Shown piece after piece: positions 1-64,000 of a stretch of DNA of 64,000 bases. Both the position numbers and the translations under genes were made by a program. The stretch spans positions 62,001 through 126,000 of the forward strand of contig NW_024882763.1 of the NCBI RefSeq assembly GCF_019059575.1, in the 5' to 3' direction. Under the pieces are notes generated by a model. It saw only the letters and a program-made list of their open reading frames with translations. It was not told the origin of the DNA and did not search any database. Position 1 is the stretch's first letter, and each line of letters begins with the position of its first letter. Source of the DNA: Amphibalanus amphitrite (lineage: Eukaryota > Arthropoda > Thecostraca > Balanomorpha > Balanidae).

Positions 1-2679
1 TTGATTTTCCCGTAAAAACTTTCCTATGGGGAAAAAGTGGAATTTTCCTGCAGGACTGTGTCTGGGTAAACGAGAGCTTTCGATTGATACACATTTTTAC
101 CATAGCACCACTTTTTTGTCCGTACAAAGGCGATTTTACGGATATTTTACGAGTCTAGGGGGCTTTACGGGCCTTAAACGTCAATGCAACGGGGACCGTT
201 TTGGGGAAAGTTTCTCGGCTGGTGGTGGGGCACCTGTGTGCCGATTTTGAACGAAATCGGGGGGGGGGGACCCCCCATTGACCCAAAATTTAGATTTTCC
301 CGTAAAAACTTTCCTATGGGGAAAAAAATGGAATTTTCCTGCAGGACTGTGTCTGGGTAAACGAGAGCTTTCGATTGATACCCATTTTTACCATAGCACC
401 ACTTTTTTGTCCGTACAAAAGGCGATTTTACGGATATTTTACGAGTCTAGGGGGCTTTACGGGCCTTAAACGTCAATGCAACGGGGACCGTTTTGGGGAA
501 AGTTTCTCGGCTGGTGGTGGGGCACCTGTGTGCCGATTTTGAACGAAATCGGGGGGACCCCCCATTGACCCAAAATTTTGATTTTCCCGTAAAAACTTTC
601 CTATGGGGAAAAAGTGGAATTTTCCTGCAGGACTGTGTCTGGGTAAACGAGAGCTTTCGTTTGATACCCATTTTTACCATAGCACCACTTTTTTGTCCGT
701 ACAAAGGCGATTTTACGGATATTTTACGAGTCTAGGGGGCTTTACGGGCCTTAAACGTCAATGCAACGGGGACCGTTTTGGGGAAAGTTTCTTGGCTGGT
801 GGTGGGGCATCTGTGTGCCGATTTTGAACGAAATCGGGGGGACCCCCCATTGACCCAAAATTTTGATTTTCCCGTAAAAACTTTCCTATGGGGAAAAAGT
901 GGAATTTTCCTGCAGGACTGTGTCTGGGTAAACGAGAACTTTCGATTGATACCCATTTTTACCATAGCACCACTTTTTTGTCCGTACAAAGGCGATTTTA
1001 CGGATATTTTACGAGTCTAGGGGGCTTTACGGGCCTTAAACGTCAATGCAACGGGGACCGTTTTGGGGAAAGTTTCTCGGCTGGTGGTGGGGCACCTGTG
1101 TGCCGATTTTGAACGAAATCGGGGGGGACCCCCCATTGACCCAAAATTTTGATTTTCCCGTAAAAACTTTCCTATGGGGAAAAAGTGGAATTTTCCTGCA
1201 GGACTGTGTCTGGGTAAACAAGAGCTTTCGATTGATACCCATTTTTACCATAGCACCACTTTTTTGTCCGTACAAAGGCGATTTTACGGATATTTTACGA
1301 GTCTAGGGGGCTTTACGGGCCTTAAACGTCAATGCAACGGGGACCGTTTTGGGGAAAGTTTCTCGGCTGGTGGTGGGGCACCTGTGTGCCGATTTTGAAC
1401 GAAATCGGGGGGGGACCCCCCATTGACCCAAAATTTTGATTTTCCTGTAAAAACTTTCCTATGGGGAAAAAGTGGAATTTTCCTGCAGGACTGTGTCTGG
1501 GTAAACGAGAGCTTTCGATTGATACCCATTTTTACCATAGCACCACTTTTTTGTCCGTACAAAGGCGATTTTACGGATATTTTACGAGTCTAGGGGGCTT
1601 TACGGGCCTTAAACGTCAGTGCAACGGGACCGTTTTGGGGAAAGTTTCTCGGCTGGTGGTGGGGCACCTGTGTGCCGATTTTGAACGAAATCGGGGGGAC
1701 CCCCCCATTGACCCAAAATTTTGATTTTCCCGTACAAACTTTCCTATGGGGAAAAAGTGGAATTTTCCTGCAGGACTGTGTCTGGGTAAACGAGAGCTTT
1801 CGATTGATACCCATTTTTACCATAGCACCACTTTTTTGTCCGTACAAAGGCGATTTTACGGATATTTTACGAGTCTAGGGGGCTTTACGGGCCTTAAACG
1901 TCAATGCAACGGGGACCGTTTTGGGGAAAGTTTCTCGGCTGGTGGTGGGGCACCTGTGTGCCGATTTTGAACGAAATCGGGGGGGACCCCCCATTGACCC
2001 AAAATTTTGATTTTCCTGTAAAAACTTTCCTATGGGGAAAAAGTGGAATTTTTCTGCAGGACTGTGTCTGGGTAAACGAGAGCTTTCGATTGATACCCAT
2101 TTTTACCATAGCACCACTTTTTTGTCCGTACAATGGCGATTTTACGGATATTTTACGAGTCTAGGGGGCTTTACGGGCCTTAAACGTCAATGCAACGGGG
2201 ACCGTTTTGGGGAAAGTTTCTCGGCTGATGGTGGGGCACCTGTGTGCCGATTTTGAACGAAATCGGGGGGGACCCCCCATTGACCCAAAATTTTGATTTT
2301 CCTGTAAAAACTTTCCTATGGGGAAAAAGTGGAATTTTTCTGCAGGACTGTGTCTGGGTAAACGAGAGCTTTCGATTGATACCCATTTTTACCATAGCAC
2401 CACTTTTTTGTCCGTACAATGGCGATTTTACGGATATTTTACGAGTCTAGGGGGCTTTACGGGCCTTAAACGTCAATGCAACGGGGACCGTTTTGGGGAA
2501 AGTTTCTCGGCTGATGGTGGGGCACCTGTGTGCCGATTTTGAACGAAATCGGGGGGGACCCCCCATTGACCCAAAATTTTGATTTTCCCGTACAAACTTT
2601 CCTATGGGGAAAAAGTGAAATTTTCCTGCAGGACTGTGTCTGGGTAAACGAGAGCTTTCGATTGATACCCATTTTTACC
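1..2679. repeat. 286-bp satellite array, about 9.4 units
   Basis: Head-to-tail repeat with unit starts (GATTTTCC) at 3, 293, 580, 865, 1151, 1438, 1723, 2009, 2295 and 2581. Spacing is 285-290 bp. The last unit stops at 2679 and the first is cut by the window edge, so the array continues to the left. Units differ by single substitutions and by the length of a G/C run. Each unit contains the inverted repeat CCGATTT...AAATCGG followed by GGGGGG-A-CCCCCC, which could fold into a stable hairpin. Several frames on both strands stay open for 60-87 codons, but these are the same peptides repeated and do not look like genes. Confidence 0.97.
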
Positions 2680-3116
2680 TCTTTGTGACGTCATTTCTAG
2701 GGGAAAACGGGTCATAAAGGTTTCCCTCTACCGGGGCCTTTTTTCCCCCAACCGAATCTGTGCTGTGCTGAATCTGTGCTGAATCTGTGCCAACTTCCGT
2801 TACATTAATATTAAGCACAAATTGTAATGAAGTCTGCAGCTTGTCTCTATATCGACCTATGCTATCGACGCGTACTCATCATAAGCAGTAGAAAGTGAAC
2901 ACTTTCTGCAAATAAACACTGATTTTGTGTGCAGCCGGTGCAGCCTTCTGCGTTGTGGGGGGTTACTGACCAAGTTACTGACCAACTCTCAAACTCCTCG
3001 TGTGTGCAGTCGTGTGACTGATCACATTTTGATTTAAACGGTCACTAGGCCCTAAAGGCTCTGATTTTTTATTACAATTTTTGTATCAGTCAAGACGACA
3101 AAACATATGAAAATCA
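2680..3116. other. spacer and probable 5' region of the zinc-finger gene
   Basis: Non-coding. Holds a short triplicated motif (CTGAATCTGTG, about 2754-2791) and AT-richer sequence leading to the proposed start codon at 3117. No TATA box or initiator could be assigned with confidence. Confidence 0.4.
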
Positions 3117-6100
3117 ATGATGGCAACAAGTGAAGATGCTTGTTCGGATGATTTGAATTTTGTTCCTGCTGGTGAAAGTGGGACAATATCAGGCACAGAA
3201 CCTGAACCTGCAAGTAAGGTTGAGGTGAGGTTGAGATGCAATTTTTAGCTTAGTCAAGAGGTAGGTAACATGCAACCACTTGCGAACCATTTCATCTTGA
3301 AGATACCGTCTATATTATTTACCTTTGTAATACTTGAGTAAGGACTCACATTTTAACACAAAACAAACTCACCAAGATAATAGCTGATGCAAAAATGATG
3401 GCTGAAATGGGTCAATAGAAATTTCACATCAAACTTCCCACATACACACACATAGGCGTCGCCAGAGATTTTCGGTTGGGGGGGGCAAAATCAACTTTTG
3501 TGTTAAATCTTGCCTTCCTCCAGTCGTTACTCATTCATTTTACATATCATTCAACGCGCAATGGTGCGAGGAATACGATGGTGACAAGGTTTTCCTTGTA
3601 GCTATGACTTGCCATTTTTTACAGAAAATTTAATTTTTTAAATTTTTGAACAAAAAACGACCGGTAGAATCACAATGGCTGCGCTTGCCGACACACTCTG
3701 GAGAGCCCCTGTGCAGACGCTCGTCGCTCATGATCATAAAAAGGTTAAACGCTCAGCTTAAGCGAATCACCTTGCTGAAACTTTCATTCACGCATGCATG
3801 CAGAGGTTCTACGTAAAATGCATAGGGCTTACCTATCCCAGCCGCCGATTGAAGCTAAGTAGGGCTTTCAGCGGAGAGTGAATGTCGGAAGTGTGAATCG
3901 GAAGTAATTCATCTTTGCTCCAGTGAGAGGAGGTGTAGTGTGAACAAAAAGTTTCTCGTTTTTCGTGTGTAGGGAAGCGCTGCAAACGCGAAGAAAAGAC
4001 GTTTAACGGAACCAAAATTTCGCACGGCATAGCGGCAAGGGATCCTTTAGCGATAGGCTTGAGACTTCCAGGCCATTTTAGGCCACTCAGGGTCAGTGTG
4101 GGCTCTCAGAAGCCTGCTTAGGATCCTGAAAATCGGCGCTGGTCACCCCAAATAGTTACGTGTACATATGTGGTGCTTTAGGGCTTTCCGAGCCCAAGGT
4201 GGGACCCTCAGAAGCCAGTGTGGGCGGCGCCGGCGGCGGGCGCTAAGAGACCAGGCCCAGGGTGAGCAGGGAGCCCTCAAATAGCAGTGTGAACCCTGGA
4301 GGTCTGTGTCGAATCCCTAAGGACCCTACATAGGGACATAAGAAACATGTGCTGGGACCCTCAGAGGCACACCCGAGTCGTGCCCCCTAAACTGCAGGCT
4401 TAGGCTCAGCAAAATCTGTCGCCTCAAAAGCTCGGCTGAGCTATCAGAGGCCTAAGATTCTCAGAAATATTTGAAAGTATCCTCAAAGATCCGTGTGGCC
4501 CTTCAGAGGTCTACGCATGTGTAAGGTCCTCAAAGATTCCTGTATGGGCCCTCAGAGAATATGAACACCAGTGGGACTCTCAGAGGCCGGTTTGGGCCCT
4601 CTGAAGGCTTCTTAGAGCTCAGTGGAGCTCCTTCGGAGCCTGTGTGAAAAGCAAGCAGTCATGAGCCCTGTGGCACTTGAACGGTACTTGAGGCTGTCGC
4701 AGACATTTGACGAGAGTTGAGAAAGGCCCGAAGATTCAGTGTCACGCTTTGAACGCAAATTTTGTATCAGCACTTCAAAACTTATGAAAATCAGCTATAA
4801 AATGTAATAAAAAACCAACGAGGAACATGAAATGAATCACAGTATTGACACTTCCGAGTCTGGAGTCGGTGTTTTGACGATGTTGGCGACTGCGACTCCG
4901 ACTCTGGCTTGAACGAGTCTGACCTCACAGGCATTCTCAGAAAGGTACCCCCATTTTTTCCCGACTCCAAAATCTCATCGGATCTGTATCGATCTCAGGG
5001 GGTGCCCGGTCCGAGGTTGGGGGGGGGGGGGCAAGCTGCCCCGCTTGCCCCCCCCCGTGGCGACGCTAATGTTAACACACATACTGTGAAAACAGCATCT
5101 ATATTTTTGCACCATTCAGATTTCAGACCTAACTTTCTAGGAAGTGGACTTAGGAGCAAAATTGAACATATCTGATCATTTCAATATGCTCTTATGCAAT
5201 CTCTGAGAAGGTTTGCTGTAGGTAGTAAATCAGTGATGATCTGAAGCTTAAGCTGCTCTGAAAAATCTTTTAATCCTTTTGTGTCATTGCGTCTGACATT
5301 TTTGCTTTTTTCCAGAACTCATCTTGTGTGCTATGTGGAACCACTATACCTGTATCAGACCAGGATGGATGTGAACCTGGAAGAGTGGACATATTTGGAA
5401 GGTTATCACCTGCCTATGACATCATTGTTATTAATAAGGTAGGTAGGGAGGCTACCTAGTAATTCTGTTCTTTTTTAATGTCGACAACTTGAACCACTTC
5501 ATGACATAGGTACCCTAAACTTAATTAAGTATTCTAGCTCATAACAATAATATTTTTCCAGTGTCAACCCCAAAATTGCCATCCATTTCCCAAGACAGTA
5601 TGCATTCTGAGGTGGCTTTTCTGTTGCAGATGGCTGCTGTGACAGGCTGCAGTGCTGCAGACCTGCACAGCCGCGGTAATCACATCTGCACCAGCTGCCA
5701 CGACCGCCTCCTGAAGCTGCACTCCATGGAGATGACAGTGAGTGGGCTGAACTGAAAGAAGCTTTTCAGATGCTCAGATCCTCCTCAAAGAGACTGACTT
5801 GAGAAAGACTCGGGAAACTAAGAGGCCCAGAGACCATGTCCTGTTTGTCCTCCAGGTTGACTGGGGGAGGGTACTGCTCACACTTTCTGCCATCTCCTCC
5901 ATCCCTCAGGTGAGTGGGCGCTGCTCACTTTGTGTGCTGCATCCCTCCCCCGGGTGGACTAGGGTGGGCACTGCTGAGTGCTGACCCCTCTGCCCTCTCC
6001 ACTTCCCCAGGTGGACTCAGGGTGGGCGCTGCTGACCCCTCTGCCCTCTCCACTTCCCCAGGTGGACTCAGGGTGGGCGCTGCTGACCCCTCTGCCCTCT

Positions 6101-8252
6101 CCACTTCCCCAGGTGGACTCAGGGTGGGCGCTGCTGACCCCTGCCCTCTCTACTTCCCCAGGTGGACTCAGGGCGGGCGCTGCTGACCCCTGCCCTCTCC
6201 ACTTCCCCAGGTGGACCGGAAGCGGGCCGGAGGGGGCGCTGCTGACCCCTCGGCCCCCTCGGTCCCCCAGTTTGACCGGGAGCGGGCGCTACTGACAGCT
6301 GCCCTCCGTCCTCAGGTGGACCGGGAGCGGGCACCGCTGACCCCTCTGCCCTCCGTCCCCAGTTTGACCGGGAGCGGGCACTGCTGACCCCTCGGCCCCC
6401 TCCGTCCTCAGGTGGACCGGGAGCGGGCGCTGCTGACCGCTCTGCCCTCCGTCCCCAGTTTGACCGGGAGCGGGCGCTGCTGATCTCTCTGCCCTCTCCC
6501 TATCTCAGGACGTGGACCGGGAGCGGGCGCTGCTGACCGCTCTGCCCTCCGTCCCCAGTTTGACCGGGAGCGGGCGCTGCTGACCCCTCGGCCCCCTCCG
6601 TCCTCAGGTGGACCGGGAGCGGGCGCTGCTCTCTGAGCTGTACCGCCGCCGGTGCGCGCCCGCCACTGACCGGCCGGCTCCGCAGTCCGGCGCCAGTCTG
6701 CTGCTCGTGGACGACATGGAGGTGCGGCTGCAGGACGACCAGGTGACGGCCGTGCCGCTCACCACCACCCGGCGCCGGCAGCTGCTGCGGCAGGCGCGCA
6801 GCGCAGAGCGCCGCTTCGAGTGCAAGGTGGGTCGCCGGGGAGGGGGTGGGAGGGAATCAGCGAGGGAATGAGGGAGGAGTGGGACTGGAGGATGTGGCAA
6901 AGATGATCACAGTGGTAGGAGGAAGGTATAGGCGAGCATGAGGGATCTGCGCCCTATTCAGCGTTTTATCGAGCGACCGTAAGGCGTTTCGCCAGCCGCG
7001 TTCAAGTCCTTGAACTCATAATTCAGATAAAGTTATATGTGGACGTGGCTGCAATGTATCCAGCATCCACGCACCGTATACCCGTCTACTCCTGATCCCG
7101 TGGCCGGCCGGTGTGGCCCGCTGACGGTGGCCGAGCAGGAGACGTTAGCGTCGGCTCAGGACCCGTAGCCGCGGGGCTCAACGGTTACCGGAGACATTCG
7201 TCCCTTCCCTCCCCCCCCCCCATTCGTCTCCGCGTGCCATCTCGGTTCCTGGATCACGTACTGTAGACTGAACTCCATTTTCCACTGCATGTGTATCAAA
7301 CTTCTTCAAGGAAATTTCGCCTCCAGCACTGTGCACCGTATTAGCTGCGGTACATCCACCCGCCTCCTACCAACTCCGCACTGGTTTTCGATATTTTCCT
7401 CGCTCCATTCCGCTCTCGTTTGCTCTTGGTATTCGGTCCAACTTAAGCATCCTTGCCAACGTTTTCCACCTTTTCATACGACGGACGCAATTATTTTATT
7501 TTCACGGCAAATAACTCCACGCCTGTCCTCTGTAGGTATGTGGGAAACGTTTCCGAGCCTTCAGTCACCGCGTGGAACACATGCTCATCCACGTGAACGA
7601 GACGCCCTGGGCGTGCGAGTTGTGTCCGAAGACCTTCCGCACCAAGTCGGCGCGCACGGCTCACCAGCGGGTGCACGCGCCGGCCGCCGCCCGTTTCAGC
7701 TGCTCCGTCTGCGATCGACAGCTCTCCGACGCGGCGTCGCTGCGCGCACACGCACGTACCCACGAGCAGGACAAGCCGTACACGTGTGACACGTGCCAGC
7801 ACAAGTTCGCGCGCCGCAAGGACTACGCCGTGCACGTGCGCCAGCACACGGGCGAGCGGCCGCACGCGTGTCCCGACTGCCCGCAGACGTTCGTGGCTCG
7901 CTCGCGGCTGAACCGACACCTGCTGCTGCACCGGGAGAAGCAGTTCGCCTGCGCGTGCGGCCGCGCGTTCCGGCGCCGGTACGAGCTGCAGAAGCACGCG
8001 CAGAGCTGCGGTCAGCCGGGTACAGGTGGGGAGGCGGCGCCGGCTGACCCGGCCCCTGTGACCCAGCCGGACGGCCAGCCGGCGGCGCTCACCTACCTGC
8101 CGGTGGTGCTGCGCGAGCCGCCGGCCGTCTACTACCAGGTGGTGACGCCGGTGACAGTGGAGGGCGCAGACGGGGCCGGACAGACCCCGGCGCACCAGGC
8201 CGTCCCGCAGGGTCAGGAGCAGGCGATCCAGCTGCCGGTGGTGACGTACTGA
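3117..8252 (+). CDS. ZAD-type C2H2 zinc-finger protein, five exons
   Basis: Exons proposed from splice sites, all in phase 0: 3117-3224, 5316-5438, 5630-5737, 6608-6826, 7536-8252; about 424 residues. Exons 2 and 3 encode CVLC and CTSC separated by about 53 residues with the pattern RVDIFGR...TGC..ADL...ICTSC, which fits a ZAD dimerisation domain. A C2H2 finger is split by the last intron (FECK / VCGKRF). Four more canonical fingers follow, one TGERPH linker, and a sixth finger that is atypical (CAC...H...C). The tail after the fingers is rich in Pro, Ala and Gln. Such proteins are usually nuclear DNA-binding regulators; the target is unknown. An alternative exon 3 start at 5562, joined to a donor at 5442, also keeps frame but makes the ZAD too long. 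Exon 1 is the least certain part. The exon 4 acceptor is preceded by a tandem array of near-copies of itself. Confidence 0.85.
3454..5074. mobile_element. non-autonomous DNA transposon in zinc-finger intron 1
   Basis: The ends carry GGCGTCGCCA (left) and its inverse TGGCGACGC (right), each followed inward by a G/C run. Both sides are flanked by ACACACAT (3446-3453 and 5075-5082), read as an 8-bp target duplication. The right end extends a few bases beyond the symmetrical part, so the exact boundary is uncertain. No transposase reading frame is visible inside. Confidence 0.55.
4060..4660. repeat. degenerate minisatellite around CCCTCAGAGGCC
   Basis: Motifs such as GGGCCCTCAGA, GGACCCTCAGAG and GGTCCTCAAAGA recur every 30-60 bp through this stretch of intron 1, inside the proposed element at 3454-5074. 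Units are too diverged to count exactly. Confidence 0.6.
5852..6607 (+). repeat. minisatellite made of copies of the exon 4 3' splice site
   Basis: Units of 45-60 bp, mostly 47-51, start at 6011, 6062, 6113, 6162, 6211, 6271, 6316, 6363, 6412, 6459, 6512 and 6559, and then at the true exon 4 start, 6608. More degenerate units reach back to about 5852. Nearly every unit is a pyrimidine tract plus CAG, followed by GTGGACC or TTTGACC and GGGAGCGGGCGCTGCTGACC, which is the start of exon 4 (VDRERALL). In the proximal half GTG and TTT units alternate, giving a dimer of about 96 bp. Confidence 0.9.
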
Positions 8253-9870
8253 ACCAGGAGTGAGAATCTCAGTGGCTGCTCTGTGAGGGTGCGACAATTC
8301 ACAAGGCTGCTGATGAATTCAAATGATCGAGCTTATCTCCGCAGGAAGTTATTTTTAAGCTCCGTTTACATGACAGCTTCAGCCTAGTCGTGTTATTATT
8401 TATTTTGTTATTTAAATGGTGTAACGATTTTGCTGAGAGGCATGGAAGTTCGTTCCGTTTTTTTTTTTTTGCACTTTCATAATCGCAAAATTTTGTTTCC
8501 TTGCGTTTGAATCAAAATATTGATATCAACTTTTTCATTCACTCAAATTACATTGATCAAGATGCTTTGATGAATTTCCCCAACATTGTTTGTTTACCCA
8601 CATGACTTGTTATGTGGGTTGTGCTACTTGCTACTTGTTATGTGATTATGCTACTTATTTATCGTGTTATGATGTAACGTATAGCGTTTGTTTTATACAA
8701 ACAACCCAGTCGTGAAATGACGAGATGGAATGAAAATAACGGTAAATTAAATGTAATTATTTTTCAATCATTAGCCAATCATGCCTTATTCTGTCGTCAA
8801 TGTGAACATCTTGACATGCCAACAGCAAATGCTGTTTTCTCTTGAAATGGGGGAAAACATGTAAAACCAGTGGATTTTGACAGCCAAAGTTTGACCCCAA
8901 CGGTCGGCATGGGCCATGCAGCCCGTTTACATAATATTTATCGCATTCCACCTTCATTCCACGGTATGTGAATACATTCCGGATTAGCATACCCGAGTTC
9001 ATGTTTTTGTCACAGGCCTTACGATTTAAGTTTTCGATTGTCGACACCTACAATGACTGACTAGGGCTCCTATGAGTAGTCGGCGTTTATGCCATGCGGT
9101 AATTTGTCGAATTATCACGGATAGAGATAGAATGGCAAGGACAGCTTTGATAATCATGTACCTTGTAGCAAGGTAGTGATCTGAGACTTAGCATATCTTG
9201 TGCTAACGTGGCAGCGATAATAAAGTCTTCCGATATTTTTGTATCAACTGTAACTATTCAGCATCATGTGTGATCCTGATTGCTCTTGACGATGTATATT
9301 TTTGTATATCTGTATTGTAGAGTCATATCTGCCCTGAACTACATTCTTTGGGCCGCTGTCACTAGCAAACAACTTCACATGGATACCGCTTGTCCTAGGT
9401 GCTCGCACTTTGATCCGTCAATAGGCTGTTTGGTTTATGGCTTGCCATTCGGTTTACAGCAGGTGTGACGCGCTCTGAGTTGTAAAATGCGCGCTACCGA
9501 GCGACTCGCGCTCCTGTTACAGCGGCCTTCCCCAGCCAAAGTCCGACGGAACGGGTCTCACTCTGACACATCATATTTGGCTCGCGTGCTCCATTCCCGC
9601 TCGATGCATTCATTCTGATACATTGCAAATATACGGCATTACTTGCATATCACTGTGTTTCTATGCTCTTCGGCTCTCTGGTCAAAACAAGTTTTGTTCC
9701 AGAGGAGAGAGTTCCACGTCCCCCTTGCTCCTGTTTCCACTACTTACAGATTCTTAGGAGTAGCAATATGAGCACGTGACTCATAAGTCATGCGTGAGTG
9801 TGTTACTCACACAATTACGTTTTCCTTCGATTGGTGACACAGGAATCATCAAGTCGTTTGACATCCACCC
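8253..9870. other. 3' UTR of the zinc-finger gene and spacer
   Basis: AT-rich and without a credible gene. A 96-codon open frame on the minus strand (8757-9047) has no recognisable domain or splice context. The poly(A) signal of the upstream gene may be at 9219. Confidence 0.5.
9219..9224 (+). terminator. candidate poly(A) signal AATAAA for the zinc-finger gene
   Basis: AATAAA about 970 bp after the stop at 8252, in AT-rich sequence. It fits a long 3' UTR, but nearer variant signals cannot be excluded. Confidence 0.35.
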
Positions 9871-10896
9871 TCATCCGTTCACAATGGTCACAGGTTTCTC
9901 GGGCGCTGCGAACAAATTGCGGTAGAAATCGATGAGGGACTTCCTGAGCCGTTTGTTGAAGAACAGGTAGAAGAGGTAGTTGGCGCTGAAGTTGGCGATC
10001 TCGAGCAGGTTGGCCAGGGCGGTGGCCACGTCCAGCGCCCGGCTGGGCCGTTCGGCGTACAGCAGGCAGCAGCTGGTGACGGCCGCCGGCGTCATGCCCA
10101 GCACCAGGCCCACCATGATGGCCGCCACCAGCCAGATGAGCTGGCGCTCCTCAGAGACGGCGCGCTCCTCCATGGCAGCCATGCTGGGCATGCTGGCCAC
10201 GCTGACGCCGCGCTGCTGGCCGGGCCCCGGCGGCCGGCGACCCTCGGCGCGAGCCACCATCTCCCGGAAGCCGAGCGCGATCCGCCAGTTGAGCAGCAGG
10301 CCGGCCACCATGGGCGCCAGGCGCGTCACCACCTCGCTGAAGATGATGTAGCCCTTCCAGCCGCCGGTGCGGTGGTGGTCGACCGCCCAGCCGCCGGCCA
10401 CCTCCTTGGTGGAGCTGTTGAAGAGGCACGGCAGACTGACGACCACGGACACCACTCCCACGGCCACCAGGCGCCGCCGTGCCTGCTCCCGGCGCTGGGT
10501 GCGCTGGAACTCGACGTAGCGGCAGACGGAGGTGTAGCGGTCCACGGTGAGGACCAGCACCACGCCCACCGAGGCACACATGGTGGTGGTGAGCAGCCAC
10601 TGCTCCACGTGCGCCGCGTACGTGGCCAGCGGCTCTGTGTCGATGGTCTCTGTCGGCGCCGCCAGACGCACCAGCGTCGGAATCAGGCCGGCCATGATGC
10701 TCATGTCGACCGAGGAGAGCACCACCAGGAAGAGGCGCGTGACGCCCCAGCGCTGCGGCGCCACCAGACACGGCAGGAACACCAGGTTGCCGACGATCCC
10801 GGACGTGACGAGCAGAGGCGCCACCACGCCGTACGTCACGTGGTGAAGTCGTCGCGTGAACTCGGCGTCACTGACGTTCAGGTACGGGTGGTCCAT
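9871..10896 (-). CDS. orphan rhodopsin-like GPCR, FMRFamide-receptor-like
   Basis: Single open frame of 341 residues with seven hydrophobic segments. TM1 has GIVGNLVFL. TM3 ends in LTVDRYTSVC, an intact DRY motif. TM7 reads NFSANYLFYLFF in place of NPxxY. A Ser/Met-rich third intracellular loop precedes TM6. A TM3 cysteine is present, but I see no matching cysteine in the second extracellular loop. The general pattern resembles invertebrate FMRFamide / B0563.6-type orphan receptors; the ligand cannot be told. The sequence just upstream of the ATG (CTCCCCACAG/ATGG) looks like a 3' splice site, so a separate 5' UTR exon is likely and a short upstream coding exon is possible. It acts at the plasma membrane by family knowledge. 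A second, related receptor lies at 16097-17197. Confidence 0.85.
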   Translation of the reverse strand: MDHPYLNVSDAEFTRRLHHVTYGVVAPLLVTSGIVGNLVFLPCLVAPQRWGVTRLFLVVLSSVDMSIMAGLIPTLVRLAAPTETIDTEPLATYAAHVEQWLLTTTMCASVGVVLVLTVDRYTSVCRYVEFQRTQRREQARRRLVAVGVVSVVVSLPCLFNSSTKEVAGGWAVDHHRTGGWKGYIIFSEVVTRLAPMVAGLLLNWRIALGFREMVARAEGRRPPGPGQQRGVSVASMPSMAAMEERAVSEERQLIWLVAAIMVGLVLGMTPAAVTSCCLLYAERPSRALDVATALANLLEIANFSANYLFYLFFNKRLRKSLIDFYRNLFAAPEKPVTIVNG

Positions 10897-11572
10897 CTGT
10901 GGGGAGACGCGCTGGTAAGGTCAGGTCATCTACCCTGGGTGAGGTCGGGCGGAGCGATGTGAGGTCAGACGAAGGTGACTGTTTGATAGCAGGGTGGAAG
11001 GCCTAGATGAATGTTTGTGGACACGAATAGCACAGGATGATCCTGTGTGGCCACCTACCGATAGCCAGCATGTGAATGATTGACATGCCTTTTAAAAGGA
11101 ACCAAGTACTTTTGGGTGCCTGCTGGATTCAAGCATACTACTGTTTTCTTTCGATTCATGGTTGATTGTTTGCATGCAAATTTTTATTCAATCCCAGAGA
11201 GGAAGTGCCCAGCTCGATAAATGACCGACTGATGACAGACTGAAAACCAGACTGAAAACGACGATGTTTCAATCTGAAGCGCTTCAGCTTCTTTAGTCTC
11301 GTGCACTGACTCATTTTCTGAGCTTCGCATCTTGCTTCGTATCATGCACGATTGCGACTTTTGGACGTTTCGGTAGAAAGATAAAGGTAATATTTAAATA
11401 TAGCATGCATAATAGCTCATCATTTACCGCATTTTAATGTTGTGCAGATAAGGTACGAATGTAATTTATGCAGGCTTGGATTCTGCTTCACTCTGTAAAC
11501 TTGCCTTGATATACGGGTGAAATGACGTGGGTACAAAGTTGACGGCAGTTATTAAACGGCGCATGTCCCAAA
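10897..11572. other. spacer between divergent GPCR and CCDC61-like genes
   Basis: About 680 bp between two genes facing away from each other; it presumably holds both promoters. No clear TATA, initiator or repeat was recognised. Confidence 0.4.
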
Positions 11573-13674
11573 ATGTCTAGCCTTTTCTTCAAGCGGAGGC
11601 TTTCAGGAAGGGACTACCGTATCAAAGTGTTTCGTTTCGCAAAAAGGTGTCAAGTGACCATTCAAGACATTATTACTTCAGCCACTTGGAAAGGGAGCTT
11701 CGACCAAGCGTGCATTGAAACGATGACGCGCAAGACTGGTCGCTTCGTTCCCTTTGAAATGTTCCTGTCGCTGCTTTTGACGAGTCTACGGAACGGCATG
11801 TACGAATCGCAACTCGGTTTGATGACGTTCAGGGACTTGCAAAATTTATTCAAGGAAGAAGTCAGCCCGGCAATCGCGAAGCAGATGGACGAAGAGAACC
11901 GACGTTATCTTATCCTCACCGTCAACCAGCCAATGATGTAAGTGCGTCTTGAGTCTGACATGGACAGATCCCACTTTTGACCGCGCCATCATTTGATCTG
12001 CTCGATTGTCACGATATCGGATTGATTTATTTAATGCTTACACGTGTCAGGGGGATCTAAACCAACTTTGCAACGATATTGCACGCTCTTGACTTGCATC
12101 ATGACACTGCACACACCATAATTTAGTTTGCCACCGGCTTACGCCGCACTAACACGGTTTCGCCGGTAATCCATCCCTTGTTTGTCGTCATTCTATCGCC
12201 CAGTGTTTTATTAAGCCAGTCAGCTTATTATTGCCCTGATTAAGATTTATAGTGCTGGGGTTATTTTGGCACGTGTTAAACATATCCAGTTTACTTTGCA
12301 GGCTATATATAGTAGAGATAGACAAGCTGGGGTCATTAAGCGCTTTCTGATATGATAGGGTGCGAGTCATCTGAGCCCGTAGGGCTCTCTGGGTTTTAGC
12401 ACCGTGTTTAGAGGCCGTTCCGTTGTTTATTTTGTTTCAGAACACACTATCCACTTCCTCTGCTGTACACTCAGTGTCCGGATCCTGAGCTGATGAGTAT
12501 GACCAAGCTGGAGCTGCAGAGCAGCATGGCTGCCAGCGCAGGCGACTGTCCTGGCGCCGTATCTCAACAGCCTTGTCATCCACATCAGACTAGTCCCTCG
12601 TTGAAACGACCAGTGAGAAAGAAAGAACGCTCTTCGGAGTCGGTTCGGCCGCGCTCTCGTAAGATCTCCTTCGGCAAGGGCGACTTCCTCCAGCGGGTGA
12701 TGGGTGAGCAGATCGAGAGAGCACTGAATGACAGCTTCGGCCAAGCTGCCGGCGGGGAAACAGTCGAGTCTCTGCGCCTCGAGCTGCGAGAACAGGCCAG
12801 GGATTTCAAACACGAGCTGGCGCGTCTCCGTCGAGAAAACGAGCGGCTGCGTCGGCGCGTCGAGGAGATGAAGATCCGTGAGATGGAGCTCGCCTCTGAG
12901 CTGGTGCGGGTGACTGAGAGGCAGCGACTGAACCTGCCGCCGGCCTCGGAGCGGACGGCCACGCCGCGGTGCCGGTCGTCTTCCCCGGGCCGGTACGGAC
13001 GGCGGCGCGGCCACGGCTCGGGCAGCACCGGCAGCCTGGCGTCGCAGACCCCGCGCGCCGCCCGATCACTCTTCAACTTTTTCGACACGGACGAGGCGTG
13101 GTCGGGCCGGAGAGCGTCGCTGGAGCGGCGCCGCTCCTCGCCGGCGCTGCGCGACGAGCCGGCAGAGCGCAGCCGCCGCCTGCGCGCCAACATGCGCTCC
13201 AAGAGCCTGGACGACACGCGCGCCCACGCCGCCCTCGAGCGGTACCTGTGCTCGCCGGGCCGGCGCTGCTACCGCCGAGCCGAGTCGAGCGACCGGCGCC
13301 ACCGCTGGGAGGAGCCCGAGCGCGCCCGACCGCGCGGCTGGACCGCCTTCGACCCGGGACAGTATGTCCGCGAGCGGCGGGAGGCGCCGCCGCGGCAGCG
13401 CAGCTCGGACCGGGAGCCGGCGGCCCGGCGGCCGGCGGCTCCGGCAGCCTGTGCTCCGGCTCCCAGCTGCGCTCCGGTGCCGGCCCCTCGGTCCCGCTCC
13501 CGGCCGCGGCCGCGGAGGAAGGGGGTGGCGCGGGTGGCGGCGGCGGCGCCCAACCAGCCGCCGCCGCCGCCGGAGCGCTGGGAGGATGTGGGAGACTCGG
13601 CCGTGGCCGGGATGCGCCAGCTGGAGACCAGACTGAGAAACCTGCAGCGGATGCTGGCCGAAAAACTGACCTGA
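11573..13674 (+). CDS. CCDC61: CCDC61 / VFL3 homologue, basal-body coiled-coil protein
   Basis: Two exons, 11573-11937 and 12441-13674 (phase 2; donor GTAAGT, acceptor TTTGTTTCAG), give 532 residues against about 512 in the human protein. The N-terminal region (about 1-145) matches the XRCC4/SAS-6-like head of CCDC61: KGSFDQACIETMTRKTGRF, then RRYLIL, then across the intron HYPLPLLYTQCPDPEL, close to human HYPLPLPYQGKPDP. A charged coiled coil follows (LRRENERLRRRVEEMK), then an Arg/Ser-rich low-complexity region, a conserved short WTAFDPGQYVRERRE segment, and a C-terminal helix (RQLETRLRNLQRMLAEKL), all in the order seen in the human protein. Family role: centriole and basal-body anchoring and orientation, in association with ciliary rootlets and microtubules. 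The very high GC of exon 2 produces long antisense open frames, which are not genes. Confidence 0.93.
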
Positions 13675-13935
13675 CAGTGAGCTGGGGAGGATCTACTCTT
13701 CATTGGTGTCAGAGGTGGAAGTTCATTGCAACGTGAGGAGCCGCCAGCGCTCAGCAAGATTACGGCAGAGTCTAATTTTGGTTAGCTGAACTTCGTATTT
13801 TAACGGCTCATTGACCGTACTACAGCGGGTATGTATATTGAAGCACCAGATTGCGAGTGCTGGTAGCTGATCAATGATCCTATGCTATTTTTACGAACTA
13901 TTTTCGTATAATTGTTGATCATGTTCTGAGCTCAC

Positions 13936-13941
13936 AATAAA
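13936..13941 (+). terminator. poly(A) signal AATAAA for the CCDC61-like gene
   Basis: AATAAA 262 bp after the stop codon at 13674, in an AT-rich stretch. It is the first perfect signal found. Confidence 0.6.
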
Positions 13942-16096
13942 CCACGGCATTTTAATGCAAACGGCTCGACGTTTAACCATTTACCAGGTCAACGGCGGAT
14001 CGCTTGCGGATTTCGCCATGTTTGCTTCAATTTAATTTCAGTTTTAATTTCATTTCATTTTTTCACGGCATAGCCAACCATCTCGCGATGACTCAGGGTG
14101 CTGAGTGTTTTACAACAGAGTGCCTTTTGACCTTATCGTTTTAATTGGCCGAGCTTGATTTATGGTCGTCTAGTTTGGGTCATGGGTGTGTTTGCCAAGC
14201 CATCGCGGGGCCATGGTTGAGATCCTTTATTTTTTCTTTTAAATAAAATATGCATGAGACTTAGTTCAAACCAGCAATTGGTTACAAACACCCGAACGAT
14301 CAGGTGATTCGTGACTTCATATTTGACCTCGTATTTGTCCACAACGGAGGTAAAAATTAACCTACAAAGCACTACTTGTTGAGCCCTTTGTATTTCGTCA
14401 GTTTTTATTCATGCTCGAAAAACGAGTTGTCGCATTCTTCGCCTAGCTTTTCCACCCTTCCTGGCGCAAAAAAAAATCCTTCTCGCAAATACCTATCCTA
14501 TACCACATGGTATAAGAAGGGCCACATGAGAACCGTGAATAGAAGCTTGCAAGAAGCGTGGATCACCAGAAATTCGAGAAGGTACCTACCTTTTTCGTTG
14601 GCCTGTGAAGGCCTGTGGCTCTTCAGTGTCGTTTCAGTCACCGCTTCCTTCTGCTGCTGTTGTACCTCCTGCTGCTGCTGCTTCTGGTAGTTGTGCTCGT
14701 AGTCAGCCTCGCAGCGTCTCCCCGTCTGACCATTCCCTCCCTTCCTCCTCCTCTCCTCCCGGCGCCGGCACCCTCCCTCTCCCTCCACCGCCGGCTGAGC
14801 AGTGGCGCTCCCAGAGGGGCGCTCTCTGCTTCCACACCTCGTGGCCGGCAGCTCCTATACGATTAGATACTCGGCTCAGATAGGCTGATCCGTCCCCGGT
14901 CCTGCCGCCCGATCACAGCGCCTGTCAGACCGTGTGCGTTGGTTATCTCCGACATATTCCGGCGCTGTGGTGACGGGCCGTGCTCAAACACAAAAGGCCA
15001 CCTGCGTGGGGCCCCATGACTAAGAGGATTAACGAGCCAGCACCTGTGACGTGCGTGAGTGGTTATGTGTCAGCGGTATGAGAGAATCGAAGAAACTGAG
15101 CCCAAGGGAGGTTACAGCGATGTAGGTACAGTAGTTAGTTCGCTACCGTGATGAGCCAAAATATTGCTGCTCATGAATAGCATGAAGCGCGGGAGAGGGG
15201 TGCATTCTCTTTTCTACGGTGTTACTTGTGCCGCTTCCTTTCATGGGCTTCCGTTTTGGCGGACGCATCAGCACACAAGCTTTGCGCACCCAGTACCCAC
15301 CCATCATTCCAATGTACCTACTTTCAAATATAGGCCGTTACGTCGCATGCTAATTAATCATTCCAAAGGAAATTAAAACGCTTGAACGGTAGTCACTTGA
15401 CACATACCCAGCCTTCATTGGACGATATTGACTGGACGCTCTCAAACCGACGCCGGGAAATTTCCCCCTTGCTCAGTCACTAGATGGCACTGGTGGTTTT
15501 AACTGGGTGGTAGGCTGTCCCGCAGGGCATCATGTTAGTGGATATTCGTGCCGCTAGATGGCACTGGGAGTGTGCGCCTGCATATATCCTGTACCGCATA
15601 GCCCCAAACCGCGAGTTCCGGTGCTAAGGGCTGATTGATAACTCATGTTGCGTCGGTGATCGTATTGAACCTTGCCAAATCTAAAGATTTCCTTATGCTT
15701 CTTGATAGTCTTTATTTCGGCCATGAAATGTGTAGTGAGGCTTGGGTGGTCCGTGCCATATGCATTCGCCGTTTCGCGACAGCTATAATTTCACGGATAG
15801 TGACACCTGTTCGTCGCCAGGGATAGATGAAAGACTTCCACCGTAGCAAAAAAAAAAAAGAAATAATAAGCCGACTGGCTTTACTTTGAATTCTACAGTA
15901 TGTATTGTCAATATGTGGTGAATGAGCACCGGCATTCTTCGTCGTTTTTGTTGGCGCTCTTTGCGTGGATTACGTGTAGCAGAGATGCTGGTTGCGAGAA
16001 GGGGCGTGTGTCTTGTCATAGTGCCATGTTGCTTTGCTAAAAAAGCACGCATTTAGGGCTAGACTATGCTTGTCCGTCGTGTATTTGGTCAGTGCT
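13942..16096. other. spacer with CTG repeat and paired CTAGATGGCACTGG motifs
   Basis: No supported gene. A CTG-type trinucleotide run lies at about 14651-14686; on the minus strand it creates a Gln-rich open frame that I do not accept as a gene. Two copies of CTAGATGGCACTGG lie at about 15480-15493 and 15554-15567. TTTATT at 15711-15716 is a minus-strand AATAAA. Confidence 0.5.
15711..15716 (-). terminator. candidate poly(A) signal for the second GPCR gene
   Basis: AATAAA on the minus strand, 381 bp beyond the stop at 16097, in AT-rich sequence. Confidence 0.5.
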
Positions 16097-17197
16097 CTAA
16101 TCGGACCTCCGACAGCGCTTATGCTCCAACAATAACCTGCGATACCCACTGCGAATCTCACGCGAGAACAGTATGTTCAGGAACGGGTTCGCTGCTAGCG
16201 TGAACAGCTCCAGGTTGTTGCCAACTGCTCGCCACACTTGGTAACTCGTGTAGCCTTTGGTCAGCTTCATCTTGCCCTGGGCCGCCCACACGAACAGCAG
16301 CGCAGAGAACACGTTCGAGATGATGCTCAGAGCCGAGATGGCCGGCAGCATGTAGGCGGCCCGTAGCCGGTGACCGCTGGCGCGCCGCCTCTGCCTCGGC
16401 GAGCTACCGACACTCGCTCCAGTGCCGTACACGCTCGACTCGACCAGCTCGATCACCGGCGGTGGCGCCACCTGTGTGGTCGGTCTGCTGCAGCAGCACC
16501 GCCGCCAGGCGGCCGGAGCGGGAAACACCTGCCCGCCGGCCCTCGCCGCCAGGCCGCGCACCACCAGTACGTTGTTGATTAGGATTCCGGCGGCGGGCAG
16601 CAGCCGCACGACGACCTGCAGTAGCCACTGGTAGACCATCCAGGCTGTGGTATAGGTGAACCCCTCCTGACGCAGCACGTACCCTCCAATCTCCTCATCC
16701 AGCTCTACCTGAGACTGGAACACCATCGGCATGAACAGCGTCATGGACACGGCCAGGGTGCAGGCGATCCTGAGGAAGGCCACGTCGCCCGTCTCCTCGG
16801 CGAGATACGAGGTGGGCCGCGTCACCGCTACTCGCCTGTTAGCAGACAGCCAGAAGGTGATCCACACCCCCGACGCCAGGCACGTGTTCGTTAGAGGTTT
16901 GTTCAGATGGGCGGCGTAGAAGGCGAGTGCCAGCGGCGCGCCGGTGCAGGGGTGCGCCGACTCCTGCGACAGCAGATAGGCGAACACGGAGCAGAAGCAG
17001 AGTCCGATCAGGTCGGCCACGGACAGCCACAGCAGGTAGGTGTAGACGGTGAGCGCGCGCAGCGGCGGCCGGCGCAGCACCAGCAGGTTGGCCAGGTTGG
17101 CCACCACTCCCACGGCGCAGATGGCCTGCGAGCACCAGCCGTAGGCCGCGTGCGCCAGCCGCTCCAGCCGCGCGTCAGAGGCCGGGCACGGCTCCAT
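16097..17197 (-). CDS. orphan rhodopsin-like GPCR with NRR in place of DRY
   Basis: Intronless, 366 residues, seven hydrophobic segments. TM2 has LSVADLIGLC. TM3 ends WLSANRRVAVTRP, so the DRY acidic residue is replaced by Asn. TM7 has LAANPFLNILFS, an NPxxN variant of NPxxY. The third intracellular loop is long (about 70 residues) and basic, with a CCCSR patch. The start has a good context (GCGCCCATGG) and gives a short N-terminus without a signal peptide. As in the receptor at 9871-10896, no second-loop cysteine is seen; the two look like diverged members of one FMRFamide-receptor-like group, on the same strand with the CCDC61-like gene between them. Loss of the DRY acid often changes basal activity in this class, but function is unknown here. 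Confidence 0.83.
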   Translation of the reverse strand: MEPCPASDARLERLAHAAYGWCSQAICAVGVVANLANLLVLRRPPLRALTVYTYLLWLSVADLIGLCFCSVFAYLLSQESAHPCTGAPLALAFYAAHLNKPLTNTCLASGVWITFWLSANRRVAVTRPTSYLAEETGDVAFLRIACTLAVSMTLFMPMVFQSQVELDEEIGGYVLRQEGFTYTTAWMVYQWLLQVVVRLLPAAGILINNVLVVRGLAARAGGQVFPAPAAWRRCCCSRPTTQVAPPPVIELVESSVYGTGASVGSSPRQRRRASGHRLRAAYMLPAISALSIISNVFSALLFVWAAQGKMKLTKGYTSYQVWRAVGNNLELFTLAANPFLNILFSREIRSGYRRLLLEHKRCRRSD

Positions 17198-18102
17198 GGG
17201 CGCCGGCGGTCACCAGGGGACGGGATGTGCGGAGAGCGAAACTTCCAACGGGAGCCGCCAGCTAGTGAGATCCGAGCTTGCTCGACGTCCAAATGATGTC
17301 CAATGTCCATTAATTCAGTGGGTAAGCTGATATCGCCATTCTTTTAGCAGAGATATGGAGTTTTGTTCCTTGGTTAGAAAGTTCTCCTATTTTCACACGG
17401 TATTTTGTGCTATCGTCTCATTGCCATTCATAACTTCTCTCTCACGGAAATCATAAAAGCACTACTGGTCGTGGTCTGTTCAACAAGCTAAGACACTGAG
17501 CTAACGCTTTGCCTCATTTTCAGTCGTCGCCTATCACTTCTTTACACCAGAAGTCCACTCCACATTGCATATCAACACAGGCGCAGATCACTAACGAGCA
17601 CAGCACACGGTCCTCCGCCGTCCCCCCGGGTCGGTCCCACACTGACTGACATATGGCCCTCTGCGACCCTGGGCTGGCCCGTCGGCCATCGCCAACCGAT
17701 CGCCGATTATTGTTGACCTCGGGTCGGCCCGGTACATAACGCCTCGGGCAGTCCCGCCCCAGGCTATCCGCCGCGCCGTGTCATTCCCGCCGTCATCTGG
17801 GGTCATATACGCGTGTCGCGTGGGTGTGTACCGTCTGCGCACTGCACACAGGAGATATGCGGTAATGACCAATCATACGACGGTTATCGGGCGAGCATAT
17901 CGTCCGTTGGCTGACATTCGATGGAGCATCTTCCAGGCAAGCCGCAAGGTCATATGTAGTCACGTTGGTTGTATTCTTTGTTTCCAGGCAATGCTCGATT
18001 CGAGCTGGCTGGTTAATTGTGTCGCTGTAGTTTCTTCTCGTGAAGGACCTGTTGTCTTGCTGTTGTCTTGCAAAGTTGCATGTTTGGTCATCCAATAGGC
18101 GG
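17198..18102. other. spacer upstream of the second GPCR
   Basis: No gene recognised. Short open frames on both strands lack domains or splice context. The first 100 bp is GC-rich and may hold the promoter. Confidence 0.4.
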
Positions 18103-18366
18103 ATCCAGAAAGACGGTCTGAGGTCTCGGACGTTGCGGGGAACATAGGTACCTTCGAAGAAGTTTCTCTGAATTCAAAAAAATCGTCGGGTTTCGTTTCC
18201 TCACACACTGCTGTGGAGTTGGAAGCAAACTTTTCCCGATGAAAGTTATCAAGCTTCCTTCTTATTAGAAAAACGACAAAGTTTCACTGATATTAGATTT
18301 TCTTTTGGGCGCTGCGAGGGGGACATTTGCTGGCTCCTAAGAAACACCCCCTTGATCCGCAAGTGG
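18103..18366. repeat. dispersed repeat, copy 1 (related to 53400-53645)
   Basis: Begins near GGCGGATCCA and ends near TTGATCCGC, so it has short inverted ends. It shares CGGTCTC/GAGGTCTCGGACG, GCAAACTTTT, a TTAGAAAAACGACAAA/TTTCA block and GGGCGCTGCGAGG in the same order with 53400-53645. Probably a small non-autonomous DNA element. Confidence 0.55.
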
Positions 18367-18716
18367 GTGATCAACCATCACATGTGACATACACATGCAT
18401 TGTCCGTGTAAAACAAATTCATGTCCCTTTCCTTTCCTTTGATAATCCCATGATGAATTCCTTTCCTTTGATAATCCTTTGATAATTTGATAAGTCCCAA
18501 CTCGTTGCATGTAAAATGCACATGTAATCGAAAATCTAAGCGTAACTATAACGCCTATAACCTCCGCCATGCCCCCTCAAAAATTGATTTCATGTGTGCA
18601 TAACTATTTTGGAGTAGGTAGGTAAGGGGTAAGCCAAATGCCAATGTATATTAAAAGCAATGTTTGCAATCGATGTTTGTGTAGCTCGATGCGTTTTATT
18701 TTGAGTCTGCTATGCA
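18367..18716. other. spacer
   Basis: AT-rich. Contains a locally repeated TCCTTTCCTTTGATAATCC motif (about 18430-18480). No gene seen. Confidence 0.4.
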
Positions 18717-18787
18717 TTGTATTCCAGGGCCTATTTTAAGACAATTGGACTGGGGTGGCCAGGCAGTGGTGGCGCCCCTGTCTCTTG

Positions 18788-18856
18788 TGTGGGCGCCTCC
18801 CCCCCCCCCCCACCGAAATACTGCTGTGCGCAGCATTTCGATGGGGGGGGGGGCGT
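18788..18856. repeat. long hairpin with C-run and G-run arms
   Basis: A run of 14 C, ACCGAAATACTGCT, a short loop, AGCATTTCGATG, then a run of 11-12 G form a near-perfect inverted repeat inside the left part of the hAT element. Confidence 0.75.
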
Positions 18857-19124
18857 CGCAATCGAGTCTCAGAATCTTTTCTTTGTGACGGTAGTACGTA
18901 AGGGCTAACGTTTCGGGAAAGTGTCTGGAGGCCTTTGTTGGCATAGTTTTTTTTCTAACATAGCCCTTTCGGGCGATGCATGGAAAGAATTAAGCCAAAA
19001 GTCGGCTGTGCATGGTGCAACCCCCTTTCGTCAGAGAACTTTTACTGCTTATGCCGATGGCCCTCAAATCCCCCCCCCCCCCCGATCCGTCCATGATAAA
19101 CACCTTCCCATACCAAGAAGCCGG

Positions 19125-21776
19125 CGTCACTCGAGGTCACTTTATCTTGAAATTTCGATATCGATGACCTAAGGTCAGGTCAATTTTTTGACCTCTCCAT
19201 TAGGTATAAGTCAATGGGAGAAAATTGAAAAGCGCCTGTTTTAGACGAACGCCATTCTAAACATTTTCAAACACTAAATTACGAGTTAACATGACACGCT
19301 GAACCAGAAAATGGCACCCGTGACCCCTCGTTATGCCCCCGAGGTCATATCAGGTCACGAATGGTATCTAACAGTTTTTCGCTAATAACTTCTGATAGAG
19401 GCAAGCTAGAGCGATGAAAACGCCTCAGATGTGTTTGGCTCGACGATACGGATCGACTGATATCCAACATGACCATTTCCGGTCAGGTCATTACCTTGAC
19501 CTGTAGTCAAATTTTCAAGTTGACCTTTCAAGGTCAAATTATAGTTCATTCGACGCGTCTAGACGAGAGGAACACCATGCTGGCAAAAATACTGTCGTGT
19601 CTCTCTTGAGTCAAAAGTTATTGAAGAAAACGAAGTTTTTGCACTCTGGAGGCTAAACCGTTGACCTGAGGTCAAACCTGAGAACATTATTCAGAAAGCC
19701 CTGTAAAAGAGCTATCGATTGCGCTTTTCCGCGGCGCTGCACACTGGTCGGAAACGCCCTCACGAGAGGCCACGGGCGATTCCGGAGTTTCGGATTATTT
19801 TTTATATAGATCGATTTGAAATTGATCAAATTATTATACTTAGGCCAAAAAACTAATCCGGGTGACCAAAAATAACTGTAATCAACCCCCGAAGATGGGG
19901 TATCCCAGAACTCGGAAACTGACGCGGAGCAAGAGGTTTCTTGAGCCGGATATTCAGAGTCTTATTGCTGATAAACACCAAATTGAAATCCCACATATTA
20001 TGCATCAAAATGTTCGTTATGAAGTTGCCGACTGGTCAGTGCAAATTTTTTGGTATATTTTTTACCTAACTAAGATATACTGTAGCTTTTTTATGAAGGC
20101 TCTCCTACAGTGATTCTGGAATATAACTGCAAAGTTTAGGTAAGGAAACAACAGGTAGTCCCATCTAGTCCCACTCTGATTTTTTGTGAGCTGAAGCAGG
20201 ATTTAAATTTACACCAGGGCAACATAAAAGCTAACTGCGCATATTTGCGCAAAATTTGCAGGAGCCGCTCTTCCTACCCAAGTACCGCCCGCCCCGCCCC
20301 AGTTTCGGCTCGGCCGCCGCGCCCGGCTTACGCTGACCTATGTGGCCTGCACGCATCCATGCGTAGTTGACTGGTCATTAAAAACAGATGCGCTTGAGTT
20401 TATGAATTTTGTGAAAAGCGCGTTTTATGTATGCATTTATGTATGCATTGACATCAAAAGCCTTCCACATATTGCGTGGCGATTACGGCTTGCATTTAGA
20501 GAGCCTTGCTATTGACAGCCATCACTCGGCTGAAGAAAGTGGAAATTGAAACCTTCGTGAATATAAGACGCCGCAAATATAGGACACCTGTCACTGACGT
20601 CGGGTTACCTTGGGCCGTCTTTTTATATTAGATCACAATTCCGGTATTTAACCCTGGCCGGACCGATTGGTTTTCTATATTGACCGGGAAGGGTTGGTAC
20701 AACTCCCTCGCCGTTTCGCCTCTAATTGAGCTAGAGCCTCGCGGAAAAAAAACGAGCTTGTGTGCCGTTATAAGACGCAACAATTAGGTACTACCCGATT
20801 TTAAGGTCTTAGGTCAGCCAGTGGCCTCTTAGGTCAGGTAAGTGCCACAAGGCACGGGCTCGGTTTTAGGTTAATTACTTTGCCAAAAATGGTCGCACTG
20901 CCGCGATTTTGGCATCATCGTGTTTGTCTAGCTCAGGCGCGTTGAATGCTATACTTGGTGTTCGGGTGAAGTCAACTTAAGGTGTTAACCTCGGGTCAGG
21001 GTCAGGTCGGGGCCCCTTAGGTCACGAAAATGGTTGAAGGAGGTCATATCGCATATCATTCGATTCGGCAGGTCTTCCTGAGTCCAATGGTGGCTTTCCC
21101 GACTCTCTAGCTCCATCTGATCAGGAGTTATTGACAAAAAACTTATATGGCCTTAGTGACGTCATAAATGACGTCACGCAAAGTCAACAACGCTAAAGTG
21201 AAGCACTGGACCTTGCAAGGAGCGCATGAAACCATTCCCGGTGCCCGAATAGCAGCTCCCAATTTCCCTTGTTGACTTAAAGTGGTGCTAGATCCTGTAT
21301 TATACTCAATTATGACGTCATAACTTAACAGATTCACGCCATATATTTAGTGCTTGACATCCAAATGATAGCTTACATATGACAGAGAAGGTATGCAAAG
21401 TTTTATGAAGTTTGCTTCACTAGTTGTGGAATAACAAGCAAAAAACTTTTGCGGAAAGGCCGCTGGCCTCTCGCTGGAGCGTTTCCGACCAGTGTGCGCT
21501 GTAGCTCTATTGGTTCCCGAGTTGTCCGTCGGCAGTTTCGAAAAATGTTGAAATAACAAAATTTGAACTTTGATGACCTTTGGTGACCTGACCTTTGACC
21601 TGACCTAAAAAATAACAAGTGGGTATTTTCGTCATGGTTTTTGACGTTCTTTCGGATGCCGCTTACCGCGTGTCGCTACTTGGCCCAGGAGCCGACTTAG
21701 AAGGGGGGTGTTCAAATCCCCGCCCCCCCCCCCCCCAGCAGGGCGTGGAAATCCAGGACCCCCAGCGGGGCGCGGG
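19125..21776 (-). mobile_element. truncated copy of the AGGTCA-rich TTAA element family
   Basis: In opposite orientation to 33918-35098. 19125-19735 matches the inverse of about 34190-34830, and 21502-21776 matches the inverse of 33918-34200, including the end GCGCGGG/TTAA (TTAA at 21777-21780). The end near 19125 has lost its terminal repeat. The two halves are separated by the 1757-bp element at 19740-21496, which must have arrived later. Confidence 0.75.
19740..21496. mobile_element. Transib-like non-autonomous transposon
   Basis: Terminal inverted repeat CACACTGGTCGGAAACGC...CGAGAGGCCA at both ends (about 33 bp with a few mismatches), flanked by the 5-bp duplication CGCTG (19735-19739 and 21497-21501). 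The empty site is seen in the related element near 34200, whose inverse reads GGCGCTGTAG. A GC-rich 5-bp duplication and a CACA-type, recombination-signal-like heptamer at the tips are features of Transib. Inside, AT-rich sequence and GGTCA motifs; the only open frames (for example 19862-20113) are short and show no transposase motif. Class assignment is inference from the ends only. Confidence 0.65.
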
Positions 21777-21894
21777 TTAAACCGCCGCTCGCCAGATTTT
21801 TCTCTTGGAAATACCCTCGTCAGAAGCAATGCGTGCACGTGCGTTTGAAAATCCATTGTTGATCACACGGCCTGTCTCATAGCCACATGACAAA

Positions 21895-22062
21895 TTTAAT
21901 TTTGCGGCCGATACTGATAGGGCTCCCAAAGGTGCAGTTGGCGCCCCAGTAGTGGTGTGGCGCCCCAATCGTGTCTGGGCGCCCGAATGTTGATAGGGCT
22001 CTTCAGTCGTGGTAGGCGCCCAAGTGCTGGTAGGGCGCCCCATTGCCGGTAGTGTGTCCCAA
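21895..22062. repeat. GGCGCCCC minisatellite in the hAT element
   Basis: Degenerate units of 25-35 bp around GTAGTGGTGTGGCGCCCCAA. The pattern resumes after the SINE at about 22400-22465, so the SINE landed inside the array. Confidence 0.7.
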
Positions 22063-22070
22063 TCGAATTA

Positions 22071-22398
22071 GAGAGTCCCATAGCTCAGTTGGTAGAGCAC
22101 CGGACTCCCGGTAGTGAGAGCCCGGGTTCGAGTCGCTCCGGTGCTCGATATTTGAGACTCCTGACGGGGATGGTCTGCGGTTGGTGGGAGCAGCCGCAGC
22201 CAGTTGAAGTCAGTTGAGTGGGACAGGTTGTGTCCGGCTTTGAAGGGCACGTTAAACTTAGGCATCTAAATTATTCCGTTACCCGGAATTGCGCGATCGG
22301 ACGGTAGGGGTCGGGGTCTACGCAACAAGCTCTGCTTAGCGTGGGCTCCGACTCTGTCAATCCGTCCATTCAAACATTCAAGCTAAATTTATAAAAAA
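22071..22398 (+). mobile_element. tRNA-derived SINE
   Basis: Pol III A box TAGCTCAGTTGG (22081-22092) and B box GGTTCGAGTC (22125-22134) at tRNA spacing. The anticodon and acceptor stems do not pair, so this is not a working tRNA. A unique body of about 240 bp (with GGGCACGTTAAAC near 22245) follows, and it ends in an A/T-rich tail near 22398. It interrupts the GGCGCCCC array. Confidence 0.75.
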
Positions 22399-22672
22399 GT
22401 AGGGCGCCACAGTTGCGGCAGGGCGCCCCCAGTAGTGAGAGGGCATCCCATTGGTGGTGGTGGCGCCTCAGTGAGCCCTTTTCCCCCTGTCAAGCTGAGT
22501 TCGCCCCAAGAATGTGTCGCCTCCGTGATTGTCGGCAGCCAATATCTGTGGGCAGACTTTTGGGCTGTTTTGCACTGGGGTGGCAAAGCAAGACGACTGG
22601 GGTGGAAAACCGCACCACTGGGGTGGGTTTTGCCACCCCAGTTAACATGTTAAAATAGGCCCTGTTGTATTC

Positions 22673-23551
22673 TCTCGACCAAGAGTCAGGCCAATGCCCC
22701 TAATAGTAAAGTAATCTTGAATCCCCCCCCCCCCCTGGCCGCCGCGCTGAGCTGAGAGCTGAGCGTCACGGGACACGACACGCCCACTTTCCCGACACGC
22801 CCACTTCGGAGGTGACCTTGAGCGGCGTATGTACTCAAAAGCAACTCAAAAGGAAGAAGGAATGTACTGGGCGGGGAATCGGGATGCTGCGCTCAGCTGA
22901 GCGCCTCCGGGCTAAACATCAGCCCGTCCCTATATACGGCCCGGCCTTGAGCCCGTCTGATGGTCACGTGGTCGACCTTCAGACGGCACGGCGCCGAAAG
23001 TATTGATCTTTGCCGAGAGAATATGGGCTGAACTTGAACTGAGTGCAACCATGATGCGTCGAAAATCCTTTTCTCTAAAATATTTATTTCGCCCCCTCCT
23101 CCAAAAAACCTGTTTGTCATATTTCCCGAAATGTTCAAATCAACGGAAAAACAGTATTTTCAGCATCGGTCGTTTATTTACACCAATCACAAAGCAAGGC
23201 TCAAAAACAAAACTAGAAAGGCGTCCGCCCGCAGTCACAATCAGAGAAAAAATCAGCAAAAGGCTAGCCTTTAGCCGGGCAAAGTGTACTCCCCTAATAC
23301 AGACATCGATCGAGCATTGGTAGGGAAACAATCTTGATCTACAAATGTCCCGGCAAGATTACATAGACGGGCAAACCACACTTCCCAGCTCACAGCACGA
23401 GTACTCACGGCTTTCGCCAAACGCTCCACCGACCTCCAGACACTGGCCGACCCGTCACGGGGCTAGATAAACGCCTCACACAGCACAGTCGCCGCCAGGC
23501 AATGTTCTGGTTCCCACAGTCGGTGCGAGACAGTCCTGCGACCACCCCTAC
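22673..23551. other. spacer and 3' region of the heat-shock gene
   Basis: Holds a C run (about 22722-22735) and a repeated GACACGCCCACTT pair (about 22770-22808). Minus-strand AATAAA sites at 23173-23178 and 23083-23088 probably serve the small heat-shock gene. No further gene. Confidence 0.5.
23173..23178 (-). terminator. candidate poly(A) signal of the small heat-shock gene
   Basis: AATAAA on the minus strand, 374 bp after the stop at 23552; a second copy lies at 23083-23088. Confidence 0.5.
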
Positions 23552-24079
23552 CTACTTCTTGCAGTCTCCGTTTGCAGCGTTGCCGACAGAGTCGTAGGTG
23601 ATTCGCAGCGGCGGCCCGTCCTTCTTCTCCTCCCGAGGTCCTTCGATCTCGATCGGGATCGTCCTAGCAGTGCTGCGGCGCTCCTGGGCCAGCGGCGCCT
23701 CCAGCTTCAGGTGACCCGACGGGGTCAGCTGGGAGGTCAGCTTGTCGATGCAGGCGTCCTCGGGCGCTGTGAACTGTCGCACTGTCCGGCTGAACGAGTA
23801 GCCGTCCGGGTGTTTCTCCTCGTGCTCAGCTCGTACCGTGATGGTTCCGTCGGCGACTTTGACGACCACCTCGTCCGGCTTGTAGTGACCCAGGTGCATC
23901 GAGACCTGGAACTTGTCGGGCTTCTCGGGCTTTTCGACGGCGCGCGGCTCGGCCAGCTCGGCGAGAAGAGGGAATCCCATCCACGGGCCCAGCCAGAAAG
24001 ACATGTTGTCGGCCATAGCGTGCTTCACGAACGGCGAAAATTCACGTGTCGGCAGTTGCGCACAGCGTGAGCGTCCCAT
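23552..24079 (-). CDS. small heat-shock protein (Hsp20 / alpha-crystallin)
   Basis: Intronless, 175 residues from the first ATG. The alpha-crystallin domain spans about residues 54-130: FQVSMHLGHYKPDEVVVKV, DGTITVRAEHEEK, GYSFSRTVRQF, then LTPSGHLKLEAPL. A C-terminal IPIEI (141-145) is the IxI/V motif that docks into neighbouring subunits during oligomer assembly. ATP-independent holdase chaperone by family knowledge, usually cytosolic. The first ATG has a strong context (A at -3, G at +4) and lies about 50 bp from the TATA box. An internal Met at 24016 would give 154 residues starting MADNMSFWLGPW, which looks more like a usual family N-terminus, so that start is a real alternative. The upstream DNA carries TATA, HSE, CCAAT and CRE sites, which fits a stress-inducible gene. 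Confidence 0.93.
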   Translation of the reverse strand: MGRSRCAQLPTREFSPFVKHAMADNMSFWLGPWMGFPLLAELAEPRAVEKPEKPDKFQVSMHLGHYKPDEVVVKVADGTITVRAEHEEKHPDGYSFSRTVRQFTAPEDACIDKLTSQLTPSGHLKLEAPLAQERRSTARTIPIEIEGPREEKKDGPPLRITYDSVGNAANGDCKK

Positions 24080-24127
24080 CGTCTCGTGATGTCCGATTTT
24101 CGACTGATGTCCGACCGCACGGAGCTC

Positions 24128-24295
24128 TCAAATATAAACTTTCAACCCGTCCGGACGAGGCTTCTGGTACCGTGTGGAATGATCTTTTTCTCGAACCGAC
24201 TCGGTTTCTGCCGGGCGGCGCGGCGCTGCTCATTGGCTGAGCGGCTATGACGTCATCAAGAGCGAGGCGCTGATTGGCGGTTATGTGACGTCAGA
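24128..24295 (-). promoter_or_regulatory. promoter of the small heat-shock gene
   Basis: On the minus strand, in order away from the gene: TATA-type TTTATAT (24132-24138), a two-unit heat-shock element TTCGAGAA (24188-24195), a CCAAT box (24232-24236), a perfect CRE TGACGTCA (24248-24255), a second CCAAT box (24273-24277) and a second perfect CRE (24286-24293). The CCAAT-CRE pair is repeated at about 40 bp spacing. The HSE is minimal; a third unit is not obvious. Confidence 0.7.
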
Positions 24296-25936
24296 TGCTA
24301 AAACTGCATCGATCCAACTAGAAATGCCGATAGGTTACCGGAGCGGTCCCGAGTGTTGGGGGCTACTGGGGATGTGTTGTTTTCATCCCCATCCGGTTTC
24401 CGCTTTGCATTGCGCCGGTTCGACGACGGCCGGCGGCCGGCGCGGCGGCGCGGCGGCGGTGGACGGTGGCTAAAGCTTAGCGGGCAGCGGCTATGGACCC
24501 GACATAGTATAGTATGCAGTACGGACTCTGTCTTATTCCTGAATTCTGCCAGCGAGGGGGTGGAGGTCGGTCGTCGCATTACATCAGAGACCGCAGTTAT
24601 GTAACAGCTGCATTTCGTCGGTTGCAGACGGACTGATGACGCTGCAACACGTCGGTGTTAACTGCTAAACCATGTGAAATGGTGATGGTGCAATGCACGA
24701 CTGAACTTGGGAGGTGGTTGGTCTGACCATCACCTTGTCGAACTTCAGTCCATAGCTATATGATGTTTATTATCGAAAATGTGAAACAAACGCATTTAAT
24801 GTGCACATTAAACATCTTGCTGCTCCATGCTTTGCTGCTCAATCACTAGCTTTTTTGTGGGGATAGGGCAGCATTGGGTGCCCGTGCTCCCCTCGCAGTG
24901 AAACAAGAATCCTCTCGGACCAGAAACGCACCGAACGCCTTTTTACCGAATCCATTGATACGACTGACTAGCTAAATCATGGCGCTACTTGCTAAGTCTA
25001 TTCATATACCTTTCAACCTTTGTATTCATATACCTATAAAAAATATGACACCGTTCTCCTGAAGGAGAGGTTTGAGGCTCCCTTATTTGGGCTCGACTAA
25101 ATTTATAAGGTTATTGACTGTAAATGACTCTTCCTCATCGAAGCTAATTATATTATGTTCGGGATGTAGTCGAATATGCTCATGAATTCTACCACGTTCG
25201 ATGTTGCATAACAGTCAGCATTGCACCGGACGCGGTATCATGAGTCAGAGTGCACCGTGACAACTCTCCCGGGCTCTATCGATATGATGACTGACGTCAA
25301 CTCAGGGTCGATAGTGTGAAGGTAATAGAAAAGGAGTGTTCGAATCGTTTTGAAGACTGCGGTAGTTACTAGTTTTGATTATACTTTTCTGAATATTTAA
25401 AGTATAAGGTCGCTCAAGGTCGCTTAAACACAAGGTCGCTCCCTACGCATAGGCGGCGGAGTGGAACGGGGAGGGCACCGAGGCACCGTGCCCCCCTTTG
25501 ATTTTGGCATTTTAACATTAGCCCTATCGGCGTTGCATGGAAAGAATGGGACCAAAATTAGTCGGCAGTGCTCCCTTTAATTGAAGGTGTTCTGCCGCTA
25601 CTGTCCCCACGAATGTATCTGTCGCTATATAACGACGTCAATATTGACGATAACGCTTGCTTGCATCATTGCCCGGCTTCAGAGGCAATCAGAGCAATCA
25701 CCCGATCGATATCGGAGATAAAAAATCAATCAACTTTCTCTAGCTGTTTGTTTGGAAAAAAAAAAATGAATGGAAGGAGACATTTTAATTTTATGGATAC
25801 CTATGCAAATATTTAGCGTCATTACGATTCGGCCTGAATCGCCAGCATTGAAAATCAATAGCCTGAAAATTATGTGGTGACATTTTTGTAGCGATTGCGA
25901 TTTGCTATTCACAAACAGTTTCCATACAGCTTCCCA
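24296..25936. other. spacer
   Basis: A GC-rich part (24400-24480, GGCGGCGC repeats) and then AT-rich DNA. About 25440-25620 is a diverged copy of sequence also found at about 18950-19030 in the hAT element (shared TAACAT.AGCCCT, GCATGGAAAGAAT, GTCGGC). No supported gene. Confidence 0.45.
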
Positions 25937-25940
25937 TTAA

Positions 25941-27106
25941 CACACGCCCCACGGGGGGCTAAATTCATAGCCCCCCTCCCGTTTTTCTGCAATAACTTCT
26001 AAACTGCTTGACGTATTGCCGCCATACTCTCATTACCTTCGGCTGCATCAATTTGACACCTTGTGTCAAAATTTGAACTTCGTATCTATCATAGGTCGGC
26101 CGGAAATGACGTCAGAGTGACGTCATGTTCGGCCGATTTCGACGCAAAACATTGAGCCACGGGAATCGCTCCCAAGAGCTCAGTTTTTTAGCTAGATCCA
26201 ATTTCTTTGCATGAGAGGACTCAGAATGGACTGCGCTATGAAACTGATTCTCGGATTTTTAAAATTTTGAGAAGTTTGAAAATTATATATATTAAAAGGC
26301 AAAATTTGTATTTTTATCTTTTTTCAAAAACTTTTGACTTTTCGAGAAAAAAAAAACGGAAAATTTATGATAGAACACATGCTTATAACTTACCCTAGCA
26401 AGTTTTAGCCAGATATCTTCAAAAATGGCCAAGTTATACGCATTATAGCTAAAATTTCACAATTTTTGATTTTTTAAAACAATTTTTCTGTACGTATTTG
26501 ACATCGTACACCAATATAAATAGCACCATCGTGTTCCTGAGCTCAAACTGCATCCGATAGACATGTTTTTTGTTAAAAAATTTCAACTTTGAAATTAGAC
26601 CTTTTTTGACCTGAAAGTGACCTGACCTCAACTATATTCAGATGAAAATGACCTCAAATGACACAGGCGACACCGAATTCGAAATCTATGGCCTAAATGG
26701 ACCATAAAACATGTGTCACGTGACCGATTTATGGCATAAGATTTCCGTGACCTATGATGACCTGACCCTGACCTGAAAATCAAAATACAAATTTCGTACC
26801 CTCAGGGTATCTAAAGCATCTGTTCACGAGTAGGTATACCAAAAATCAGCTTGATCTGACTTGTGAGACGGCAGCCAGAGCCCAAAAAGTGAACAAGCCA
26901 AATATCGATAATTTTTACTTTGACCTGTGACGTCATCATTGACCTCGAGGTCAATGAAATTAGGTTTCGATCGACAGTTTTTCCGGGGCTATCAGATGCC
27001 GTTTGAATCTTGGCGATCGGCCCAGTACTAGTTTCGGAGTTACGAGGGGGCTTCCCCCCCCCCCCCCAGCGGGGCGTGTTATACACAGACCCCAGTGGGG
27101 CGCGGG
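25941..27106. mobile_element. TTAA-flanked AGGTCA-rich element, intact ends
   Basis: TTAA at 25937-25940 and 27107-27110. Ends CACACGCCCCACGGGG (left) and CCCGCGCCCCACTGGGG (inverse of right). Length 1166 bp. The interior has many TGACCT/AGGTCA half-sites, for example 26590-26640 and 26755-26780. The TTAA target and CCC...GGG tips point to a piggyBac-type element. No transposase. Confidence 0.75.
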
Positions 27107-27110
27107 TTAA

Positions 27111-27606
27111 GCTCGGTTGGTGGAAATTGAAAGCATTGATCGAGTTTGGCCATTTAGTGGCATTGTAACTAATCTCGACAGCTAGTAATACCTGCAATTA
27201 AGACCTTGTATATAGTGACTACACCCCTGTCCCCGTTTTAAAAGTTTCTGCAAAACACCTGAATGGAAATTTGTGGGGGGGGGCGAGTTGAGGGGACGCC
27301 CGCTAATCAAGGGTTGGCCTAATTCGGCGAAGCCCTTAAATTTTGTGGGACATCCGTCTCTTGATCTACTTGTAAATGAACGCCCAGGCCCACCTCAGAT
27401 AATTTAAAACAAGCCAACTTCAAGTTCATAAAGGAAGTTCCTGATATCGCCAGCTGTAGCTAAAAAAAAAAAAATCATGGAGCACATTTTGGTTAGGACA
27501 TTAGCTTAATTGTCTCGTTCAATAATATTGTCGTAGCTGCTACTGCTACACCGTAAGTAGCTCAGCTGCATGCACAATTTAGACAAAATGTACAAAACTA
27601 CATAGT
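27111..27606. other. spacer between two elements
   Basis: AT-rich, with short G and A runs. Nothing recognised. Confidence 0.4.
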
Positions 27607-27608
27607 TA

Positions 27609-28612
27609 GGGTAAGGTGCCTAATTAGCGATCCGCTTAATTTGAACCGTCATTGCTCTATGGATGCCACTGTATTTTATTGGCTTGATTTTCGGAGAGAT
27701 CGTTCATTTTTCTATTAAAATCTAGTCATTCTCTATTATTCTCTATTATTAAAATCATTTTCTGCCCCAATATCTACTTACTTATTTGTAGTGAGCATTT
27801 TGACAAACCATTGCAAAAAAAAAAAACGCTTATAGGGAACTCGTCCCGATTAGCGACCGGGGAGGGTCACTAATAAGTCTATGGGTTTTCCCATATTAAA
27901 AATGGCAAAAAATGTGACGCCTGAAAAGATGAAATATGATCCCAAAAAGGGTAAGCTAAGCGCAAAGCACTCAATCACTCGAACAGGAACGTTTATCCAT
28001 CACGCTTACGTAAGTACAAGCTGATCACGTGATGCACCAAAGGTGAAAAGAAGGCGAAAACCCAAATTTTGCGGGCTATCTCGTATGATATTCGAGGCCC
28101 GCGCTGGATTCGGCAACCCTGCATTCGGTAACGACATTTGGCATCCCCGCCACACATTGCAAACTTCAGCAACACCTCATTTTCATTTCTCTCTTTTTCC
28201 CTGTCTTTCCCTTTTTGAGCTATTTGCGACCATGTCGGGCGCAAATAGGAAATATGAGTTGTGACACATTTTTAACCACCATGCCGTGCACAGTTAAGCG
28301 ATTCACTATGGGAAAACGGCAATCAATTGAAAAAGGATTGTCGATTCAGAATAAAAAAGGTGCATCATCATAATGTGCATCGCTTTTCATCAGAGAGGGC
28401 CCAATTACACACATTTTGGATAAGAAACTTGTCATTTTTATTTAAACTCACCTGAAATGTCCAGAAACACCGACAACCGGAAAAGGATTTAGTTTGATAA
28501 CCAAAGTATGGCTCACCTTTTGACAATGTTTTTACCCCGATTTCTCCTGTGAGTTTTTCTGTATGGAGGTAGGTCGCAAATAGGAAAGGGTCGCGAATTA
28601 GGCACCTTACCC
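27609..28612. mobile_element. Tc1/mariner-like MITE, TA target
   Basis: Inverted ends GGGTAAGGTGCCTAATT.GCGA at both sides, flanked by TA (27607-27608 and 28613-28614). Length 1004 bp. No transposase open frame. It ends 66 bp downstream of the alpha-glucosidase stop codon and carries a minus-strand AATAAA at 28437-28442 that this gene may use. Confidence 0.75.
28437..28442 (-). terminator. candidate poly(A) signal of the alpha-glucosidase gene inside a MITE
   Basis: Minus-strand AATAAA, 237 bp beyond the stop at 28679. None is seen between the stop and the MITE edge at 28612. Confidence 0.4.
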
Positions 28613-28678
28613 TACATACTAATTTTGAAAGCCTTTCATAAGTCACACAGTGATTGAACTCAGGGTCATCTCAGATGA

Positions 28679-31600
28679 TTACAGGCCAACATTCGCACCC
28701 TGAGTGGAAAGCTGGACAACGTGATCGGCCTTCATGTGCAGCCGAACACTGACCGTCAGGACTCCTTTACGGTAATGCACCTGATCATCCGGCACCCTCG
28801 TCCCGTCTACGATCACAGAGACGGGTTTCGGCGCACCGTGGAACACAAGACGCTCAATGATCGGCGTCCTCAGCCACCGGGTCTGCGCGCTGTCCACCAG
28901 CGTCTTCAGCACGCCGTCGGCGAAGTGGAAGAAGCAGTGGTAGAACCTGCCGCTGGTGACTGTGTCTCTGGTCTCGCCGTCATCCCAGAACAGCTCGCCG
29001 CGGGCGCGACGTCCGAACACCAGCAGCGTGAAGGCGCCCTGGCGACTGACTGCCGTCGAGGAGGCATTCGGCTGCAGGGGAAGAATGGCTCCACCGCGGG
29101 CGAATATCGGGATCATGCTGGTCAGCGGCACGTGGCACTGCACTGCCACCGTGATGTTGCCTGAATGCGCCAGGGAGCCGTTCCGTAAGTCGTACCATTC
29201 ACCGGGAGGGAAGGTCACATCAACCAGTGTTGGATTGTCTTTGCTCAGCACAGGAGCCACCATCACGTCACTCCCGAGTAGAAACTGTGTGTCGATGTCC
29301 CGCAGCTCCGCTCTAGTGGGGAACTGGAAGGCCAGCGAGCGCACCACGGTGGCGCCGAACGCAGCAGCGCGGTAGAAGAGGGTGTACAGGTACGGCAGGA
29401 GTCGGTATCGGAGGCCGAGCGCCTCACGAGCGGCCGCGGCGACAGACGGCCAACGGGCCGGGTCCTGAGCGGCGGCGCCCCAGGCGTTGTGGTTCCGGCA
29501 GAACGGGTAGAAGGCGCCGAGCTGCGTCCAGCGCAGACACAGGGTCTCGGTTGTGTTGTCCTTGAAACCACAGATGTCTGCGCCGACGTGCGGGATGCCA
29601 AACATGTTGAACTCGAGAATGCCGACGATGGATCGCTTCATGTCCTTCCAGCGTGCGGTGTTGTCGCCGGTCCAGTGGGCGCCCCAGTGACCCGAGCCGA
29701 CAAAGGTGGAGCGACTGAGCAGGAGGCCCCGTCGTCCTCCCAGCACGGAGTTCATGGCGCGGCGAGTGGCGAGCATTTGGGCCCAGCCGTACAGGCTGTG
29801 GACGTCGTAGTGTAACAGCTCTCGGTGATTATGTTCAGAGGACAGTGAGGAGTACAACATTTTCTGCTGAGCTGCTAGAAGATCGCTGTCATTAAAGCGT
29901 TTGTGCTGATGCAATGGAACTGGCGCGGGGAATACATCGTTGATGTGTTTGCTGGTCATGCAGATGGTTCTGTCAGAAAGCCTTCCGCTCTTGTTGCTCG
30001 TGTCTCGCACGTGTGCTGTCGGATACGGCGGGTCGTCGAGCCTGTTTACAGGGCATTTGAGACTCCATGCGGGCAAGCTGCTCGGCCAGTTGAATGGCTT
30101 TTCCAAGTTGGTACCGAAGTTTGTCGGCTCATTCATATCAATCCAAAATCCTTCTGGGCCTCCTGCCGACTTCGAGAATCGTCGCATCTCATCCGTCCAC
30201 CAGTGTGTGGCTGCTTCCTGGAAGAAGTCAACAAGCAACGTCTTGTTTCTCGTCCACAGATATCCTGCAACGTAATGGCGACAGCCGGCGCACTGGTCCT
30301 CCGGTATGAGGCTGTCGTTCCACCAGCGCACGAACACGTCCCTCGCCACACCACGCTCCAGTGGAGGGTACCGTCCGAAATCCGTCGCTAGCGAGGGATC
30401 ATACAGTAGCGAGGCGTGTATATCCAGCTTACGAAGATCAGCGACGAGTCTGGAGAGGTCTCCGAACTTGTCCTTCCCTACGGTGAAGTCCCGCCTTCCG
30501 TCCATGTAGTCAACATCCACGTACTGCACGTCCAGCGGGATGCCCGCGGCACGGGTGCGCGCCACGGTGCGCCGCACCTCGTCTACGCTGCGGTAGCCGA
30601 AGCGCGAGAGCTGGAAGCCCAGCGCCCAGTAGGAGGGGAGCTCCGGGAGCCCGATGGTCAGGTGGTACTGGCGCAGAACCTCCAGAGGGGAGCGGCCGAA
30701 GAAGAGGCACAGATCCAGCACGCCTCCCGTGGTACGGAACGTCACCGCGGCAGAGCCGTTCAGTCGGAACACCTTGTACTCCATCGCGTTACTGTTCAGG
30801 AACAACACCCCCAGGCTCTTCCCGGAAGTGTTCTCGATCGCCAAGAGGAACGGATGCACGCCATAGAGCGCCTCGTGGCCGTCCCCGGGCGGCCGTCCAC
30901 GAGCGAAGATGGGCCACGTGGCAGCTGCGTCCAGGTCGTGCCTGAAGCGGTCGTGGTTGTTCTCGCCCATGCCGTAGAGGTGCTCTCCGGCCAGCAGGAG
31001 GGTGGTCTCGATGAACTGGTCGCTGTAGCTGAGCTGGGGCAGCAGTCGGAGCGCCGTCTGACGGCCGTGCTGCACCGACAGGGAGAACGGTGGGCCGGAG
31101 ACGTCAGGTCCCAGCTCGGCGGGGGCTGACGGAAGGTGGACCCGGTACTCTGCACGCTGGCGACGGTGGCGCGGTGGCGGCAGGTTCAGACGCAGAGGCA
31201 CCTCGAACCGCTGGCGGTCCGCGTCTCGAAACTGAAACAACAACACAAACACATGGAGAACTGGTTAATATTCGGAGCTGCTTCTACGGTTATAACTTAT
31301 AATAAATTATAAATTGTCTGTGTTCTTCCAAGTTCCAACATAAAGTGTTGCAAATTGTAAATCAAGTTACCTAATTGATATAACTTATCTAATTCAACGT
31401 ATGCATTTTCTATACCTATATGGTGCTTGGTGTTTTTTTTTCATTCTCCATGAATGTGTTAATAACTATGTCAGCCAACACCAGTGACGATCACTTCTAG
31501 TGAACAGTCACAACTGCTGTCACTTCTACAGAACATATCCACCTCCATGCTCCCAATACTCACCACGATCCTGACTCGCTGCCGGTCGTGTTCGGTCACC

Positions 31601-31908
31601 GTCACCATCAGCCGCTGCACGTCCTCACCGAACAGCGTCACATCCGAGCTCTTGGTGAGCAGCAGCTGCCGTCTGCTCACGGCGCGCTGAACACGGTAGC
31701 CTACCCTGTCGGTGAGGCGACACCCGTCCCCGTCTGTCCACACACAGGCCGTGAACTGGCCGCAGACGGTCGGGGTCGCCGAGCGCGCACCGCCCGGCAG
31801 CGGACACTCGAGCTCGGTGGGCGCCGCCCGCGCCTGTCCGCCGCGCGCTGCTGGGAGCAGAGGTGTGAGATACAGTGCAAGACGCAGATAGAACTGCGGG
31901 GGTGACAT
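28679..31908 (-). CDS. lysosomal-type acid alpha-glucosidase, GH31
   Basis: Two exons on the minus strand, 31908-31564 and 31231-28679 (phase 0; donor GTGAGT, acceptor TTGTTTCAG), give about 965 residues against about 952 in human GAA. A signal peptide is likely (MSPPQFYLRLALYLTPLLPA). Near residues 35-65 is a cysteine-poor remnant of a trefoil region (GQFTACVWTDGDGC). The GH31 N-terminal beta domain runs across the intron (RVRIV/FRDADRQRFEVPL). Catalytic residues are present: nucleophile Asp about 480 in WIDMNEP and acid/base Asp about 638 in HWTGD. C-terminal beta domains include PIFARGG and WDDGE. Many N-glycosylation sequons fit a lysosomal or secreted protein. It hydrolyses alpha-1,4 (and 1,6) glucosidic bonds of glycogen or maltose. 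Between TIC and HYDVHSLYG there are about 39 residues more than in the human enzyme. Intestinal-type GH31 enzymes are less likely, since only one catalytic unit is present. Confidence 0.93.
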
Positions 31909-33480
31909 TTTCAGGATATGTGAATATGGTGACTCACAAGGATTTAGAAAAGGACATCGGCTGTTTACTCGTAGGAATCTTGTCGACCATACGGCTGTGC
32001 AGTTCAATTCTTGGTACTTGTACTAGACGGCCAAAATGCACATATCGAGTTATTTACTCGAGTCTGAGGGTCAGCAGTTGGGATCGCACGATTCCTTACT
32101 AGCTCTATTCCACAGCACACATACCGCGCTAGCTAATCCATGGCGGGCTGCCGCCTCACTGCGGGTGGTGTGTGTCCCTCAGCTGAGCTTTGCTGGAGAG
32201 CTATCGATCAGATAAACAAACGGGCCTCCGGGGGGCCACTAGCGGTAACACGCTAACCACGGAGAGCGCTGAAAAGGAACCCTGTTGGAAGTTTGACGAG
32301 TGAAACTCGAAAACCCTACATTCTGCCGTCACCGAATACAAAGTTCAATAACCTACGCCCAGTTCCTATATCATTGTCAACTAGTGAACGTTTGATATGC
32401 CGCTGTCTGCCACTGCTCTCAGTATTTTTGTGTGCGACTGACCGGCCGCGGTGCGTCTGTGCATTGCGGCACAGTCTATATGCTGCGTCTGTGCATTGCG
32501 GCGCTGTCTGCGCCAGATACCTACCTCAGAGGCTGACAGGTGGGGTGGGACGGGATGAGTCCGGCTGTGGCTTTGTGCCGACTATATTGTCTGCTGACTG
32601 CTGCGTACCTAGTCGGGCTGGGTTTTTGTTATGCTGAACGATAATGAATTGAACACTGACTTGTATTCAGGCTTTTTTAGTCGGCAAATGAACTCTATTA
32701 CCACGTACTACCGTGTTCGTGGCCACAACTTAAGGAGATTGTAACTATCGGAGACACTTCTTCATGTATTGAATCAATTGCTATGAAAATGTATCTTATC
32801 TGGGTTGCCAAGCATGCATGGTCAAACAAATTTTAACCACCCATGTCAACCATTCTTACTCGAAATTAGACGCATCAGCGTGGACCGTCACTCCCCAATG
32901 CGATGAGCTGACCCAATCGGAGCTGAACTGTCCGGCGGCCGGATTGGTGGCCGGCCGCCGACCTCGCCTGGGGCACGGGCCGGTCACGTGACCCGCGCCG
33001 GGCCGGGGCAGAGCGGGACTCGCGGCGGCGGCCGCCCGGCAGAGCCGGACGGACTCGGTGGCGGGTCGGTCGTGTGAGGTCACTGCGGCTGCCGACTGTT
33101 CCATTTGGCTGTTGGTCGATTCCATTTTGAAGGGGTTCCATTAGGCGTTTGCAGTCTTATAGTTACCTATATAAAGGTTTATTTGGAGAAGCTTGTCCTT
33201 CCGTCCGTGTAACAGCAGCAAGATGCCGCGCCAGGCGGCCGTTCGTCCGTTCTCCTCCCGCTATGGCGCTGTGAGGGCTACTTCCTCTGTCTGTTAGCCA
33301 GGTCGCAGCAGCACTGCCCAGTCACGTTCCCGGCTGCTTGGCGCAGCAGTGGCGGACGTTGTCCTCCCGCCCCGCCCCGTCCCGCCCCGTCCACACCTCT
33401 GTCAGGGCGCCGCTGCTCTCGCATTATCTGACACTAGCCTCGCTGTCTGACGACTTTTCCAGTGCTTTACGATTTGCCGT
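31909..33480. other. upstream region of the alpha-glucosidase gene
   Basis: No coding region supported. A TGCGTCTGTGCATTGCGGC motif occurs twice (about 32452 and 32481). 32880-33120 is CpG-rich. GC boxes (CCCCGCCCCG type) lie near 33360-33390. Confidence 0.5.
32983..32992. promoter_or_regulatory. perfect CLEAR-type E-box GTCACGTGAC
   Basis: GTCACGTGAC inside a CpG-rich stretch 1.07 kb upstream of the alpha-glucosidase start codon. This 10-mer is the consensus bound by TFEB/MITF factors at lysosomal genes. Whether this stretch is the promoter of that gene is inference. Confidence 0.4.
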
Positions 33481-33917
33481 TAGGGTCCAAGGACAATACA
33501 AGCGGGGACATTGGGGTTCTGTCGGCAAAGAAGAAATATTCAAGTTCATTTTAAAAGTCTACCGCGCAATATAGCATTCTTTTGCTCCGTTGCAAGTGGC
33601 GCTACTCTGGCGGCGAATCTGGGAACTACTAACTGTACTCGGGCCATGTGACCTTGACCGGCTCCTGAGATTGGGGTCACGTGACGCTCGGCCCGCCGGC
33701 GGCCGGTCCCACGAGAAAATTCAAGTTTGCAGTGCAATTTTGCATTGACAGACATCATTGACATATGATTCTAGACTAGCATTCGATACAGCGTTTGATT
33801 TTACACAGAATGACACTAAATTCAAGAGATTATCCGCCATCACTTCATCGCACTTTTTGTGTAACAGAAAGAATGTCCAGCCGACATTGCATGCTATAGC
33901 ATAGTCACCGTGGTTAT

Positions 33918-35098
33918 CCCGCGCCCGGCTGGGGGTCCTGGATTTCCACGCCCTGCTGGGGGGGGGGTGTTTGAACACCCCCCTTCTAACTCGGCTCCTG
34001 GGCCACGTAGCGATACGCGGAAGGCGGTGTTCGAAAGAGCGTCAAAAATAATGAGGAAATCACTTCGGTCAATTTTTTGGTCAGGTCAAAGGTCAGGTCA
34101 CCAGAGGTCATTGAAGGCAAAATTTCGCCGATTTCCAGGTCGAATGTCGACAATTTTCAAGAAGCCAACGCATAACTCGGGAACCAATAGAGCTACAGCG
34201 CCGCGGAAAAGCGCATTCGATAGTCCTATTAACGCCCTTTCTGAATAATTTTCTCAGATTTGACCTAACGTCAACGGTTTTGCCTGCAGAGGGCAAAAAC
34301 TGCAAAAATAGCCGATTTTTTCGGAAACAGTCTTTCTGCAATAACTTTTGACCCAAGCCTTGTACGAGCTTACTTTTACCGGCATCGTGTTCCTCTCGTC
34401 AAGACGCATCGAATGAACTATAACTTGACCTTGAAAGGTCAACTTGAAAATTTGAGCTCAGGTCAAGGTCATGACCTGACCGGAAAGTTCATGTTGCATA
34501 TCAGTCGATCCGTATCGTCAAGCTGAACACATTTAAGGCGTTTTCATCGCTCTAGCATGACTATCAAAAGTTATTTGCGAAAAACTGTTAGATACCATTC
34601 GTGACCTAAGATGACCTCAGGGCATAAACAGGGGTCACGGACACCATTTTCATGTTCAGTGTGTCTAAACCACTTGTAATTCAGTGTTTGGGAGTGTTTA
34701 TAATGTCTTTCGTCCAAAAGAGGCGCATTTCAATTTTCTCCCATTGACTTATAATGGGGAGGTCGCAAAATTGACCTGACCTTAGGTCATCGATATCAAA
34801 ATTCTGAGATATACATTTTGTACATGCTATTGCTCTTAGCAATCGCTGAAAGTTTCAAAGCGATCGGTCACTCGGTGTAGCTATGACAGACATTGAAACT
34901 TTTTATGAGGTGAGGTCACTTCAAGTGACCTTGTGACCTGACCTTGAATGACCGTGGTCTGAAATTTTCACAACATGTGTAGAATTGATGTATAATAAGG
35001 TGTACCAAAAAACGGCGGCGCTCCGCGCCGCCGTTTTTGAGATATTCGCGAAAAACCACAAGGGGGGGTGTTCAAACACCCCCCCAGCAGGGCGCGGG
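33918..35098 (+). mobile_element. TTAA-flanked AGGTCA-rich element, fullest copy
   Basis: Left flank TTAT (33914-33917, probably a mutated TTAA), right flank TTAA (35099-35102). Ends CCCGCGCCCGGCTGGGGG and, inverted, CCCGCGCCCTGCTGGGGGG, each followed by GTGTTTGAACACCCC. Subterminal hairpin at 35007-35037 (AACGGCGGCGC / GCGCCGCCGTT). Dense AGGTCA half-sites, including the perfect palindrome AGGTCATGACCT (34466-34477). Length 1181 bp. No coding capacity seen. Inserted in a satellite monomer. Confidence 0.8.
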
Positions 35099-36669
35099 TT
35101 AAGCAATGGGAGCGTACACTGTGGCCTATGATGTGTGCAGACTTATTGATTTTGCCAAGAAGCAGAGCAATATTAATTTGAATCTGGAATCGTGTCCGGT
35201 ACTAAATTTAACGGGCCATGCGCTGGCACCTACTTATTAGGTATTCGAAACATCAAAATAACATCTCGTCACAGATTTCAATTTCCTTACTCGTTCATAG
35301 CTCAGTGTTCACGGCTCATTCTGCATTGCTGGGCCTGATAACAATAAACTTCGAGTTACCTATGTCAAGTTTCATGTTGACACGCACAATGCAACGAACG
35401 ATTCTAGATCAAGAAAGGTGTCCGATACCTAGTGTTCAATTCTTCACAGTATGGCGCTATTAATAGGGAAAATCTGCTATGATCACTTCACGGCGCTAAT
35501 TGTGGAACAAAGTCATGCTGCATATTTCCCCGATGAGAGCGGGGCGTGGCCGTGAACGCAGAACGACGTGAACCCCATGATAGATTGTTTTTTGCCAACA
35601 ACCAACGGAAGAATATATTGGTTTTAAAATCACATCCGGGAAAAGATTTTACGGGCTATTCAATGATAATAATTATTCGAAGAATGAGGATTGAGGATAC
35701 CTCGTCGCAGATTTCATTTTCCCCACTATCTTTACTTGGAGGTCGATTAGCATCGCTAGCCAGATCTACGTTTATGTTAATTTTGTTATCGACATGCACG
35801 ATAAAATGTCGATTTTTGACAAGCTGTTGATAAAGCGTTCAATTCTGCACAAAATGACACTAAAAATAAGGGATAATCCCACATAGTTTAATCGCACGTT
35901 TTGTGGAACAGAAGGGCCGTCATTGCATATTAACGCAATGAATGGGAGCCTTTCAGAGCGGCGTGTACTGTGTGCAGATTTGTTGCTTTTGCCAAGAAGA
36001 AAGGGAACGATAAATTGAATCTAGAATCATGCATGATACTAAATTTGTTGAACTATCTAATGCTATTTATTATTCGAAGAACAAGAACGCTGTTTTGTTG
36101 CAGCCTTCAACTTTCTTGTTCATAGTTCGCGGCTCATTCGGGATTGCTGGGCCTGACAACAATGAACTTTGAGTTTCAGTATCAAGTTTTCCTATTGACG
36201 TGCCAAATAAAATGTCGATTCTAGACAGCTGGTCGATAAAGCACTAATTTCTACGCAGTATAATGTTATTAAAAAGGAAAAATATGATGGAACTCTTCCG
36301 CACTTCTGTGAAACAATAAGATGTCGCATATTTTCGTGACGGGAGCCTGGCGGGTCCCGCGTGCGAATATATGCCGACTGATGTTTCTTGCCAACAAGCA
36401 TAACAATAATTGGTATGTAGAATTGTGTCCTGGAATAAATTTTGCTAGCTATTCAATGATGCTAATTATTACAAGAATGAGAATGGTATCTGGTCGCAGG
36501 CTTCATTTTCTTTTTGTCTTTATTTGGAGATTCATGGTGCTTTGTTGGCCAGGCTTTGTATTTGCAGGTCTGTCAAGTAATGCTCTATGAGCGTTCGAAT
36601 TCCGATAGGTATGTAGGGAAAATAAAATCTTCAACGGTATACCAGTATAGCGCCTTTTGGGGCGACTAA

Positions 36670-37319
36670 CGGAGCGAGCGAGGGGGTGAGTCTTGCACGT
36701 GCGAAATTTCGAGGGGGTACCTCCAACTGACTTGTGCACGGCACCCTACTGACCGGTTTCTAGCGATGTGCCAAATTTGAGCACAATCGGCCCAGCCGTT
36801 CTCGAGATCTGGGAGCGGCACCCTGCACGTGCGCACGTGCAAAATGGGTCCCAACTGACTTGTGCACGGCACCCTAATAACTGGTCCCTAACCGTGTACC
36901 AAATTTGACCGCCATCGGTCCAGCCGTTCTCGAGATCTGGAAACGACCCCTGCACGTGCGCACGTGCAGCAGCACCCCAACTCTGGCACATGGATATGTA
37001 GTGTCTAGTGGGTGCCTACCTACATGCCAACTTTCAGCGCAATCGGCCAAGTAGTTACCGAGATATTGCAACAATTACAAAAGTGACACCTCTTCGTTTT
37101 GCACGTGGCACGTGCATAAGGGGTCACCCACATGCATCGGGAATAGTCCAGTACTTGGTAGAAGGAATGAAGCTACCCTACAAAAATTACCGCATGTAAA
37201 TCGGTCAAGTGGTTGCTGAGATATAAGCCTCGCAAAAGCGTCCGCACGGCCGGCCGGCCGCTCATACTCAGAAATTTCCGTTAATCTAAGGAAAGACTAC
37301 GCTCGCTTCGCTCGCTCCG
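36670..37319. mobile_element. PIF/Harbinger-like element at the centre of the inverted array
   Basis: Ends CGGAGCGAGCGAG and, inverted, CGGAGCGAGCGAAGCGAGCG, flanked by TAA on both sides (36667-36669 and 37320-37322), the usual 3-bp Harbinger target. The interior has a duplicated block of about 128 bp (starting about 36723 and 36851) with the motif ATCGGCCCAGCCGTTCTCGAG and the perfect palindrome GCACGTGCGCACGTGC twice. No transposase. Confidence 0.6.
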
Positions 37320-37320
37320 T

Positions 37321-40300
37321 AATCATTTTTGTTCTTCGAATAACTAATATCATTTGATACCCCGTAGAACATAATCTAGGAAGTGATTCCATATGTAGAA
37401 CCAGGATACTTTTCCCCTGTTTATTAGCAGCAAACAATCGAACGGCATACATCGTTCGTGGCGGGGCCCCATTCCCCTCGCGAAACTATATAACATCCTT
37501 TTGTTCAACAAATACTGCGGTGAAGTGATAGCCGATTTATCCTTTTCAACAGTGCCATACTGTGTAGAATTGAATGCTTTATTGCACAGCCATCTAGAAA
37601 AGACATTTCATTTTCCGCATCGATATGAAAACTTGGTGCGAACTCGAAGACTATTGTTGTCAGGCCAGCAATGCCGAATGGGTAACCTGAGAAATATTAA
37701 CGAATAAGCAAATTGAAATCTGCGACGAGATGTTATTTTCATTCTTCGATTGATTAGTAGCATTGAATAGCCGGTTAAATTTAGTACCAAACATGATTCT
37801 AGATTGAATTTACTATTGCCTTGCTTGTTGGCAAAAGCAACAAATATGCACACATCGCACGCCGCCCTGGACGCACCCATTGTATTAAAATGCGACGTCG
37901 GCTCGACACTCCTTCTGTTCCACAAAAAGCGCGATGAAGTGATGGCGGATAATCCCTCGAATCTGGTGTCATTCTGTGTAGAATTGAACGCTGTATCTAA
38001 TGCTTGTCTAGAATGGACATTTTATCGTGCACGTCCATAAGAAATTGATAGAAGAATTGAAGAATGTATAGCCAGCAGTGCCCAATGGGCCTCTAAATAA
38101 AGACAAGTAGGACACATGAAATCTGCGACGAGATATCATGCTCATTCTTCGAATAATCAGTATTATTGAATGGCCCGTAAAATGTGTTCCCAGATGCGAT
38201 TCTAGAACCAATGTACCATCCCCTTATTTATTGGCACCAAACAATTAATTGGCATGCATATTTCCCGGCGGCGCCCCGCTCCCATCGCAAAATGTGCAAT
38301 ATCCTTTTGTTGCACAAATAGTGCGGAGAAGTGATAGCCGATTTATCCTTTTCGGTAGTGCCATGTTGTGTGTAGAATTGAGCATTTTATTGAACAGCCA
38401 TCTAGAATCTACATTTCATTGTGCGCATCAATATGAAAACTTGGTGCGAACTCGAAGATTGTTGTTGCCAGGCCAGCAATGCCGAATAGGTAACCTGGGA
38501 AATATTAACGAATAAGAAAATTGAAATCTGCGACGAGATGTTATTTTCATTCTTCGATTGATTAGAAGCATTGAATAGCCCGTTAAATTTAGTACCAAAC
38601 ATGATTCTAGATTGAATTTACTATTGCCTTGCTTGTTGGCAAAAGCAATAAATATGCACACATCGCGCGCCGCCCTGGACGCACCCTATATTAAAATGCG
38701 ACGTCGGCTCGACACTCCTTCTGTTCCACAAAAAGTGCGATGAAGTGATGGCGGATAATCCCTCGAATCTGATGTCATTCTGTGTAGAATTGAACGCTGT
38801 ATCTAATGCTTGTCTAGAATCGACATTTTATCGTGCACGCCAATAAGAAATTGATAGAAGAATTGAAGAATGTATAGCCAGCAGTGCCCAATGGGCCTCG
38901 AAATAAAGACAAGTAGGACACATGAAATCTGCGATGAGATATCATGCTCATTCTTCAAATAATCAGTATTATTGAATAGCCCGTAAAATGTGTTCCCAGA
39001 TGCGATTCTAGAACCAATGCACTATCCCATTATTTATTGGCACCAAACAATTAATTGGCATGCATATTTCCCGGCGGCGCCCCGCTCCCATCGCAAAATG
39101 TGCAATATCCTTTTGTTGCACAAATAGTGCGGAGAAGTGATAGCCGATTTATCCTTTTCGGTAGTGCCATGCTGTGTAGAATTGAGCATTTTATTGAACA
39201 GCCATCTAGAATCTACATTTCATTGTGCGCATCAATATGAAAACTTGGTGCGAACTCGAAGATTGTTGTTGCCAGGCCAGCAATGCCGAATAGGTAACCT
39301 GGGAAATATTAACGAATAAGAAAATTGAAATCTGCGACGAGATGTTATTTTCATTCTTCGATTGATTAGTAGCATTGAATAGCCCGTTAAATTTAGTACC
39401 CAACATATTCTAGATTGAATTTACTATTGCCTTGCTTGTTGGCAAAAGCAATAAATATGCACACATCGCGCGCCGCCCTGGACGCACCCATTGTATTAAA
39501 ATGCGACGTCGGCTCGATGCACTCCTTCTGTTCCCCAAAAAGTGCGATGAAGTGATGGCGGATAATTCCTCGAATCTGGTGTCATTCTGTGTAGAATTGA
39601 ACGCTGTATCTAATGCTTGTCTAGAATCGACATTTTATCGTGCACGTCCATAAGAAATTGATAGAAGAATTGAAGAATGTATAGCCAGCAGTGCCCAATG
39701 GGCCTCTAAATAAAGACAAGTAGGACACATGAAATCTGCGACGAGATATCATGCTCATTCTTCGAATAATCAGTATTATTGAATAGCCCGTAAAATGTGT
39801 TCCCAGATGCGATTCTAGAACCAATGCACTATCCCATTATTTATTGGCACCAAACAATTAATTGGCATGCATATTTCCCGGCGGCGCCCCGCTCCCATCG
39901 CAAAATGTGCAATATCCTTTTGTTGCACAAATATTGCGGAGAAGTGATAGCCGATTTATCCTTTTCGGTAGTGCCATGCTGTGTAGAATTGAGCATTTTA
40001 TTGAACAGCCATCTAGAATCTACATTTCATTGTGCGCATCAATATGAAAACTTGGTGCGAACTCGAAGATTATTGTTGCCAGGCCAGCAATGCCGAAAAG
40101 GTAACCTGGGAAATATTAACGAATAAGCAAATTGAAAATTGCGACGAGATGTTATTTTCATTCTTCGATTGATTAGTAGCATTGAATAGCCCGTTAAATT
40201 TAGTACCAAACATGATTCTAGATTGAATTTACTATTGCCTTGCTTGTTGGCAAAAGCAATAAATATGCACACATCGCACGCCGCCCTGGACGCACCCATT

Positions 40301-40572
40301 GTATTAAAATGCGACGTCGGCTCGACACTCCTTCTGTTCCACAAAAAGTGCGATGAAGTGATGGCGGATAATCCCTCGAATCTGGTGTCATTCTGTGTAG
40401 AATTGAACGCTGTATCGAATGCTTGTCTAGAATCGACATTTTATCGTGCACGCCAATAAAAATTGATAAAAGCTTGGTATGGCCAGCAGTGCTCATGGTT
40501 CTCCAAATGACAAGTAGGAAAAATAAAATCTGCGACGAGTTATCATTCGCATTCCTCGAATGGCCGGTATCA
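37321..40572. repeat. 806-bp dimeric satellite, right arm
   Basis: Near-identical units start with GGCATGCATATTTCCCGG at 38251, 39057 and 39864 (period 806-807 bp). A more diverged unit starts near 37440. Each unit is two related monomers of about 400 bp: one with TTGTTGCACAAATAGTGCGG, the other with CTGTTCCACAAAAAGTGCG. Both share a GTGTAGAATTGA, a TCTAGAATC.ACATTT and a TCTGCGACGAGAT block in the same order. More diverged monomers continue at 41490-42950. Confidence 0.88.
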
Positions 40573-40576
40573 TTAA

Positions 40577-41481
40577 CCCTCGCTCGCACATGCCATTTTC
40601 CCATCCTAGAACGCACATTGGGGGGGGGGGGTTGCCAACCCCGCGCCATTTCGTTCCTGTTGGAGATAGAGCTTAGCGGTAAAGACCAAAAAGATTCTTT
40701 GGGAAGAGACGAATCCAATGATACCCAGTTTTACCTTCTCAGGTCAGTCATTGACCTTCCAGGTCAGGTCAAACTATAAAATGTTGCTGTTTTGGGTCAC
40801 CATTGGATATCAAGTGCGCTGCTTATCAAATACCGATGACGATGCTGTTTTCTGGTGCCAAGCCAGCTAGAACCTCTTTGTCACACTACCCGACCAGAAT
40901 TTTGCTGCTGAGGTCATTTCAGGTCAAGTTAGGTCAAGGTCAATTATATGTGTTTGTATGTCTGTGTGTGTCTGTGTGTATACTGATGTGTGCACCGATT
41001 GTTTTTGGGTCCATATTACATGAAATCATGATCTGAGAAGCTTTTTCCAAAAATGCAGTCAAAAAACTTCACAAAAAGTAAATTCAGCTTGCCTAAAACG
41101 CAATTATCTTAGATGACCTAGGTTGACCTTGACCCTGACCTTGACCCCTGTACATCGTCGAACAACATGTTTCATGATAGGTGGGAGGTAAGACTGGCAA
41201 AAAAGGCCGAAATCAGGGTGTCAAAAGCTCACAAGGCCCATGGCAAACGCAAGATATTGAGAATTGGCCATTTGGGTCATGACATGACCTGAAAAACAAG
41301 GTCATATCTCCGAAACCAAAAATCACAGAAACTTGAAATTTTCAGTGGACATCAAGAAAGGATAGACGAGCAGCTTTACGAAAAATCAGCCTTCTAGCTC
41401 TAAAAATGTTGAGTGCAGAGCAGAAAGACTACCTGGGGCGGGGGGGTGGCAACCACCCCCCCCCCCATGTGCGGGCGAGGG
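40577..41481. mobile_element. TTAA-flanked AGGTCA-rich element, short subfamily
   Basis: TTAA at 40573-40576 and 41482-41485. Ends CCCTCGCTCGCACATG and, inverted, CCCTCGCCCGCACATG, then a G run and GGTTGCC/GGTGGTTGCC. Length 905 bp. Many GGTCA sites (40740-40770, 40910-40945, 41105-41150). Interrupts the satellite monomers. Confidence 0.8.
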
Positions 41482-41485
41482 TTAA

Positions 41486-42950
41486 AAAGCCCGTACAATG
41501 TATTCCCGGACCGGAGACGATTATCGAACCAACGTATTATTCCTTTGTTTATTGGCAACAAACAATCGAGTAGCATACATCGTTCGTGGCGGGGTCCCAC
41601 TCCTCTCGCGAAACGATGAAACATCCTTCTATTTCACAAATAGTGCTGTGAAGTGATAGCAGAATTATCCTTTTCAGCAGTGCCATATTGTGTAGAATTG
41701 ATTGCTTTATCAAACAGCTATCTAGAATCTGCACATAATTTTGCGCATCAATATGAAAACTTGGTGCGAACCTCGAAGGTATTGGTTGTTGGGCGAGCAA
41801 TGCCGAATAGGTAAGCCGGGAAATATTAACGAGTAAGGAAATTGAAAGCTGCGACGAGATGTTACTTTAATTCTTCAAATAATTAGCAGCATTGAATATT
41901 CCGTTGAATTTAGAACCCAACATGATTCTAGATTGAATTCACCATTGCCTTGCTTGTTGGCAAAAACAATAAATATGCACACATCGCACGCCGCCCTGGA
42001 CGCACCCATTGCATTAAAATGCAACGTCGGCTCGACACTCCTTCTGTTCCACATGAAAAAGTGCGGTGAAGTGATGGCGGATAATCCCTCGAATTTGGTG
42101 TCATTCTGTGTAGAATTGAACGTTGTATCGAATGCTTGTCTAGAATCGACATTTTATCGTGCATGCCAATACAAATTGATAAAAGCTTATGTATGGCCAG
42201 CAGTGCTCCATGGGCCTCCAAATAAAGACAAGTAGGAAAAATAAAATCTGCGACGAGATATCATTCTCATTCCTCAAATACCCGGTATCATTAGAAAGCC
42301 CGTAAAAAGTGTTCCCGGACAATATTCTGGAACCAACGTATTATTCCTTTGTTTATTGGCAACAATCAATTAGCATGCATCGTTCGCGGCGGCGTCCCGC
42401 TCCCATCGCAAATATATGCAATATCCTTTTGTTCCACTAATAGTGCGGCGAAGGGATTGCAGATTTATCCTTTTCAATAGTGCCATATTGTGTAGAATTG
42501 AGCACTTTATTGAAAAGCCATCTAGAATCGACATTTCATTGTACGTATCAACATGAAAACTTGATGCAAACTCGAAGGTTAATGTCAGACGAGCAATGCC
42601 GACCTAACCTGGGAAATATTAACGAGTAAGCAAATTGAAATCCGCGACGAGATGTTATTTTAATTCTTCGAATAATTAGTAGCATTGAATAGCCCGTTAA
42701 ATTTAGTACCAAATGTCATTCTAGATTCAATTTATTATTGCCTCGCTTGTTGGCAAAAGCAATAAATCTGTACATATCGCACGCCGCCCTGCTACGCTCC
42801 CATTGCGTTAGTATGCAACGTCGCCTCGACATTCTTTCTGTTCCACAAAAAGTGCGATGAAGTGATGGCAGATAATCTCTTAAATTTAGTGTCATTCTGT
42901 GTAGAATTAAACGCTGTATCGAATGCTAATCTAGAATCATATGTCATTGG
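41486..42950. repeat. diverged 400-bp satellite monomers
   Basis: Continuation of the right-arm array with the same blocks (TTATTGGCAACAAACAATCGA, GTGTAGAATTGA, TCTGCGACGAGAT) but lower identity than at 38.2-40.5 kb, as expected at the edge of a homogenised array. Confidence 0.8.
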
Positions 42951-43053
42951 TGTCCGTCTATGCAAAGTTCCACTGCAAACTTGAATTTTCGCCTCGGAGC
43001 GGTCGCCCACGGGCCGAGTGTCACGTGATCCCAATCTCAGGAGCCGGTCAAGG

Positions 43054-44095
43054 TGGTTCTGCGACACCTGAGCGAGCGTCATTTCAGCGAACGACATTTG
43101 AGCGAAGCCTTTTCAGCGATTATCAATTTAAGCGATTGACTTTTTCAGCGATTGTCAAGTCGGCGAATTCATCCACAGCGATTATCAACTTAAGCGAGGA
43201 CCAGAATTAGCGAAACCAGATTGAGCGAATATATGGAGGTCAATGGGGGACCTATTGAGCGAACACAGTTACAGCGAAACCGAACGCGACGGAAGTCAAT
43301 CACTTGCTACTTTTCGGAAATTCTTGCCCTTGGAATACCCGCTTGGTATGTGTCATGCTTCAAGCTGCGCGCGGCAAATTTAAAATTTGCTTTTAAGCTT
43401 GGAAACCACAAAAATATCTGGCCTCATTCTGCAACCTTGATCTTGCCTTGATCTGGCAATGTGGAACGTGAGAGATAGGACGATGGAAGGAATGCCAAGG
43501 ACCAATAATAAACTCGAGGGATGGCACAGGAGGATCTAGTCTATGTTTCAGGGACCTCACCCAAATATCTGGAAATTCGTACGTTGCTTGGGGCAAGAAC
43601 AAATTTTACAGCACGGGAAACTGATCCAAATTCAAGCGGGGGAATTTCGCGAAAATCAGCACAAGCAATATGAATCTCTGAACAAACGTTTGGTCATCAT
43701 TATTGGCAAACAGCAGGGGGGGGGGGGTTGAAATCGAACCGCTGGAATTTTTTTAGAAATGTGGCATTAAATTTGGAGCTTAATGTCTGAACATTGAACG
43801 TGACATCCGCCATCCAGTTCCGGATAATCATGAAAAGTTCCGGAAACATTCGTTGTACGTACACTCGCAAAAAAAAAAATACACCGTTAGGGACGATGAA
43901 GTGTTTCGCTGAAACGACAGTCGCTCAAACTGTAGTCGACGAAAAAGATGTCGCTGAAACATAGCTTTCGCTTAAATTGATAATCGCTATAATTGCTAAT
44001 CGCTCAATTTGATATTCGCTAAGTTGCCAGTCGCTGAAAATGGTTCGCTCAAATGACGCTCGCTCAAATGACACTCGCTAAAGTCGCTCGCACCG
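43054..44095. mobile_element. element with opposed AGCGA motif arrays
   Basis: Exact 8-bp duplication GGTCAAGG at 43046-43053 and 44096-44103; the empty site is visible at 33.65 kb (inverse reads GCCGGTCAAGGTCACATG). Inverted ends share GCGAC...AGCGAG.GTCATTT.AGCGA. About 13 AGCGA motifs lie in the left 250 bp and about 14 inverse motifs (TCGCT) in the right 200 bp, usually in the contexts TTCAGCGA, TTTAAGCGA or TTGAGCGA. A 500-bp centre has no recognised coding region; its 62-codon open frame (43543-43731) ends in a G run. The 8-bp duplication allows hAT, P or Merlin, but the ends match none that I know. Confidence 0.8.
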
Positions 44096-44195
44096 GGTCA
44101 AGGTCACATGACCAGAGATCGGTCAGTAGTTCTCAGATTTACCGCTAGAGTAGCGCCACTTGTATCGATGTCCGCCCTTGGACCGTAACGCTATT

Positions 44196-45136
44196 ACACG
44201 AGTCCGATGGTAACCCAAGTTATCTCGCATTGTACAGCGCACTAGTTGGCCTGCATCGCGGCCAATCACTCGCTCATCGTTGCTGTCGGAATCCTGCGTC
44301 TCAACAGGCAAAGAGAAAAATTACTAACAACATATATTTGCTGCATAAAGCGCTGTTCTTTCGCACAATGTCGTAGCAATCGGGCACTTTATCTATGAAA
44401 TTAATCAGACTAGACATTGAAGCACTGTGGACGAGAAAATGGTTTCATTACACATTACTTAACTGGAAGAATTCTAGCTACGTTGTATTAAACGGCGTTT
44501 CAAATGCTTTGCCATTTAATAATATAAATCATCAGTCACCAACTTTGATATGCGACAGCCCCTTACACATAATCACTTGTTTAGGGGAAAATCGACTAGA
44601 TTCATATAATCACTCGCATGCAAAATTTATCACCAAAGCACAAGCTCATTTGCACAGCTCATCCGTGACGAGCCTCCCCCCGCCTTCCCACAGAAAGCGT
44701 TCCGAGCGCCGCGTGCCTAGAAGTCTTCTTTGAATACTTTTTTCCTAGTCTTAAGTTTGACTTCCTAGCCAATAAATAAATATCTTTTACGCATTCAAAT
44801 GCAGCAGTATCCATCTGCTGCAGTTTTACTTTATGCATGCACTTGTCCATGTCGCTGAATTGGTTGACAAACTTCACACATTTTCAAAATATAGACTTCT
44901 GTCTCTAGCTAAGCCCTGCCGACTAGCTATATAAATCCATCAGCACTCGCTCGAAATCGCACACAGACATTCACGGTCACACGTGAGGCAGTGGAAAAAG
45001 ACTGCTTCACATTGGTCACCAAGCAGTTCACTTAAAACCCTCGCGGGGCGCTAAATTATCGCTCGAGCCGGCGGGGTTTATCGCTCGCGCTCGCGGGGAA
45101 CACTGGCCGTGACTTGGTATCTGTCCTCGGACGCTC
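44196..45136. other. spacer downstream of the CAP gene
   Basis: AT-rich, then a short GC-rich patch of CTCGCGGGG/ATCGCTCG repeats at about 45035-45105. No coding exon supported. The 3' UTR of the CAP gene should lie here. Confidence 0.4.
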
Positions 45137-48100
45137 TTACAGGGGCTTGGGCACGTTCTTTGTGAAATCACCGATGAAGTTGCCAGCCGGATCTGAAACG
45201 ATAGGAAAGGGTCACTTTAATATTTGTCTCGACGTTGGCAGCGATTGCATTTATAAATGATTGAAGCATTCAGTCAGTTGTAAGATAATTGAACTAAATA
45301 GCATGTTTGATACAAGAAGCGCTGTAATTACCGTAGTTGGCGACCACCATGATCTTGCCGCTCTTGGAGCGGGCTTTGCCGACCCCCAGCTCCTTGGACT
45401 CCTTCCAGACTACCTGAGAGAAGTGGCCTGAAAACAACAACATTGAGCGCAGTCGGTTATCGGGCGGGCCATCATTAAGATGATCATGCCTATACAGTAT
45501 ATACTTCAACACAGTGTCTTTGTCATATCGAAGAGAGTTAACTACAGCTTGTCTGCATACCGTCCACGTCTTTCATATAAACTATTTTGCTTCACGTCTA
45601 CATACTGCATTTATATTAATTTTGTTCTGTTGACACCGGATCGTTTCACTCGACTCCCTGCGGCCACTCACCCGACTTCATGACTCCCGCCTTCGGCTCG
45701 ACGTCGAACTTGTGATCCTTAATCTCGCTGTACCAGCTCTCGACGGCCTCGCGGCCGTTCACCTTGAACTTGGGGTCGTCGCTCCACACGCAGAAGATGT
45801 TCTCGCCGTACTTTTTGTCCTGCCGGTGCTCCATCTTGTCCTTCTCGGCGATTGTGTCGGCCCACTGCTGGCTGTACTTGCACATCTGGGGACACGGCCG
45901 ATCACAATGCGTGAATACTGTGGAATGTGCTGCACCTTTAGAAGGCTATCCCGTTAAGCGCGGCAAAAGAAGAACAGCAATTAGTTAAGTGGAAAAAGTT
46001 AACTAGTATTCCAATAGGGTTTCTGAATATTGGGCACATTTATTTCTGAACCCGCCAGAGCCAGCTGATTTCCAGGCAACTGTAAGAAGTCTTCACGCAA
46101 GCACTTCTTTTCAAATCAAACCGAGCTCGTGGCCGCCGTCGGTCACATTGCGTCGCGTGTTAGCAAAATAACAAAAAAAAATAATGTTGCTGCTTTAATG
46201 CATCCGTGTTAACATGCCACGGTGGGAGCCATACCTTTTTGTTCAGCTTCAGCGACGGGACCCCGTGCTTCTTCCGGTACTCGTTGTGCGCCTTCAGGCA
46301 TTCCTCGGCAAAGTCCTCTTCGTCGCTGCTGCTGCTGCTACTGCTGCTGCTGCTTCGGCGCTTGCTCTTGCTCTTCTTCTTTTCTACCCGCGGGGCGTCA
46401 CGTTTAGGCTTGAAGCCAGCCGGGAATCCGCTGCGATGGAAGAGAAAATCAGTTGATTATAAACTCACCAGCGATTTAGTATAGACTGCGGCATCGATAC
46501 CTCTTTTCACCGCAAGAGGATGACTGGTTTGATCTAGTAATAAACCGCGCTCACAATCAACATATTCTCCCATCCACGTTTAACCAACGTTTCATATTTT
46601 GACCCAGGCCGGCACTCCTCCCTATCGAGAGTTCTGTGCCACGTCCCCAAGTCGAGCTCTGCACCCACGGGCGGTACACTGTCGCAGTGTTCTCCCCAGA
46701 AACCCCTCTCACCCACGGGCGGTACCCTGTCGCAGGGTTCTCCCCAGAAACCCCTCTCACCCGACGGGCGGCACGTTGTCGCAGTAGTCGCCCAGGAAGT
46801 TTCCGGCGGGACTGTAGTTGGCCACCACGTAGACCCGGCCCGACTTGGAGCGCGCCCTGCCTACGCCGACCTGGCGGGTGCTCAGCCACACCACCTGAGA
46901 GAAGTGGCCTGTCGACAGAGCGGACAACGATCGAGCTTCAGAGCAGGTCACATGGGTCGCGCGCCTTGTGTGAGTTAACTTCGTTGAAAGCACCTTTCTT
47001 CGAAAACAAAGAGCCAGAGCTGACCTCCCAGTGACGATATTGAACGACCGGCGCTTGATATTATTTTGCATATGGTGCATCAGTACATAGAAACTGCCCA
47101 AGCTGTTTTTTTTTTCTGACTATACGGCTAATATGTGGCTATTGTATAGACTGCAACAGGAAGACCAAGGCGATATTCTTCAAGCTTACGGGGTATAATT
47201 TTGTTATAAGTGCAGGATAATCCTATAGGATTCTTGTTAGGCAGATATTAACATGCGCAAGAAAGAACAGACACCATTACGTGAAGTGATATTTCATGCT
47301 CGGCATGCAGGCAACCGGTCACCAATAGAATATACTCATAAGCTACCATAATGCAATTCATGTGATATGCTTATTTCGGCAAATAAGGATTGTGAATCAT
47401 CCAAGTAATTTACGATTATCTTTTAACTCAATGAAAAGTCAACAATGGAATGTGAACGCAGAGCGGCCACATTGCAATCGAATGCCTGCAAAGTTGACAG
47501 TGGATTCAGCCGTAAATGTGCCTCACCGCTCTTGAGCACTCCAGGAGAGGGCTCCTTGGAGAAGTCATGGTCCTTGATTTCGGCATACCACGAGTCGACT
47601 GCCTCGCTGCCCTTCACCTTGTGTTTGGGGTTGCTGGACCACTGCGCGGGGCACACAGCGGTGGGTTAGAGCGCGGCAACGGACCGTTAGAGGTGGCACA
47701 CAGAGGGCGCTACTGCAGTCGAGTTAGGGCACCAGTCGGTGGGAATATACCGAGTGAGTGGATCAAACGGCGAGGATCGAGGAGCACAGAGGGAAAGTGT
47801 TACTGGTGAGCTGCTTGGAAACTGGCCAGTCTCAAGACACTGGATGTAATGAACCGAGGGGAAAGGAATAGTGACAACCGTTTAGACGGTTAATGTGCAA
47901 GATCAGCGGATGAATAGGAATGATAGTGACTATCCTCCAATTAATTTTTATAGCGATTATTGTTTTCGACCAGTCAAGTTGTCAGCGATCGGAGAAAAAC
48001 TAGTTTAGGTGGGCGTTGGCTGGTAGAAGCGGATGTCATTTATGTTTACCCTGACTAGAATGCTGAGAAGGTAAGAGCGACTGGTGATTTATGAATCGAC

Positions 48101-51100
48101 GAACCGATGGAAAAGGAAAACATTGGTCCTAGTCCAAGATTAGCGTGGAAGGTGTTAGCATGTCACAGGACCACTTTCTAGGGTTGGTTTGGAACGCCCT
48201 TGCCCCTTGGCCATTCGTATGAGTATAGGTATATATGTTAGGACACACGAAAAAAAATCACACTTTAGAACGTTAATTCCACTGGTTAGAGGGTGGTTAG
48301 AGTGAATTGGCGGGTCGTTGGATTGGGGAACCTTTTTCCCTACCTTGCAGTAGATGTTTTCGCCTTCCGAGTTGTCCTTCCGGTGCGACATTTTGTCGTC
48401 ATTTGCTATCTGCTTGGCCCACTCCTTTGCCATCTTCGTGAGCTGGAAGAGGGACAATAAATTAGTATCCTGTAATTCAAATGAAAGCATGGTGAATTCT
48501 CTACTACATGTGAAAATATTAGTATTCTAAGAAATGTGAAGCTTACCAGCATGAGTTCGAATCTTTTACCCGTTATGATATTTAATATTCAATTGGAGGA
48601 CCATCGGTATCCAGCTAATCCCCATGCACTGGGTGAGTGGAAAGATGTTTGACACCCCACGACTTGCGGCACCCGCACCTTTTTGCTGCGCTCGAGCGGC
48701 GGCGCGCCGTGCTTCTTGCGGTAGTCGTTGTGGGCGTTGATGCAGTCCTGCTCGAAGCTGTCCTCGTCATCACTGGAACTGTTACTGCTGCTGCTGCGGT
48801 GGCGGCTCTTCGATTTGGACTGAAACGACAGAAAAGAGAGGTTAAAATAGATCACTTTAGGGTTTGCATTGCCTGGAAAGTGCGGTGCTCAGGCCTTTCA
48901 CACTAAAAATGAGCCACCTGGGTCGAACGGGAAGTACCCTGCTGCTTTTGCGCCATCAGCGTAGGAAAAAAAATGGTAGCCCAGTATGTTATTTTAGAAC
49001 CGTAAAATCGGAGACACCAGCTGACAGAGACAGCTCCCCGAGTTGAGGTAGCCGCCACAGATGCCTGACTATGTACCGCCTGAATGCCTTCTGAGCGACT
49101 AGGTACTTTTCGATCTGAGGTCACCCGCACGGGCATCGGCGTCTGTTCGGAGGACCTGGACTTTTCAGCGCAGGTAATTACCGTTGACTGTCTTTCGAAT
49201 TTCAGGGGAAATGGGACGTGAAAAGACCAGAATGACTGCGTAGAGGTGTAGCAAGAACTGCCGCTCATCTGCACGGCCTAATGTGACGGCCCAAAAATCT
49301 AATACGCTTGCTAAGGGTCTTCGGTGATGTTCCATTAGAGCCTGCCCGTATTGATTGTTTTCAGGTGAATAACGCATTCATATAGATTGTCATTTATCAT
49401 CATTTATCATTTATCATAGCTTGATTTATCATCAACATTGTATACGTTTATTGCAAGTTTATTAGGACTTCATCTGATGTCGTGAAGAATAGATTTCGGT
49501 AAAAACGTCTCGTCTGCATTTTTTTAACATGCTCGCTGTTTTTATTTTATTTTGCGCTGGTGCAGTGGTGCAGTGGTCGTTACATCTCATTGCAACAGTG
49601 CGTCACCATTCGGAGAGGTACACAGACGACCAGAAGTGGATAAAGTGGCTTGTCTGAATATATCCTTCCTGTGCCGTAGCATTATCTGCGACATATGCGG
49701 CTCAGCATGGGATGAAGACAATGGTCGTTTTAACCCGTTTGAAAATAATCCCAGTGTTGTGTAAACACATTTCCGAAGTTTTAGGCTCTTATTGTTATAC
49801 AAACAGTTGATCAGTTATGCTCAAAAAGCAAAGCGATGTTTTCGAAACAAGTTGCAGTTGAGTCATGGCATCCGTCAAACTCAGTAGTCGGACCACAAGT
49901 CGTCATCGGCGGCCTCCTCCTCGAGCCACTGTTGGATCCAGGTGCTGTCCGCCGGCCTCCTGATCTCCGCGCCGGGTCGGCCGGACGTCTGCTGCGACTG
50001 GACTCGGCTGGGCTCGGTATTATTGGCCGCCTTCTGTCCCCTGCCTGCCGACGAGCTACGGACCGTCCCCAGAGTGGGATTCGAACGGCGCTGGCGAGGC
50101 TGCGAGCGTGAAAACGGCTGTGTGATGATATTCTCTGGATTCAAGAGTCTCTCGATCAAAGTCATATTGTCACGCTTCTTGAGATATATATGCCCGGGCG
50201 GCCTTGGTTTGCTTTGTAGCTTATGAGTTGGTTCCCTTGAATGCTTTGCACCTCCGCTGATTCTTGTGTGGGCGTAACTTGTTGGGGAGTTGGAGGTTTC
50301 TTGCGGATCGGCAATGTTTCGCCTTATCTTTTGTTTTAGTTTAAGGGTGCGATTTTCTTCTAACAAACTTTTGATGAATACACGCTGGTCTTCGATTGTT
50401 CGCTCCAAATGTACGATGTATTCCTCGATTTGTTCCACGATTTCCTCAGTACCGATTTGTGTCACCGACTTTCTCCTTTTTAACCCTATTGGTTTGGGCC
50501 TTTTCGGCCATTTTTCTACGCTTTTAACATGAGGTTTAGCCGGGCGCTCTATTGAAAGGCTGCGCAGCATTTATCATAGCATTTAGCAGAGTAGTTTTTA
50601 AGATGACCATGAATAGTAAGACAGTACAATCATGGTACTCACGGGTCCACTTTCATCATTCATGCTGGTTGACTTCATGCTGTAAACTTTATTTCATTCT
50701 TCGCGCTTTCTCTGTGGGTGGTTTCTTTGCTTCATTATTTAGCTGCCTCTGGACGTCACATTTTTGGTGTGGATATTTGAACAAAACGCTGATAAGAAAT
50801 AAAGGAAAGATTTTAAAAGGGAAGAGCCTAAATAAAGTTGTGTTAGTATAGAGTTTTTTTTTGTTGGTGCTACAATTTAGATACCTATAATTAAGACTTT
50901 TTGCATACCTATATAGGCATATAACGTTTTCTTCCTATGTTATTACCCAAAATTTCCGCGGCTCAAAGCAGGTAGTTCATTTTTAACGAAAAGGAACATT
51001 ATATTGCATGCATGTGCTTCTGTCTTTGCTGCACCACTCACGAAGAAGGCTTCAAAGCGGTAAAGTGTGGACAAGGGATAAGGCTCACTGCAAGTTGGAA

Positions 51101-54100
51101 GAGGCGAACTTTTAATTTCGCAACCAAAACAGATTTATTCCCTCTGCTTTACTACGTGTCTAGTGTCTACAGTGAAGTTGTATAGGTCTTGTAGTTAGGA
51201 TGGGTGACCTACCTCCTTGTCTTTCTTGGACTTCGACGCCTTGGGACTCGGGCTGCGCGACTTGGGTGTCTTATCCCTCTTAAACTTGGAGAGTAGTCCT
51301 CCCTTCTTCTTCTCAGGGCTGGAGCTGCGATTACGTCGACCGTGATGTTTGCCTCCATCGGACGATGACGAAGACGACCGGCGTCGGTTACCGTCTGCAG
51401 ATGTGAGACAAAAATATGTGACGGTGAGAGAGACGAATAAGATGCTATTGAATAAAGAAATGAAGACGCGAAGAATAGACTACACGAATTTCATAATTCA
51501 CATCCAGTTTTGCGTTTTCTTTTTAAATTTGGTGTCCAGTATCCATGCGTATTCGACTATTCACGCTACAAAACTGCATTTTACATTAAGCTTATTTACG
51601 AGGCGTTTTTTTCTGAATATCCGTCGAGAAAATGTCGTATTGGTGTGACAGTGAACCAACATTGTTTAAAGGGACCCTCCCACCTTAACATTAGTTTTGA
51701 GTTGAGATAGCCAAGTTTGCGGCCAGGCTCAGAAACCACCATTTATCCTGGTCGCAACCCCCGCAGCTTTATGGTGTTCAAGAAATTTCTTCCCTTTACT
51801 TGCAGGGTGGGACCAGCGTGGTCCCTATCTCTTAACCATTACGGGAATCTGATGACGTCATCAGGCTTTCGAACGTCCGTTAAATGTTTGACTAAAACAT
51901 TTTGTAGCGCGCGGTGGTATATGCTGCTTTGCGCGCAACAAATGCCGCACTTTCAAATAAAGTCGCTAGGAGCAGCGTAGATCCCAAAAAGTAAACAAAA
52001 GTAAAAGTATAATATCTTGAAAACCGGTGAATATTTTTCGATGAAATTTGGTAGATATTCGTTTTTGCTCTTTCTGAACTGAGCGACATCACTTTCATGC
52101 CAATTCATTAACTTTTTTGAAGGTGGGAGGGTCCCTTTAAGTCATGCAAAGTTTCTGGAGGAGGAGAAACATTAAATGTGCAAAAAGTCAGTGCACACGC
52201 AGTGTAGCACACACCGTGTAGCACACACAGTGTAGCTCAGTGGACACTATCTGACAATTCGAGCACCTGCTGATAGCAGCTTGTCACCGATTGGCCTCTA
52301 TCGCGCCCGGAGCTTCCGAGGGCTCATGACATTTCCGTTTATCCGTGTGCGAGCGATATGGCGTCTTTAATCGGTGTTTGTTCGGCATTTTACCCGGGAC
52401 CGTGGCAATCAGTACTCAGCCTGTCATATGCAGCATTAGCTCTCTTAATTAATGCTAACTGTTCCGTTACCCTAGCATTGACCAAGTCTTCCCTATCCGA
52501 CGATGACAATATTGGTCGAGTGTCTATCGCAGTTGTCATCTCGCTGTTTTTGTACGGATACAGGCTTACGAAATCGCGAGGTGCATCGTTAAGCCGGCAT
52601 CGTTTGACGTAGGCATTTTGATAGGCACATACCAGGTGTGAAAGTAACGTGCAATTGCTGCATCCCGGTGCATGGTAGCCTCGTACATCACGAGCCGAGT
52701 ATTACACGCTGTTTCGTCTCGCCAGAAAGCTCCTCGCCACCGCCGCGCCACCGTGCCCCGGCGACTCACGTTTGCTGTCCTCCAGCGCCTGGCGCGTCTC
52801 CTTGTGGAAGGTGTCCAGCCCGGGCCCCTTCTTCACCGTCTTGATGGTGGTCGTGCTCGAGCCGTCGTCCAGCGTCTCGATGGTCTCCGTCGTGATTATC
52901 TCAATCTCCGGGTGCTGAAACACGTCCATACATTAGTTTAAAGTTGAGCTTTGATAGAGGAAGAATTCTGGTAAATTGAGTGGTTTGATGGCATTTAATG
53001 CTCATTTGCCAGCGACTGTTGAGCTAGGGCACTTACAAGAGCGTATCTAAATCCCGTTTCAGACTTGCACGATGTATAAATCTACAGGTATTTTAGTTAC
53101 ATCATTTTCGTCTCGGTGTGCTATCGGCTATCTCTTAGAAAGACCGGCCGACGGTTCATCGTGATAGTGTCACACTGGGTGTCCCTTTTTTATTCCGTGC
53201 CAAACGAGTTACTTAACATAGTATATCTCAAGGGCCCTCTCAGATGCATGCCACTGATAATCTCTAAATCACAGATACATACAAGTTCCGTAGACTGTAC
53301 CTGCTTTGAGGCCGTAAGTGGTTGATAAATACCGATAGGGAACCAGACGCGAGTAAAAATACGGTATCTGCGGTGCAAGTGCTGTCTCGGTGCAATGGGA
53401 TTCAAAGGCTGAGCCAAACAGGCGGTCTCGGACGCTGCGGAGGGGGGGGGGGCAGACCCCCGAACAAATCGCCGACTTTGGAAAACTCGGATATCGATTC
53501 CTTTTGCACGGCTGTGCAGTTTAAAGCAAACTTTTTTATGAATAGTGTGTGGTCTTCTTTCCTTTCTAGAAAAACGACAAATTTTCATCGGTTTCGGCCG
53601 CTGCGAGGTGGGCGTTTGCCCCAAATGTTAGATCCGCCAGTGATGGGATTTAGTGACCTCAGTTATCAGTTACCACATCACTCGTTTGCTCCAGCCGCCT
53701 GTGAGGCCGCCTGTGTGACTGCGTGCTGTAAATACCGACCGATATTGGCCAATTGCTGGCCCTATAGGCATACTGCACCCGAAAGAGCCCTGGACCTTTC
53801 AGAAGCTGATACCCGAGTAGCACCTATCAAAGCTCGGTTCATATGACTCAATGCTTCGGTGTGCTATCGCCAAGGTCGGACTTTGTAAAGCCTTGTGTAT
53901 GTAAGGCAAGGCACGTCAACACGCAGGTTTACCTTCTCCGCGTCAGTATACATTGCTAACCTTGCGTTCAGTCGATAACGCAAATATGTAGGTGAGCTGG
54001 TGTCGCTACCACTTGCCGAAGGCTGCCGGAGTTTGCACAGCTAACCGATGCAGGCGCCGCGCTTTCAACGATATGCGTGAGCAGAGGATGTTAAATCTGC

Positions 54101-57100
54101 AGGTTCATTACTGGAATGTGTTTTTCGTCAGTTTATGCCTGTTCGGTTCCCAGGCCCATCTAACGGGCGTTGACACTTGAAGTGCAAATATTCGGCCGAA
54201 ACGCGTGTTAGTCAGACGTCTTACGGCTTATCGCTCCGACTATCTCGGTACGGGTACCGAGATATTCCTGCTAGCGAAGCCCAAGCCAGCAGCGCCGAGG
54301 GGCCGTGGTGCTGCACAGAGCTCACAGAGAGGTGGGTGTGGCCGAGGCAGAGCAGGGAGCGGCGGGTAGAGTGAAAGGGGAGGAGGCGGCGCTTTCTGAT
54401 CGCAAACTGGTGGGCGGGCCGCTGTCCCGTAAAACAAGCAGTGAATCCGGCTGGGGCATTGTTCGGTGTGTGCTGAACTGTACTGCACCGAGCAGTACAG
54501 TTCTCGACAACCACCATACCCGTTGGAGCTTTCAGCCTAACAACTACATACCTACTGCTTGACGAATGAACGGTCGGGAGTGAGCAGAGTTTGGGTGAGC
54601 TAGAGTGAGCTCAGGAAGGCTGATGTGAGTTGTGGGAGCTGGGGTAAAATGAGCTAATCAGAGTTAAACCGGCGGTGCTGAGGTTTCGGACGATTGACGG
54701 CTGCCTTTGGTGATTGTTGGTGAGGTCATGGGGCAGCGGTTGGTTACCCGCAGGTCAGCAGAGGTCACTGAGGTCAGGAGAGGTCGCCGGGGTCAGCGGG
54801 GTGAGGTGTCAGTCGGCTGTGGGTCGCTCTTGTGAGTGCTGAGCGCCGGTGAGGTGCGCGCTACAGCCGGGCTGAGGCGGGTCCAAGTGCGCAGAACTCC
54901 GCAGTCGTATGACCGCGCCAGGACTCAATTGAGGCAAGTGTGGAGCCGAGCGGCGACTGCCGACGGTTTCCCAAGGCAACAACTCTTCCATTCTCCTCCT
55001 CTATCCCTCACCCCCGTTCTCCACTCTCCAGTGACCCCAAATGTCAAACTACCGAAGCAGTGAGGTCGCTGTAATGATGTAAGTAGACGGTGGGACACAA
55101 CGCGTGGTCTTGCTGGATCATCAAACCCACCGCGTCGCTCAGTGGCGTCAGAGCTCTCAGAGACCACGGTAGCGTGCGCAGACGGCATGTGCAAACTGTG
55201 CATAGACGAGTACAGGCAGCCAGAGCGCCCCAGACAACACACAGCTCCTCCGTACCCAGACCTATATCAGCGAGCACGGCGGGGTAATGTGACCGGCTGG
55301 TGGTCGCAGCGTGCGCCTCGTTAACTCAATATCGCCCTGTATTTGACCGCGCTCGGTTAGAAGTTCACATATAGTGAGAGTTTGATGCGACATGATCGTG
55401 AGAAGACACGGATGTGAGCATGAACTTACGCTGCATGACTTTGAAGTCGGAGCTAACTGAAATACGATATAAGGTTATCACGCCGCCCGCAGCTGGATTT
55501 CCACGTTAGGGTCTACTTCGTAAATTTAAATTATGCATATTCATGCATATGAAAGCAAGTTTACAGACCAGTATAAATCCTCAGTGACCGAACAGAACTT
55601 CTTTAGTTTATGAAATGAAACTTCTCTATAACCTTAGGCGTAGACTTTTCCAGCTGCGTATCCGTTTCCTTGAAGCCGACTCGTCTCCACGCCAACTGAA
55701 CCGTGCTCAGTTGCAGGGTATGCAGGTCCTTCTGCTAAACACGTGCAGATGGCAATATACACAGAACCCAAGCACCCCGAAAACCTAGCCTCGTGACCGG
55801 GACTCTGGTCTCGGCGTGACGTGAGCGGGAGCTCTGCAAGAGCCGCTCCTGGAGCGCGGCGCAGATGGTCCGCCCACGCCCTCCCCTCCCCTCCCCTCCC
55901 GTCCCCTCCCCTCCCCTCGCCTCCATGACTTCCTCTCGTCCTGATGTGGTCCGAAATAGGTCGGCAAGGCGCTGTACGAACACACCAGCTAGTTGCACTG
56001 TCGACTGTCGTGTATGCGCGTCTGTCTGTGCGTTGACTGTGAGAAGTCACTGATCTGGCGTCACGGTGCACGGCCTTGTGCACCGGCTCACGGTGAGAGC
56101 CGCGCGTGCAGCGATCACTACAGCTGGCGGCCCGCGGCTCGCGTGATGATGAGCCGCGAGCACGGGATGGGCCGGCGTCCCGACCACCCGCCGTGTTTGG
56201 TAAACAGCGTCAACGTGCCTGTGAACCTGACAGGCGTGTGTGGCGTGTACGGTAACGGAACCTGATCGGCGGGAATACCTGGATGTATGTAGATGAGGTT
56301 TTTGCGGGTTATGGATTGAGGATAGTAACAGGTAATAGTGTGCGTTGTGTATCCCTCTGCTAAATGACCTGACTTGGTACGGAAAATATGTCAGCTCCGT
56401 GCACGGGTATGAATGCAGAACGATTCATAGGAAAGCTTGCTAAACCGGCGTTAACCCGCGAGTTGCTGGGGGGGGGCGTTAAACGCCCCCACTTTTTTCG
56501 CCGGGCCATAGCATAAAAACGGCGCGCCGCAGGCGCGCCAAATTTTGGGTACCTGTAGGGAATTGATTGAAGTTTATTGTGACAAAGTTTCAAAAACATC
56601 GGTCGGAAAATTTTTGAGATATCGAGGTTTTAGTGACGTCATGATTTCTGAGTTTTCGACCAAAAAAGGCATATGTTCAAAAAATCATATAAAATCACAG
56701 AATAGACATACAGACATGCCGTAAACGCCATTAGACTGCCAATACCATGATCAATCAAATGGCTATCTTCGATTATTGATTATCGTTCCGCATTTTCCAA
56801 AATCTTGAACTGAATCTTGGCAATTTTTCGTGACTTCTTCACGACCATGATACATGAATTTCTTAAATTGAACTTTTTGAGCCAAACACGTACACATATG
56901 ATAAAATGAATGTCACCATCGTGTTCTACGCCCCAAATTACCTATAAAACATGTGTCACAGGCTGCGAATATCAGTTTTGATTTTCGGGGATATGTGCTT
57001 ACCTGGTTGACCTGACCTTGACCCTGACCTATGCTTGACTGACCCCTATATGGAGCTGACACTCTTGTAGGCCTTATAAGATGGATTGTGCACCGTTTTG

Positions 57101-58267
57101 ACAGAGTTTATGGCGAGAGGCGCCCATTGCGAAGTCCTGAAGTCCATGCTCCTGAAAGGCCGATTTCAGGTATTTGACCTGACCTTGACCCGACCTGTGA
57201 CCTCAAAATTCAACTTTAAAGTACTCATCTGAAGCGTCTCGTCGCGCTCTTTCGTTTGCCGCCCCGTGCGTTTCGCTGCGCCTATTGGTTCTCGAGTTAT
57301 CGGCTGGGGGCGTTTAACGCCCCCCCCCCCAGCAAACGGTGGGTGGCGAAATACCCCAGCAACTGCCGGGTTAACTCGCCAGTCACATCATTGAACGGTC
57401 CAGGCGCCCGCAGGAACCCAACATGTTTCCTAGCGTAAACCATGCGCAAAACATTGCCCCGGAATGTTGTGCAACTGTGCATCCAGATTCAGTACATGAT
57501 ATTCATTTCATCTAAACAGTGACCTCAGTTTATCGTTTGCCAAACTACCAACGATAAGACCCACGATGGTGGTCCGCATTTGTCCAGATACCCCTAAAAC
57601 CTCGCTCGGCAACAGACCCTAAAACCGCGCAATTAACTTTCATCTGAATACGGCAAGGAAGCGTGCTATCTCAAGAGTCTCTCACGCTGTGTATATGCAC
57701 TCGTCGAGTGATTTAACTCTCACGGTCACGGGTCAGGATATAAACATGAACTCCCTGTCGGCTGTGTGGGAGTGTTTTGGAAGGCAGCACTCAAATCTGG
57801 GGCCCGTTCTGCGAGTGCTCTGTGTGTCCCGTTTGTGAGAGGCGCAGGACACAACACTGGAAGAGACACGGAACGACATTCTTCTCCTGTGGAAGATACG
57901 CGGGGCGGCACTCCCCGCTGGAGGGGACACGGAGTCGGGAGTGACACTTTGGGTCCCGTTTTAAGGGACGCGGGAAAGGACGATAGCACTCACTCACCGG
58001 TGGGTCCTGTTTGTGGAGTCAGGGCGCCACTCGCTCTGAAAGGGATACAGGTTGGCACTTGCCTCAGGAAGAGACAAGGGCGACACTCACTCACCTCTTT
58101 GCTCCGTTTGGACTTTGCCTTTGAAGGGACACGGGGCGGCACACCCGCCGTCTGGTGGAACCAGTGGCACTCACCTGGGGTCTTGTTTTGGCGGCCTAGG
58201 GAGCTACACTCACCTGGGGGTCCCGTTTGGTGGAGGTCTTCACCTCCTTCTTCACCACGGACGGCAT
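45137..58267 (-). CDS. double CAP-domain protein, GAPR-1/GLIPR2-like, 11 exons
   Basis: Minus-strand exons: 58267-58214, 52914-52770, 51394-51213, 48819-48679, 48442-48344, 47641-47527, 46908-46761, 46430-46235, 45885-45672, 45427-45332, 45192-45137. Phases agree at all ten joins and give 481 residues. Residues 1-150 are basic and Ser/Arg/Lys-rich (RSSSPEKKKGG, KSRSPSPKASKSKKDKE) after an acidic-Thr stretch. CAP domain 1 (about 150-294) has HNDYRKKHG, GENIYC, HFSQVVW and VVANYSPAGNF. A second basic poly-Ser linker precedes CAP domain 2 (about 336-481) with HNEYRKKHG, GENIFC, HFSQVVW and VVANYDPAGNF. No signal peptide, as in GAPR-1, which binds lipid at the Golgi; its role here is unknown. In domain 2 two exons of domain 1 are fused. 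The TGA after PPVG in exon 7 lies inside a GTGAGA donor, so I read on into exon 8. Two separate genes is the alternative. Confidence 0.88.
46657..46787 (-). repeat. three copies of the CAP exon 7 end and its 5' splice site
   Basis: On the minus strand, TGCGACA..GT.CCGCCCGT.GGGTG occurs three times, 48-49 bp apart (units near 46778, 46729 and 46681 and inward), joined by AGAGGGGTTTCTGGGGAGAA. The first copy is the real end of exon 7 plus donor. The second keeps GTGAGA; the third has GTGCAG. Confidence 0.88.
49881..50570 (-). CDS. unrecognised coiled-coil protein in CAP intron 3
   Basis: A 229-residue open frame on the same strand as the CAP gene, between its exons 3 and 4. Basic N-terminus, then a probable coiled coil (about 45-85: EEIVEQIEEYIVHLERTIED, then LLEENRTLKLKQK), a Ser/Arg/Gln-rich middle, and an acidic C-terminus (WLEEEAADDDLWSDY). 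Composition and length make chance unlikely, and no stop interrupts it. I do not recognise the family. It could be an intronless nested gene, a retrocopy, or an alternative terminal exon of the CAP gene. Confidence 0.6.
   Translation of the reverse strand: MLRSLSIERPAKPHVKSVEKWPKRPKPIGLKRRKSVTQIGTEEIVEQIEEYIVHLERTIEDQRVFIKSLLEENRTLKLKQKIRRNIADPQETSNSPTSYAHTRISGGAKHSREPTHKLQSKPRPPGHIYLKKRDNMTLIERLLNPENIITQPFSRSQPRQRRSNPTLGTVRSSSAGRGQKAANNTEPSRVQSQQTSGRPGAEIRRPADSTWIQQWLEEEAADDDLWSDY
51670..52136. mobile_element. TTAA-flanked MITE in CAP intron 2
   Basis: Inverted ends AGGGACCCTCCCACCTT at both sides, flanked by TTAA (51666-51669 and 52137-52140). Length 467 bp. The TTAA target with AGGGACC ends suggests Kolobok or piggyBac. 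Ends differ from the AGGTCA-rich family. Confidence 0.8.
53400..53645. repeat. dispersed repeat, copy 2 (related to 18103-18366)
   Basis: Shares ordered blocks with 18103-18366 (GCGGTCTCGGACG, GCAAACTTTT, TAGAAAAACGACAAA, GCTGCGAGG, GATCCGC). Contains a G run and lies in CAP intron 1. Confidence 0.55.
54590..54830. repeat. minisatellite of GTGAGC and AGGTCA motifs in CAP intron 1
   Basis: First TGAGCT/GTGAGC repeats (54590-54655), then AGGTCA-like motifs every 8-16 bp (54722-54800: GAGGTCATG, CAGGTCAGC, GAGGTCACT, GAGGTCAGG, GAGGTCGCC). Not bounded by recognisable transposon ends. Confidence 0.6.
54831..56450. other. CAP intron 1 interior
   Basis: No exon recognised. Short GC-rich open frames (for example near 55142-55324) lack domains. 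A CCCCTCC simple repeat lies at 55880-55922. Confidence 0.4.
56455..57370. mobile_element. TTAA-flanked AGGTCA-rich element in CAP intron 1
   Basis: TTAA at 56451-56454 and 57371-57374. Ends CCCGCGAGTTGCTGGGG and, inverted, CCCGGCAGTTGCTGGGG. An inner GGCGTTAAACGCC occurs on both sides and a GC hairpin (GGCGCGCC / GGCGCGCC) near 56518-56540. GGTTGACCTGACCTTGACC at about 57004 and CTGACCTTGACCCGACCTG at about 57178 are half-site clusters. Length 916 bp. Confidence 0.8.
57788..58235 (-). repeat. degenerate copies of the CAP exon 1 end and its 5' splice site
   Basis: On the minus strand, the last 15 bases of exon 1 plus donor (AAACGGGACCCCCAGGTGAG) recur in altered form at about 58168-58189, 58085-58109, 57988-58013, 57941-57961, 57811-57835 and 57788-57810. 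Three of them keep a GGTGAGTG donor. Spacers carry CCGTGTCCCTTCCA-like repeats. Confidence 0.75.
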
Positions 58268-58610
58268 GGTGCTGCTCCGAAAATCCAACCACCTGGGGGA
58301 GGCGGCATCGAGCGTCAGCGTGCCGCCCGAGCCGCTCACATGGAGCTGGCGGTGCACTCGGGAGACGGCCGACATGGTGACGGCGGCGGCGCGATGGCTC
58401 GCTCTCTGCAGCCGCCGACACCGGACTGACTGCCGCCGCGTACTGCACTGCTCTCTGCACAGCCCGCCGCCCGACCGCCGCGCGAGGTCGCCGCACGCTC
58501 CAGTGCCTCCTAAACACCCCGGAAGGCGGGCCGACCGCGCCGACCGCACTGACACCCAGAGGAAGCGCAGCCGCGGAAATGGCCGCCACGCCGAATTCAG
58601 GACACGCTAA
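58268..58610 (-). promoter_or_regulatory. GC-rich 5' region of the CAP gene
   Basis: CpG-dense sequence directly upstream of the start codon at 58267, probably promoter and 5' UTR. No TATA box seen. Confidence 0.45.
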
Positions 58611-60859
58611 TGTAAATGGTGTGACGGGACTGACGTAAAACGTATATGTGTGAGACCAAGCTAATACTCGGACATGTACCGCTGTTTTTATTGAATTATA
58701 ATTAGAGCATTCGGTGGACCATGCAGTGGCCATGCCGTTCTACCAAATCATCTCTCTTGCAGTTGGTCAGGAATTGGGCAATTGATCCAGATAAGCTATT
58801 TCTGGCAGACGTATCCTGAGTCTCTGCTGATACTATTGGGTTAGCGTGTTGTATTTAGTGGCTGACCCGAGCGGCAGCCGACGATGGACAAGTAAAGCGG
58901 CGGTCAGCAGTGTGATGGGCGGCTGGTGGAAAACCGAGCCGCGGGGCGTTCCACAACATGCAGCCGCCGGCCGCTGTTTGGTTTGTTTGCTTGCAACGGA
59001 ACAGTGGATGGAGGAGGGCAGTGGTTGGTTGTTATCTCATTTTCTTTCCTAGTTGTGGACAGAGGTTCACGGATTGTGATTGTTGCAAGTACAATTGATA
59101 AGGAATTCAAACGTTTTCTCAGTAAATAGAAGGAAAAAATAAATTTATTCCGTGATCTTCTGGGATGCATTTTAAACTTCAGGATGGCAGCGAAAGGGAC
59201 CAGGCTGATTTTTCGAAACTTTGACGATTATCTGGCTGTTTTCTGTCATCCCAGGACAAGTTATGTCATGCACTCACGGCAAACAAAGGTTTCTTGTCGT
59301 GCCGGCTGCCTCAAGCCGTTCATTGTCTAACTAGTTTCCAGACGACGTCACTTCTCCGGCACATTGCTGCGGTCACGCGGCTCGAACCCGAGCTGGTGGG
59401 CGGCCGCAGTGCAGTCACATGTTCCTGATTCACCGTCTCGTCCCCAGCTAGGAAACGGAACTCCTCCAGTCCGCCCCTCTCCGCTTACCCCCACCTCTCC
59501 ACAACCTGCCATCCCATCTGCTTCGCCCATAGAGTTCTAAAATCAGAGCACACAACCCTATCCCAAACCGTCACCTGATGAGTGAATTAACCCCGGTCAG
59601 TGGGCGGCTGTCATGAACAGTTCGCGATAGCTGCAAACAAACTTTGTCCGGGCGGCACTCCCGTGCGGCGGAATGCAATCTCAATCGCTACCGTGCAGCC
59701 TCCTCATAAGCACGAGATTGGCCTATTTAGATAAGTGTGGCTCAAATTGCGGCCGCCCTGCCCACTAACGGTGGGCCGATTGCAGAGGCACCGCCCGGCA
59801 GTGCGGCTTCCGCCCCTTGCTCCCCGCCAGCCGCCTGACTTACGCTGACCTCGTGTTTCCTCTCATTCTCCACCGCTGTTTTTATATCGAGTAATTACTC
59901 AGATAAAAACAGCATGATGCATGGACCGATTGACGTTCAGCGCGACTTCTGGGTGGGCTTATCACACGCGGATATTTGTCATCAGCTAATTGGGTTGATG
60001 GCCGCCGCCCACCGGCCAGTGCACAGTCGTGCTCCGTTTATGGCCCAGAGCTTCTGAGCGTGGCGGGACAGCTAATGGACTTCTTATGTAGAACGTCTTG
60101 CAGCTTGGGCACCGTAGGCATGCATACAATGAACGTGAGCTGCCTAAAGTGTGCGACTTTCCTGTTTCATTTAGCGCTGCATGGTGATGTCTATCTATGT
60201 ATAATTATATTCGTTCGTCATCAATACTTTCTGTATCTGACAACATTTCATTGTAAACGCGATTAAGTTATTTGAAGTTTCTTCCCTTCAGTGAGATTCC
60301 TGCGACAATGCAAGGGTGGTGAGTTGGCATCACATTGGCACGGCTAGTGTGCTATGGGACTAAAAATAAAGTCGAACATACAGAACCAAGTAACAACACC
60401 GACCATTTGTAGATAAAGCACGCGTTGCACGGTCCTTCCGAGTTAGAGTTTGCAAGGTACTGTCATCGGCTTCTCGAGGGTCGGTTGTGCAATATCTGAT
60501 GCTGCCCTACCCTGTCACCGCCCTCATTCCTAATGGTCGGTCCTCACGTCCGTGAATATCTTCATCACGAGCATTTCCCGAGGGGCGGCGAAGCAGGGGA
60601 GACACGCCCGGCCCGGAGGACTGGCCTATCATATCGACTGTCACGCACAGCCGCCGACCGATGCACGCACCACCCGACAAACAACAGGGCCAAGGCGATA
60701 TATCGAGAGCCAGACGCTAATATTGAGGGCCGGCAGACCGAGCGGGATCGCCAGATCACCGCTACAGCCGACACACTAATCCAATCAACCGGTGTAAAAA
60801 GGCGGATCTCGCTGACAAAATATGTGACGTCCATGCGTTTTTGACAGAAGCCTGCCCTC
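58611..60859. other. spacer upstream of the CAP gene
   Basis: Mixed composition. No domain-bearing open frame, RNA gene or transposon end recognised. Confidence 0.45.
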
Positions 60860-60867
60860 TAGCTGGA

Positions 60868-62316
60868 CAGGCGCGTAACCACCACTGGGGACACTGGGGA
60901 CCTGTCCCCAGTAGCTTTTGGGTTACTGGGGACCGTCCCCAGTAAACCCGACGACTTCCTCAATTTGCTTAAATAGCGAATTATTGTCTCTAAATCGACG
61001 TGAAGAGTAATATGTAGTCAACGACTCAACGGAGGACAAAACCATGGATGTTTTGTTTAGCCAGCGCCCGGGTGGGCATCGCAGCCAACTTCGCCATGGT
61101 GGGGGGGGGGGGGGGGGGGGTTGCCACACCATATTATCTCGGAAAGTAAGCAAGCTAGAAAGACGCGGTAAAAAGCAACAGATAGCTCGCTACAGTCTCT
61201 TTCAGAATTACCTACGCCATTTTCGATCAGGTCATCGCTGAGGTCACTGGAGGTCACCAAATGTAAAATTTTCACGAACTTGTGTTCCAGATTTTGACAA
61301 CTTTTCACAAATCGGCTCATAAGTCAGAAACCAATAGAGCTGCAGTGTTGCGGGAAAGCGCATTCGATAGCTCTTTTTCAAAGGCCTTTCTGAATAATTT
61401 TCTCAGATTTGACCTAGGGTCAACGGTTTAGCTTTCAGGCTGGCGTTTTTGCGGAAAAGGTTTTGGTATCATAACTTTGGGACTCCAAACTTGTATGACG
61501 CTGATTTTACCGGCATCGTGTTTGTCTCGTCGAGACGCATCGAACGAACTATAAGTTGACCTGAAAAGGTCAACTTGAAACTTTGACTCCTTGTCCAGGT
61601 CACGGAAAAGGTCATGTTGCATGTCATTTGATTGGTTTGTTGAGCTGAACACGTTCATGGTGTTATCAGCGCTCTAGCATGTTTCTATCTAAAGTTGTGG
61701 CAAAAAAAAAACTGTTGGAGATGTTTCATGCCCTGAGATGAGCTCAGGGGCATAGAAGGGGTCACAGGTGCAATTTTCCGGTGTGTCATGTTTACCTGTG
61801 TCACGACTCACGGTGTTTGAATGTGTTCTCGGCCAAAAGAAGAGCATTTTAATTTTCTCCCAATGACTTATAATTGAGAGGCCGTAAAATTGACCTGACA
61901 TTAGATCACCGATGTGAAAACTTTGAGATATACGAATTGTTCATACTGATTTATTTCCTCATGCAAAAGGTCGAGTTTCAAATTTCTGGGATTTAAACTG
62001 TAGGAATGATAGAGTCACAAAGTTTTTGAGAGGCATGGTTACTTTACTGACCTGGTGATCTGACCTTGGTGACTTGGGGTCAAAATTTTCAAACACGATG
62101 CGAAATTGAGGTATCATATAAGCCATACCAAGTTTCGCAGCGGTGTGCGCCGAGGTTTTCCTTATCACGCGCAACAAATAACTGGCAGGTGTGGTCAAAA
62201 ACGCCTCTCTCCTCTCTCTCCCCCCCCCCCCATTCGGGCGAAGGCTGATCCGGAAAAAAATATTCGTGGCCTACCATGTGGTCCCCAGTAACTTCATACT
62301 CGTGGTTACGCGCCTG
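60868..62316. mobile_element. hAT-type element with intact 8-bp target duplication
   Basis: Perfect 15-bp inverted ends CAGGCGCGTAACCAC and exact duplication TAGCTGGA (60860-60867 and 62317-62324). Subterminal GTTACTGGGGAC repeats follow, including a palindrome at 60923-60945 (TTACTGGGGAC, C, mirror image). Length 1449 bp. No transposase. The core holds sequence of the AGGTCA-rich TTAA family. Confidence 0.88.
61070..62250 (+). mobile_element. AGGTCA-rich family sequence inside the hAT element
   Basis: 61320-61950 matches 34180-34830 in the same order and orientation (AACCAATAGAGCT, AAAGCGCATTCGATAG, ACCGGCATCGTGTT, AGGTCAACTTGAAA, ACTTATAAT). At both sides a G/C run is bordered by AGCC..CTTCGCC-type inverted sequence. 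TTAA flanks are not visible. Confidence 0.65.
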
Positions 62317-62324
62317 TAGCTGGA

Positions 62325-62955
62325 CCGTATACGGAACAGGGCGCCTGTGGATAAAACAGCGCAGACACCAGCTGCGGAGGCGTGCAATGCAGAGGGCAAA
62401 AATAAATGCTACAGTGCCGAGATAAGTGCTTCAGGAAGCCGACACAGACATAAGAGATGAACGAGGCCACGGACCGCTAGACGGAGTAGCGTCATTCGCC
62501 CGTGAACTTATACGCAGCAGATGTGATGGAGCACCATTTTAGCTGCCGCCCTGCAGACTCTAAAAAGCTCCGTTCAGAGCTGCTCTCGAGCTGTCTCGTC
62601 AGGCACATCATACAATTGACGGTCAGCTGGTCGAGAGTCCGGCTCACAGGCCGTTTGTGGGCCGGTGTGGAGTCCAGAGCTGGCCTCTGTGACCGTCTGC
62701 ACAGCTCCGGCTTTGTCGCACCGTGCTCCATGTGGAATTTCAGGGATTGGTTCACGGTACTTCAGCCGTGTCTCATTCCCACGGAATGTTTCTTGTTCCA
62801 CTAGCATTTGTTCTTCATGCGTCATTTCATGGCGTCGTAAAATTCTTGTTCAAGTGTGAGCCACAATGAACACACATCGCATTCCGATCTCGTTACAAAA
62901 GGAATGAACCAGATAATGCGCTTAGAGCTGATGACTAGCGAACACATGCAGTCCA
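62325..62955. other. spacer
   Basis: No gene recognised; open frames on both strands lack domains. Confidence 0.4.
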
Positions 62956-63115
62956 CATTTCAGTCTGACCAGTCTGCTGATGCTGACAGCACTCTTGTTT
63001 GCAGTCTGGGACTGGGGCTCCTCATCACAGTCTGCCGATTGCTGACTAGTGACTACGCTGTTTAGTTCTGTCTGTGACTGGAGCCACAGTCTGCCGACTG
63101 CACTGACCCAAATTC
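62956..63115. repeat. CAGTCTG short repeat
   Basis: CAGTCTGACC, CAGTCTGCTGA, CAGTCTGGGACTG, CAGTCTGCCGATTGCTGAC and CAGTCTGCCGACTG recur within 150 bp. Confidence 0.6.
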
Positions 63116-63280
63116 TGCAGCTGATCCGACCATTCTCCGCTGACCATCTGTGCGGCGTCTACCCCACTGCCCAACTGCGCTGATAGCCCTGACGCAGCTG
63201 CCGCCAGGCCGGACCCGGTCCGGCTCGGACCCCGCTCGCCCACCGCCCGTCCCCGCCTCACTGGGGTTCCGGACGAAAAG

Positions 63281-63915
63281 TCAAATGGTAAAAGGTAAAA
63301 GGATGATTAGTCAACAGACATTACGTCAAAAGCAAGAAGTCAAAAATCTTAAAAGTCAACAGGTAAAAGGTCAACAAAGAGGAAAGTCAAAAGGCAAAAA
63401 GTCAAAAAGGATCAAACGTCAAAAGATAAAAAGTGAAATTGCCAAAAAGTCAATGAACAAAAAGTCAACTAGCATAGAAGTCAAAAGACAAAAAGTCAAA
63501 TGGACATTAGGTCAAAACACAAAAAGTAAAAACGGCAAAAAGTCAAATTGCCAAAAAGTAAAAAGGACAAAAGTCGAAAGACAAAAAGTGAACAGGACAT
63601 AAAGTCAAAATAAAAAACAAAAGGACAGAAAGTCAAAAGGACAAAAAGTCAAAAAACAACAAGTCAACCGGGCATGAAGTCAAAATAAAAAGTCAAAAGG
63701 TCAAAAAGTCAAAAAGACATAAAGTCAAAGTCCAAAAAGTCAAAAGGACAAAAAATCAAAGGGACAAAAAAAACTCAAAAGGACAAAAAGTGAAGAGGAC
63801 AAAGGTCAAAAGACGAAAAGTCAACAGGACATAAAGTCAAACTACGAAAAAATCCAAAGAAAAAAAGCCAAAATCCAAAAACTCAAAAGGACAAGTCAAA
63901 GAGACAAAGTCAATG
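63281..63915. repeat. A-rich simple repeat around AAAAGTCAAAAGGACA
   Basis: A degenerate 8-17-bp motif (AAAAAGTCAAAAGGACA, GTCAAAAGACAAAAAG) fills about 630 bp with almost no C or G outside GTC and GGAC. The 150-codon Lys/Ser/Gln frame over its start is a by-product. Confidence 0.9.
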
Positions 63916-64000
63916 ACACCTGGATCATCAGTCATTACATACATGAGATAACATTTACAAACAGCTGTACGTACACAATTAAGCAGGATGCTGCACAATA

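Follow-up and report, generated by a model that had tools for sequence, protein, structure and literature searches.

Tandem repeats that extend over exon-intron boundaries have been described in the Adh3 gene of amphioxus, where the units measure 10–72 bp and the arrays were named mirages (PMC3087553). According to the same source, the mirages of the amphioxus globin genes BflGb6 and BflGb9 are built of units of about 150–160 bp, both kinds of boundary are affected, the arrays are unstable in length, splicing is regular and mirages are proposed as a source of introns; another account lists TnC and PGBD5 as further amphioxus genes with such arrays (PMC3902484). Minisatellites at exon-intron boundaries are also reported from human segmental-duplication genes, with units of ~30 bp on average, some of which form novel introns (PMC2812944). 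In turn, the AGGT tandem-duplication model of intron origin has been reviewed together with a case from potato (PMC4974935).

In the window, i.e., the whole 64,000-nt stretch of DNA analysed, we found three arrays of comparable anatomy, one (array 1) at a predicted acceptor in gene A and two (arrays 2 and 3) at predicted donors in gene G. Like the amphioxus mirages, arrays 1–3 have a unit composed of both exon (22–26 nt) and intron sequence of the predicted junction, and AG or GT signals recur in many units, here at an acceptor and at donors. On these anatomical grounds the three arrays fit the definition of mirages, and what the initial annotation put forward as an undescribed phenomenon has the same anatomy as the arrays named so in amphioxus (PMC3087553, PMC3902484). 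Whereas regular splicing and length polymorphism are reported for the latter, the arrays presented here are known from the sequence of one haplotype. In the open-access literature searched, we found no report of an arthropod mirage. The combination of a weak zf-AD match with C2H2 fingers in gene A (see below) may hint at an arthropod rather than a lancelet as host. The arrays also resemble the human segmental-duplication genes in having minisatellite units at exon-intron boundaries, although the human cases, as outlined in PMC2812944, were found via paralog variation and transcripts, and those described here from sequence anatomy alone. Likewise, the potato RdRp, vertebrate ATP2A1 and fission yeast cases summarised in PMC4974935 involve a tandem AG/GT or parental intron-exon junction segment; the new introns in these reviewed cases were, however, established by phylogeny or transcripts, and no new intron is demonstrated for the arrays in our window.

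Anatomy of the arrays in genes A and G

Gene models were built by hand, with splice sites supported by frame continuity, agreement with the consensus and similarity to known domains. Gene A (3117–8252, plus strand) is predicted to comprise five exons (3117–3224, 5316–5438, 5630–5737, 6608–6826 and 7536–8252) and 424 codons from ATG to stop, which encode C2H2 zinc fingers and a weak zf-AD match (Pfam E 0.006, below cut-off) spanning the array 1 junction. The predicted gene G (45137–58267, minus strand) has 11 exons and 481 codons, with Ser/Lys/Arg-rich linkers and two CAP (GAPR-1-like) domains (E 2.8e-45 in Pfam; GAPR-1 is the nearest relative of solved structure, with E 9.2e-30). With exon-proximal sites alone, the models remain open over 424 (gene A) and 481 codons (gene G). 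Rfam returned no matches at gathering score, and ARAGORN no tRNAs, in the window.

Several observations concern gene G itself. Its two CAP domains (45137–48819) have two intron positions in common and differ in two, intron 5 being found in the first domain only and intron 10 in the second only; each of these introns has therefore been gained or lost. Intron 3 contains an open frame of 229 codons (49884–50570, minus strand) for which no Pfam family was found at E 0.001. In intron 1, adjoining array 3, inverted ends rich in G/C runs were recognised by eye around a segment of ~950 bp (56440–57390), which may be a small mobile element.

Array 1 (5852–6630, plus strand) consists of 16 junction-like units at the acceptor of gene A intron 3, whose predicted authentic AG lies at 6606–6607, with 6608 as the first exon base according to the reading frame and gene model. 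The unit boundaries are located at 5855, 5909, 5953, 6010, 6061, 6112, 6161 and 6210 in the first half of the array and at 6270, 6315, 6362, 6411, 6458, 6508, 6558 and 6607 in the second, which gives a start-to-start spacing of 44–60 nt with a higher-order dimer; TRF reports the region 5979–6630 with a period of 49 and 13.1 copies. The exonic part of the array is confined to its final 23 nt (6608–6630). Nearly every unit carries the splice motif, the boundary AG being present in 15 of the 16 and missing from the unit at 5953. Pairwise identity among the units averages 0.67 (range 0.41–1.0). Over ~127 aligned columns, the segment 6504–6630 at the exon edge and its counterpart ~196 nt upstream (6311–6434) are separated by four substitutions and a single 3-nt indel, and unit 6411 matches the exon at 23/23 positions in its exon part. 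It follows from this near-identity that homogenisation of array 1 has been recent and extends to the edge of the exon.

The two arrays of gene G repeat donors. Array 2 (46657–46785, minus strand; TRF period 48, 2.6 copies) is composed of an exon end with the donor of intron 7 and two intronic copies, with boundaries 48 nt apart at 46761 (exonic), 46713 and 46665 (both intronic). All three units carry a GT donor, and the nearest intronic copy can be aligned with the exon end across 24 nt of exon and 10 nt at the start of the intron. The exon belongs to a CAP domain that is 61% identical to its sister (gap-free comparison) up to NVP, and since the exon side of the repeat is thus conserved protein, the exon copy was the source of the array. 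Array 3 (57788–58239, minus strand), at the donor of intron 1, is degenerate and was not called by TRF at a score of either 50 or 30. A 42-nt probe over the 58214 junction detects at least eight partial intronic copies, down to 57788; the copies listed sum to a score of 182, compared with an average of 20 and a peak of 77 for dinucleotide shuffles, none of the 300 shuffles scoring as high. When the probe was reduced to its exon part, its best match was equalled in 1% of 300 shuffles. The donor motif GGTGAGT is found at 58214, 58175, 58095 and 57998, and the repeat reaches about 22–26 nt into the exon.

The initial annotation had placed three arrays at one acceptor and two donors in two genes, which is borne out on gene models that are open from ATG to stop. 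It also had them starting exactly at the exon-intron borders, which is not what we observe, as each repeat straddles its border, the exonic side measuring 23 nt in array 1, 24 nt in array 2 and ~22–26 nt in array 3.

Splice-site choice and decoy copies

In each array only the exon-proximal site keeps the frame, and the other copies are thus intronic decoys. Among the 15 AG-bearing units of array 1, the downstream frame is kept by the exon-proximal acceptor alone; when entered in the phase of exon 3, the upstream AG-bearing units (14/14) lead to a stop after 23–94 codons and never join the exon frame. When the predicted authentic donors are read through, TGA follows immediately in array 2, where the exon ends at 46761, and TAG after five codons in array 3, where exon 1 ends at 58214. 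From these frames we infer that the exon-proximal sites are the ones used and that the remainder of each array is intronic.

Yet, splice-site strength does not single out the predicted sites. According to a small PWM built from the window, the real acceptor of array 1 is outscored by 11 of the 15 upstream ones, equalled by one and higher than three; the decoy donors of array 3 include one higher than the real donor, one equal and one lower, and both decoys of array 2 are below theirs. Because the real acceptor of array 1 is not the best and a decoy of array 3 exceeds the real donor, correct choice needs another cue, and our guess is that exon definition provides it.

The decoys retain splice-like scores and their use yields stop codons, as in regulated unproductive splicing, so that repeated acceptors and donors might be thought to tune site choice, intron retention or message decay. 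We regard such a role as highly unlikely, given that the boundary AG columns of array 1 (15/16 and 16/16) are no better kept than the exon-derived GGGC columns (16/16), and that amphioxus mirages, as reported in PMC3087553, leave regular splicing undisturbed. Functional conservation of the decoy AGs in array 1 was rejected for this lack of contrast with other columns.

Tandem repeats and splice junctions within the window

Placement was assessed on a set of 33 junctions, 28 of which belong to genes A and G and five to genes B, C and F (F d1 and B a1 being doubtful), and on 34 rows of TRF output merged by hand into 21 arrays; the limits of array 3 were set by hand to 57800–58236. Two of the six TRF minisatellites of period 25–100 overlap a junction, with 0.58 expected (P 0.10 for independent placement and 0.12 for circular shift), and when all 21 merged TRF arrays are considered, two overlap junctions against 1.3 expected (P 0.39). 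Upon addition of the degenerate array, the count rises to three of seven versus 0.73 expected (P 0.024 and 0.034, post hoc), and all three arrays inside the multi-exon gene bodies A, C and G lie on junctions (P 0.032, also post hoc). These placement P values are post hoc because the arrays had been picked by the initial annotation, and for that reason we read the enrichment as suggestive only.

Repeat scores point in the same direction, as the three array junctions rank first to third among the 33 (454, 177 and 131). Outside the three arrays, these scores are reached by 0, 0 and 9 (0.32%) of 2770 positions, a control that omits array interiors as well as 2.8 kb at the start of the window and 0.8 kb at its end, an omission that favours the junctions. 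With array positions retained (3000 random positions, best single match), the corresponding fractions are 0.0017, 0.010 and 0.055. The remaining 30 junctions are ordinary in both position controls.

Within the window, an enrichment of tandem repeats at splice junctions is thus borderline and not established. That a genome rich in minisatellites and introns has three of the former falling on junctions by chance, the repeats being unlinked to splice sites, is to our judgement only a little short of an even bet. The overlap counts for the six TRF minisatellites and for all 21 arrays agree with it, as does the observation that array 1 alone, when placed at random within multi-exon gene bodies, covers some junction in 46% of placements; the post hoc counts that include array 3 speak against it. 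The initial annotation reasoned that minisatellites should be expected to fall at random, an expectation that ignores coding constraint, which, by our reasoning, would alone make an array lying over a border end near that border.

Other repeats of the window include a tandem satellite at 1–2679, with 286-bp units, 9.4 copies and 98% matches (TRF), which runs past the window start, and a degenerate AAAAGTCA-type tandem repeat of ~570 bp at 63325–63894 (TRF). On the minus strand of 37611–42260, similar ORF translations recur (e.g., 37611–38021, 40042–40440, 41878–42153 and part of 42795–43112) and probably represent a dispersed repeat.

Origin of the arrays and the question of intron gain

We consider it likely that each array is a minisatellite grown from a unit that by chance included a splice junction, as in the amphioxus mirages. 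A segment of ~45–60 nt over the border would have been duplicated in tandem towards the intron side, and the resulting array would then have expanded and become partly homogenised via slippage or unequal exchange. Such an array would be tolerated as long as splicing at the exon-proximal site continues to give an in-frame exon, and the decoy copies in the intron would drift; slippage or unequal exchange, with selection removing only those changes that break the exon-proximal site, would suffice. We infer both the mutational mechanism and the neutrality of the arrays from their anatomy. This origin needs no enrichment at junctions, so chance placement is compatible with it.

Minisatellites often show strong G or C runs on one strand, and so do the arrays described here. 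Their G/C-run asymmetry is high, with an absolute G4Hunter mean of 0.28–0.49, values reached by 0.4%, 3.1% and 3.8% of 2322–2401 windows of equal size; arrays 2 and 3 are unremarkable in GC content and skew (fractions 0.11–0.30). The arrays may also be mis-assembled.

The initial annotation raised the possibility of a genome that is making or remodelling introns by local duplication. Remodelling fits our data, since intron 3 of gene A and introns 1 and 7 of gene G have been lengthened by copies of their own junctions. The making of introns is a different matter. Duplicated AGGT junctions could provide new donors and acceptors, with units recruited as in the Rogers model or the mirage model of the amphioxus globins; this route is proposed for mirages in PMC3087553, and human paralogs in which boundary repeats form new introns are described in PMC2812944. 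Within array 1, we predict a candidate micro-exon of 54 nt (5856–5909, plus strand) that extends from the acceptor of the first unit (acceptor-like start, 7.0 bits) to a strong donor CAG/GTGAGT (10.1 bits) and is open over 18 codons, phase 0 to 0. Array 1 could supply this micro-exon to the spliced message, though chance might readily give such a frame: by our arithmetic, an open stretch of 18 codons is expected in ~0.4 of random cases, phase left aside. The decoy sites otherwise run into stops.

In the classical model of intron gain, copies of one segment are found at both intron ends. None of the three array introns has both ends in copies of one segment, as the opposite junctions are without significant copies (A d3, G a1 and G a7 with scores of 20, 16 and 14 and null fractions of 0.34, 0.84 and 0.99, respectively). 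For the donor of gene A intron 3 this score corresponds to a 10-nt match with array 1, and the donor was accordingly rejected as the first unit of the array. The two gene G introns that differ between the CAP domains (introns 5 and 10) are devoid of repeats: their junctions score 16, 22, 17 and 18 (null fractions 0.84, 0.23, 0.67 and 0.55; 3000 random positions), and in the position control G d5 (48) and G a5 (35) stay under the 90th percentile of 53, with G d10 and G a10 outside the ten best. Intron creation by these arrays is therefore not supported, and active creation of introns by this route seems to us quite improbable.

Retaining the origin from minisatellites that happened to include a junction, we see some broader implications. 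It is conceivable, though rather unlikely, that in a non-cephalochordate genome, possibly that of an arthropod, splice junctions are hot spots of minisatellites through which introns grow and sometimes spawn exons or introns, the micro-exon at 5856–5909 being a candidate product. The known range of mirages would widen if the host lineage is not a lancelet, and minisatellites that span boundaries could plausibly account for the growth of introns and, in published models, for intron gain. Should such arrays prove frequent in another animal lineage as well, the attraction of tandem duplication to junctions would become testable across genomes, and an acceptor repeated 16-fold with one in-frame site offers a natural test of splice-site selection.
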